Part shown: in pieces, positions 1 to 64,000 of the stretch | Layout: the number at the start of each line of letters is the position of its first letter | Position numbering within the stretch: position 1 is the first letter of the stretch | Source of the DNA: Allacma fusca | Lineage: Eukaryota; Arthropoda; Collembola; Symphypleona; Sminthuridae | Length of the DNA: 64,000 bases | Direction of reading: 5' to 3' | Assembly (NCBI GenBank): GCA_947179485.1 | Contig: CAMXBY010000043.1 | Location: forward strand, 248,001 to 312,000 | Notes under the pieces: model-generated | What the model was told of the DNA's origin: nothing | Database searches by the model: none | The model's input: only the letters and a program-made list of their open reading frames with translations | Position numbers and translations under genes: made by a program

Positions 1-3000
1 CTCTACTAATACTCGAAGCTACAACAACCAGAGTTGGAAATCGTTTCCAGACAGGTCTTCTTTGGAAGTCGGATAATATCAGATTGCCAGAGAGTAGGAG
101 TAATGCAATGCGGAGACTTCTGTGTATGGAAAGGAAGATGGACAGAGATTTGTCATTCCGAGAGGCTTATTGTGAGAAGATTGTAGACTACGTTTCAAAG
201 GGTTACTGCAGAAAGCTGTCCAAAGAAGAAATCATAAAAAAGGGGCCACGCACTTACTATATTCCTCATTTTGCAGTCTTCAACCCCAACAAACCAGGGA
301 AATTACGTCTAGGCTTTGATGCAGCAGCTAGATCACATGGTATGAGTCTCAACGATAGTCTTCTGAAGGGACAGGATTTGTTAAATCCTCTCCCGGCGGT
401 TCTCATGCGGTTTCGAAGACACAGAATAGGCATAGTTGGAGACATTCGCGAAATGTTTCATCAAGTGAAAATTATTCCTACTGATGTCGATAGTCAGAGG
501 TTTCTCTGGAGAGGCAAGAACAGACTCGGAGAGCCCGACGAATATGTCATGCAAGTGATGATATTTGGCGCTTCATGCTCTCCCGCGTCGGCTCTTTTTG
601 TAAAAGATATGAATAGTTCAGAATGTTCCACGGAATTTCCAGACACCTCCAAGAGCATCATAGAAAATACCTATATGGATGACTATTTGCATGGAGCATC
701 GAGTCATGAGGTAGCCTCTCAAAAAATAGCTGAAGCCATAGAAGTATTTGCTCACGGAGGATTTCACATTTGCAACTGGAGTAGCAGCTCCAAGAAAGCT
801 ATCGTGAAGTTACCACCGGAAATGCGTGCCAAGAATTTGGTTGAAATTGCAGAGGAGACAACATTACCAACAGAAAGGGTCCTCGGATTGAGATGGAATG
901 CTGATGCTGATAAGTTCGTTTTTGAAATTAATTTCCCGAAAGTTAAAACAGAGGTACTAAATTGTCAACGTCCACCTACTAAACGAGAAATGGCGTCCCT
1001 TGTAATGTCCATTTACGATCCTCTTGGTCTTGTGGTCCAATTCACAATTAAAGGAAGAATACTTTTCCAAGAGGCGTGGCTTCTAAAGACGGGATGGGAT
1101 GAACCAATTAGTGAGGAACGTTTTCTGAAATGGAAGTGGTGGGTTGGAGAGCTGGTAAGCATTACCAATGTTCAGGTTCCAAGATGCTACTCGTCTTACC
1201 TGGGAGAAACTACCTCCACTCAACTCCACATTATGGTTGATGCTAGCAGTAAAGCATTTTGAGCTGTAGCTTACTTAAGAGTGGAAACTCCAGATGGGAT
1301 CCACGTTTCTCTGGTACTTGCGAGGGCACGAGTTGCACCATTGAAACCTTTGACCATACCTAAGTTAGAGCTACAAGCTGCGGTGATGGGGTCAAGGTTG
1401 GCTCAAAATATAAAGAAAGAGATACAAGTTCCCATTAATTCGACGTTTCTATGGTCTGATTCACAAACAGTCATTTCCTGGATTAAATCGGACACACCGA
1501 GCCCCAGGCAATTCGTTTCACACCGTATCGGCGAAATTTTAGAATTGACAGAAGTGAACGATTGGCGATGGATACCAAGTGGCGAAAACGTTGCTGATGA
1601 TGCTACTAGGTGTAATCCAGAAATTCAGTTTAGTCCTGAAAGCAGATGGTACACTGGACCGCTGTTTCTACAGTTACCTGAAAGCCACTGGCCAAAAGAA
1701 ACTTGTCCCCTGCGGGTTCCTGAGGATGAGGACGTTGAGAAGAAGATAGCGCTACTCTGTATTCCCCGAGAGAAAGCTCGACATGTACCAGACATCAATC
1801 GTTTCTCAACCTGGTTGAAGTTGATTCGTACAACAGCGTGGGTGAGACGTTTTGTAAACAACTGGAGTGGAATTTCGAGAACGGTTGGGGAAATAAATGG
1901 AAAGGAGATGAAGGAGTCAGAGTTGCTATGGTGGAAAACAGTACAGGACGAATGTTTTGGACTCGAACTGGAATACCTTAAGAAAGGTCAGGCAATTCCA
2001 GTAAGTAGTAGGATTAAATCCCTATGTCCATTCATTGACAGTAACGGAGTACTCAGACTTAAAGGAAGAACAGACAGAGCCGCAGAATTAGAGTTTGGAA
2101 CAAAAAATCCAATTATTTTAGATAGGAAACACCGATTCACGCAGTTGTTAATTCTACATATACACAGACAGTGTGCTCATCAAGGAATAGAGACAGTCTT
2201 CAACGAACTTCGCATGAATTACTGGGTAATTAATGGTCGAGCAGCAGTGAAAAAAGCATTCCGAGAATGTCCATTGTGTAAAATCAAGAAGGCTCAACCG
2301 TGTCAGCCGCAGATGGGCTTACTTCCTAGTGAACGGTTGTGTAAACAAGATGGCGCATTTCTGAATACGGGTATTGATTTCTTCGGACCATTAATGACTA
2401 CAACAATGCGGAGAAGGGTCAAACGGTATGGAGTTATTTTCACCTGTCTCTCTTTAAGAGCAATTCATTTAGAGTTAGCACCCGACCTAACTACTGATGC
2501 AGCCATAAATGCGGTCAGACGGTTCATTGCAAGGCGTGGAACACCAGCATCATTATGGTCCGACAATGGTACCAATTTTCGTGGCGCTGACAAAGAGCTT
2601 CAGAAAGCATGGAGTGAAATGGACATAGAACGGTTAAAGCGTACGTTTAGTGACAAAGGTATGACCTGGAGATTTAACCCTCCAGCCTCACCCCATATGG
2701 GAGGAGTCTGGGAACGCTTGGTCAAGTCTGTCAAGGTGGCGTTGAGTACCACTTTAAAAGAACAGGCTCCTAAAGAAGATATTCTTCTTACTTTATTTGC
2801 TGAGGTGGAATTCATTATCAACAACCGCCCCTTAACACATGTGTCAGTGGATTTCAATGACCCGGAATGCTTAACCCCAAATCACTTTTTGATGAGAAGA
2901 AGAGTTAGTGAAAATGTTCCTGGAGTATTTACGGGAGATTTTAATGTCCGACGACAATGGAAGTTGGTGCAGGAATTGTCACAGAGCTTGTGGAGAAGAT

Positions 3001-3603
3001 GGGTGAAGGAATACCTTCCTACATTAACCAGACGGACTAAATGGTTTCAGAAAACAGCACCTATACAAGTTGGCGATGTAGTACTTGTGGTCGACAAAGA
3101 TGGTCCAAGAAACTCGTGGCCTTTGGGTCGAATAACAAATGTCTACCCTAGTAAAGATGGTCAGGTCAGAGTTGTTGAAGTTAAGACAAAGGACGGCATT
3201 TATAAAAGACCAGCTGTCAAGATCTGCGTGTTGGACGTCATTAAAAAAGATGAAGAGAGGGATCCTTCATCGGGGGAAGAAATGTGACGGCTATGTATGA
3301 GGAGGAGAAGGAATGGTTGTAGTTGGAGCTAGCTTCTTCTGCAACGGGAGTGACGGTTGCTACAGTGATTGCAGGCGGAGTTTTGAATTTATGCTTATTG
3401 TTAAAATGTGTTCACAATGTTATGTAAAATGATTAGAGTTATAGTTTATAGTGAATTTCGTATTGGAATTGAGTTGCTATGTTTGATGTGGAATACGTTC
3501 ATTATGATTTTCGTGTGCAAGTGGGAAACATCCTGATCTTTACGTAGAAATAAAGCTATTTAGTTCATCCTTTCTTATTAAAACCCTTTTACTCTTACTT
3601 GCA
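1..3603 (+). mobile_element. BEL/Pao LTR retroelement, 3' part (fossil)
   Basis: This is the 3' portion of a BEL/Pao LTR retrotransposon; its 5' LTR, gag and protease would lie beyond the left edge. The visible pol carries a reverse transcriptase (roughly 0.25-1.0 kb, with a YMDD-type active site in the context TYMDDYLHG), an RNase H region (about 1.3-1.65 kb), an integrase with an HHCC-type zinc-binding part and a catalytic core (about 2.1-2.9 kb), and a short C-terminal domain of the BEL type. A purine tract leads directly into the 3' LTR. The coding part is broken, with about one visible break, and otherwise reads well, so the copy looks fairly young. BEL/Pao elements are known only from animals, which is the best hint to the organism. 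Confidence 0.93.
3283..3603 (+). repeat. 3' LTR of the BEL/Pao element
   Basis: The LTR starts at TGTGACGG directly after the purine tract GGGGGAAGAAA. It contains an AATAAA signal near 3550 and ends near CTTGCA; the 3' end is approximate because no second LTR lies in the window for comparison. Confidence 0.6.
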
Positions 3604-4381
3604 CTGGATAGCAAAGGCTATCACCTGTGAAAGGGCAGTTGATAATAGAGAAAGACTACTAAAATTATTATTTCTGAAAGTGCACTACAAGCATTGCTGG
3701 TCCTTCGAAAAGTTAACCAACGATTTGAGTTGGTGAATTAAACTAAAATTATCATCACGCCAATCTGAGGCTGAACACAGCTGAAATTTGAGTAACTCGA
3801 AAAGCAAGGAGTGATCCCATAACAATTCTAAAAAATTGGAGTAATTTGTTAACCCTTCTAACTACTTTTCGGATAAGTTCCTTCTAACAGTATTTTTAAA
3901 TCGATTTGTTTGATAACACATCGTAATTAGAATGTACTTGAGAGCAAGATTTAAGAAGTGAGAAACTTGATTAACTTATTGTTAATAGTGGTTAACAGTC
4001 CTGTAAGACCGAAACTATGCAGCTATCTCATCCTGTTTGCAGGAATGTTTACAAAAACGGGCTTCAACTCACTGTCCATTAACATGCATACACTTTTCGT
4101 TTACCAACCGTTCGGAACTTCGCTTTCAAAAAAAACTTCCTATGAACTTTTTCTCGTACGTGCCAATATAAAACCCAATGAAATCGATACTTTATTGGAA
4201 TCGGAATTCATAAAAAATATTCGAATACCGATTCGAATACCCTTGTTTTTATTCGAATCCGATTTTGAATACAAATACATCTGAGACTATTTTTCCGATT
4301 CCAATATCGATTCGGATACCCGAACTTTTTGAATATAATTCCGATTCGAATTCCGATTCGAATTCGAATTCCCGTCCCTGA
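3604..4381. other. Gene-free stretch with an ATTCGAAT-rich patch
   Basis: No gene was found. From about 4190 to 4375 the sequence repeats ATTCGAAT/ATTCCGATT words, like the subterminal part of the hAT element at 16082-17987, and ends in CCCGTCCCTG, which resembles a hAT terminus. No matching left end was found, so it is probably a truncated end. Confidence 0.4.
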
Positions 4382-5010
4382 TTAATACACGCCGCGGAAT
4401 GACTTGTATTTGCTGAATCAAGTTTCATAATAGTGGAACAAGAAAGCATTTTGAGGGGAGAAAATTAATTTTAAATGTTACTAAAATTGAAGAGTCAGAA
4501 TTGACCCTTGAAGTCCGTGGTCTGTTTTTCCCAATTTTAATTTTAAGTTTAGAAAAAGGAGGCCTTGTGCTATTCAATCTAAATCATGCCTAACACGCAC
4601 TGGTTCCAAAACCTGCAAGGGGAACTATAATTTAGTTCAAAATGGCAAATGCGATTTTTGAAATATACCCTAAAACTAAAGTGCAATTATTTTATTAGGG
4701 TGGTGCTCTGAACTTGATAACAATTTTATAAACGCCGCGGCATGACTTGTATTTGCTGAATCAAGTTTCATAATAATGGAACAAGAAAGCTTTTTGAGTG
4801 GAGAAAATTAATTTTATATATTACTGAAATTGAAGAGTCAGAATTGACCTTTGAACTCCCTGGTCAGTTTTTGTCAATTTTAATTTTAAGTTTAGAAAAA
4901 GGTGGCCTTGTGCTATTCAAACTAAATCATGCCTAACACGCACTGGTTCCGAAACCTGCAAGGGGAACTTTAATTTAGTTCAAAATGGCAAATGCAAATG
5001 AACATTTTTG
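4382..5010. repeat. Diverged direct duplication, two ~280-bp copies
   Basis: About 4390-4660 and 4735-5005 are direct copies with roughly 90% identity by eye. Both start near GCCGCGG(A/C)ATGACTTG and include AACACGCACTGGTTCC and TTTAGTTCAAAATGGC. About 75 bp separates them. No coding potential was seen. It may be two tandem copies of a dispersed repeat or a local duplication. Confidence 0.7.
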
Positions 5011-5139
5011 AAATAATTAACAGAATTTCGATAAAAGAGAATTATTGAGATGACGGTTGTTAAAATGTTAAAAATAACGTACAGCAATATAGAAATTAGC
5101 TATAGTTGTCATTGTAAGTCTGAAGAGGAGTACTGATTG

Positions 5140-5770
5140 CGGGGTTGGAAAAAGTTCCAAACTGCCAATTAACCAATTTTTGACCGAAATTTCAACGGTG
5201 TCCCAGTTGGTCAACTACCCCGGCGGAGACAAATCCCTCAATTTTTGCCAACTACCCCGGCAAGAAAAATCCCAAAACTTTTGCCAACTTTTCTGATTTT
5301 GTCACCTACCTAGGCGGAGAAAAAACCCAAAATTTTCGTCAACTTTTCTGATTTTGTAAACTACCCCGGCGGAGACAAATCACTAAATTTTTGCCAACTA
5401 CCCCGGCAGGAAAAATCCCAAAATGTTTGTCAAGTTTTCTGATTTTTCAACTACCTTGGCGGAGAAAAATAACAAAAGTTTTGTCAACTATACCTAGGCG
5501 GAGAAAAACCACAACATTTTTGTCAACGTTTCTGATTTTGTCAACTACCTAGGCGGAGAAAAATCACTAAATGTTTGTCAACTTTTCTGATTTTGTCAAC
5601 TACCTAGGCGAAGAAAAATAACAAAAGTTTTGTCAACTCTTGTGATTTTGTCAACTATACCTAGGCGGAGAAAAATCACAAAATTTTCCAACTCACCCAT
5701 GACCCAACGTTTGTCAACTTTCTGGGCTCTTTTGCCAAGTAACCGGGTTCCTGAACTTTTTCCACCCCTG
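5140..5770. mobile_element. hAT-type non-autonomous element with internal minisatellite
   Basis: The ends are CGGGGTTGGAAAAAGTT on the left and, inverted, CAGGGGTGGAAAAAGTT on the right. They are flanked by ACTGATTG and TCTGATTG (7 of 8 bases identical), the duplication size of hAT transposons. The interior is about ten imperfect units built on GTCAACTACC..GGCGGAGA with a TTTTCTGATTTT spacer. There is no transposase. A truncated second copy of the right end lies inverted at 43468-43590. Confidence 0.75.
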
Positions 5771-6029
5771 TCTGATTGTAATTGAAAGCTTGCAAAAACA
5801 AGTTATTGCTGGAATAAATCCATATTAACAAAAAATCATGATTCATTCTTGAAAACTAATGTCAATCTATTTTTCCGGCTGCCTCAAATAAAAAGTTTAT
5901 CTGGTATGAAGAAAATTAAGGGGAGAGGACAACAATTCATCCTCCGTATTTCAGCCCACCGACAGTAATTGGCAGGACAAATAAGTAAAGGAAGTAACAC
6001 GAAAAACTCCGAATGAAAATCCGCTGTAT

Positions 6030-6878
6030 CAAAGGTGGGCAACTGGTTTTTTCTTCGCCTGAAACCTTACCTCTACAATGTATTCTCGATTGTCCTTCCT
6101 AATACCCATCCTAAACCGGACTTTTGCTGATTTCCTTTTTCCTAAAAATGGGCATATAATTGCCCTTCCTATTTCCTTGTCAGATTATTAAATTGCCTAG
6201 TAGGGCCTAAAATGCCTATTTCAGTCTGAATTGCCTTAGTTCAGCCTTAGTTGGTTGGGTCAAAATTGTACATTTCTTTACGAATAGCGTTGAGAAACAT
6301 ATACATTAACATAAGCGGGTAAATATGATAATTGTCATCATTTAAAATGTATATTGTTAGACGAACACATGATAAGTTCCAAGTTTGAATTGATTTTCTG
6401 TAAGATATATTTTAACGTTAGCAGCATTCAGAATATTAATGTACTAAAAATAAACCCTGTTCACAGCTCACCATGTAATCTACGGAAACACCGAATCTAA
6501 ACGTCTAACTATTAGTGGGGTCCATATAGGTGGAATTTCTTCACAGTTTGTTTTTGACTATGTCGTTTATTCAGCGTTATACGGCCCAATACAAATAACT
6601 AGCAGAAATCATACAAACCAGTTTCATCTTTTTTCGCTGGGTGGCATCAAATATATGTCTTACCGGTAGTCCTTCCTAGGATCCTTCCAATTCCCTCACC
6701 CTTCCTATGAACTTGCCTATTATTTTACATATTCTCAGCCTTCCTATTCTATTTCCTAGTTTTGACATAAATTCTACAACCTTCCTAGTTCCTTTCCTAA
6801 AAACCTATCCGTTATGCTTTCCTTCCTTCCTAGTTGCCTATTTACAAGGCCTAGTTTCAGGCGAGGTGCCCACCTTTG
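6030..6878. mobile_element. hAT-type element, CCTTCCTA family
   Basis: The terminal inverted repeats are CAAAGGTGGGCA on the left and TGCCCACCTTTG on the right, flanked by CGCTGTAT and CACTGTAT (7 of 8 identical). Both subterminal regions (6060-6260 and 6660-6870) repeat the word CCTTCCTA and variants; the middle (about 6260-6650) is unrelated AT-rich DNA. There is no open transposase frame. Confidence 0.75.
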
Positions 6879-7061
6879 CACTGTATTATATAGAAGCTTT
6901 GCTGTAAACTCCAAAACGAATTGGAGTTAAAAAAATCGAATGTAACAAATGTAGACAGAATAAACAGGAAACAAGTAAACATTTAAAGAACTTGCGGAAA
7001 CTTGATTGCTTATTCGGTTCGGTCAGCTAAGGTTAAATGAAATTTTCGTATGAGTTCTAGC

Positions 7062-8010
7062 TAGTTCGCTCGGCATGAGTATGGGTACTACTCGGGTAAA
7101 CGGGTAGGCGTACGGGTACTTTCCGAGTATCAATTCAGTGTACCGGATATCAGGGATTCGGATACTATCTGGGCACACTTGTAGTGCTGTGCGTGGGAAC
7201 AGGAGACACCCAGGTTTTTGGGAGCGGGAACAGGAATGGGTGCTTACGAGAACGTAAATTTTGTTCCCAAAACATTTTGGGAACTTTTGGGAACATGGAA
7301 ATTGTACCTGAAATATGATTACAAAAGCGGGTTTGGGAACTAACAAAACTTGTACCTTACACACAAATTATAATTGTTAAAGTACGTCATAATATATCAC
7401 ATAAGTTTGGCACGGAATTATTTAAAATGCACCAAACCACATGGTAAAAATGAAATTCTCTTGAACAAAACCCAAAATCGGAGCTTAGAAAACGCCACCG
7501 TGCTGTTTTCCTTATTAGTTTAGTAGAAGGATAACGAAGATGTTACTTGTAATAGCTAATTGCAGTTACTACTGTGCTTTGCGCTGCGATAATTAATTTA
7601 GTAATTGTTACTGAATATTCATTTAAATTTGAGTAGCTTAAGGTATTGAAGGTTGTATTTATTTTTTAAAAAGTTGATTTGTTATTTGGTTTTTTGAAGT
7701 GCATAAATTGAGTTACTTTGGGCATAATTGTGTAAGCTGTACTTTAATTTTTCTGCTAAAGCAGAGATATATAGTCTTTAAGTACTTCTGCAAACAGGAA
7801 CTTTCAATTGGTCCCCATTTTAATGGGAACAGGAACACGATAATTTCTTTAGTCCTGAAAAAATGGGTATAGGTACACGAACAGTTATGGGTATCAAATT
7901 TCTGTTCCCATGGACAGCACTAAACACTAGTCGGCTTCAAATTTCAGGTACGTATAACGGTACGGGTACAAGGATTTGAAAATGGACATGTACCCGCCGG
8001 GTATAAGCAT
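7062..8010. mobile_element. Remnant of GGGTAC-type hAT element hosting another element
   Basis: GGGTACTACTCGGGTAAACG-like words at 7075-7140 and GGTACGGGTACAAGG words at 7950-8000 match the subterminal words of the element at 46909-48225. The outer ends are decayed and no target duplication was found. A second element (7182-7922) sits inside. Confidence 0.45.
7182..7922. mobile_element. hAT-type element, GGGAACAGGAAC family
   Basis: The terminal repeats are TAGTGCTGTGCGTGGGAACA on the left and, inverted, TAGTGCTGTCCATGGGAACA on the right (17 of 20 identical). The flanks CACACTTG and AACACTAG agree at 6 of 8 positions. The word GGGAACAGG recurs near both ends (7193-7310 and 7800-7915). Related ends occur at 29953-30959. 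Confidence 0.6.
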
Positions 8011-8379
8011 TATGGGGTCTTTTATTTCCACCCACAACCTGAAAAATTAATTTGACCTCTACTCCACCAGGTGGAGTTAAATAACAGCAAAAATCATTCT
8101 TACAGGGAATAGATAAGCTGCTTTTAAAAGTCTTGTTGCTTTCAGAACTTGTGAACTGAACAATGACTTGTGCTCATTTTTTAATTAAACCCTAGCCTCG
8201 AGGATCAAGAATACAAAACAGTTAGTCAGAAAATTTAATTATTCAAAATATGGTGACATGACATAAGAAATAATCTCGACCTCTACATATCCAAAATGCG
8301 ACACAACCACAATCCTATCATTATTATGATGATTCACGCTGAATATTATATTTACCGGGTTGCAATGATACCACTGATT

Positions 8380-8570
8380 GCGCAATGCTTGCAGTGGTTT
8401 TCATATGACAAAAACTCAAATTATATTCAAGTTCTTCCATTTAATGTACTTGGCTTGATTTTACCATCAAGTAATAAATTAGTAACTTGAACTTGATGTT
8501 CAAGTTTCAAGTTACAAAACTGGCTGCACTTGACTTGAATTTGATACGCACTTGAACCTGGACACAGCTG
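8380..8570. repeat. Truncated end of the CTTGAACTTGAC hAT family
   Basis: The words CTTGAACTTGA and TTCAAGTTTCAAG repeat here, and the stretch ends in a form close to the right end of the element at 25883-28251. No left end or target duplication was seen. Confidence 0.45.
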
Positions 8571-10401
8571 TTTGGGTTCCAATGTAATGCTAAACAATGT
8601 AGCATCAGCAATAACACTAAAGATTCCAAAACTTCAGGATTCGCTAACAAAAGTGAAATGATTCGAATCAAAGTTCTTCCATTACTGAGTCAAATTGTTA
8701 CAGAGCAATTTATATCCAAGCTCAATCTTTTTATTTTTAAAAAGATGATGCACTGTTCAAACTGTGAGTTACTCCGAGTTAAAAAATTATAATCAACTAA
8801 GAAGTACGTTGAAAGAATTTGAATAAAATGTTCTTTTTACATATTTTCAAAATAAGTTATCATTCTTTACTGTCTGCTCACAACCAGCTTGTGTATGCTT
8901 TCGTGGACGTTTATAATCGGTTTGCTCATGTAGATTTTACTGAGAAAAGTTGATTTTTGAGTAGGGAGTGGAAACAGATAGAACTGCTTTTCACAACCGT
9001 CAAGATGTACCGCCGATAGTATTCAAAAATAATTGTCATATGAGTGTTATAATGAAACTACCATGCTCAACAAATTTACGAGTGCTGATTTGTTTCATAT
9101 GCTTAAAACAACAACGTCTTCTAAGCGTTTTTGCTACAGATGAGAATGTGCTGAAAACGGTAGTTTACTAGGAGCCTTTCGGTCAGTTTTTGTATGTAGA
9201 TTCATTCCAGGGAAAAACATTTCTGCCAGACAAAAATTCACACAGGAAGCGATTTTCAAAATTATTCTGTTACATAAAGATACTCCTGTATTCGTAACTT
9301 GAAATAATTATTTATTTTGCAGAATGTTGTCACCAGCATCAAATAATTTTTTCTACGATATAAACACCAACAGTTTTTTAAATAATAATTTTTTGAGTGA
9401 ATTTTCATAAATCGTATTTGTAAGATGAAAAATAATAGCTTTGCTTCATATTTTGCAATAGCAGTCAAGCCATCAGCCTAGCCGGATGGAATGACTTGTA
9501 GCAATGAATTTTAATAAGAATTTAAATGCAACAATGTTTTATAAATATTCCCTAGAAGTTTTATTTTCTTCTAGTAATTACAATTACACGGAAATACTCC
9601 AAAAAATACCAAAACTACCCCTGCCTGTGAATGTTTCAAATGTTGGTGATAGCAATAAAAAATACAACACAAAAATGTCTATAAAAATAGAGTTTCATTG
9701 ATAATGAATTTTGAATTTTTGAATTTTATTACATTTGAACTTGTCGTTGTAAAATATTTGGAGCTTGTATAGTAAGTTCGTATTGCTCCAAGTAAACCAC
9801 TCATTTTAGGAGTTAATTAAAATTACTTTTTGCTGCTGTCCAGTGTTTAAACTGTTCACCATACAAAAAAGTACCAAGATGCAAGATAGCAACTTGTTAG
9901 TAACTCGTTTAGCATTGCGGTCATTTTTATTTTATCTTATTTTATTTCTTGTTATCTAAAATTACATTGTTAGATTGGGAAGGATTAGGTATAGTAGTAA
10001 CACTTGGTTACTACATATAACTGAGGCCTGCACACTAAAAAAACATATGTAAAACAATAAAAGTGATTCTTTTTTTTCTTTATGAAAAAAATGTGTTGAA
10101 ATAAAAACTAAAGCATTTTTTTAATGAATGAAAGAAGAGAATGAACCGCTATGTTTTAGGATGTCATGTACATAAGTGACGACGGGCACCATCATCAAGA
10201 CAATCACTTTAAATTAGAATATAGGTGATTTTACGATTCAGTAATAGTACAAACTGGAAAACAATATTCTCATAATACGAAGTGTAAAGGATTATAAACT
10301 GACGAACTTTCCAGTTATTTACACTTCAGCTTACACCCACCTGTCCCAGTCATTGTACTCATTGCTGCTTCCTGGTTGTTTCCGGAGCATTCTCAGGAAA
10401 T
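8571..10401. other. Gene-free stretch upstream of the HARBI1-like gene
   Basis: AT-rich DNA without a supported gene or repeat family. Its right end must contain the promoter and 5' untranslated region of the gene starting at 10402, but no TATA box or initiator could be assigned with confidence. An in-frame TGA near 10300 lies upstream of the chosen start codon. Confidence 0.4.
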
Positions 10402-10548
10402 ATGCCCAGAAAATCAAAAAAAGCTCATATATTAGACAAAATGTACTCCATGCGACAGGATTTACTGAATCAAAGACATACGGGTAACCACATTGATCAG
10501 GAGAATAACGAAAGGTTGATTCAAGATTTGGATGAAGCCATCCTGGAG
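10402..10548 (+). CDS. HARBI1-like gene, exon 1
   Basis: It encodes 49 residues beginning MPRKSKKAHIL, basic and then rich in N, Q and E. It ends at CTGGAG before GTATCA, phase 0. The frame stays open for 15 more codons into the intron, so an unspliced short product is formally possible but has no family support. Confidence 0.8.
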
Positions 10549-13500
10549 GTATCAACCCTATTTGTAGACAGGAATACATGTGCATTAAAAAGATAAAATA
10601 ATATAATTTCAATTTTATTACAGGCGTCTAACTGCCGGTACGGATCAGTAGAATCAGTACCAAAAAGCACCGGTTTCGTTATGGATGTTTTGCCCGCTTG
10701 TAATGAGTCTCGGTTTAGAAGCTTTCTACGAATTAACCCTTCGGAGTTTGAAGAAGTCATGAAAGCCGTGGAGACCAACGACGTCTACAGAAGCACAGCT
10801 AGCAATGCACTCCCGGTGGAATTGCAAGTTGCCATTTCTCTTCACTGGTTTGGCAATGAAACCAAAAGTTTCAATGAAATTGCAGCTTTATTTGCAGTTG
10901 GAGATGGATCCACCATTACAAGATGTATTGATAGGTTTGTTAAAGTAAGCAATTTTAAAAAGTTATTAGTGCCAAATTTACATGTTCATACCACTCTTTT
11001 TAAAAATACCGTAATTGCCGTCACCGTGAAGTGGAAAAACTCGGGTATTATTTTTAAGGTACGGTATCGTAAATTAATCAGATTATGGGAAAACATGAAT
11101 ATAAATCGATTTTTATGGTACGTGTACAGTCAACTCTCGCTATAAGGGATGCTCAAGGGACTGGCAAAATCTGTCCTTTATAAACATTAATCCCTTATAA
11201 GTAGGGTATGTCGATTGAAAATGCCCTGCAGTATTTGCCCGCCCAGCTGAAAATGCCCAAAATGCCTGCCCACATGCCCAAAAACTGGGCATGTGGGCAG
11301 CTTTTGAAAATGCCCTGATTTTGGGCATTTTGGGCAGGGCAAGTTGGGCATTTTGGGAATTTTGGGCATTTTCATGGCACCAAAATTGGATTGCTAGCAT
11401 ATATTCAGAATATCCATCCAAATGCATGAAATCGCAGCCAAGGAAAAGTTACAAATGTGAATGTCTGGTTATTCGCTTCTTCGCGTATATTTTAATGGCA
11501 AAAACAGTCAAATCAATTTTATTTTATTGACATGAGGTGATATCATTTATCACTCCTATGAAAATAAAATTTCCTATGTAAACAATAATATGAAATAAAT
11601 TTACATATATGCGTCACTGATGGGTGGGCAGAAGTTCTATTTTCTTTTGAAGTACGAACTCCTAAAGTAAACATCTGATGGTAATGGATCAGTCAAAATT
11701 TAAATGGATGATGTAGCTGAATTTTATACTCATTTTATTCTACATCACTATTGTCTGCAGTTGGCAACGATCAGCCAAAAATGGCTCGAGTAGAAACCAA
11801 TATACATCCTCCATACGGGTCCCCCAAATATTGTTGTTTGTAGTTTTATGGTGTATAAAACAATTACCGTATGAGTTCAAATTTTAACCGAAAAGTCACT
11901 TCTGATCACAGTAATATACATACATGCATAGGGGTATGTGAATACTCCCAGGATAGTGGAAGTTCATTTTAAATCGTCTGCAGTTTGGAAAAATAGTTCC
12001 TAGAATATTTTAATTTATAGCCGTATCGTGTAATATAGGGTTCTCAGACGTCCCGGAATGCCCGGGACAGTCCCGGAATGACACTCCTTGTCCCGTGTCC
12101 CGGAAGAGTGTATTCCGGGACACGTAATGTCCCGGAAATGTCAAGCTCAAAAAGTTATGAAAATTATTAGTTTTTAAGATAAAAATAAAATATTTCCTTC
12201 TACAGAATACAAACGAGAGCACCATGTGCCATCTACATAAAACTAATAAAACCATAAAAATGCGCTTACAAACGTAATAAAATCGTTTTAGCAGCAGGAA
12301 ACTGTTTGTCTTTTTGAGAAGTTGCTTTAAAGGTTACGCGCCCAGGTCTGCGTGAATGTTCAGGTCTGTCCAGAATCCCTAAAAAGCAACCTCTATGCTT
12401 TCTCCCCTACCTTAAATAGTGACTTCCCTGGATATCGCCTGAACAACTTAATGTAATTCTACTATCAAAACTTAAAGTTAATCATTGCGAATCTTCATGA
12501 ATTTTGGTGTTCCTGTAACACTTGAAGACGTTGAGCCCTTCGGAAAAATAAACAAAAATGGAGGCAACTGACGAATTTAAGTTGCATGGTGACCGTTCAT
12601 TTAACATTCGAAAATATTTGAGGGTGTTCCACTAATCAGAAATGCATGAAGTTTTATTATGAGACGCTTTTCAAAACTAGGATGTTACTATAAAATTTTG
12701 GTGATCTTTAAGGGATCACCCCTTAAATATTAGTTGTACCCTTAATTTGGTTTACAGGTCACTTGTGTACATGACATGTTGAGCATACCAGTTCATGTTT
12801 TTCTTTCATTTGTGCAAAAAAATGCCTTGATTTCTATTTTTAAGAATTGTTTGCACGAATACAGGAAAACAATGAATCGCTATTCTTTTTCAACATTTCG
12901 TTTTTGTTTACTTGGGCAGGTTTAAATTATAGTAACCAAGTGTTAATACAACTTAGTCCTGTCCAAGTCAACAAAAAATAATGCCATTTTAGAGTACATA
13001 AAAAATGGGGTTTTAAAAAAACCAAAACGAAGATGCTTTCACGGCTCAAAATGGGAAAAACCAGCATTTGATATGAGAAAAATTAGAGCAATAATGAACG
13101 AAACAAAGCATTTCAGGTGCTACCGAGTTATGTTTATGTATGTGTTTGCACCCGAGATGCTTTATTCAATTGTTTTCTAAACTTTCTTGATAATAATATT
13201 GTGAGACCATTATAATAGTAATAAATTATTAAAATTTTCATGAAGTTCAAATAATTTAATTAGTTGTTAATATTGGAAAGACTTCAACTCACGTCTCGAA
13301 TATTGAACGTTATGATTATGACAACCATAATTAGCATTTTTAAGTAATTAATTTTTAAGGGCCCAAGCCCTTGGTCGCACATCATAAGATTTTGCACACT
13401 AACTTGCAATAATTAGGCAGACATGTTTGCAAATTTTTATCAAAGTTGTTGTAGGCGAAGGCCTTTAAAAAAACTGCAATGTATTAGGATAGGCAATTCC

Positions 13501-16500
13501 GTAGACTCAAGGAAAAACTTAGGTATAAACAGCTTCAGATCTCGTTAACTATACATGCTGAAGATGTGCGTTAAGCATTGGACCTTTTACAAATTCTGTC
13601 ATTGACTTTAAGCACTTAATATTCGGATTTGGTCAAAGGGTGTAGAAGTTATCCTTAAATCTTTTTTTTCAAAGGGGGTAAGTGCATATCTACGCGTTTT
13701 TTACGAAAACGAATTTTTTTCAAAAGTTGAAAATTCTAATTTTTGCGAATCAGTAAAAAAAAAAAATGAGAATGGAAATTCCGCAATGCTAAATAAGTTA
13801 CCAAATCTTGCATCTTGGAATTTGAATGGTTATTTTGAATAAATTAACACTTTGTGTACGCCTTTGAATATTTAGTACAGTGTGACTAATATGATCAGTC
13901 ATTAACTTTTAACCAAAACGGTTCAATTCTAACTTTGGGAAGAGAGTAAGTACAGTATAAGATTAAGTTTGGGGTTCATTAACAATTAACACATGTCCGA
14001 CATTAATTAAAATGAAGTAGCTATCATGCATTGATAGCGCTCTGGATGGTTCAAAAGGTTTTAGCCCTTTCGTGGTTGAAAATCAAGTCAATAATCAATT
14101 TTTGTAAGAGTGAATGCTTCACGTCCACGTAAACAAAATCTCCAAAAATTAGCCAACAATAACGTGCATGTACTTCACTGGCAAATATCATTATTGTCTG
14201 AAATCTTCCTACTGATCTAACAATAAGCAATAGTTTTACAATTCCAAAAGGTCGAAATAAATTAATAGATAAAAAAGCTTAAAAAATGAAGTTGCTTTTG
14301 CGCCCTCAAAAGTTGAAACCAAGTTTTCTGGTAGATGCTGTCAGAATAAATCCCAATGTTCATTGAAAATGATGAAAACTCTTGAAATGTCGAAAACCAG
14401 TACCACGATATTATTGTCGCTGATGCAGAAATAGCTGTGAATAAGTTGGTTTGCAATGAATACTGAATTTAGCAATTTTGAGATGTAAGTTGGAAATTAT
14501 TAATACTATTGAAAGAGTACTCAAGAAAAAATTATCGATCGTGCTATTGCTTTTCGTCATTTCAAGAGTTTTCATCGTTTTCAATTAACTATTGGGATAA
14601 ATTTACCCCTGGAACAAAAAAGCGCTTTTAACAGGCTTTGAATTTTTTGAAATCAAAGACCTATTTAATCAGACATTTTGATTTCAGTGGTAATAATATT
14701 TTTTTGAAAATGGAACTACTAAATTTGAAATCAAAGGAATTATTAGTATCCATGGCTTATTTACTAAATTTTGCCGATGCACTCGGTATTAAATTAAACG
14801 AGGACCAGCTGTACAATACATTTTGCTTACTTCGTCAAAGTTATGAGCTTTTGATTGTGATTAGATTGGTCGGTCCAAAGTGGATTGAGTTTTTAAGAAA
14901 GAACAATGTCCTGAACTATTCAAGCTTGTATCGTCCGTGCTGTCAATTCCTGTTGGCAACGCTTTTGCAAAAAGGTATTTCAGCCTAATGAAGAAAGTTT
15001 GGACAGCCGAGAGAAACTTCATGTCAACGGAACTTGTGAAGGCAGAGCTTCACGTCAGGCTTAATATGCCCTTTTCGTTTGTGATTTTTTTTTCTTCTTT
15101 GAAAAAACCAGAAAGCAAGAAAATGTTATTAGATGCCAAAAAGGCTGAAAAATACAATTAAAAATCTTGTATACATTAAATTTGTAAAAAATTATTTTGT
15201 CCCGGAATGACGTTTCGAAAAAGTGGGAACCCTAATCGTGTACTGTGCAGGTGTTTCACAAATTGTAATGTTCAATATGACCTATGGTATTCAAACGTAT
15301 TTCATCACCAGTTGAATTAACTTCGTCAAAATAATGACATACAGAATAAAATTTTCGAGATAATTTCAAACGCTTTTTCTCCAAAATTACAAAGAAATCT
15401 TCAAATTCATTGTCAAATTTTATAGATTGTTCTATTATATTCCACGATTCTGCCCAAAATGCCCAAAATGCCCTTGCCCAATATGCCCAATTATGCTGCC
15501 CTCGCCCTGAAATGAAAATGCCCAAAATGCCGGACATTTTCAAATCGACATACCCTACTTATAAGCATAGTGTACAGTGAAGTTTCTATATAGTGGTTTC
15601 CAAGGGAGTGACAAATTCCTGCCACTATATAGGGATGCCACTGTATGTTTCTAATGGTTAACTATATAATTACTTTTAATGTTTTTAGACAATAACTGTA
15701 ACTAAATACATTTATAAATTGATTTATGTTTACAGAATACTCAAAATTACGAGGTATGTATTAAGCTTCATTGAGTTTAAGATGTTCAGTAACTTTAGGT
15801 TTCCTCATAATATTAATAATATTAGTCGTAACAAAAGTTTCGACTGCAAGGTCACCATTCCAGAAACCAAAATCCTGGAATTATGGCAATGAGAATTACT
15901 TCCACTGAGTACTCTGCAGTTTTTTCACAATGAGGTTTTGCTTGACTGTCTGTTTAATGTCATTTTAAATCTTCAATATAATAATTCAATTTATTTTAAA
16001 AAACCAGCACGAATTGAAACTTATTAGAAGTGAGCCAAGGCAAAAATGGCAATGATTTGTGTTATAACTGTTCGTTTTAACCAGTGATGCGATCGAACCG
16101 ATTATTTAAAAACTCGATGTTGGTTCGTATTCGAATTCGGATTACCGATTCGAAGTATGCCTTCCAATCGAAGTTGGTTTTACAAAACCAAATCGAATAA
16201 ATCAAGAATTCGAACAATTTATTCGAATCGAATATCAAAACTAGGTATCGATTGTTACTTCTTCCGAGTTATTCGGTTCGAAGTTGGTATCGAATCGGTT
16301 TTTTCGATTAATCGGTTAATTATATCCATTCCTCAATTTATTTAGACAACAAAGTCTAAGATTTAATAATTCTTGAAAATGAGTTCCCATTCCTTGTCAT
16401 TAAGTACGTAGCGACGAAGTGTTCTTTCGGCCCGAACTGTCGCCTTAATTTTCTGATACAATTGACTAAGAACTAATTGCTTTTGGGTGTTTATTTCTTA

Positions 16501-19500
16501 AACGAATCATAATGTTGGTCGTGGTCCCGGATGACACTTTAACAAAGCTTGATCTATGTATAAATAAAAGTAATACCTACCATTAAACGTTAGACACCAT
16601 AAGAATACTATGGATGAGGTTAGGGCTTCTTTCGGGACTTGACGTTCCGAGGTTTTCAGGACGGGACCGTGATGGGCACAGTTTCGGAACAAAATCTTTG
16701 TGCCCATTTTATTTCGGGACTGAATGGCGACGAACGTTTTTGTCCCGAGGATTTCGGGACTGGACATAATTGTCGGCGGGATAAAAAATTGTCCCAGTAG
16801 GTTACAGTATAAGTATATGTCTTTTAAGTAATTTCAAAATATGTAAGAAGCTTATTTGCATTAAAATCTTACTTGAAGTATTTGCAATGATGCAGATTTT
16901 CTTTTAACGTAAAATGATTGTGGGCAACGGATAGGTTTTGTGGAGTTAGCTGTGGAGTATGCTCACAGCTTTCAGCGTCACTGGTGTTAATTAGCAATTG
17001 GATTTGGGGGAAAATAGAGCTCAGATATGAGGAAAAGGAATAAAAAAGGGGAAAAATAGGAAATAGTGGAGAGAGATTGAATAAGGAAGGAATGGAGAGT
17101 TAAAAATAGTGGATGGGGGAATGTGCAGCAGGCAGAGTGCACACACTCTTGCTGAGAGAGAGAGATGAGACGACGGCCGTGGGAAATAAGTGCGTATGTA
17201 AGATATGGGATTTACTCACGCAGTACAGTTTTATTGTATATTGTACATACAAAGGTTACACAGTTTGACTGTTCTCACACGCGTCTCTTGGCCTTTCTTG
17301 GTCTGTGGCTCGGGATTCTCTCGTCTTTTTGAGACTGGAGAGGCTGGGGTTTATATACGGAGGCTAGCACTTATGTGCCAACCTCCTGGAATATTTCCTA
17401 CATTATTCTGACCAATGGAAATGTACTAAACAAAGGTACCTAATGCATTTTACAAAGGTTATTGTACTTTTGTATGACATATATGTACATCAATGTTGCA
17501 GTATGGTATATTTTAGCTTATAATCATTCCTAAAGCCAATAAGGGCTTAACACTGGTGACAATATCAATGATATTCGCTTCCATGTAATTTTAAATTTAC
17601 GAAAATTAATTTTCAAGACGTTCAGTGTTGAGGTTAAGACTCTACTTCCTCACTACATTCCTCATCAGCCCAGTGGTTACTCTCCTCGTGGTAAGAATGC
17701 CGTGGGGTTTTAACGTTGGTGGAATTTAAACTGTGGCGGGAATTCGATTGTTCGAAAAACCAATTTCGAATACAAAGCGATTAAAAACAGAATCGGTATC
17801 GAAATTGGATTTGTAGTTTGACTAATCGGTTCGAACTTTAATCGGTTTGATAAACCAATTTCGATTGTTCATTCCATTCGAATTATGTTCGGATTGACGC
17901 AACCGAACCGATAGCTCTTGGCTAATCGATTCGGCTCGTATTCGAAATCGAACATTTCGATTATAATCTTAATCGGTCGCATCACTGGTTTTAACTTAAG
18001 TCACGGATCATATGCCGTAAATCCAGCTAATCATACCAGGGCGTAAGTAAACCACACTAATAATCCAACTGTATTAACATTTGAAATTACAATTGAACCA
18101 ACCGACATAAGCATTATTAACCGCCCGCACGTTTTATAACACCATGTTATACTTTTACAGCCATTATCTAGCTAATTTTATGCCAACTGCCATTATAATT
18201 ATATCTGAGCCACCGTAACACATAATAGTGGCATTATAGAGGGAATGCCATTATAGCGGGTGCCACTATACTGTATACCTTTAACATTGCAAACCTTTAG
18301 GGAGGGTTTTTTGATGCCATTAAAGAGGGAATGCCATCAAAGAGGAAACCACTATATGGGAAATTCACTGTAATACATTATGTGAATGGGAATCGGGACT
18401 ACAAATCCCGATCCCTTACAAGGGTATCCCTTATAACGAGAGTTGACTGTATAAAGATACAAAGTAAAGAATCCAACATAATTATTCAAGACAGTTTAGC
18501 GTCTTTTACTGTATAGCAATTAATTTAAGAGTATTAAATGTGCAGAAATTCCTTATATTATGAGCTAAATAGAAAAAAATCAAAATTCAAGTTCCATTTT
18601 TCATTCGTATGAAACATGAAAATCTTGTGACACAAAAGTATAGAAGAAGGGTTAAGTTAACTTTTCGGTATAATGTACACAACTCAAACACACTTAATAA
18701 AGTGCATGATGCACTGTGCATCATGCATACGCATAATTTTATTAAAAAAAATCCAGAGAATTGCCTGAGGGTTTATTATTTCTGTTTTAGGTCTGGATAA
18801 ACCTTGTACAGGGCAACACCGCAACGTATGTTCGGAACAGTTCAACTCACGTTTTGAACTAAATTGAAACGATACGTTCGATTCAATTCAATTCTCTCAA
18901 AACTTAACTTATTGATTAAGTTCATAGCTTTGAAATGAATTGGGTTGGATTTTACTAAATTTTGTCTTGAATTATGTCGAAAAAGTGAATTTCATTCAAC
19001 TAAACATTTCCCGAGTAGAAATTTTGGTCAGTGCACGGTTATTAGTACGTTAAAAATTAACGTCAATTGGTCCGAACAAAGTCCAGTTGTGACGTCCAGC
19101 TAAATACAATATGTCCGCTTTGAAAACGACAGCTGAACGTCACCACCTTGCGAAAATGTAACTATAGAAATAACGTCTGGTTTACGCCAAATACTATCGT
19201 TAATGCAACGCAATTTAACCTCCCTGTTCACGTGGGTTGAAATATAATTTACTGATTTAATTCCATCCCAAAAAAATAATTAAATAGTTAGTGCATTTCA
19301 TATTTCTATACAAGTCATCATTCAAAGTTGTCCGCATCATTCTTCTGTCCTTATTCCTGACTTCAAATCTCAATTTCTGCCCACAAATCGTCAAAATTAA
19401 ACCTGAAAATAAGAAATATTTCGCTTTTAGATTTAGTTGCAACTAGAAAGGCCCAACAATTAGTTATCTGCATTTTTTAAAAACTTACAACTAATTATAA

Positions 19501-22500
19501 TATTTTGAGGACATTATTTGCTTTGAATTCACAATTAAATTATTTATTGTTTATTTCTGCATTAGAAACTATTTGCTGGAAAGAATGTTCATTGTTGGTA
19601 GGGATATACTTGATAGTGTTGGCGACACACTATCAGATATTAAAAATGTTGAAAATTGTCACAAATTGAAACCCTATAATTATTCCAAATAAATATTAAG
19701 GTTTCCTACCTTTCAACATTAATAATAGTTAACATTAAGCGTAGCCTTACAAGTACATACTTCCTTAACCATAATCATTTAAAAATTACTTACCTTTGAT
19801 AAACAGGAACATATTTAGTACTTACATTCTAATAATAACTGTTATCATAAAACTCGTTGCTTCAAATAATACACACGACTTACACTTTGATATAAAATAA
19901 TAATTTGTTTTGCTTACCTGAAATAATTGACGAAAAGAAGTAATCACTGGCTGTTAGAAGTTACAGGAAAGTAACAGATCAGATCCAAGTCATTTCAAGT
20001 TCGGACTATACAGCGCTCTCGGCCAGATTGTAAATACGCATGTGCCGAGTTTACTATGTTTGACCAAAATTTGACGTTGCATTAACGACCGGGCTTGACG
20101 TATGTACGTAATGGTTCTATAGAAGGCAATTGCTAGGAGGCACTAGTATTTACGTCAAGTTTACGTAAATATAACCATTGGTATAGTTGCTGTCGTTATT
20201 TGGCTGGGATTTTGCGTTAACTAAACGTCGTGAATGTTCTATTGATTAACGTTAGGTCCTGATGTTAAAAGAACGTTGTATTTTTGTTGAGAATTGCTAT
20301 AATATTTGTGATAGTCTCATTGACGTTCATGGGACATCGCATCTGTGATCAAAAATTTGAGCTTAGTCAGTTTATCGTCAACTAACGCCAATTCCCATTT
20401 TGAGACGTAAATCTGACCAGTCATTTCTACTCGGGTTGCCATTCAGAATTGAATTGGGCCGAGTACTTACTAGACCACAGGTTTATGAGCCTCCCACTAG
20501 ATTGGAGATTACGATATCTTATGGAGATATGATATCGCTTCAAAACACCGAAGATTATCGTAGCATATCGTACCTTAAATTTTTAAGGTAATTACGGTAT
20601 TAATGCACTGCAATACCGTAGTTGACTTGGCTGGTCCCAATCATTGGGAACAAATATTTGCAATGCCAAAAATCCTAAAAACTGAATAAATTTTATGCAC
20701 AATTAGGCCATTCGTTTACTTAAAAATCAACACCTTTACTGGCCGGATCATGAAGAGAGAGCTCAGCTTCTGAGAAAAAGTTACAGGAGGGGGGAACTTC
20801 CTGGAGCAATTGCTTTCATGGACGGTACCCATGTAAATCTTGCTGAACGACCCTCGCGGAATGCAGAATCATATTATGACAAATCAAAGGTATGTGACTA
20901 ATTTATTGCATGTAGCAGGAATCGGATTTCTGTAAGTCTCCCATTTCTGCATTTCCCTCAGCAGTTTAAAAAATCCATGTTTAAAAAGATCACCGATTTC
21001 CAATATCCATACTGACAAAAATATTTTTATTAAAAGAAAATCCATACCAAAATAATGTGAACTAATCTAGAATTCCATCTGCATAATAAATATCCCTGAA
21101 ACTCGAAATTTGAAAAACGCTGGAACGAATTTAAAATTCCGTTTGTAAAAAAACACTTTCCTTTCGAGATTTTTCCAGCCGGCACGGGATTTTGACGGGT
21201 ATATGTAACAATAACTACGCTTGACGGGCTACTAGTTGAATACATTACACGAATTGTAATTTTACCTTTTAAACAGCACGACTTGATGCACGGGACTTCT
21301 AGCAATATTATTACTTCATCGCATGCGCGCCTTGTTATTTAGTAAAAGTTTCATGACACTATTTAATGCTGAAGAAAACTCCATTTAGCAGTGCTACCAG
21401 ATGTAAAATCATGAATTCCGGGACACATTTTTTTTGTACTACAAAATTTTAAGTTGTCTAGGTAATGGTGAAAAAACAGTAAGTAGTATATAAATAATAC
21501 ATAAATTGTTCATTTTATTACCGATAAATGGTTTAGTATAACCTAGTACCTGTACCATGACCCAAACTTTGGGTACCTCAAAAGTGTGAACCTGTACCTG
21601 AAAATGTACCCATTTAACAGGTTCAAATTTTTCGATCCTTAACCTGACCCGATGGCATTTTTGTAGTACACGCGCCTGATTAGTACCTGAACCCGAAAAA
21701 GTTCCCAAAAGACGACCTGAACCCGGATATTTTTAGACCGGACCTGAACAGAGGTGTGGAAAATACATGAAATTTATTATTGAAATACAAAATACAAATA
21801 CATTTTCAGAAAAGTTAAAATACAAATATAAACTACAAATACCAGTTGTAACTTAGTTAAGATACATAATAAAATACAAATATCCGGAGTCATTTGGGCA
21901 AGATACAAAATAAAATACTTTGCATCCAACAAACAGAGAAAATATGAAATAAAAATACCTTATTTGAAATACGAAATATAAATTGAAAATGCTCTCAAAT
22001 TTATCTCAAAGTACTGAGATCTGAGATGTATCTAAAGATTATTCTCCCAAAGTATTTTGTATAATTCGGCCAAATAATACGAGATTTAAAAATTTATCAA
22101 CTTACGTAAGGTAACTGAACGTTTTATTAGACTTTCGAGTTGTGCATTTGTGTGTATCAAAGTAAATTAACATGGTCCTAGGTACAGAATATTTTTCCTT
22201 TAAACAAATAATCCTATAACTCCTGGGTAATGTATTTACATTCGCGTCACTAATTTAGCTAGCTTTAAAGTTCTCAGATACAATGAATTTTATGTATTTA
22301 TACAGTAAGTTCTCGAAACCCGTCAAACAAGTTTCAAAAACTGGTTTAAAAATGTTTTAAATTTGTGTTTCTACATTTAAAATATTTATTTAGCATGTTT
22401 TAGAGACGACCTTAACAATTGTCAGAGTCATGTATATTAAAACTTTATTTTGTATTTGAAATACTGGCCGGGTAAATACAAGATAAATAAATACAAAATA

Positions 22501-25500
22501 CTATCGCGTTCATAATCTCCAAAATACGAAATACAAAATACAGTAGACACGTTGGTGCTGAAAAAATACGAAATACAAATACCTTAAACAATTTAGGGCT
22601 AGAAAAATACGAAATACTAAATGTATTTCACACACTATTTGAAATACAATATTTCAAAGTATTCCACACCTCTGGACCCGAACATGTTTTGGGTACTTGA
22701 GAATCAGAACTTTTTTATTATTTTATCTTGTGTTAAAAGTAAAATTGGGTATTTGCAGTACAAAGTATATTTGAAATGAATAATAATCAGTGTTCACTGG
22801 TTCCTGGGACAACCTGCCATTGCTTTTGCGATGGAAATTATTTTGGAAGCTTGAAATTCTCCGTCCTTTAACTTTCAATCAATGAACCCAAGCATTTCAG
22901 GTCTTTCATGTGTTACACCTGTTCCTGACAGGTAAAATCAAAGTGGGTTTTCTCTGTGCCTGAACCTGAACCTTTACCCAATTTCACGGGTATAAAATAT
23001 TGTACCCAGAAAGGACCCACAATTATTGGGTCCAAAATCAGTGCTCGGACTGGGTACGGGTAATACTCGGGTAAATATGTATGGGTACTGGTATGGGTAC
23101 TACCCGGGTACAGAATTTGAGTACTCGCAAGTACGCGGGTACTACCCGGGTAGTTGACTAAGAAGTTAGAATTTTTCGCAGTTGGGAAAAAAAATTTTAC
23201 GCTACCCATGTAGTTGGCCAAAAATTTTTGGTAGTTGCGCAAATTATTTTTTTGATACCCAGTTAGTTGACCAAAAATGTTTGGCAGTTGGGCAAAAAGT
23301 TTTTTCGCTGCAAAAACTTTTATTGCTACGCATGTAGTTGACGAAAAATTTTTGGCGGGTGGTTGGCCATCTTACCCCGGCGGCAGTGGTCGGAGTTTTG
23401 TAAATCTCCCTGGAAGATTATTTCTGAATTTCCCTGCTGACTATTATCTCCCTTCTGATAGGTCCTCAACGATTTCAAAAATCCCTGCTGAAAAAAAGGT
23501 CGGCGATTTTCAAAATCCCTGTTGGCAAAAAAAATCTCTTACAAGACGTAAAATCCCTGCCAAATTTGGCCAATCAAGCCAAAAATCCCTATTTGCTTAA
23601 CAAATTTCCCTGAAACCCGTCAACAAATTTGAAAATCCTTGCCAAAAAAAAGGCAGAATCTTCCTGTCTTCCTACAAAAATCCGACCCCTGCCCGGCGGG
23701 TTTTGTTGACCATTTACTGTTGTCAGGATCGTTGGCCATTTGAAACCTTTTCCACACCCGCCTGGACCTGAACCCAATTACCCGGGTGCGACCTGAACCC
23801 ACGCGAAATTAGTTTCCGGTGTTTATTAACGCACAATGAACGGTGCTGGCGAAGAGTCATGTTTTTAAGCATGTCCCGGAATTTTTTATGCATTTTCCAA
23901 ACTGTTTGGGTCAAGGAATGCTCTTTTAATTCCTCCGGGACAAATGCATAAATTCTGGGACAGTTTGGGTCAATCCGGGACATCTGGTAGCACTGCTATC
24001 TAGTCTCGAAGATGAATTCTCCTAATAATTCACTTATTGGTAACGAGAATCCGTAATAAATTTAAGAAAATCCCAGGAAGTGCTTAAAAAGCGGGAATTA
24101 AATCATTAGTTACCATTCCAAATGAACAAATAGCTCACGAATTACATTACACGAAGAAGCAAGGGTTATCTCAATTTAAGAAGGCATTTAAACAGTTACT
24201 GCTAACAAGGCTCTTAAATCATGGAAAGTTCAATGAGTGCAGGAATATGCTTAGCTGCCAATCAGGTCAATGAGGGACATCAACTTTGGCCGAACATAAT
24301 TCACTTTGCAGTGGGTAGAGCATCTCGTGGTTAAAATTAAAGATTGGCTAGAATTCCAGTCGTACTTTGTTTAAAAGTAAAATTACAAACATCGAAATTC
24401 CTTCAATTCCTATTTCAGTCAGGTACATACATTCACAACCACTCATGGAATTTAGACCAAACCCGTCCAAAGCCAGAGCGAGCCAGGTTATTTGAACGGC
24501 GTATCCCCAAATTTCAGGTGTCGAATTTTTTTGGAAGATTCTTCCCAGGGAAAAAATATTTCTGACAAGGAAAAAATATTTCTGACAAGGAAAAAATATT
24601 TCTGACAAGGAAAAAATATTTCTGACAAGGAAAAAATATTTCTGACAAGGAAAAAATATTTCTGACAAGGAAAAAATATTTCTGACAAGGAAAAAATATT
24701 TCTGACAAGGAAAAAATATTTCTGACAATGAAAAAATATTTCTGACAAGGAAAAAATATTTCTGACAAGGAAAAAATATTTCTGGCAGGGATAATCTCAA
24801 AGGAAAGAGATTCTATTTTGCAAACAGGGATTTTAAAATTCGTTTTTTTCAGGGATTTTCAAATTTGTTGACGTGTTTCAGGGAAATTTGTTACGCAAAC
24901 AGGGTAGTTTTAGACTATTTGACCTTATTTAACAAGGATTTGACGACATGCAGGAAAAATATTTTTTCCAACAGGGAGTTTGAAAATCGTCGACCTTTTT
25001 TTCAGCAGGGATTTTTGAAATTGTTGGACCTCCCCTCCCAGCAGGGACATTTTTATTGGCAGAGAAGGTCAGAAATAATCTTCCAGGGAGATTGACAAAA
25101 ATCCGGCCCCTGCCCAATTTTAACCGTCCGAGGTGATTTATAGTGGAAGCAATTCCAGCTTTCACCAATTTCATTTAATAAAGTCCAAAAATACAAGATT
25201 GCTACAGAGCAAAGTTAATTAGCTGTTCTGGGTCTAGCAAAGTATTTGCAAACTAATACCCAACACGGACAGCAACTTCTGTGATGACATAAATGTGGTG
25301 ACATGCATATGCAAACATAAATTCACAGCATTGACATATAAATAGTGCAGCCAATGAAATGAAGAAGAAATATGTGGGAAAAAACAAATGGTTATTTTTA
25401 GCGGGCCTGTAGTTTGAATGAAGGTTCCAGCACAGAATATACATAATTACTTTGTCAAGTTTTTCCCGCGCAGCATTTAGTAACTTGCATATGTCACGAC

Positions 25501-28500
25501 TTGTGCTGACACAAAGCTCACATATCTATGTGAGAACTTGTGCAAGCCACCTCCCACTTATGTCAGCGTACGTAGGAACGCACAACATTTCTGTGTCAAA
25601 CATATGCAAGTCAGCACAGATTTTGTGCTGTCCGTGTTGGGTATAAGATGGTAATTACTTACGGGCTACGGGCTTTTTTTATACTTTTCAGGCCAAGCCG
25701 GATTTTGTAGTAGAACTTCAGGTCGGGTTATTTTAGGTTTTAAGTTATTTTAGGCAATTTGAGTTGCTAAATTGCTAAAGGTTTAAAATACTTGATCAAA
25801 TACCTAGAAACATTGTAGTCTAATAATTTACTTATTTACAAACTTGGGAGGTTTGTAAACATATTACTGGTCTGCTCCAGAGCAGTGCTGCGATCGGGTC
25901 AATTTAAAACCTTGACCATGAACTTGACTTGATCATGAAACTTCAAGTAATTTTCAAGACACAACCTGAACTTCATAACTCATGTTCCTGTAATTACTTG
26001 ACTTGTCAAGTTCAAGTAATCAAGTAAATTTTCTAAGACCCGAACTTGATCAAGTAGTTACAGTTCCAAACTTGACTTGCACTTGACTTGACCATGACTT
26101 GAACGTGACTTGAACTCGATAATTCAAGTTAATTATCACAAGAAATGAAATATGTGCACACAATTTATTTTTAGCATGCATCTGCAAATTATTTCCTTCC
26201 GACTGAAAACCAAAACACACTCAGAAAACAATTTTACTACTATTTTTTATTTAAACCCATTTGAGGACGTCATTTAGCGTATACTGAATACAGTAAAAGT
26301 CAGATACAGTAAAACTTGTCTATAATGGTTTCTCTAGGGGAAAGAAAATTTGACCACTATTAACAGGGACCATTGTGCCGGATATAGTGGTCCTAACCAC
26401 TATATACAGTACTTCAAATTAAATAATTCTCACGCAGGATTAATGCATTAATGCTTGCTCAGTATGCAATATTTTATTAGCAATTACACTTTATTAAATT
26501 AATTACTAATTTTTGAATGCTTTAGACTTTTAATATTGTTCCCTACAAGAAATTCTTGAAGGAAATGTAAACAATGGTGGGCCGTTACCCAAGACGTCAT
26601 AATTGTAATTCCCTTTAAAATAACTTCGAAAACCAATCATACCGAGCACACTTAAGCACCACTCCAAGCCTCAACACAAGAAATGCATGTTTTGGAATGT
26701 GCATGACGTTTTTGAAGTTGTCTAACTTCGCGCGATTTAAATTTACACTGATGTTTATTCGGACCGTTGTATGCAGAGTTGAAAGCCTGCATTTCTATAC
26801 GAATGGTCAAAAATCCCAGTCCATAATTGACAGGGGACCACTATATAAAAAACTATTATAAGTGGGGTGTACGCAATGTTAAAATATAGGACTTATGACG
26901 GGGAAACCTGACATGGGCCATAATGTGGAGGAAACCACTATATAGACGGCCACTATATACAAGTTTTACTGTACATATTACAGTACAATTTATAAATGGA
27001 TTTCCCTTACAAGAAACGTCTGTGTAAATGAAAGTTGGGGCCAAACAAATGCATCCCGCGTATCGATACATTCCCTATAAGTTGATCTCTTATAATGTAT
27101 AATGGACATTCACTGTATATCTGACGAGTATTATATGATGTCAAGTTTTATTTAATGTTCATATATGTAGGTATATATACATATAATTACCTATTTGAGA
27201 ATTCCCAGTGCTCTTAACTTAATATTTATAAAGTAAACTAGTATTTACTTGTTTATTAAATGATTGTTGTAATGGGCCATGCAAGCTCATTTTATATTCG
27301 AATTTAAGTAGCAATATGGATTATCATTATATTTTTTTCGTTTCATGGAGAAGCCACTGCAACAACTAACAACGTCAGTAAACAAAACCTTCATAAAACG
27401 GACTCTGGTTTTGAATTTTTCTTTGATTTATAACATACGCAAACAAAATACCCGGAACATGACCAGAAATTGGATTGTGATTTTAAAATTTCTTCCGTCC
27501 TTTATGGCATACGCAATCTAAAATTACTTGAACTTGACCATGAAATCTCCAGTTCATGTTCAAGTTTTTTCTTTCCATTACTTGACCCTGAACTTGACTT
27601 GGGGTTCAAGTAAATTGGTCTTACTTGTACTTGAACCTGACTTGTCTTAGAATGTTATGGTGCAGGTAGACTACTAAAAAAACGGTGCAAGTATATCAGG
27701 AGTATTTTTAAGAATCGAGTTCTTCAGGGAGAATTGCACTTGCCGATGGAACTTCAAAATGATGATCCAAGAAAAAAATTGAAATGGTTTTAAAATTTAA
27801 AATGGTTTAGAAAACAGTGAAACCGGTAGTCAAATTGTTCTCTACGCTATATGCTGGACTCCAGCAACCATCGGAAACAAGGCTTCATGTTTTCATTTAA
27901 GGAAATTTTAATCAGTTTAATCTGAACCTTAACCTGAATCTGAGGATGATTCTGAGAAATATAAACATGTAGGTGAAATCCTGGTTCTGAAGCTGAATCT
28001 AAAGTTTAAGGTTTCAGAAAATGATGAACCTGAAACTAAACCTTAACCTGAAGTATAAGCATGAATTCTTAAGGAAAACCTTAGAAAAGTCTGAACCTGA
28101 AACTGAGTAGTCTACCAGCACCATTATGGTCAAGCCAAATACGTACTTGAACTTGACCCGAATGATTCAAGTAAAAACATTTGCCTACTTGAACTTGACC
28201 CGAACTTGAACTTGAAAACTCAAGTATTACTTGAACTTGTCCACAGCACTGCTCCAGAGCTGCACCTGAAAAATACCCGTCGGGTCGGGTTCGGGTTAAC
28301 TTAAATTAGGTACCTGAATATCGGGTCGAGTGCGGGTAGGTGTAAGATCCGCACCTGAAAATTCAGGTCGGGTGACTGTCAAGTTCGGGTAAAAAAAATA
28401 CCTGAAGAATATATCGGGTTCAAGTTCGGGACACAGTATTTGAATTACCTGAACCCGAACTTGACATTTCAGGTAATTTGCAGGTATTTATTTCCGCCAA

Positions 28501-31500
28501 AAAATCAAACATCACGTGAATAAAACCTTCCATTTTGCATGCAATATTTATAAGGGCACTTGGTTTGGGAACAACAGTCAATCCCGAAGTGTTTAGCAAA
28601 CCGTCAACCAGGCTTGTACAGTGATTATCGATGAGAGTTAAAGTGCAATGGTTTTTTATTTAACAATTATTAGAAGTAAGTCATAATTTCGATATAATTA
28701 GCACAGGCTTTAAGCGTGTTTGAATTGAAACTGTAAGATTTCAATATAAGTGAAGAACATTCTGGTCTGTTCTTTGAGCTGGACCAGGTTTAATTGGTCT
28801 ATCAAGGTTCTTGAACCAGATACATTTGGTCCTTTCGTAACCAGGCAACAGACCGGAACAGACCAAAATTTCTGGTCCGGACCAGAACAGTCCCATTGCT
28901 ACTTGCAAGTATCAGGTAGTACCTGAAAAATACCCGTCGGGTCAGGTTCAGGTCGGATTATCTAAAATAAAGTACCCGATTCTCGGGTCGGGTGTGGGTA
29001 GTTGCAAGATCTGCACGATAAAGTTCTGCATGCAATATTTATAAGGGCACTTGGTTGGGAGTTGGGACGAACAGGGTGGTAGGGGTCAGATTTTTATGGG
29101 AAGACGGGAATACGCTTCACAGGGAAAAATATTTCTGGCAGCGAAAATCTCAGAAGGAAGGGATTGCTTTGAACACAGGCATTTTTAAATTCGTTGACCT
29201 TATTTTGGCAGGGATTTTCTATTTTTTCGGCGTGTTTCAGGAACTTTTATTTGAGAAAACAGGAATTTTGGAAAAACAGGAAGATAAGATTCAGAAGGAA
29301 AATTCGGAAAGGATATTCCAGGTAGATTTACAAAAATCAAATCCATGCAGGGAGGTCGAATACCAAAGTGTTTAGCAAACCGTCAACCAGGCTTGTGTTA
29401 AAATAGAAACTAAGTTTTCAACATGAGTGAAGAAGTAACCGTAGTCATTAAAGAATTAAATCAAAGTGAAGATGACAGAAGACAAGGCCCATAAAGGACT
29501 CATAAATACACCTGTATTTTTATTCCTATTACTCAAACGTTTAGAGCTATCAATAAGATTAACATACGGTCTAGTTATACCCGTCGAAAAATACCTGACA
29601 AGTATAGTATTTGCCCAGATCCGATTGAGAAGGTTCGGGTCGAAGAAAAGTTTTAATTGAAATGTCAGGTTCGGGTCGGGTTCAGGTGCGGATCCTGATT
29701 TATTGATACCTGAAAGCAGCTCTGTCTTGAAGTCAATGCATCAGGTCTGAACCTCTTTGAACCCCATTTTGAAGTCAATACATCAGGTCTGAATCTCTCC
29801 TAACCCCTCCTAAAGTCAATGCATCAGGTCTGAACTCCCTCTGAACCCCCTCCTAAAGTAAATAAACCAGCTCTGAACCCCTCTGAACCTTCTCCTAAAG
29901 TCAGTTCACCAGCTCTGAACCCCATCCTAAAGTTAATAAACCAGCTCTGAAGCAGTGCCTGTCATGGGAACAGATAAGTTGTCCCCGTTCCCATTCACGT
30001 TCCCACAGTTTTGGTTTGGGTACAAGGCAGAACCCAATTCCCAAATTGCACCCGAAATCTTGTGAACAAAAGTGCCGAATGCAAATCAATTTTGGGTGCA
30101 CCAAAACCCGTACCCAAAACCCTGGAACCCGTTCCCGTACCCGAAACGGAAGTTCATATATTCAAGGATAAACGTTATACATTATATATACTTATTACTT
30201 CAATTTTTGCTAACAATGGCTACACACAATTGCACTCATTCTATTTGTTATATTTCATTCTACTTAAGTAATTAATTTTGTAATGTTTAAGTCACCTTAC
30301 AACGGGTAAGCACAACATATCCTTATTATTGATCTCTACCTGTCCGTTGATTTAAAGCTCCGCGCGTTCATGGTTCAAATTGAAGCTTCGCGCTACTCTT
30401 AAAGTAAGCGCGCAAGATCAAGGCATACAATAAGTCTCCTCGACAGGGCTTGATTCGCAAGCCGTTTAACTTTTAATTTGTACATTCACACTTCACACTA
30501 CTACATCTGCAAGTAATTGCCCCTGTGAAACACAGGGCTTTTACTAGTAATTAATTGTTATTGTCATATTTCATCATTCGACGTGAGATGATCTATTCAA
30601 GCAAAGAGCGTTTGCCTCTAAACTACAACAGCGACACAAAAATAGTCGGTCACACCACGTCAAAACAAATGAGTCATGTAATTATCGTTATGCTCGCAAG
30701 ATTTCTCTGTACACGGGTACACATGAACAGTAACGGGTTTTTAGCATATCGTTCCCGATCCTGTTGGGTACAGATCCCATTCAGCCTGTATTGCACCCGT
30801 TCTCGTATGGGTTCCTGTTCCCACATACTAAAATTGGAAAGGTTGGTTCCCAAACCTGTACCCACACTTTTGGGTGAGAATATTTTGCACCCATGTGATA
30901 CCCGTTCCCGTTCCTGCACCCAAACACCCGGGTGTGACCCGTTCCCATAACATACACTGCTCTGAAGCCCTCAGAACCCCATCTTAAAGTCAATCAACCA
31001 GCTCTGAACCCCTCTGAACCAGGGTTGGGTTTTTTTTTCAAAAAAACCAAACAACCAGGTTTTTTTGGTTTAAACCGGTTTTTTTTTGGTTTAAACCAGG
31101 TTTTTTTGGTTTAAACAAATTTTCAATCCAAAACATTCATTAATATGCAAAAACATGTGAATTTGAACAAATTTACTTATTTCCCAAACTCAGTAAGTAT
31201 CAAAAAGCATTAAATATTTAATAATTTAGATATAATTTTAACGATAACTTTGCAGCATAAACACAAGTTTGGCATTTTTCATTTTACAAACGATTCCGAA
31301 TTTCTAAATGTACAAGACTAAAAGCTAATAGTATTATTTACTTCACTAAAGTTTAACTACACAATATCACAGTAACTGCACAAGTTTTGTGCACTACGAA
31401 ATATAAGCATTTTGGATTGAAAATATTAAAAGTTTAGGTGTTTGGTTTAAACAATTGGTTTTTATAAAAAACCGTTTGGTTTAAACCGTGGTTTAAACCA

Positions 31501-34500
31501 TGGTTTAAATCATTTGGTTTAAACCAAACCAACCCTGCTCTGAACTAGGGGGGCCACTTTTGTGAAGCGTCAAATAAGTACCTAATAATTAAAGATTAAA
31601 ATGTATTAAAAATTGATATTTAGAAATAATTAGCACTACCAAATATACATGAAATTATGTACCTACCTAAGTTATTGTGAATGCATGCTCTTCCAAGTGT
31701 ACTTCTTATCTGACTTGGCAGCTAATAGCAGTTCTTTATTCTGTAGAAACTGATTTTACATACATTAGCAAGTTTTGTTTTGAAAGTTGACAATAATTTG
31801 CAATTCCGAAAGGACGTTATCAACTTCGAGAGAAATTCTCTGGTCAGTACATATTTGTCGCATTAGCGAAAATATTCTTTCAGCATCTGCATTGCTGCAA
31901 TTGACACTCAAAATCATGGATATCAGCTTGAAATGCCCAGAATCCTTCGTCCCATTTTCTTCGAAAAACTTTACATATTTTTCAGCCACAGAAGCAGATT
32001 TGCAGGCACCAGATTCTTTCAGTTTATCAGCAAAATCTGACAGTTTGCAGTATTCTGGAGGGGGGTCTCAAGGGTTTCAGAGGGGTCCAGGGCTGGTTTA
32101 TTAACCCTAAGAAGGGGTTCAATAGGGTTCAGACCTGATGCACGTCAGTGTTTAGTACGACCCAAGTTTGTGCTCGCACTGTCGTCAGGTCAAAAGGAAA
32201 TTAAAAATCTTAATTTATTTACTAGATGCGTTAAATTCAAGGTTCTGTGAGACTTTTTAAGGTTTCCTTCATACAAGGAGAAAATATCAGGACAAAAACA
32301 ACCGCGTAAAATAAAAGGCTGACCTTAATTCTGGAAGTTCTAAAAATTATAATTTACATTTGCTTCACGAATTATTAGTACGAGTATTTACAATATTAAT
32401 GTCAACCTTAGCTGTAAAAACCATATCAAGTTACAACTGAGCTAAAGTTGAAGGCCTAATTAGAATAACCGATAACATTATAATTGTATGGTTGTCCTTA
32501 ACTTGTACTTTCCGAGAAAATACATGAACAGTACTGTCTGCACAATGTAAGCAACTTGCTGGAAACTGAATGTACATTACAGTTACAATCGGTGCTCCTA
32601 TTATGTCGACATGGGACGTCGAAAATAACATTGTCCTTGTGAAAATGTGACATACCACTGTCCATACGTAAACACACGCTTAGATAAGCAAACGTCTACT
32701 TTGCTGAATCTTTGCAGTTTATTCTAGACCTTTAAGAGGAAAAGGTTGTTCAGATTGTCTAACAGTAGTTCTGACATTCAATGTGCAATTGACTTGAAGA
32801 CGTACAAGAATTGCAATTTTGGAACAAGAACAAGAGAAATATTATTATGTCGACAGTTTGAAGTGTTGATAAGTCCTGCTTTCTAAGACTGCTTATCTCA
32901 TCATCTAGATGGCAACATTTTGATTTCTTAGCGTTACATTATAATATTGTATAATTTTCAATTTTTATGAAAACGTAGTTAGAAATACATTGTAATAAAC
33001 ATAAAAACATCTTTGATGCGTTTAACACTAAACTATGGCAAATTGCTGTCTAAGTATGAAACACTAAATTGAATACTAACAATGGACTCTTTTCTCCTGC
33101 CATACTCCGATCGGCATGATATGCACATGTATGGAAAGCCCTTGCTGAGAGCTTTCCATACATGTGCATATCATGCCGATCGGAGTATGGCAGAAGAAAA
33201 GGGTCCATTGTAAGATCCAACAACAGGCATTTGTCTAATAAGACAGCTATTTATATTGCTGAACTGACTGCACGGCATATAAGCAGTCAGTCAGGCCAAA
33301 ATGAAATTTCTTTATATGCGGATGGTAATGGAATGTGTACTACTGTCGCTCTCCAGTACAGCTCAGTGGCGCCGGAGTGTCTCATGTTATGGGACGGCAG
33401 GAGTTCGAATTCTGACGACATCATTCTTTGAATTAGTAGTGGATTTCCGGAATTTATCTTCAAACTGATAACGTTAATTAAAATGCGGGTCTTCCGACAC
33501 GACTAAACTAAAAGGACATATTATACAGCCTGGCTTTGGTTGAAGTACAAAATAATATTTACGAATTCACACTTGAACGTAAATTCAATAAACTTCCCGG
33601 GCTATAGAAGACATTGACAAAAATATATTATAACAAGTAGGAGTTGAAATACCTTGATTGGATTTGCAATTTAATTTATTTGAAATGCGCAAGATTAACT
33701 GTTAATATTGAGAATTTCCAACATAAAAGTCACATTAGTTAAAACTATAAATTTCCCTTGCAGTTAATAAGAAATTAATTACATAGAATTATTCTACAAT
33801 TCATCATTGCCAGCACAGGTTCCTACAAATGAATTTCAAACTATTTTGCATGTTAGATAAACTCATTTTTAAGCAAAACCACTAAGATCCACGCCAGCAA
33901 ATTATTGTTCAATTGATTGGATTGGCTTCAAAAGCAGAAATTTGTACAGAAAAATGTATGTACAATTGCGCTAGCATAAGTTTCAAACAAATGAAAAAAC
34001 GCCAGTAAATCGAATTCGATTCCCGAAACGTCCTAGAATTGGTGAACTTCTGCACTCGGCCATCAACGCTATACTTATCTGTGCAGAATTTAAAGCGATA
34101 TCTTCTGTGTACCTAAACGTTTATGTTAATTTCGGGGTCTCTTGTTGGGCAGTTCGGCAAATACCAATTAAATCCTTGTTTTTTAAATCAGCTCTTACCT
34201 GATAAATCGCAAATCTTAGTATATTGCCATTTATATGAGCAATGTGGGTGAACATACAATTAAGAACTCTGTAATATATACTTAAATGTAAACATGTTTC
34301 TCATTTTTAGGTGCAGTTAGAAATACAGGAGTGTTAAATTCAGTCGGCATTTTATTTGCAGAATCACAGTATTCAGGTGCAAATCATATGTGACACAAAC
34401 AAAAAAATACGCGCCGTGCACACTGGTTTTCCTGGTTCCGTTCATGATAGTCGGGTCCTTAGAGAGACGGACGTATATCAGCGAATTGATGAGTTCTTGG

Positions 34501-35093
34501 GTCCCGACGAATATATTTGTGCTGATCGGGGTTATCCTCTACTGCCCAAGATCATGGTTCCCTTTAAATCCAATAGCAGGGATGGCGAGATATTTGGATT
34601 GTCCGAGAACGACCTGACAAGATTTAATAAATTGTATGATGTAATTGTAATTATGAAAGCAGTGACGTTTCCAATGATTTCATGACAGCCAGAACCATTA
34701 CTAATGACTAATGTTTTTTGCAATACTTGTTATAGCTTTTCGTCAAGACGGGTGAAAGTGGAGCATGTGAATGGTTTGGTAAAGGAAATGTTCCCATGTC
34801 TAAAACGTCTGAATGTACCGATAAGGAATGACTACCAGCATACTAGAGCATGTCATATCATTGAATGTTGTTGCATACTCTACAATCTTATCCACGATCT
34901 ACGAACAGCCGAAACTCTGGACGAGACAGCACGTGAATTGTTGAGTACACAAGAGAACCGTCAGAGAGTGCCAGTACCAGAACAGGAATACGATGATGAT
35001 ATTCTTGATGACGAGGAAGATTTACCTCACGCGAATTTACAAGCAAGGACAAAACGGGCCCAATTAGTTCGGCGAGTACTTGAAAACCTGTAA
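10402..35093 (+). CDS. HARBI1-like nuclease gene (PIF/Harbinger-derived), five exons
   Basis: Exons 10402-10548, 10624-10944, 20707-20889, 34362-34633 and 34736-35093 join in phase (0, 0, 0, 2) to 426 residues. All four introns (75, 9762, 13472 and 102 bp) are GT-AG. The protein has a basic N-terminus, a helix-turn-helix-like region (about residues 110-155) and a DDE_Tnp_4 nuclease: D195 in FMDGTH, D246 in GSVHDSR and E317 in VKVEHVNG form the expected triad, with ADRGYP between. The C-terminus is acidic (DDDILDDEED). Human HARBI1 is somewhat shorter (about 350 residues). Family members are Harbinger transposases, or domesticated proteins that act with a Myb-like partner. No Myb partner gene, terminal repeats or target duplication were seen. 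The start is the first ATG after an upstream in-frame stop. Open exons and sound splice sites across 24.7 kb of transposon-filled DNA argue for a kept host gene; a young transposon copy is less likely. Splicing is inferred from phase and motifs, not from transcripts. Confidence 0.88.
10624..10944 (+). CDS. HARBI1-like gene, exon 2
   Basis: It encodes 107 residues covering the N-terminal part of the Harbinger transposase: the SRFRSFLRINPSEFEEVM segment, LQVAISLHWFGNE and the helix-turn-helix-like SFNEIAALFAVGDGSTITRC. The acceptor is ATTTTATTACAG and the donor AAAGTAAGC, both strong, phase 0. Confidence 0.88.
12033..15234 (+). mobile_element. hAT transposon with decayed transposase, nested in the GGGCATTTT element
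   Basis: The ends are TAGGGTTCTCA on the left (from 12036) and, inverted, TAGGGTTCCCA on the right. ATCGTGTA occurs at 12025-12032 and 15235-15242, with three extra bases (ATA) between the left copy and the terminal repeat. The word GTCCCGGAATG repeats at 12050-12140 and recurs near 15200. Internal frames at 14700-15160 encode the end of a hAT transposase, so this copy descends from an autonomous element. Confidence 0.82.
14700..15161 (+). pseudogene. hAT transposase C-terminal remnant
   Basis: Two adjoining frames carry hAT family sequence: LLNLKSKELLVSMAYLLNF with KLNEDQLYNTFCLLRQ (about 14709-14880), then after a frameshift near 14900-14940 the dimerisation (hATC) motif VLSIPVGNAFAKRYFSLMKK followed by WTAERNFMSTELVKAELHV. 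It ends at a TAA at 15159-15161. Only the last quarter of a transposase is recognisable and the N-terminal BED finger and catalytic D residues were not found, so it is inactive. Confidence 0.8.
16625..16800 (+). repeat. Dispersed GTCCCG-word repeat, relative of the satellite monomer
   Basis: GTTCCGAGG..TTTCGGGAC and ACAGTTTCGGAACAAAATC align with 46265-46420 and, inverted, with the GTCCCG core of every satellite unit after 46480. No ends were defined. Confidence 0.6.
17122..17652 (-). repeat. Probable solo LTR (fossil)
   Basis: Read on the minus strand it starts TGTAGTGAGG, has an ATTGG box, then TATATAAACC, then CAATAAAAC about 150 bases further, and ends near CTGCTGCACA. That order fits U3-R-U5 of an LTR. 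No partner LTR, internal region or clear target duplication was seen, so the family is open (retrovirus-like or Ty3-like). Confidence 0.42.
18452..19009. other. Intron 2 stretch without gene
   Basis: AT-rich DNA. From about 18840 to 18990 GAATTGAATT/TTCAATTCAA words recur and reappear just after 20435, which suggests that an older element was split by the insertion at 19010-20435. No ends were found for it. Confidence 0.35.
19010..20435. mobile_element. TIR element, CCCGAGTAGAAAT ends, superfamily unclear
   Basis: CCCGAGTAGAAAT at 19010 is repeated inverted at 20423-20435. AACGTC/TTAACG words recur near both ends (19045-19200, 20050-20390). No convincing target duplication was seen, so the superfamily is undecided. 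No transposase was recognised. Confidence 0.5.
20707..20889 (+). CDS. HARBI1-like gene, exon 3 (first catalytic Asp)
   Basis: It encodes 61 residues including LYWPDHEERAQLL and AIAFMDGTHVNLAERPS, the strand with the first catalytic aspartate. The acceptor is TGCACAATTAG and the donor AAAGGTATGTG. The exon is exactly 61 codons, so both borders are phase 0 and match exons 2 and 4. It has no in-frame ATG before the motif and is easily missed as a separate open frame. Confidence 0.88.
21748..22673. mobile_element. hAT-type element, AAATACAAAATAC family
   Basis: AGAGGTGTGGAA on the left (21750) is matched by TTCCACACCTCT on the right. Flanks GGACCTGA (21740-21747) and GGACCCGA (22674-22681) agree at 7 of 8, with two extra bases before the left terminal repeat. 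GAAATACAAAATAC words fill 21775-21990 and 22440-22660. No transposase is present. Confidence 0.68.
23039..23160. repeat. Left end of the GGGTAC hAT family
   Basis: CAGTGCTCGGACTGGGTACG and the following ~115 bp match the left end of the elements at 46909, 51977, 54139 and 60689 with only a few differences. The right end is missing. It runs into GTAGTTGACC-word sequence resembling the element at 5140-5770. Confidence 0.75.
23384..23691. mobile_element. hAT-type element, AAATCCCTG family
   Basis: The left end CAGTGGTCGGAGTTTTGTAA and inverted right end CAGGGGTCGGATTTTTGTAG match at 17 of 20. A perfect duplication CCCGGCGG lies at 23376-23383 and 23692-23699. AAATCCCTG words recur throughout. 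It belongs to the same family as 24515-25112 and 29073-29353. Confidence 0.82.
24515..25112. mobile_element. hAT-type element, AAATCCCTG family, with 20-bp tandem array
   Basis: The left end CAGGTGTCGAATTTTTTT and right end (inverted) CAGGGGCCGGATTTTTGT are related; flanks CCAAATTT and CCCAATTT agree at 7 of 8. CAGGGA words recur in both halves. A twelve-unit minisatellite occupies its left half. Confidence 0.72.
24551..24790. repeat. Minisatellite, 12 units of 20 bp
   Basis: The unit is AAAAAATATTTCTGACAAGG, repeated without spacers. Only two units deviate: one has CAATG instead of CAAGG near 24729, and the last ends CTGGCAGGG. Such homogeneity implies very recent expansion. Because 20 is not a multiple of 3 and the unit has no stop on the minus strand, it creates long spurious open frames there. 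Confidence 0.97.
25257..25643. mobile_element. MITE with perfect 18-bp ends and TAA duplication (PIF/Harbinger-like)
   Basis: TACCCAACACGGACAGCA at 25257 is perfectly repeated inverted at 25626-25643, flanked by TAA on both sides (25254-25256, 25644-25646). A 3-bp TWA duplication is typical of PIF/Harbinger; a TA duplication with shifted ends cannot be excluded. The interior has GCATATG and TGTGCTGAC words and no coding capacity. It lies in intron 3 of the Harbinger-derived gene. Confidence 0.75.
26307..26971. mobile_element. pogo-like TIR element
   Basis: CAGTAAAACTTGTCTATAAT and inverted CAGTAAAACTTGTATATAGT match at 18 of 20 and are flanked by TA (26305-26306, 26972-26973). CACTATATA words recur near both ends. 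A related but unpaired end, the inverse of CAGTGAATGTCCATTATA, lies at about 27095-27116. Confidence 0.75.
27661..28120. mobile_element. Small TIR element, AACCTGAA family
   Basis: TGCAGGTAGACTACT on the left and inverted TGCTGGTAGACTACT on the right differ at one base. The flanks share TTATGG (27655-27660, 28124-28129), so a hAT-sized duplication is likely but imperfect. AACCTGAA/CTGAACCT words repeat at 27920-28105. Confidence 0.55.
28531..28628. repeat. Segment duplicated at 29029-29395, copy 1
   Basis: GCATGCAATATTTATAAGGG through GTGTTTAGCAAACCGTCAAC is repeated downstream at 29031-29395, where an AAATCCCTG-family element interrupts it. The two copies also share AGTGAAGAA about 120 and 30 bases further on. 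Confidence 0.75.
28757..28895. repeat. GACCAG-word repeat, ~130 bp
   Basis: It starts ATTCTGGTCTGTTC and ends GGTCCGGACCAGAACAG, with GGACCAG/TTGGTC words between. The ends are inverted relatives of each other, so it may be a very small TIR element. Confidence 0.45.
29073..29353. mobile_element. hAT-type element, AAATCCCTG family, third copy
   Basis: AGGGGTCAGATTTTTATGG near the left end and CAGGGAAAAATATTTCTGGC relate it to 24515-25112. Flanks GGACGAAC and GGTCGAAT agree at 6 of 8. Its insertion is confirmed by the uninterrupted copy of the surrounding segment at 28531-28628. Confidence 0.6.
29953..30959. mobile_element. hAT-type element, GGAACGGGT family
   Basis: CAGTGCCTGTCATGGGAAC and inverted CAGTGTATGTTATGGGAAC are flanked by the perfect duplication CTCTGAAG (29945-29952, 30960-30967). 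GTTCCCGTACCC words recur near both ends; the middle (30170-30700) is unrelated, with a GCGCGC-containing patch near 30360-30415. No transposase was found. Confidence 0.87.
31020..31537. mobile_element. hAT-type element, GGTTTAAACC family
   Basis: CAGGGTTGGGTTT on the left and inverted CAGGGTTGGTTTG on the right are flanked by the perfect duplication CTCTGAAC (31012-31019, 31538-31545). GGTTTAAACC, itself a palindrome, and TTTTTTTGG words dominate both ends. 518 bp, non-coding. Confidence 0.88.
31765..31989 (-). pseudogene. hAT transposase C-terminal remnant
   Basis: The frame includes FKLISMILSVNCSNADAERI followed by FSLMRQICTDQRISLEVDNV, a hATC dimerisation motif (S.N...ER.FS). Only about 75 residues remain and no catalytic region was found. 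It differs clearly from the remnant at 14700-15161, so at least two hAT lineages left coding fossils here. Confidence 0.75.
32151..33080. other. Intron 3 stretch without gene
   Basis: AT-rich DNA with no convincing frame, terminal repeats or simple words. Confidence 0.4.
33081..33209. repeat. Near-perfect hairpin, 59-bp arms, 11-base loop
   Basis: The left arm (33081-33139) and right arm (33151-33209) pair with about two mismatches. The arms contain CATACTCCGATCGGCATGAT and the loop is CCTTGCTGAGA. It lies in intron 3 of the HARBI1-like gene. It could be a fold-back MITE, or could give a microRNA-like or siRNA hairpin if transcribed. No target duplication was seen. Confidence 0.93.
33345..33432 (+). 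repeat. tRNA-derived SINE head (pol III promoter-like)
   Basis: AGCTCAGTGGCGCCGGAGTG resembles box A and its flank, and GAGTTCGAATTCT resembles box B, spaced about 40 bases apart as in tRNA genes. The body between them does not fold into a good tRNA. No poly(A) tail or target duplication was located, so the tail limits are unknown. Confidence 0.5.
33433..34361. other. 3' end of intron 3
   Basis: No gene or bounded element was seen. The last bases form a good pyrimidine tract and acceptor for exon 4. Confidence 0.4.
34362..34633 (+). CDS. HARBI1-like gene, exon 4 (second catalytic Asp)
   Basis: It starts after TTTTATTTGCAG and encodes NHSIQVQIICDTNKKIRAV, then GFPGSVHDSRVL with the second catalytic aspartate, then ICADRGYPLLPK. 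It ends two bases into a codon before GTATGATG. Confidence 0.88.
34736..35093 (+). CDS. HARBI1-like gene, exon 5 (catalytic Glu, stop)
   Basis: It starts after TTGTTATAG and completes the split codon as Phe. It encodes SSRRVKVEHVNGLVKEMFP with the catalytic glutamate, then CHIIECCCILYNLIHD, the typical helical end of the DDE_Tnp_4 fold. An acidic tail of about 50 residues precedes the stop. Confidence 0.88.
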
Positions 35094-35831
35094 CTTTGAC
35101 AATAATCATAAGGCTACTACATCCAACGTCGCGTTAAAGAGTGATAATTATTAAAATTGTGATAGTACATTATAATCGAGCACATTACAAAGTAATCAAA
35201 GACAAGGGAGCAGAAGACGAGTCATCATAGAAGCAATGTATCAGAATATATGCGTAATAGAAAAGATATGGTGGTAAGAGACTGTCCAATGCCTAAGGTA
35301 TATAGATTTTAGTTTCCAATATTAATGCACAACCATCACCGGATCCAAAGAAACGCTCGTTCTTTTCTCAGTTCTAAATGTATGTTGTACCTTGTTTTTA
35401 GATATGATAAATGTAAGTTTACTAGATGATATTTTAGAATCGGCTGCAACGCATTGTCTGCAGTTCCGCTATACATAAACTACTTCAGCGTGGGGGTAGA
35501 CGGGGCGGAATCACTCGGGATATGCAGGATTGTTGCCCACATTTGACAAATATTGTAAAAGTAAAGGTTAGATTTAATACATAAAAGAACGGGATTTTTG
35601 TAATGGTGCACAACTGCCTGTGGTTCATTTTGGAAAATCATTTTGAAAAATGATTTCGTGAGGTCAATTAGAAAACAACGAACTTGTAAGTGTACTTGCG
35701 TTGTACTTTTAATAGTCTACTTTTCCAGGTCATATAATAGAAAAATTGACATAATACGTTTATAATCTTCAGAACTTCACTCTATTTTTGAACCGAATTT
35801 ACAGTATGTGATACTTGAAGTGGTGTACCTA
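35094..35831. other. Downstream region of the HARBI1-like gene
   Basis: This should contain the 3' untranslated region. No AATAAA could be tied to the gene with confidence. No other gene or bounded repeat was found. Confidence 0.35.
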
Positions 35832-37050
35832 CAGTCGGGTGAAAAAAAATTGTTCGATTGTGCAATTGTTAAAAAATTGCTTTTTTTCGGACGTACAAAC
35901 TCCAGAAATAGTGTAGTTTTACTAACATATATGCTAAATCCGCCGATTATAACGAATGTTTGCATCGATAGCCGAAATTATTTAAACACATACGTCAGCT
36001 GCTACGAAAGACAAAACTAACATAGTGACAAAAGATTGTTCGATCTATTCGATTTTAGTGTTTAGTAGTGTGTAGTTCCTACTTTAGCTTTAATAATCTC
36101 ATAAATATGTTTTGGAAGGGAATACTCGAGCTTTTTGGGTTTCGGTTGAGGGTATAGTTGCACATTATTGCTGAAGAGCTTGCGTTAGCTCACGTTGATT
36201 TTTTGGAGGTTGGCCCAATTTGGAAAATATCTATCCACTACATCCCACCAAAACGATCAGATTCAAGTCGTGTGACTGAGCTGGCCAAAAAAGGACATTG
36301 ATTAGGTTGTTTTGGAACCATTCCTTCACCCCTTTCGCGGTGTACTTTTAATTTGTTTCTTTTGAAATATGAGGTCACTATTAGTTTTCAGCTTTGTTGT
36401 CGATGAACGTAAATACTCGGCCAGGATCTTTTTGTACAATCCAGCAGTAAATGTGCTAGTCACCTACAATAAATTTCATACCACACGAGACGAAAAACAA
36501 CCACAAACCACTAAGGCACCTAAAAGTACAGTTAGGTTCCGTACGCGGCGAAATGGGTGAAGGAATGGTTTCAAAACAACCGAATCAATGTCTTTTCTTG
36601 GCCAGCCCAGTCACACAACATGAATCGGATCGCGTTTCTATGGGATGTACTGGAAAGATATCTTCAAAATTGGGACCAGCCTCTAAAGAATAAACGTGAG
36701 CTAACGCAAGCTCTACAAGATTACTAGGAAACTATACCATCCAGCGAAACCCAAAAAGCTCGAGTATTCCCTTCCAAAACGTATTTATTAGATTATTAAA
36801 GCTAAAGGAGGAGCTACTCACTACTAAACATTAAAATCCAATGGATCGAACAACCTTTTGTTCCTGTTAGCTTTGTTTTTCGTACCACCTGACGTATGTG
36901 TTGAAATAATTTCGGTTATTGATGCAAAAATTCGTTATAATCGGCGGATTTAACATGTTAGTAATACTACACTATTTCTGGAGTTTGTACGTCCGATGAA
37001 AGCAGTTTCTTTACAATTGCCCAATCGAACGATGTTTTGTCACCCCACTG
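35832..37050. mobile_element. Fold-back Tc1-like element, two inverted transposase tails
   Basis: The ends CAGTCGGGTGA and inverted CAGTGGGGTGA are flanked by TA (35830-35831, 37051-37052). About 510 bp on each side (35832-36340 and 36540-37050) are inverted copies. Each arm holds the 3' end of a Tc1-like transposase gene plus its terminal repeat; the roughly 200-bp centre is unrelated. It therefore arose by inverted duplication of one end and cannot encode a transposase. Confidence 0.85.
36541..36800 (+). pseudogene. Tc1-like transposase C-terminal remnant (right arm)
   Basis: WFQNNRINVFSWPAQSHNMN, then FLWDVLERYLQNW, matches the conserved Tc1 tail (WPAQSPDLNPIE.LWD.L). The DLN aspartate/proline region is changed to NMNRIAF and a stop follows after LTQALQDY. 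An inverted copy of the same tail lies at about 36090-36330 on the minus strand. Confidence 0.85.
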
Positions 37051-37104
37051 TATAAGATGAATCACATACTTTTATTTGTATGAAATCCAATTTTTACTTT
37101 AACA

Positions 37105-37405
37105 ACAATCCGGTACTCTCAAATTACACAAAAAATTGCATGTGTCGTTATAGAATGATTTATTACCCACGGCTCCCCACGTAAAACATTGACCCATCCA
37201 TACGCGCGAAAACCGTATTGCAATGTTTTTCTATTGCGAGAGCAAATGATTTCTAGATCAATAGATTTCTATCGCAATGGAAAACCATTGAGATACGATT
37301 TTTGCGCGTATGGATGGGCCAATTTATTACTGGAGGAGCAGTGGGTAATAAATCATTGGATAACGACACATGCAAATTTTTTGAGTGATTTGACAGTCAT
37401 TGAGT
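37105..37405. mobile_element. Palindromic fold-back element, ~130-bp arms
   Basis: TTGCATGTGTCGTTAT, GATTTATTACCCAC and CCCATCCATACGCGC on the left recur inverted on the right. Pairing runs with small gaps from about 37108 to 37240 and 37265 to 37400, leaving a short loop. It starts about 55 bases after the Tc1-like fold-back. No target duplication was fixed. Confidence 0.8.
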
Positions 37406-38060
37406 TACACCTCCCTATTTAGTCCCACGCTTTTGATTTCTGTACAGTGGTATTGTGATCAATGTGGTACAGCTGGAGCTAAAATAATTTATAATGAACT
37501 GCTCCTTCACGGAATTTCCTTAAGAAAGCTAAAAAATATACATTTCAAAAATCTATTTGGATCTGAAAAATGGACGGCGGACTTTCGGGATACCTAGTTT
37601 GTGCACTTGGTACAAGTTCATTAGTAATTGTAACTGAAATCTATACACCTGTCTTTGACCTTGTCTTGACTTCTTAAATGTATCTATTACTACATTATGC
37701 TTAAGTTTGCATATATACTGTGGTAACTTTGATTACTCATCTTAAGCTCCATCATAATTTTGCTAAATATACCTTTGACTCCTATAATAATATTTACCAT
37801 AATTTTTTTAGCTTTAATGCACTTAGAGATTCATTGTTTATTAAATGGAAATATATATCTGACTTGTTTATTCCTATTTACCAAAATCAAAGCATTTTAT
37901 AAATAAAAAGTGTTATTTTAAAAACTTAAATTTGTATCTGAAGTTCATCTAAAAGGCAATCTCCAGACATGAAAACATTGTCGAAATAAAGATTAGTATA
38001 GCATGGTAGTCTCAAAACTAGCTTACTTAATTCTGTCCGAAAAACATTCAAACACAGTTA
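37406..38060. other. Stretch without gene
   Basis: AT-rich DNA without supported frames or repeats. Confidence 0.35.
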
Positions 38061-38260
38061 CATATATAGCAATTAAATGGCCTCCATCCAAACCTTCAAA
38101 GTGTAGTTTCTAAAAAATACAAACCTTCATTCTACCAATGAATGAAGCCTTTAAAATGATTTCATTTCCATCAGCCCTCTGATCCCTCCTGCATTTTTAC
38201 ATTAATTCACCCTTCCTAAAGTATTCCTTCCAAAAGGAAGTCTTCATTTCGAGTTTATTT
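38061..38260. repeat. CCTTCCNAA-word repeat patch
   Basis: CCTTCAAA, CCTTCATT and CCTTCCAAAAGGAAG words recur here, again (same or inverse) at 41340-41520 and 41730-41920. They look like subterminal parts of one word-repeat family. The ends GAACATCTCTGG (about 41523) and GGACATCTCTGC (about 41925) are probably termini without visible partners. Confidence 0.45.
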
Positions 38261-38699
38261 ATTTATCAAATTATAAAAATGGTATCAAAACGAGCGTGCA
38301 CTTCGAAAACGAAGTTGTTGAGGTCAACGATATTGCCACATTTGACTGAAACTTCATGAAAATATTTTACAATTCGCAATTCTTAGTGTTTGATGAGCCA
38401 GACATTATCCGCATGAAGCCTTTAATACATAACGCCCTCCCTTCACCTACCATATTTAAAATTTTTATAGCAACTTCACTGGAAAATTCAGTCAAATTCT
38501 TACTCTGGACTGAAAAATCGGTATACCGTTTGCTTTTAAGGATTGTCTTCGAAGGATGTACATGGTCAAAGCAGTGCTACTTCATCCAATCGTAATTTAT
38601 TTCATTGAGTGACTGCACAAAACATTCATTTTCATCTATCCCTGTGTGAGCACCCAGGCTCTTAAAACTATACTTAATACTAACTAATTCCTAAGTTAA

Positions 38700-38965
38700 A
38701 ACTATCCTTAAACTATGGTGGGTATGCCTAGGAAATAAAGGCACGTCCTCAGTTTGAATTCCGGCAGGGTTCTTTTTACTTTATTCACTAAAATTACTCT
38801 TCCCACTCTCACATCACGTACACACTTGCGCACTAACCAGTGCCGCAACTCCATTAACAAACCATACCCTAGGTCTAAAATAACATTAACATAAATATTC
38901 GTGTATACTCCTCTCATTATCCCCCTCTCGACATTTTCAATCGTCCCCGATTGATGCTGGGTCGT
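38700..38965 (-). repeat. Probable LTR with purine tract (fossil)
   Basis: On the minus strand GAAAATGTCGAGAGGGGGA, a typical polypurine tract, is followed by an AT-rich stretch with AATAAA and an end near CATACCCACCATA. This fits the 3' LTR of a Ty3/gypsy-like element. It is much decayed. Confidence 0.4.
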
Positions 38966-39811
38966 GGTTAAGGTTCTGAGGAGTCCGTTATTAACAAAAC
39001 AAACTCAAATTAAGGTTACATGCCTCTGCAACAACAGGGCTAAAAAACAAAAATTCACGGAATTCATTTTTTTTACATATAAATGCATCTGAGGCACAAA
39101 CTTCAGTACAAAGGCGAAACAATTAAATACCGCTGTGATACTAGAGCCTACAGAATGTAATTGAAAAAAAGAAAAAACAATATTGATTCATAAAATTCGA
39201 ACAAGATTCCTGTTCCAGGCCAAAGTATATTACTCACAAAAATAAATAAACAATCATGGAAGACAAGTGGGTTATATTCATAAATACTCTTCTCTCTCCC
39301 CTCTCCCTCAACTGGGCTATTGGGTACATACTGGGATAATAGGCCCTCTTTTCGGCACTTGTAACGCCCCATGGTCTGGCGGATCTTAATAGCAATTGTA
39401 TCAATTCTGGTAACTTGAACTCTGGTGTGATTCGGGATCGGTTACCTTCTCTGAACTGGCCAAACCAACTAAAACACAAAAGAAAATCCCAATGACTCAT
39501 TTTAAACCATTGACCCTTCCTGCTGCATAGAGCCGATTTCAGAGCAAAACGTAAAGAAAAATAATTTTAGCGGTTAATTGATTTCTCCCCCTCGTTCCGC
39601 CATTTACAGGAATCATAAATAGTGCAGCCATACAAGCGTCAGTATCTGGAATAATACAGTTACGAGTAATTCCATGGTAACAAGTAACTAACTTCAGGAA
39701 AAATTGAATATATAGTTTTACATATTATGATCAATTTTAGGTAGATTGTTTTCTCCTATTACATACATGATTATATAGTACTACCAGGTGATTATTTTTT
39801 TCAACATATAG
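38966..39811. other. Unassigned stretch next to the probable LTR
   Basis: Pyrimidine-rich patches (CTCTCTCCCCTCTCCCTC near 39291) and TGTAACGCCCCATGG at 39360, a start seen in many Ty3/gypsy LTRs, suggest old retroelement DNA. No domain was recognised. Confidence 0.3.
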
Positions 39812-40016
39812 AGAAGCCATCATTTCTCCCCTTTCCCTGGTCAAAAGTAGCAGCAAAGAACCCAGTTGCTGTCGGAATTCGAAGCGAGCTGTCACAACGA
39901 AGTATAACTTTTTTCAGGAAGATACACCAAGGTTGGTACAGGCTCTCTGATAATGGTTACATCCCAAATGAAAACAATCGGTGGAATCCAATGTCTTATT
40001 TAAAAGTGGTCCGCAG
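39812..40016 (+). other. Exon-like open segment of unknown identity
   Basis: A pyrimidine tract and AG acceptor precede an open frame of about 67 codons ending at CGCAGGTACGTA, a very strong donor, in phase 2. The peptide includes PFPWSKVAAKNPVAVGIRSE and GWYRLSDNGYIPNENNRWNP and is rich in W, R and N, unlike a random AT-rich frame. I do not recognise the family. Partner exons were not found in the window. It may be a lost exon of a host gene or part of an unknown element. Confidence 0.35.
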
Positions 40017-40590
40017 GTACGTACTTAGTTTTAATATTTTACGTTTTTAATGCTACTCAAAAATGTGTTTTAAAAAGTGTTCTTCGTTTATCTCACAAAA
40101 TAATGGACGTGTTGTACTCATCAAATGGCGTATATAAAATTGTGATTTCCATTGTGGACTTAACAATATCAATAAGTTTTAGTTTCTCTTGGTTATCCGT
40201 AAGATATTTCCCTACTACTGGTTTCTCAGAAAGAACAACCTGACTTCAATTCGGTGCACTTCCCGACGCAATTATACGGTTCCCCGCGTAACAACCCAGA
40301 ATTCCATATTTTGAAGTAATAGCGTGAAGAAAATAGGTAAGACATTTTTAAAGGTGAATATCGAGGGTAAATGAAACACTGGTAGAGTATTTTAAATATT
40401 CATGTCGTCCCTTCAATTTATCTCCCCTCCTGGGTTGGACAGGCTTCCTACTTAGCCATAACATATTCCGCGTAAATCTGAAGATCTAGCTCACAAAATT
40501 TTTATCAAACCGAATAATTTATGTTATATGACCGAACGAGAGTACTCTAGAAATTATTATCCCAGAAAAAAACCATAATAAAAAATGTTA
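40017..40590. other. Stretch without gene
   Basis: No supported feature; it follows the exon-like segment and shows no downstream partner exon. Confidence 0.3.
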
Positions 40591-41165
40591 CTGTCTCAGC
40601 TCCCCATCGGCTACCATACTACCGGTCAGGCTACAACCTAAAAGAAAATCCCCAGGAATTCCCTGCAGCTTTTAATCAGAGCTGTTTTCTCCTTCGGGAA
40701 ATATCTCCAGCTTGGTAGAACTGCGTCTGGGTAGTTATTCTGCCTGTTCTCCGTGGCTCGATGACACTGGCAACCCTACTTGTCACAAATGCTCTCTGAG
40801 CTATTAGTTTCGCTGCTGGTCTTGCGGGAATCGGATGTGTTCCCACTTCGGGGATGGACTGGCGGCTAGGCTTTGAGCCAGTCTTTGAGGAACCCTTTGA
40901 CCAGGATTCCAGTACTGATGCTTGACCCTGTCTGGAATTCTCCTCACTATCCCGCCGGAATGTCGTAACTTTGGATTTAGGGAGAAATCCTTGATTTGAC
41001 TGGGTAAGTCCAGGATTTTGAACTCAAGATTGTTCGTTCGGGAAAGTTTTCTCTACAGTAGGATGAATCTGGGATGAAATGTCATTGTGACTAGGTACCT
41101 CCGGTGAGTTATTTATGTGACTTTTCAACGCCTCTGCGAATGACAGTCTCTCATTCTTCCCTCAC
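40591..41165 (-). mobile_element. Possible retroelement internal remnant (fossil)
   Basis: This stretch is less AT-rich than its surroundings and reads on the minus strand with P-, R- and S-rich coding-like composition, in the same direction as the probable LTR at 38700-38965. It could be the decayed end of a polyprotein of a Ty3/gypsy-like element, with several breaks. No diagnostic motif was found. Confidence 0.25.
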
Positions 41166-42039
41166 CAAATTCCGTCTTCCGTAATATTTTATTTTCATAT
41201 ATGAGACAAAGTCAAGATACGAAAAATTACAGTAACCGCCAGAAACCGTCTTTCCATCATATTATATGTATCGTGGTACGTTACATGTGAATGAAAGCGC
41301 ATATTGACAGCATTAGAGGTAGTTGTCATGAAAGGTACATTCGTCGCGCGAAGGATGATTGGGAAGCACCCTTCCGTCAACTTCAATTTTTCCATCAATG
41401 CGCTGAAGTCTTAATTGCTCCTTCGTAATTTATTTCACCCTTCCTTCCCTTCCCTTCATTTCCGTCGAAAGAAGCGCTTCCTTCCCTGAAAGAAGCCTTC
41501 TTTGAAGGGTACCCGTCGACGGGTGAACATCTCTGGCTACAATAGATAGTTACAAATACAACAATGAGTGTAATAAAAACACTACAAATGCACTTTACAG
41601 TTATATGCACATTGAGACTTCCTTCATTGCTTCTGATTTTAATAAACGAATTCAATTGAGTAAATTGTATTGCTGATTTTCAGGTGTTTTACCTGCAAAA
41701 GGGTTGTTTAAATGCATTGCTATGGTTTTTCGTAATATGAAGGCTGAACAGGAAGGAAGGCTGATTTTTTTTGAAGGCCGAAGGCTGGAGGCATTAAATT
41801 AATAAGTAAAATAGGGCTGAAGGAAGGCAAAATATTTTGAAGGCTTCCTTTAATAGAAGGATGAAGGAATGCGTTTTTTCAAAAAATTGCCTTCGAAGGT
41901 TTGAAGGAAGGCAATTTCATTTGGACATCTCTGCGACATTCCCCCCAGTTCTGAACGTACGGAACGTTTGGATATCTTACAGTTTATACAATTTCCTACA
42001 ATCTAGCAACAATCAACTGGGTAAATAATTTTGGCTGCC

Positions 42040-42822
42040 CACGCATACTACATAGTGACCCGTCCGATCCGACTGGTATGAAATTAAGTTAATAATAAAT
42101 AATATAATATAAAATAATATAATTAAGCGAGTTAGACTACAAAAAAACTGATTAAATAAATATTATCAATTAATTATTATCTTTCAAAAATATTGCACTA
42201 AATGATGCCTCGAAATCAGGATTTAATTATAATCCAATTTTGCAAGATACTCTTATTGACTGCAAATAAAGGAGAAGGAAATTAATTAAAATGATGCGTC
42301 CTGATCCACAACGTAACAACAAGGGGACAGTTGAGTTCCGAAATTGTTCCTCCAAAATATAATCATTCCAAAGAACAAGCTTTAGTGATACATAATTCCT
42401 CAAGATTTAATTTTGTAGGGCGAATTATCCACATTAGTTTAAATGGAAAACTCTTTACTGTCCCGTACGATTCGACTATAATTAAATATAAAAGAAAACG
42501 ATTGGGTTAAAATATAATTAACACAACAGATCCAAATCATTTCATAAAATCTTTCATACAGGATGGGTAAATTCATTTGGGATTTCAGAAAGGTTGAGAG
42601 ATGGCAAGACGATTGGATTCAACTTCAGTACTTATAGTATTTTTACGACAACATAGAACTTTATTAATGTAGTAGGATTCTATTGGGCACCTTTAAAATT
42701 TTATGTAATAAGAGGAACCTCCAAGGATAAGCAATGTAGTTGAATGAAGCCGTTTGATCCCGACCCCAAATATCATCGGGAGAACACTTGAGTCCTAAAA
42801 TTGTTCCATTCCCTTCCGGAAC
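42040..42822 (+). repeat. Old, diverged satellite monomer copies
   Basis: AATTATCCACATTAGTTTAA, GTCCCGTACGATTCGACT and GTAAATTCATTTGGGA align in order with the satellite units after 46480 (for example 49040-49300) but at much lower identity. The copy continues to 42822, where a hAT insertion interrupts GAGTCCTAAAATTGTTCC, the counterpart of AAGTCCCAAAATTGTCCC. It is probably an ancestral monomer outside the homogenised array. Confidence 0.65.
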
Positions 42823-43448
42823 CGGGTCTGAATAAGTACCAAACTCCCGACTAACCTAACCTGGGACTTCCCCGACTCAAACACGAAATTTCCCGACTAC
42901 CATTTTCCAAATTTTTCCGAATTCGTCGAGTTTTCCCGACGTCCCCGCCACCCGAATTTCCAAAAAATTTCCGAATTCGTCGAGTTTTCCCGACGTCCCC
43001 GCCACCAAAATTTCCAAAAATTTCCGACTTCTTCCGGTTTTTCCGACGTCCCCGCCACCAAAATTTCCAAAAATTTTCGAATTCGTCGAGTTTTCCCGAC
43101 GTCCCCGCCACCAAAATTTCCGAATTCGTCGAGGTTTCCCGACGTCCCCGCCACCAAAATTTCCCGACTTCTTCCGGTTTTCCCGACGTCCCCGCCACCA
43201 AAATTTCCGACTTAATCGAGTTTTCCCGACGTCCCCGCCACCAAAATTTCCAAATTTTTCCGACTTATTCGGGTTTTCCCGACGTCCCCGCCACCAAAAT
43301 TTCCCGACTGCGTCGAGTTTTTCCGACGACCCCGCCAGGGAAAATTCCGAAAATTTTCCGACTTCCCTGGTATCTAAAATCCCCGATTATGACGGGTCAC
43401 TTCCCCGACTAACCGGGTTCGCAGGTTAGGGAACTTTTTCCAGACCCG
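42823..43448. mobile_element. hAT-type element with internal 43-54-bp minisatellite
   Basis: CGGGTCTGAATAAGTACC and inverted CGGGTCTGGAAAAAGTTCC are flanked by the perfect duplication TCCGGAAC (42815-42822, 43449-43456). Nine units with the core GACGTCCCCGCCACC lie at 42938, 42992, 43044, 43098, 43141, 43185, 43228, 43281 and 43325. Two unit lengths (43-44 and 52-54) differ by an extra CCAAAAATTT-like block. The terminal repeats resemble those of 5140-5770, but the internal unit differs. Confidence 0.88.
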
Positions 43449-43467
43449 TCCGGAACAAATCCATACC

Positions 43468-43590
43468 CCGGGGTGGAAAAAGTTCGGGAACCCGGTTACT
43501 TGGCAAAAGAGCCCAGAAAGTTGACAAACGCTGGGTGATGGGTGAGTTGGCAATTTTTTTGGAATAGGGCTCCGGTGGGGTAGTTGACAA
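43468..43590 (-). repeat. Truncated end of the 5140-5770 hAT family
   Basis: GGGGTGGAAAAAGTTC and the next ~115 bases match the inverted right end of 5140-5770 with few differences, including CCCGGTTACTTGGCAAAAGA. The rest of the element is missing. Confidence 0.75.
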
Positions 43591-43680
43591 AATCAGAATC
43601 ATTTATTTGAGATATTTTAGAAGCGGTATGTTAATACTAGTATAATTAAGTCCTTTTTTATAATCAAATATTGCCCCAGT

Positions 43681-44528
43681 TAAAGGTGTGGCCCTCAGGT
43701 AATTTCCCAACCAAACCTGAGTCTAGCCCGCAAATGGGGACCCGCCCGACCCGAAAGTCAATTTCTGAAACATCAGCCCGCCCCGTCCCGACAATATTTT
43801 TTAAGGCCCGCACCAGACCGCAGCCCGCCAGGTTTCAGTTGAGACGGCCCAAACCAGCTTGCGGGCCCCCGCGGGGGCCCTCAAGTGTTTTATAGCATTT
43901 TAATTTATTTAAAATTATTACTGACCGTTCATCTGGAAGATCGAAGGACATCGAATTTTATTATTTGTAGTACAACTTGTAACAATACTAGCAGCTACAG
44001 GGGGAAAGTTGAGTACGTCAAGGTTCAGCAAATTCATAAAGTAAGATTTAGGACACCAAATGTAAGATATTTTAATAATAAGATAATAATTCAATTAATA
44101 AAACTAATTAATATGCACATTTTTAAGTTGGGAGCAAAAATTTTAAAGCGTTATGACATGTCACGCTATGATTAGCGAGAAAACGATGAAACAAGAATAT
44201 AAACAACCAGCACTTACAAATGCACATTCATGTGAGCAAGTACAAATGGAAGCAATAATTTCTAGTGGCAAAATCCTAAACATCGTTGATTGAAATTTAA
44301 ACGGTTTGCGGGCTGCTTGCAGGCCACGCAAATATGTAGATCCAGCCCGAACCCGCCCGCAACCCGCACAACGTGCATAAAGTACGACCCGACCCGACCC
44401 ATTGAAATACGATAGCAACCCAGCCCGAACCGCAACTTGCAGCACAAAAAACAATTTTAAGCCCGAACCCGCACGGGCGGGTCGGGCCGAGGCCCAACCA
44501 GATTTTTTACCCGCGGGCCACACCTTTA
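43681..44528. mobile_element. hAT-type element, GCCCGC/CCCGACCCG family
   Basis: TAAAGGTGTGGCCC is perfectly repeated inverted at the right end, flanked by the perfect duplication GCCCCAGT (43673-43680, 44529-44536). CCCGCCCGACCCG words recur in both subterminal regions (43725-43870, 44330-44515), making them islands of high GC in AT-rich DNA. The AT-rich middle is non-coding. Confidence 0.9.
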
Positions 44529-44690
44529 GCCCCAGTGTTATTTCGGGGTGGGTTCCGGACGCATAATTTTGTTCGAAGGATTTCGGTTCGTGACGTAACC
44601 TTTTGCGGAACACAGAAGTTGTTGCCTTCAGAAGCTATAACGGTTATGCAAAATGAACTTCGACCATGTGACCTAGTTTTCACATGAATT
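44529..44690 (-). repeat. Inverted, diverged piece of the satellite monomer
   Basis: Read inverted, GTTCATTTTGCATAACCGTT, TTGTGTTCCGCAAAAGG and CCGAAATAACAC follow the order of the GTCCCG core of the satellite units, with many changes. It lies opposite in direction to the main array. Confidence 0.65.
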
Positions 44691-44694
44691 CAAC

Positions 44695-45081
44695 CTTCGA
44701 GTATGAAGGCCTTTTGCAATATTTTAGAAGTGGTAATATAATATTTTAACCGTTTCGTTTTCGGGAAGGGGTTGTTAATGCTGCCTTCTTGGATGAAAAC
44801 ACGAAACATAGATTCGTCAAGCATTTGTCAACTATCGTTTGAAATCCCACACAATTTTGACTTCCATAAAAATGAAATCTATCCATTCTCTTCCGGTTTG
44901 GAAAGGAACTGGGACCGGTTCGGGAAACGGGTTTTTCCGGATTGTTTCCGAGGAGGCAAAAATGTCCCGGACTCTAACATAGCGATTCCGGTTTCGGGAA
45001 CAGAAATGCGATTTCTTTTCGAGTATAAAGGCCTTTTGCACTATTTTAGAAGTGGTAATATAATATTTTAACCGTGTCGTA
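44695..45081. repeat. Direct repeat (~62 bp) around a GGTTCCGG-word insert
   Basis: TTCGAGTATGAAGGCCTTTT at about 44697 and TTCGAGTATAAAGGCCTTTT at about 45018 start near-identical 62-bp copies that include AGAAGTGGTAATATAATATT. The 255 bp between them contain GGAACTGGGACCGGTTCGGG-type words. Confidence 0.75.
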
Positions 45082-46230
45082 TTGTTTTAGTCAAACCCGC
45101 CTCTAGTTACATTGGAATCTAGGCCATTCCGACGGAACAGTGCAGAATGTCGGGTCAAACAAAACTATCTGCACGGTCAGACCATTCCATTTCAACCAAT
45201 TTGGATTTCCTTATAAGATTAAACATTTTGAATTTGTTATTTTAAACGGTTCTCTTCCAGAATTTTTGAATTTAGGAGTCGTAGCATGAAGGACGGGACG
45301 GAATGCCTTAGCTTAGACGGTTGGAGACTGGAAACTCGCAAAAAGGTTGTAAGGTTAGAGAACTCAGTAATAAGCTAGAAGGTTTGAGATACGTAGTAAT
45401 TACTAATGGACTCTGGGATTAGAAATCATAATTGGTGTGGATGGCGCCCTCTGCAAATCCTTTTACCTGACCTGCTCTGTTCCACTAAGGGAGACGGGAG
45501 ACTAGAGACTACCAAATCCGTCTGGTTATATTTTTTCCCGGGCTGTTACTTTCAATGCTCCCAAAATTGTTGCCCGTGCCGTACAACGGTACAACTGTCT
45601 GTTAGTAAGTTGGGTCCGCCTATACCTACTTTGGAGGTCTGGTTTTAACATAAATTTGGGGCATCCTACTTTGCTTACAAGGCCTTTCAAAAAAAATCTT
45701 CTCCCTCCAACAAATACCCTATAAGTAGCTAAGGCTGCATGTTTAATGTCGGACAAATTCGCTGGAAATTCTGACTAATGCATACTGACACTGACTAATA
45801 AATTCTGTTATAAAAGATTGTATGTATTGAGTATGCTGTTTGCTTGCCTGTCCTGGCTATAACTACGGAACTAATGACATAGGCAGCTCAATTTTTTTGT
45901 AAGTGTAGATTAAAAACTAATATGCCCATTGTTCTCGAAGTGGATCGGGTAATTCTTTTGACCTCAAAAAACTAAATGAGGTCATGTACAGAAACTGAGA
46001 GGTAAAGCTTGCGATGGTCTATTTATGGTCTGTTTTGTTGTAAACATTAAATTGTTTTTCCATCAAACGCTGGTACTTGCTGCATGAAAGATTTCGAGTA
46101 TATAAGTTAGTTTATTCATACGCTAGGAATTTAACTAATCTTTAGGTATCACCTTATATTAGTCTTCACTTCTGGGGGTGTTGGTTTGAATCTCCGGGTG
46201 CTCTTTAGCTCACTCTATGCTACTAGCAGT
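45082..46230. other. Stretch without gene
   Basis: No supported gene or bounded repeat. Short GGGACGGGA and CGGGTC words near 45130-45310 hint at decayed word-repeat elements. Confidence 0.3.
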
Positions 46231-46264
46231 CACATACATTGAACTCTCGCTCTCTCGCTATTAG

Positions 46265-46420
46265 GGTTTCTGTTCGGGACAGGATCAGGACCGGGACAGT
46301 TTCGGGACAAAATTTTTGTCCGCATGTTATTTTGGGACGGAATGGGGACACACGTTTTTGTTCCGAGGATTTCGGGACGGGACGGAATCGTCTGCGGGAC
46401 AACAAAAATTGTCTTCATTA
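46265..46420 (+). repeat. Dispersed GTCCCG-word repeat next to the array
   Basis: ACAGTTTCGGGACAAAATTT and GAGGATTTCGGGACGGGACG match 16625-16800 and the inverted core of the satellite units. It is the nearest free-standing relative of the monomer and lies about 60 bp before the array starts. Confidence 0.65.
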
Positions 46421-46908
46421 GAAGCCATACTCTCTGTTAGTAGCACTTGAACTGGGTACAGAAACCGCGTACCTTTTAGCAGACTAGAGTAGATTGGTAT
46501 TGGGACCGTCATAAAATGTTACGTGTCAGGAATAACATCATAGAATAAGCAAAATGGTCGAGATGCATTCTCCACTGAAAGCCAAAAAGCCTTTAGTTTC
46601 ACTAAAGGTACAGTAGACCACCTCTCTTACTTATTACGTACCCTTGATGTTTCTCTTCCTTCGTGTCTTCGTAAATTATAAGTGAAAGGTCGTTCTAGAC
46701 CATTTTGCATTCAATGTCACTTCCTGGTAGTTCATTTTGCATAAGGGTTACAGCTTCTGGGGGGAACCATTCTCGTGTTCCGCAGAAGATTCCGTCCCGT
46801 CCAGAAATCCCCGGGACAAAATTATTTGTTCCGATCCAGTCCCGAAATAACACGGGAACAATAATTAAGTCCCAAAATTGTCCTTCTGAAACCCCATCAT
46901 TCTCAAAG

Positions 46909-48225
46909 CAGTGCTCGGACTGGGTACGGGTAATACTCAGGTAAATGGGTATGTGTACTGGTATGGGTACTACCCGGGTACAGAATTTGAGTACTCGCAA
47001 GTACGCGGTTACTACCCGGGGTACTGTATGTAAAATACCTGTACCGGTGGGTGCTGTACCCGAGTATTTTTGGGTACTTCAAGGATTCCTTTTGGGATGG
47101 ATTACTAGGGCTAACAATAAGACCTGCCAACCGTGGAGTTGCTTGTTTCTTTGCATACAGATACTTGCGTAAGTGACATAGCCAGTGGCTTCGTTTCATT
47201 TATGATTACGTGGTCGTTGTAATCTAACGCTTCTAATGATCCCTCTCAGATCTAATAAAGAAATAGATAAACTGTTTATCGGCTTAAAGAATGAAGCTCG
47301 CCAAAGAAGTATTTCAGGGGGTAGGGCCAATGAAGCTAATTAAATTTAATTAGCTTCATTGGGATTGGGAGCGTGACCTTAACATTATTTAAAGACGTTT
47401 TACGCGATAAGTTCGGAATGAATATACATTTATTAGCTTCGAGCCTGATCTAAACTGTTCATTTTATTTAGAAAATATTTAGGGTTGCCAATTTGACAAC
47501 GCCGAGGCATTTTGTGCAGGCAATTTGAGAAATTTCAATCCTGGGCATTTATGACCCATTGATTATTTATTGCAGTGAATATTTATACAAAATTGTTTCA
47601 TGTTCTCGAAGTTTAAAAGCAAGTTTTTCGTTATGCAGTTTAGTATTAAAGAATTCGTCCCAGTTGGTTATCCTAACCCCATACAAGAATTGTTCAATGT
47701 CCATTTCGAGAGAACACAATTCATTTCATTCAGTAAGTTGATAGTTGATATTTTGACGTAGTAGCATTTGAATTTCGTCAGTGTTAAAATAAATCATAAT
47801 TGACCTTAAATGATATTTAAACCATTTTAAATAGGATACCCTTAACGCCTACGGAAAATTTCCAAAATCCTGGACATTTCTAATGGAAGTAGAAAGACAG
47901 ACAGCTAAACATTTTCAGCTGAACAGGCAAATGTCTTCTTGGTCACTTTTGATCGGCCAAACTTCCAGTACCCGAGCAATACCCGGGTACAAACACTGGG
48001 TACTCGGGTATGGGTACAGGTTTTGGGTACATTACGGGTACGGGTAAATTGTGGGTACAGGTACTACATTGTAGTTTCAAGCATGGGTACGGGTACAGAA
48101 ATAATTTACCCGAGTACGCGGGTATGGGTACGGGTATAGGTATAGGTACAGCATTTTGTCGTACCCGATAATCGGGTACGGGTATGGGTACAAATACACG
48201 GTTTCTGTACCCAGTCCTAGCAATG
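46909..48225. mobile_element. hAT-type element, GGGTAC family, array copy 1
   Basis: CAGTGCTCGGACTGGGTACG and inverted CATTGCTAGGACTGGGTACA are the ends. The target duplication is TCTCAAAG on the left and TCCAAAG on the right (one base lost). Units without the insert read TCTCAAAGAGTAAT, which is the empty site. GGGTAC words fill 46920-47080 and 47970-48215. The middle carries a 36-bp perfect palindrome at 47327-47362. Confidence 0.9.
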
Positions 48226-48913
48226 TCCAAAGAGTACTATGTACAGTGACAACTTTAAAACTTATAATTTTAGTTAGAGTTATCCAAATTCTTTAACTGG
48301 AATGGTCAAAATGCGCAAATAATTTTGCCCTCACCAACATACTGTACTGCCCCCATTCGATTCGACTTTAATCCAGTGTAAATAAAAGAGCATTTGACTA
48401 CGAAAAACGACTTAGATAAACAATATTAAGATATCGCATCTAAAATAATTCAATAAATGAAGGCTCAAAATGAAAACCTCTTTTTGGAGAAACAGTGAAT
48501 TCAATTGCAGAATTCGGGAGGATTGAGGGCTGGCACGACCATAAAATTCAACAACAACCCGATTTCGGGGGTTCTTTTTTGAAAACAAAATACGACCAAA
48601 CTAGAGTAGTATGGTATTGGGACTTTGGGACCGTCATAAAATGTTACGTGTCAGGAATAACATCCTAGAATAAGCAAAATGGTCAAGATGCATTCTCCAC
48701 TGAAAGCCAAAAAGCCTTTAGTTTCACTAAATGCACAGTAGACCACTTCCCCTAATTATTACGTACCCTTGATGTTTTTCTTACTTCCTGTCTTCGTAAA
48801 TTATTAGTGAAAGGTCGTTCTAGACCACTTTGCATTTAATGTCACTTCCTTGTAGTTCATTTTACGGGGTTACAGCTTCTGGGGGGAACCATTTTTGTGT
48901 TCCGCAAAAGATT

Positions 48914-51900
48914 CCGTCCCGTCCCGAAATCCCCAGGACAAAATTATTTGCTCCGACCAAGTCCCGAAATAACACGGGAACAATATTTAAGTCCAAAAAT
49001 TGTCCCTGTGAAACCCCATCATTCTCAAAGAGTAATGTTTTTATAGTTAGAGTTATCCACATTCTTTAAATGGAATGGTCCCACTGCGCAAATAATTTTG
49101 CCCTCCCCAACATACCGTACTGTTCCCGTCCAATTCGACGTTAATCCTGTGTAACTAAAAGAGCTTTTGACTACAAAAAACGACTTGGTTAAACCAATAT
49201 TAAAATATCACATCTAAAATACTTCAATAAATGAAGCCTCAAAATGAAAAACCCTTTCTAGGAGAAACAGTGAATTCATTTGCAAAATTCGGGAGGCATG
49301 AGTGCTGGCACGACCATAACATTCAACAACAACCCCATTTCGGGGGTTCTTTTTTTGAGAACAAAATACGACCAGACTAGAGTAGAATGGTATTGGGACT
49401 TTGGGACCGTCATAAAATGTTACGTGTCAGAAATAACATCCCAGAATAAGCAAAATGGTCGAGATGCATTCTCCACTGAAAGCCAAAAGCCTTTAGTTTC
49501 ACTAAATGCACAGTAGACCACTTCCCCTAATTATTACGTACCCTTGATGTTTTTCTTACTTCCTGTCTTCGTAAATTATTAGTGAAGGTCGTTCTAGACC
49601 ATTTTGCATTTAATGTCACTTCCTGGTAGTTCATTTTACGGGGTTACAGCTTCTGGGGGAACCATTTTCGTGTTCCGCAGAAGATTCCGTCCCGTCCCGA
49701 AATCCCCGGGACAAAATTTTTTGCTCCGACCCAGTCTCGAAATAACACGGGAACAATATTTAAGTCCCAAAATTGTCCCTGTGAAACCCCATCATTCTCA
49801 AAGAGTAATTTTTTAATAGTTAGAGCTATCCACATTCTTAAAATGGAATGGTCAAACTGCGCAAATAGTTTTGCCCTCCTGACAACATACTGTACTGTCC
49901 CCGTCCGATTCAACTTTAATCCAGTGTAAGTAAAAGAGCTTTTGACTACAAAAAACGACTTGGTCAAACCAATTTTAAAATATCACATCTAAAATACTTC
50001 AATAAATGAAGGCTCAAAATGAAAAACCCTTTTTCGGAGAAACATTGAATAGTGTGACTAGAGTAGTATGGTATTGGGACCGTCATAAAACTTTACGTGT
50101 CAGGAATAACTTCCTAGAGTAAGCAAAATGTTCGAGATGCATTCTCCACTGAAACCCAAAAAGCCTCTAGTTTCACTTAATGTTCAGTAGATCACCTCTC
50201 TTACTTATTACGTATCCTTGATGTTTTCCTTACTTTGTGCTTCCGTAAATTATTAGTGAGAGGTCGTTCTAGAACAGTTTTCATTCAATGTCACTTCCTG
50301 GTAGTTCAGTTTGCATAAGGGTTACAGCTTCTAGGGGAACCATTTTCTTGTTCCGCAGAAGATTCCGTCCCGTCCCGAAATCCCCGGGACAAAATTATTT
50401 GTTCCGATCCAGTCTCAAAGAGTAATTTGTAAAGTGAACCCTTTAAGACTTATAATTTTTTATAGTTAGTTATCAGCATTGTTTAAATGGAATGGTCTCA
50501 GTGCGCAAATAATTTTGCCCTCCCCAACATACAGTACTGATCCCGTCCAATTCGACGTTAATCCTGTGTAAGTAAAAGAGCATATGACTCCAAAAAACGA
50601 CTTGGTCAAACCAATTTTAAAATATCACATCTAAAATACTTCAATAAACGAAGGCTCAAAATGAAAAACCCTTTCTCGGAGAAACATTGAATAGTGTGAC
50701 TAGAGTAGTATGGTATTGGGACTTTGGGACCGTCATAAAATGTTACGTGTCAAAAATAACGTCCTAGAATAAGCAAAATGGTCAAGATGCATTCTAAAAT
50801 GAAAGCCTAGAAGCCATTAGTTTCACTACAGGCACAGTAGACCACTTCCCTTAATTATTACGTACCCTTGATGTTTTTCTTACTTCCTGTCTTCATAAGT
50901 TATTAGTGAGAGGTCGTTCTAGACCATTTTTATTCAATGTCACTTCCTGGTAGTTCATTTTGCATAAGGGTTACAGCTTCTGGGGGGAACCATTTTCTTG
51001 TTCCGCAGAAGATTCCGTCCCGTCCCGAAATCCCCGGGACAAAATTATTTCTCGGACCAAGTCCCGAAATAACACGGGAACAATATTTAAGTCCCAAAAT
51101 TGTCCCTGTGAAACCCCATCATTCTCAAAGAGTAATTTGTAAAGTGAACCCTTTAGGATTTATAATTTTTTGTAGTTAGAGTTATCAACATTCTTTAAAT
51201 GGAATGGTCCCAGTGCGCAAATAATTTTGCCCTCCCCAACATACAGTACTGTTCCCGTCCAATTCGACGTTAATCCTGTGTAACTAAAAGAGCTTTTGAC
51301 TACAAAAAACGACTTGGTCAAACCAATTTTAAAATATCACATCTAAAATACTTCAATAAATGAAGCCTCAAAATGAAAAACCCTTTCTAGGAGAAACAGT
51401 GAATTCATTTGCAAAATTCGGGAGGCATGAGTGCTGGCACGACCATAACATTCAACAACAACCCCATTTCGGGGGTTCTTTTTTTGAGAACAAAATACGA
51501 CCAGACTAGAGTAGAATGGTATTGGGACTTTGGGACCGTCATAAAATGTTACGTGTCAGAAATAACATCCCAGAATAAGCAAAATGGTCGAGATGCATTC
51601 TCCACTGAAAGCCAAAAGCCTTTAGTTTCACTAAATGCACAGTAGACCACTTCCCCTAATTATTACGTACCCTTGATGTTTTTCTTACTTCCTGTCTTCG
51701 TAAATTATTAGTAAAAGGTCGTTCTAGACCATTTTGCATTCAATGTCACTTCCTGGTAGTTCATTTTGCAAAAGGGTTACAGCTTCTGGAGGAACCATTT
51801 TTGTGTTCCGCAGAAGATTCCGTCCCGTCCCGAAATCCCCAGGACAAAATTATTTGCTCCGACCCAGTCCCGAAATCCCCAGGACAAAATTATTTGCTCC

Positions 51901-53984
51901 GACCCAGTCCCGAAATAACACGGGAACAATAATTAAGTCCCAAAATTGTCCTTCTGAAACCCCATCATTCTCAAAGCAGTGCTCGGACTGGGTACGGGTA
52001 ATACTCAGGTAAATGGGTATGTGTACTGGTATGGGTACTACCCGGGTACAGAATTTGAGTACTCGCAAGTACGCGGTTACTACCCGGGGTACTGTATGTA
52101 AAATACCTGTACCGTCGGGTGCTGTACCCGAGTATTTTTGGGTACTTCAAGGATTCCTTTTGGGATGGATTACTAGGGCTAACAATAAGACCTGCCAACC
52201 GTGGAGTTGCTTGTTTCTTTGCATACAGATACTTGCGTAAGTGACATAGCCAGTGGCTTCGTTTCATTTATGATTACGTGGTCGTTGTAATCTAACGCTT
52301 CTAATGATCCCTCTCAGATCTAATAAAGAAATAGATAAACTGTTTATCGGCTTAAAGAATGAAGCTCGCCAAAGAAGTATTTCAGGGGGTAGGGCCAATG
52401 AAGCTAATTAAATTTAATTAGCTTCATTGGGATTGGGAGCGTGACCTTAACATTATTTAAAGACGTTTTACGCGATAAGTTCGGAATGAATATACATTTA
52501 TTAGCTTCGAGCCTGATCTAAACTGTTCATTTTATTTAGAAAATATTTAGGGTTGCCAATTTGACAACGCCGAGGCATTTTGTGCAGGCAATTTGAGAAA
52601 TTTCAATCCTGGGCATTTATGACCCATTGATTATTTATTGCAGTGAATATTTATACAAAATTGTTTCATGTTCTCGAAGTTTAAAAGCAAGTTTTTCGTT
52701 ATGCAGTTTAGTATTAAAGAATTCGTCCCAGTTGGTTATCCTAACCCCATACAAGAATTGTTCAATGTCCATTTCGAGAGAACACAATTCATTTCATTCA
52801 GTAAGTTGATAGTTGATATTTTGACGTAGTAGCATTTGAATTTCGTCAGTGTTAAAATAAATCATAATTGACCTTAAATGATATTTAAACCATTTTAAAT
52901 AGGATACCCTTAACGCCTACGGAAAATTTCCAAAATCCTGGACATTTCTAATGGAAGTAGAAAGACAGACAGCTAAACATTTTCAGCTGAACAGGCAAAT
53001 GTCTTCTTGGTCACTTTTGATCGGCCAAACTTCCAGTACCCGAGCAATACCCGGGTACAAACACTGGGTACTCGGGTATGGGTACAGGTTTTGGGTACAT
53101 TACGGGTACGGGTAAATTGTGGGTACAGGTACTACATTGTAGTTTCAAGCATGGGTACGGGTACAGAAATAATTTACCCGAGTACGCGGGTATGGGTACG
53201 GGTATAGGTATAGGTACAGCATTTTGTCGTACCCGATAATCGGGTACGGGTATGGGTACAAATACACGGTTTCTGTACCCAGTCCTAGCAATGTCCAAAG
53301 AGTACTATGTACAGTGACAACTTTAAAACTTATAATTTTAGTTAGAGTTATCCAAATTCTTTAACTGGAATGGTCAAAATGCGCAAATAATTTTGCCCTC
53401 ACCAACATACTGTACTGCCCCCATTCGATTCGACTTTAATCCAGTGTAAATAAAAGAGCATTTGACTACGAAAAACGACTTAGATAAACAATATTAAGAT
53501 ATCGCATCTAAAATAATTCAATAAATGAAGGCTCAAAATGAAAAACTCTTTTTGGAGAAACAGTGAATTCAATTGCAGAATTCGGGAGGATTGAGGGCTG
53601 GCACGACCATAAAATTCAACAACAACCCGATTTCGGGGGTTCTTTTTTGAAAACAAAATACGACCAAACTAGAGTAGTATGGTATTGGGACTTTGGGACC
53701 GTCATAAAATGTTACGTGTCAGGAATAACATCCTAGAATAAGCAAAATGGTCAAGATGCATTCTCCACTGAAAGCCAAAAAGCCTTTAGTTTCACTAAAT
53801 GCACAGTAGACCACTTCCCCTAATTATTACGTACCCTTGATGTTTTTCTTACTTCCTGTCTTCGTAAATTATTAGTGAAAGGTCGTTCTAGACCACTTTG
53901 CATTTAATGTCACTTCCTTGTAGTTCATTTTACGGGGTTACAGCTTCTGGGGGGAACCATTTTTGTGTTCCGCAAAAGATTCCG
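48914..53984. repeat. Higher-order block A-B-B-A-H, copy 1 (5071 bp)
   Basis: It shares unit order and private features with 57632-62696, including the shortened B unit in which GATCCAGTCTCAAAGAGTAA joins across a ~100-bp deletion (near 50407 here, 59125 there). Confidence 0.85.
51977..53293. mobile_element. GGGTAC hAT, array copy 2
   Basis: Nearly identical to copy 1 over its full length (CCGTCGGG replaces CCGGTGGG near 52112). It was amplified with its satellite unit, not newly inserted. Its unit carries a 40-bp duplication of the core upstream (51831-51910) that copy 1 lacks. Confidence 0.9.
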
Positions 53985-54138
53985 TCCCGTCCCGAAATCC
54001 CCAGGACAAAATTATTTGCTCCGACCCAGTCCCGAAATCCCCAGGACAAAATTATTTGCTCCGACCCAGTCCCGAAATAACACGGGAACAATAATTAAGT
54101 CCCAAAATTGTCCTTCTGAAACCCCATCATTCTCAAAG

Positions 54139-55455
54139 CAGTGCTCGGACTGGGTACGGGTAATACTCAGGTAAATGGGTATGTGTACTGGTATGGGTAC
54201 TACCCGGGTACAGAATTTGAGTACTCGCAAGTACGCGGTTACTACCCGGGGTACTGTATGTAAAATACCTGTACCGGTGGGTGCTGTACCCGAGTATTTT
54301 TGGGTACTTCAAGGATTCCTTTTGGGATGGATTACTAGGGCTAACAATAAGACCTGCCAACCGTGGAGTTGCTTGTTTCTTTGCATACAGATACTTGCGT
54401 AAGTGACATAGCCAGTGGCTTCGTTTCATTTATGATTACGTGGTCGTTGTAATCTAACGCTTCTAATGATCCCTCTCAGATCTAATAAAGAAATAGATAA
54501 ACTGTTTATCGGCTTAAAGAATGAAGCTCGCCAAAGAAGTATTTCAGGGGGTAGGGCCAATGAAGCTAATTAAATTTAATTAGCTTCATTGGGATTGGGA
54601 GCGTGACCTTAACATTATTTAAAGACGTTTTACGCGATAAGTTCGGAATGAATATACATTTATTAGCTTCGAGCCTGATCTAAACTGTTCATTTTATTTA
54701 GAAAATATTTAGGGTTGCCAATTTGACAACGCCGAGGCATTTTGTGCAGGCAATTTGAGAAATTTCAATCCTGGGCATTTATGACCCATTGATTATTTAT
54801 TGCAGTGAATATTTATACAAAATTGTTTCATGTTCTCGAAGTTTAAAAGCAAGTTTTTCGTTATGCAGTTTAGTATTAAAGAATTCGTCCCAGTTGGTTA
54901 TCCTAACCCCATACAAGAATTGTTCAATGTCCATTTCGAGAGAACACAATTCATTTCATTCAGTAAGTTGATAGTTGATATTTTGACGTAGTAGCATTTG
55001 AATTTCGTCAGTGTTAAAATAAATCATAATTGACCTTAAATGATATTTAAACCATTTTAAATAGGATACCCTTAACGCCTACGGAAAATTTCCAAAATCC
55101 TGGACATTTCTAATGGAAGTAGAAAGACAGACAGCTAAACATTTTCAGCTGAACAGGCAAATGTCTTCTTGGTCACTTTTGATCGGCCAAACTTCCAGTA
55201 CCCGAGCAATACCCGGGTACAAACACTGGGTACTCGGGTATGGGTACAGGTTTTGGGTACATTACGGGTACGGGTAAATTGTGGGTACAGGTACTACATT
55301 GTAGTTTCAAGCATGGGTACGGGTACAGAAATAATTTACCCGAGTACGCGGGTATGGGTACGGGTATAGGTATAGGTACAGCATTTTGTCGTACCCGATA
55401 ATCGGGTACGGGTATGGGTACAAATACACGGTTTCTGTACCCAGTCCTAGCAATG
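54139..55455. mobile_element. GGGTAC hAT, array copy 3
   Basis: Full-length copy sharing the CCGGTGGG variant with copies 1 and 4 and the 40-bp core duplication with copies 2 and 4. Confidence 0.9.
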
Positions 55456-57631
55456 TCCAAAGAGTACTATGTACAGTGACAACTTTAAAACTTATAATTT
55501 TAGTTAGAGTTATCCAAATTCTTTAACTGGAATGGTCAAAATGCGCAAATAATTTTGCCCTCACCAACATACTGTACTGCCCCCATTCGATTCGACTTTA
55601 ATCCAGTGTAAATAAAAGAGCATTTGACTACGAAAAACGACTTAGATAAACAATATTAAGATATCGCATCTAAAATAATTCAATAAATGAAGCCTCAAAA
55701 TGAAAAACCCTTTCTAGGAGAAACAGTGAATTCATTTGCAAAATTCGGGAGGCATGAGGGCTGGCACGACCATAAAATTCAACAACAACCCGATTTTGGG
55801 GGTTCTTTTTTTGACACCAAAATACGACCAGACTAGAGTAGAATGGTATTGGGACTTTGGGACCGTCATACAATGTTACGTGTCAGAAATAACGTCCTAG
55901 AATAAGCAAAATGGTCGAGATGCATTCTAAAATGAAAGCCAAAAGCCTTTAGTTTCACTAAATGCACAGTAGACCACTTCCCCTAATTATTACGTACCCT
56001 TGATGTTTTTCTTACTTCCTGTCTTCGTAAATTATTAGTGAAAGGTCGTTCTAGACCATTTTGCATTCAATGTCACTTCCTGGTAGTTCATTTTGCAAAA
56101 GGGTTACAGCTTCTGGGGGAACCATTTTCGTGTTCCGCAGAAGATTCCGTCCCGTCCCGAAATCCCCGGGACAAAATTATTTGCTCCGACCCAGTCTCTA
56201 AATAACACGGGAACAATATTTAAGTCCCAAAATTGTCCCTGTGAAACCCCATCATTCTCAAAGAGTAATTTTTTAATAGTTAGAGCTATCCACATTCTTA
56301 AAATGGAATGGTCAAACTGCGCAAATAATTTTGCCCTCCTGACAACATACTGTACTGTCCCCGTCCGATTCAACTTTAATTCAGTGTAAGTAAAAGAGCT
56401 GTAGACTACACAAAACGACTTGGTCAAACCAATTTTAAAATATCACATCTAAAATACTTCAATAAATGAAGGCTCAAAATGAAAAACCCTTTTTCGGAGA
56501 AACATTGAATAGTGTGACTAGAGTAGTATGGTATTGGGACCGTCATAAAACTTTACGTGTCAGGAATAACTTCCTAGAGTAAGCAAAATGTTCGAGATGC
56601 ATTCTCCACTGAAACCCAAAAAGCCTCTAGTTTCACTTAATGTTCGGTAGATCACCTCTCTTACTTATTACGTATCCTTGATGTTTTCCTTACTTTGTGC
56701 TTCCTTAAATTATTAGTGAGAGGTCGTTCTAGACCATTTTTATTCAATGTCACTTCCTGGTAGTTCATTTTGCATAAGGGTTACAGCTTCTGGGGGGAAC
56801 CATTTTCTTGTTCCGCAGAAGATTCCGTCCCGTCCCGAAATCCCCGGGACAAAATTATTTCTCCGACCAAGTCCCGAAATAACACGGGAACAATATTTAA
56901 GTCCCAAAATTATCCCTGTGAAACCCCATCATTCTCAAAGAGTAATTTGTAAAGTGAACCCTTTAAGACATAATTTTTTATAGTTAGTTATCAACATTGT
57001 TTAAATGGAATGGTCTCAGTGCGCAAATAATTTTGCCCTCCCCAACATACAGTACTGATCCCGTCCAATTCGACGTTAATCCTGTGTAAGTAAAAGAGCA
57101 TATGACTCCAAAAAACGACTTGGTTAAACCAATATTAAGATATCACATCTAAAATACTTCAACAAATGATTGCTCAAAATGAAAAACCCTTTCTCGGAGA
57201 AACAGTGAATTCATTTGCAAAATTCGGGAGGCATGAGGGCTGGCACGACCATAAAATTCAACAACAACCCGATTTTGGGGGTTCTTTTTTTGACACCAAA
57301 ATACGACCAGACTAGAGTAGAATGGTATTGGGACTTTGGGACCGTCATACAATGTTACGTGTCAGAAATAACGTCCTAGAATAAGCAAAATGGTCGAGAT
57401 GCATTCTCCACTGAAAGCCAAGAAGCCATTTGTTTCACTACAGGCACAGGAGACCACTTCCCTTAATTATTACGTACCCTTGATGTTTTTTCTACCTCTT
57501 GTCTTCATAAGTTATTAGTGAAAGGTCGTTCTAGACCATTTTGCATTCAACGTCACTTCCTGGTAGTTCATTTTGCATAAGGGTTACAGCTTCTGGGGGA
57601 ACCATTTTCGTGTTCCGCAGAAGATTCCGTC

Positions 57632-60600
57632 CCGTCCCGAAATCCCCAGGACAAAATTATTTGCTCCGACCCAGTCCCAAAATAACATGGGAACAATATT
57701 TAAGTCCAAAAATTGTCCCTGTGAAACCCCATCATTCTCAAAGAGTAATGTTTTTATAGTTAGAGTTATCCACATTCTTTAAATGGAATGGTCCCACTGC
57801 GCAAATAATTTTGCCCTCCCCAACATACCGTACTGTTCCCGTCCAATTCGACGTTAATCCTGTGTAACTAAAAGAGCTTTTGACTACAAAAAACGACTTG
57901 GTTAAACCAATATTAAAATATCACATCTAAAATACTTCAATAAATGAAGCCTAAAAATGAAAAACCCTTTCTAGGAGAAACAGTGAATTCATTTGCAAAA
58001 TTCGGGAGGCATGAGGGCTGGCACGACCATAAAATTCAACAACAACCCGATTTCGGGGGTTCTTTTTTGAAAACAAAATACGACCAAACTAGAGTAGTAT
58101 GGTATTGGGACTTTGGGACCGTCATAAAATGTTACGTGTCAGGAATAACATCCTAGAATAAGCAAAATGGTCAAGATGCATTCTCCACTGAAAGCCAAAA
58201 AGCCTTTAGTTTCACTAAATGCACAGTAGACCACTTCCCCTAATTATTACGTACCCTTGATGTTTTTCTTACTTCCTGTCTTCGTAAATTATTAGTGAAA
58301 GGTCGTTCTAGACCACTTTGCATTTAATGTCACTTCCTTGTAGTTCATTTTACGGGGTTACAGCTTCTGGGGGGAACCATTTTTGTGTTCCGCAAAAGAT
58401 TCCGTCCCGTCCCGAAATCCCCAGGACAAAATTATTTGCTCCGACCCAGTCCCGAAATAACACGGGAACAATATTTAAGTCCCAAAACTGTCCCTGTGAA
58501 ACCCTATCATTCTCAAAGAGTAATTTTTTTATAGTTAGAGCTATCCACATTCTTTAAATGGAATGGTCCCACTGCGCAAATAATTTTGCCCTCCCCAACA
58601 TACCGTACTGCTCCCGTCCAATTCGACGTTAATCCTGTGTAACTAAAAGAGCTTTTGACTCCAAAAAACGACTTGGTCAAACCAATTTTAAAATATCACA
58701 TCTAAAATACTTCAATAAATGAAGGCTCAAAATGAAAAACCCTTTTTCGGAGAAACATTGAATAGTGTGACTAGAGTAGTATGGTATTGGGACCGTCATA
58801 AAACTTTACGTGTCAGGAACAACTTCCTAGAGTAAGCAAAATGTTCGAGATGCATTCTCCACTGAAACCCAAAAAGCCTCTAGTTTCACTTAATGTTCAG
58901 TAGATCACCTCTCTTACTTATTACGTATCCTTGATGTTTTCCTTACTTTGTGCTTCCGTAAATTATTAGTGAGAGGTCGTTCTAGACCAGTTTTCATTCA
59001 ATGTCACTTCCTGGTAGTTCAGTTTGCATAAGGGTTACAGCTTCTAGGGGAACCATTTTCTTGTTCCGCAGAAGATTCCGTCCCGTCCCGAAATCCCCGG
59101 GACAAAATTATTTGTTCCGATCCAGTCTCAAAGAGTAATTTGTAAAGTGAACCCTTTAAGACTTATAATTTTTTATAGTTAGTTATCAGCATTGTTTAAA
59201 TGGAATGGTCTCAGTGCGCAAATAATTTTGCCCTCCCCAACATACAGTACTGATCCCGTCCAATTCAGAGTTAATCCTGTGTAACTAAAAGAGCATATGA
59301 CTCCAAAAAACGACTTGGTCAAACCAATTTTAAAATATCACATCTAAAATACTTCAATAAACGAAGGCTCAAAATGAAAAACCCTTTCTCGGAGAAACAT
59401 TGAATAGTGTGATTAGAGTAGTATGGTATTGGGACTTTGGGACCGTCAGAAAATGTTACGTGTCAGAAATAACGTCCTAGAATAAGCAAAATGGTCAAGA
59501 TGCATTCTAAAATGAAAGCCTAGAAGCCATTAGTTTCACTACAGGCACAGTAGACCACTTCCCTTAATTATTACGTACCCTTGATGTTTTTCTTACTTCC
59601 TGTCTTCATAAGTTATTAGTGAGAGGTCGTTCTAGACCATTTTTATTCAATGTCACTTCCTGGTAGTTCATTTTGCATAAGGGTTACAGCTTCTGGGGGA
59701 ACCATTTTCTTGTTCCGCAGAAGATTCCGTCCCGTCCCGAAATCCCCGGGACAAAATTATTTCTCCGACCAAGTCCCGAAATAACACGGGAACAATATTT
59801 AAGTCCCAAAATTGTCCCTGTGAAACCCCATCATTCTCAAAGAGTAATTTGTAAAGTGAACCCTTTAGGATTTATAATTTTTTGTAGTTAGAGTTATCAA
59901 CATTCTTTAAATGGAATGGTCCCAGTGCGCAAATAATTTTGCCCTCCCCAACATACAGTACTGTTCCCGTCCAATTCGACGTTAATCCTGTGTAACTAAA
60001 AGAGCTTTTGACTACAAAAAACGACTTGGTCAAACCAATTTTAAAATATCACATCTAAAATACTTCAATAAATGAAGCCTCAAAATGAAAAACCCTTTCT
60101 AGGAGAAACAGTGAATTCATTTGCAAAATTCGGGAGGCATGAGTGCTGGCACGACCATAACATTCAACAACAACCCCATTTCGGGGGTTCTTTTTTTGAG
60201 AACAAAATACGACCAGACTAGAGTAGAATGGTATTGGGACTTTGGGACCGTCATAAAATGTTACGTGTCAGAAATAACATCCCAGAATAAGCAAAATGGT
60301 CGAGATGCATTCTCCACTGAAAGCCAAAAGCCTTTAGTTTCACTAAATGCACAGTAGACCACTTCCCCTAATTATTACGTACCCTTGATGTTTTTCTTAC
60401 TTCCTGTCTTCGTAAATTATTAGTAAAAGGTCGTTCTAGACCATTTTGCATTCAATGTCACTTCCTGGTAGTTCATTTTGCAAAAGGGTTACAGCTTCTG
60501 GAGGAACCATTTTTGTGTTCCGCAGAAGATTCCGTCCCGTCCCGAAATCCCCAGGACAAAATTATTTGCTCCGACCCAGTCCCGAAATCCCCAGGACAAA

Positions 60601-62696
60601 ATTATTTGCTCCGACCCAGTCCCGAAATAACACGGGAACAATAATTAAGTCCCAAAATTGTCCTTCTGAAACCCCATCATTCTCAAAGCAGTGCTCGGAC
60701 TGGGTACGGGTAATACTCAGGTAAATGGGTATGTGTACTGGTATGGGTACTACCCGGGTACAGAATTTGAGTACTCGCAAGTACGCGGTTACTACCCGGG
60801 GTACTGTATGTAAAATACCTGTACCGGTGGGTGCTGTACCCGAGTATTTTTGGGTACTTCAAGGATTCCTTTTGGGATGGATTACTAGGGCTAACAATAA
60901 GACCTGCCAACCGTGGAGTTGCTTGTTTCTTTGCATACAGATACTTGCGTAAGTGACATAGCCAGTGGCTTCGTTTCATTTATGATTACGTGGTCGTTGT
61001 AATCTAACGCTTCTAATGATCCCTCTCAGATCTAATAAAGAAATAGATAAACTGTTTATCGGCTTAAAGAATGAAGCTCGCCAAAGAAGTATTTCAGGGG
61101 GTAGGGCCAATGAAGCTAATTAAATTTAATTAGCTTCATTGGGATTGGGAGCGTGACCTTAACATTATTTAAAGACGTTTTACGCGATAAGTTCGGAATG
61201 AATATACATTTATTAGCTTCGAGCCTGATCTAAACTGTTCATTTTATTTAGAAAATATTTAGGGTTGCCAATTTGACAACGCCGAGGCATTTTGTGCAGG
61301 CAATTTGAGAAATTTCAATCCTGGGCATTTATGACCCATTGATTATTTATTGCAGTGAATATTTATACAAAATTGTTTCATGTTCTCGAAGTTTAAAAGC
61401 AAGTTTTTCGTTATGCAGTTTAGTATTAAAGAATTCGTCCCAGTTGGTTATCCTAACCCCATACAAGAATTGTTCAATGTCCATTTCGAGAGAACACAAT
61501 TCATTTCATTCAGTAAGTTGATAGTTGATATTTTGACGTAGTAGCATTTGAATTTCGTCAGTGTTAAAATAAATCATAATTGACCTTAAATGATATTTAA
61601 ACCATTTTAAATAGGATACCCTTAACGCCTACGGAAAATTTCCAAAATCCTGGACATTTCTAATGGAAGTAGAAAGACAGACAGCTAAACATTTTCAGCT
61701 GAACAGGCAAATGTCTTCTTGGTCACTTTTGATCGGCCAAACTTCCAGTACCCGAGCAATACCCGGGTACAAACACTGGGTACTCGGGTATGGGTACAGG
61801 TTTTGGGTACATTACGGGTACGGGTAAATTGTGGGTACAGGTACTACATTGTAGTTTCAAGCATGGGTACGGGTACAGAAATAATTTACCCGAGTACGCG
61901 GGTATGGGTACGGGTATAGGTATAGGTACAGCATTTTGTCGTACCCGATAATCGGGTACGGGTATGGGTACAAATACACGGTTTCTGTACCCAGTCCTAG
62001 CAATGTCCAAAGAGTACTATGTACAGTGACAACTTTAAAACTTATAATTTTAGTTAGAGTTATCCAAATTCTTTAACTGGAATGGTCAAAATGCGCAAAT
62101 AATTTTGCCCTCACCAACATACTGTACTGCCCCCATTCGATTCGACTTTAATCCAGTGTAAATAAAAGAGCATTTGACTACGAAAAACGACTTAGATAAA
62201 CAATATTAAGATATCGCATCTAAAATAATTCAATAAATGAAGGCTCAAAATGAAAAACTCTTTTTGGAGAAACAGTGAATTCAATTGCAGAATTCGGGAG
62301 GATTGAGGGCTGGCACGACCATAAAATTCAACAACAACCCGATTTCGGGGGTTCTTTTTTGAAAACAAAATACGACCAAACTAGAGTAGTATGGTATTGG
62401 GACTTTGGGACCGTCATAAAATGTTACGTGTCAGGAATAACATCCTAGAATAAGCAAAATGGTCAAGATGCATTCTCCACTGAAAGCCAAAAAGCCTTTA
62501 GTTTCACTAAATGCACAGTAGACCACTTCCCCTAATTATTACGTACCCTTGATGTTTTTCTTACTTCCTGTCTTCGTAAATTATTAGTGAAAGGTCGTTC
62601 TAGACCACTTTGCATTTAATGTCACTTCCTTGTAGTTCATTTTACGGGGTTACAGCTTCTGGGGGGAACCATTTTTGTGTTCCGCAAAAGATTCCG
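57632..62696. repeat. Higher-order block A-B-B-A-H, copy 2 (5065 bp)
   Basis: Start-to-start distance from copy 1 is 8718 bp; the extra units H-B-A lie between the two. Only scattered single-base differences were noticed, so the duplication is recent. Confidence 0.85.
60689..62005. mobile_element. GGGTAC hAT, array copy 4
   Basis: Full-length copy. Its surrounding units repeat those around copy 2, as expected for a block duplication of about 8.7 kb. Confidence 0.9.
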
Positions 62697-64000
62697 TCCC
62701 GTCCCGAAATCCCCAGGACAAAATTATTTGCTCCGACCCAGTCCCGAAATAACACGGGAACAATATTTAAGTCCAAAAATTGTCCCTGTGAAACCCCATC
62801 ATTCTCAAAGAGTAATGTTTTTATAGTTAGAGTTATCCACATTCTTTAAATGGAATGGTCCCACTGCGCAAATAATTTTGCCCTCCCCAACATACCGTAC
62901 TGTTCCCGTCCAATTCGACGTTAATCCTGTGTAACTAAAAGAGCTTTTGACTACAAAAAACGACTTGGTTAAACCAATATTAAAATATCACATCTAAAAT
63001 ACTTCAATAAATGAAGCCTCAAAATGAAAAACCCTTTCTAGGAGAAACAGTGAATTCATTTGCAAAATTCGGGAGGCATGAGGGCTGGCACGACCATAAA
63101 ATTCAACAACAACCCGATTTCGGGGGTTCTTTTTTTGAGAACAAAATACGACCAGACTAGAGTAGAATGGTATTGGGACTTTGGGACCGTCATAAAATGT
63201 TACGTTTCAGAAATAACATCCTAGAATAAGCAAAATGGTCGAGATGCATTCTAAAATGAAAGCCAAAAGCCTTTAGTTTCACTAAATGCACAGTAGACCA
63301 CTTCCCCTAATTATTACGTACCCTTGATGTTTTTCTTACTTCCTGTCTTCGTAAATTATTAGTGAAAGGTCGTTCTAGACCATTTTGCATTCAATGTCAC
63401 TTCCTGGTAGTTCATTTTGCAAAAGGGTTACAGCTTCTGGGGGAACCATTTTCGTGTTCCGCAGAAGATTCCGTCCCGTCCCGAAATCCCCGGGACAAAA
63501 TTATTTGCTCCGACCCAGTCTCTAAATAACACGGGAACAATATTTAAGTCCCAAAATTGTCCCTGTGAAACCCCATCATTCTCAAAGAGTAATTTTTTAA
63601 TAGTTAGAGCTATCCACATTCTTAAAATGGAATGGTCAAACTGCGCAAATAATTTTGCCCTCCTGACAACATACTGTACTGTCCCCGTCCGATTCAACTT
63701 TAATTCAGTGTAAGTAAAAGAGCTGTAGACTACACAAAACGACTTGGTCAAACCAATTTTAAAATACCACATCTAAAATACTTCAATAAATGAAGGCTCA
63801 AAATGAAAAACCCTTTTTCGGAGAAACATTGAATAGTGTGACTAGAGTAGTATGGTATTGGGACTGGGACCGTCATAAAACTTTACGTGTCAGGAATAAC
63901 TTCCTAGAGTAAGCAAAATGTTCGAGATGCATTCTCCACTGAAACCCAAAAAGCCTCTAGTTTCACTTAATGTTCAGTAGATCACCTCTCTTACTTATTA

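What the first reader, a model, noticed from the sequence alone, without database searches (positions are those of the whole stretch)
10402..35093. Probable domesticated Harbinger nuclease gene whose exons survive in transposon-filled introns
Five exons join in phase with GT-AG borders to a 426-residue HARBI1-like protein with D195, D246 and E317 in place. The frame is uninterrupted over 24.7 kb, although introns 2 and 3 together hold about 23 kb of nested elements. A dead transposon should have lost its frame over the time needed for so many insertions. Seen: frames, splice motifs and phase. Known: HARBI1 is a domesticated vertebrate case. Inferred: independent or shared domestication in this animal.
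Basis: partly seen in the sequence, partly recalled or inferred. Interest (0 to 1): 0.75.

Follow-up and report, generated by a model that had tools for sequence, protein, structure and literature searches.

The report
Intact lone springtail Harbinger transposase gene
A jumping-gene enzyme gene in a springtail genome is still fully readable although its introns have filled with other mobile DNA, but the evidence does not yet show that the animal has put it to use.

Summary
Five exons (10402-10548, 10624-10944, 20707-20889, 34362-34633, 34736-35093) join with GT-AG borders into an uninterrupted 426-aa PIF/Harbinger transposase with D195, D246 and E317. No second copy was found in the genome held, which by size and scaffold lengths is the springtail Allacma fusca. 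The four intron positions recur among four broken relatives (44-48% amino-acid identity) with introns 2 and 3 of about 65-95 and 200-220 bp; here they have grown to 9.8 and 13.5 kb by insertions of repeats, some nested.

'Domesticated' is not shown. I used intronic repeats as a neutral clock. The one that could be polarised is about 0.4% diverged; the best-sampled one about 2.0%. At 0.4% a dead gene keeps its frame about 44% of the time, at 2% about 0.3-2.6%. A paralogous segment on another scaffold has both flanks, a 501-bp repeat and no gene, so the gene may have reached this site recently. No terminal repeats or partner MADF/Myb gene were found; orthologues, synteny and expression could not be tested. 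I rank 'last readable copy of a low-copy transposon family' above 'host gene', about 0.6 to 0.3. If domesticated, it would be the first springtail PIF case I know of.

The parts
10402..10548 (+). exon 1 (aa 1-49), ATG start, donor GAG|GTATCA
   Evidence: homologous exon 1 in relatives C12 and C5
10624..10944 (+). exon 2 (aa 50-156), donor AAA|GTAAGC
20707..20889 (+). exon 3 (aa 157-217), carries MDGTH with D195
34362..34633 (+). exon 4 (aa 218-308), carries VHDSR with D246
34736..35093 (+). exon 5 (aa 308-426), carries VEH with E317, and stop
10945..20706 (+). intron 2, 9762 bp; about 65-95 bp at the same place in relatives C17 and C5
20890..34361 (+). intron 3, 13472 bp; about 200-220 bp at the same place in relatives C5, C12 and C17
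11186..15540 (.). repeat A (11186-12030 plus 15235-15540; contiguous in three other copies) interrupted by repeat B (12036-15236)
   Evidence: own divergence of A 3 of 742 and 3 of 810 sites
16082..17987 (.). multi-copy repeat (16082-16985 plus 17601-17987), itself interrupted by about 0.6 kb
19010..20435 (.). multi-copy repeat, 29 other copies compared; 28 private changes in 1406 sites
21749..22675 (.). multi-copy repeat in intron 3
26304..26988 (.). multi-copy repeat in intron 3
10002..35328 (.). block that is absent from the paralogous segment C5:7239-10211, where a 501-bp repeat lies between the same flanks

Best explanation
A five-exon PIF/Harbinger transposase gene of a nearly extinct, low-copy transposon lineage. 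One copy came to lie in a repeated stretch of this springtail genome; later mobile elements inserted into introns 2 and 3 and swelled the gene from about 2 kb to 24.7 kb. The frame is still whole mainly because the copy and its insertions are not old enough for decay to be certain. If translated, the protein would be a DDE (RNase H-like) nuclease; in this superfamily the enzyme cuts DNA at terminal repeats together with a Myb/MADF partner (established knowledge). Neither terminal repeats nor a partner gene was found here, so it probably could not move itself. Shown: frame, splice borders, catalytic residues, shared intron positions, no second copy, broken relatives, repeats in introns, a segment without the gene. 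Inferred: age, lack of selection, loss of mobility.
For: Full DDE_Tnp_4 match. One DNA match each for exons 1-2 and exon 5 with 3' flank; by protein no other locus above 52% identity over any exon apart from short pieces up to 57%. The four nearest relatives (C5:24101120-24102629, C8:69098601-69099233, C12:30002350-30003721, C17:13466-14384) share the intron positions as far as preserved and are all damaged: stop in exon 2 and lost donor in C5, exons 2-3 missing in C8, broken frame in exon 4 in C12, cut off in exon 4 in C17. So the lineage looks like a dying transposon family. Intronic repeat A is about 0.4% diverged since insertion, when a neutral frame survives about 44% of the time. C5:7239-10211 holds both flanks (93% and 88%) without the gene. 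The genome has at least 160 DDE_Tnp_4 matches, many of them open, so an intact frame is not rare in itself.
Against: The best-sampled insertion (19010-20435) has 2.0% private change, at which a neutral frame survives with 0.3-2.6%. None of the insertions hit an exon (chance about 1-12% for 20 to 6 insertions). No terminal repeats at the ends of the gene-bearing block, which a recent transposon insertion should still show.
Confidence: 0.6

Rival explanations
1. Domesticated host gene: the transposase frame is kept by purifying selection for a host function, as in HARBI1 or the Drosophila DPLG genes; terminal repeats and partner gene were lost, and the introns filled because insertions there are tolerated while exon hits were removed.
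For: Intact frame and triad; no second copy found; no terminal repeats; neutral survival 0.3-2.6% at 2.0% divergence; no insertion in exons; all four nearest relatives broken.
Against: The clock partly collapses when polarised; a paralogous segment lacks the gene; no MADF or Myb_DNA-bind_4 match on C48 (none among 59 and 13 matches; for MADF 150 of 182 candidates were scored); gene lies on an unplaced contig among repeats; picked out because it is intact, so chance must be judged over many loci; conserved-column test gave no support (11 of 37 columns deviate, within the range of other copies).
Confidence: 0.3
2. Still mobile autonomous Harbinger element whose terminal repeats lie farther out than was searched.
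For: Catalytic residues intact.
Against: No second copy found; 24.7 kb with foreign repeats inside; in 3.0 kb upstream and 3.5 kb downstream only one exact inverted match of 13 bp, AT-rich.
Confidence: 0.04
3. The five-exon join is a chance splice of unrelated open frames.
For: Alternative GT-AG joins also leave the frame open.
Against: Each intron position is shared with at least two homologous loci and the joined protein matches the whole DDE model.
Confidence: 0.02

Closest known systems
PIF/Harbinger transposases (Pfam DDE_Tnp_4)
   Same: DDE domain over the full model, D, D, E in place, length within the usual 400-500 aa (length range from PMC9710019, Background section read)
   Different: no TIR, no TSD, no second gene (Myb/MADF) found next to it
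Domesticated insect PIF genes: DPLG1-7, APLG, BPLG1/2 (PMC9710019: abstract, Background, sections 5 and 14 and passages read)
   Same: intact coding region, no close copy, no TIRs; BPLG genes are also transposase-only
   Different: those have orthologues, synteny and selection evidence; none of that could be obtained here. Four introns here, one in BPLG1 and BPLG2 (passages)
HARBI1 (vertebrates)
   Same: same superfamily (from PMC9710019 Background; no HARBI1 sequence was compared)
   Different: orthology not tested; no reason found to think it is the same domestication
Compact relatives in the same genome (C5, C8, C12, C17)
   Same: same exon layout as far as preserved, 44-48% amino-acid identity over 141-315 aligned residues
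   Different: short introns and broken frames

Membership tests
PIF/Harbinger transposase | DDE_Tnp_4 domain | tested here: met
   E 6.1e-37, model 1-158 of 158
PIF/Harbinger transposase | D, D, E catalytic residues | tested here: met
   D195, D246, E317
PIF/Harbinger transposon (whole element) | terminal inverted repeats with 3-bp target duplication | tested here: not met
   one 13-bp AT-rich exact match between 3.0 kb upstream and 3.5 kb downstream; local alignment at block ends no better than shuffles (131 of 200 shuffles as good)
PIF/Harbinger transposon (whole element) | second gene with Myb/SANT or MADF domain | tested here: not met
   no match on C48 among 59 MADF matches (150 of 182 candidates scored) and 13 Myb_DNA-bind_4 matches (23 of 23 scored); a spliced or diverged partner could be missed, and PF13873 was not tried
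Domesticated PIF gene | intact coding region | tested here: met
   426 aa without stop
[quoted passage not shown]
   one DNA match each for exons 1-2 and exon 5; nearest protein relatives 44-48%. The relatives do exist, broken and distant
Domesticated PIF gene | purifying selection | tested here: inconclusive
   neutral survival 44% to 0.1% according to the insertion age used; no orthologue for dN/dS
Domesticated PIF gene | orthologues with conserved synteny | not testable with these tools
   no other springtail genome is held; scans of viral and prokaryote contigs found no relative
Domesticated PIF gene | expression | not testable with these tools
   no transcript data
HARBI1 | orthology to vertebrate HARBI1 | not tested
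   no reference sequence compared; PDB search gave no transposase

The most novel reading that the evidence does not exclude
The first domesticated PIF/Harbinger transposase from a springtail: a single-copy host gene of transposase origin, kept under selection while intron 2 grew about a hundredfold by nested repeats, in a lineage thought to have paternal genome elimination, and independent of HARBI1 and of the insect PIF genes.
Probability: 0.28. Interest if true: 0.45.

Novelty: new member of a known kind. Interest (0 to 1): 0.28.

Why it matters
PIF/Harbinger transposases have been turned into host genes several times in plants, vertebrates and insects. A springtail case would widen the sample and give a gene whose intronic repeats could date the start of selection. 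As it stands, the locus is a useful caution: repeat-filled introns look old, but at least one repeat here can be shown to be very young, so an open frame is weaker evidence than it seems.

Tried and rejected
Exon 3 was first sought near 33.1 kb, where an open frame of 103 aa lies; it has no family match and the true exon 3 was found at 20.7 kb by its DGT motif. Terminal repeats: exact search and local alignment with shuffles gave nothing. Unpolarised 'window-only' divergences of 1.98-4.51% over seven stretches (190 changes and 24 indels in 5836 sites) were first taken as ages. I rejected them as ages because of repeat A: of its 18 window-only changes, 10 lie in the first 16 bases (probably beyond the true end of the repeat), 5 are on the other copies' branch and 3 are the window's own (with another alignment, counts 8 and 3 in 742 sites and drops 112 columns with gaps). 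Repeat B, nested in A, shows 3.88% by the unpolarised method though it should be no older than A. The figures are kept as upper bounds only. Conserved-column test: window deviates at 11 of 37 columns (30%); the 12 other sequences deviate at 7-53% (for instance L021 2 of 27, C5 8 of 29, C17 6 of 19, L033 10 of 19); uninformative (21 loci put in, 18 aligned, 12 kept after removing near-duplicates). dN/dS against the relatives was not attempted, because at 44-48% protein identity synonymous sites are expected to be saturated. PDB search: two weak matches, neither a transposase. Viral contigs with the exon 5 frame and prokaryote contigs with the whole protein: no relative. Rfam at gathering threshold: no match. 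A fold prediction was not run, because the spliced protein is not a letter-for-letter translation of contiguous window DNA. The 366-bp inverted repeats around relative C5 were not followed further, as they carry TTAA and not TWA at their ends.
Full report
What is there. The window is G000:C48:248001-312000, an unplaced contig of 327,481 bp in a genome of 392,743,791 bases in 91 contigs. Six large scaffolds of 81.9, 75.6, 66.1, 58.8, 55.6 and 48.1 Mb fit the springtail Allacma fusca, assembly qeAllFusc8.1; the scaffold of 66,084,411 bases equals the N50 printed in the genome paper (PMC10427803, first of three parts of the text read; lengths). Small differences remain: the paper prints 392,786,974 bases, 95 scaffolds and a longest scaffold of 81,897,997 against 81,893,619 here. 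The name is my inference; the tools give none.

The gene. Five exons with GT-AG borders give 1281 bases and 426 aa without a stop. D195, D246 and E317 are present and DDE_Tnp_4 is matched over its whole length. Intron lengths are 75, 9762, 13472 and 102 bp. Other GT-AG joins also keep the frame, but relatives guide the choice: loci on C5, C8, C12 and C17 break at the same residues, 49/50, 156/157, 217/218 and 308/309 as far as each is preserved, each position in at least two of them, with intron 2 of about 65-95 bp (C5, C17) and intron 3 of about 200-220 bp (C5, C12, C17). So the five-exon layout belongs to the transposon lineage, and introns 2 and 3 swelled later at this locus.

Copies. DNA searches with exons 1-2 and with exon 5 plus 3' flank find only this locus. 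The protein search gives 57 matching stretches at E 0.001 or better, of which five are the exons of this locus and 52 lie elsewhere (exon by exon, not one per gene; 98 of 136 candidates scored). The nearest, at 44-48% identity over 141-315 residues, are four damaged loci: C5 (stop in exon 2; the donor of intron 2 reads TT), C8 (exons 2-3 missing), C12 (frame break in exon 4), C17 (homology ends in exon 4). The genome has 160 reported DDE_Tnp_4 matches, with 150 of 299 candidates scored, many of them open, so intact Harbinger frames are common here.

Terminal repeats and partner gene. None found: one 13-bp AT-rich exact inverted match between 3.0 kb upstream and 3.5 kb downstream, and nothing better than shuffles at the block ends. 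Of 59 MADF matches (150 of 182 candidates scored) and 13 Myb_DNA-bind_4 matches in the genome, none is on C48. Elsewhere such matches do sit beside DDE_Tnp_4 matches, for instance C8:61428577 with C8:61430069 and C1:1211755 with C1:1213238, so the usual two-gene layout exists in this genome. The four relatives have no listed MADF or Myb match beside them either.

How old are the insertions? I compared seven intronic stretches with 3 to 29 other copies. Window-only change was 1.98-4.51% with 0 to 5.85 indels per kb. For 19010-20435, with 29 copies, 28 of 1406 sites are private (2.0%) and the window copy attaches between two groups of copies in a midpoint-rooted tree (branch 0.028). But for repeat A, adding L042 leaves only 3 changes on the window's own branch, in 742 sites or 810 sites; 8 or 5 lie on the other copies' branch, and 10 in the first 16 bases cannot be classed. 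Repeat B lies inside A, so B should be no older than A, although the unpolarised method gave it 3.88%. The unpolarised figures therefore can overstate age. Expected neutral survival of frame, start and splice sites is about 44% at 0.4%, 13% at 1%, 1.6% at 2%, 0.1% at 3.3% and 0.01% at 4.4% (using the indel-to-change ratio and an assumed fifth of indels that keep the frame; simulation 0.3-2.6% at 1.98% with two indel rates). A separate rough estimate that no insertion falls in an exon gives 12% for 6 and 1% for 20 insertions. These are suggestive, not decisive, and the locus was noticed because it is intact.

The segment without the gene. Scaffold C5 has, in reverse, window 8140-10001 at 93% (C5:8344-10211) and window 35329-35965 at 88% (C5:7239-7842). 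Between them lie 501 bases, a repeat with many copies, mostly about 80-98% identical. The window has 25.3 kb there, starting 400 bp before the ATG and ending 235 bp after the stop. Either the gene arrived here after the two segments parted, or C5 lost it. I cannot decide. The identities include gaps. C2 and C15 share only the left flank.

Literature. Markova and others (PMC9710019; abstract, Background, sections 5 and 14 and passages read) screened insects and Collembola for PIF domestications and report cases in Drosophila, Anopheles, Lepidoptera and Blattodea; the parts I read name none in Collembola. Searches for Collembola with Harbinger (4 papers) and for Allacma fusca with transposons (4 papers) listed no other paper whose title or abstract start is about such a gene; only listings were seen, and the library lacks most subscription journals.

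Verdict. I rate a late-surviving transposase of a dying family at 0.6 and a host gene at 0.3.

Noticed in passing
window 1263-3287 (+): 674-aa open frame that looks like a retrotransposon polyprotein with an integrase part (BEL/Pao-like, recalled, not tested).
   Followed up: no
window 24549-24784: 20-bp unit repeated 11.8 times at 99% identity, inside intron 3; open in three frames of the minus strand.
   Followed up: no
window 33076-33214: 139-bp palindrome (90.6%) in intron 3.
   Followed up: no
window 46905-61843: The same arrays recur at spacings such as 2162 and 6550 bp (51819, 53981, 60531; 48025, 53093, 55255, 61805).
   Followed up: no
window 35830-37397: Inverted repeats of about 0.5 kb at 86% and a 283-bp palindrome just downstream of the gene, with many copies in the genome.
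   Followed up: no
G000:C5:24098809-24104998 (merged from L070, L020, L030, L074): 366-bp inverted repeats, 98.9% identical, with TTAA at both outer ends, bracket the C5 relative of the gene; perhaps a Harbinger-like fragment carried inside another element type.
   Followed up: partly
window 14632-15161 and 31765-32067; C12 relative, 3' side: Fragments that resemble the C-terminal part of hAT-like transposases (recalled).
   Followed up: no
G000:C5:7839-8339: 501-bp multi-copy repeat that often occurs as inverted pairs; at this place it appears to be flanked by AAC on both sides (read from L092).
   Followed up: partly
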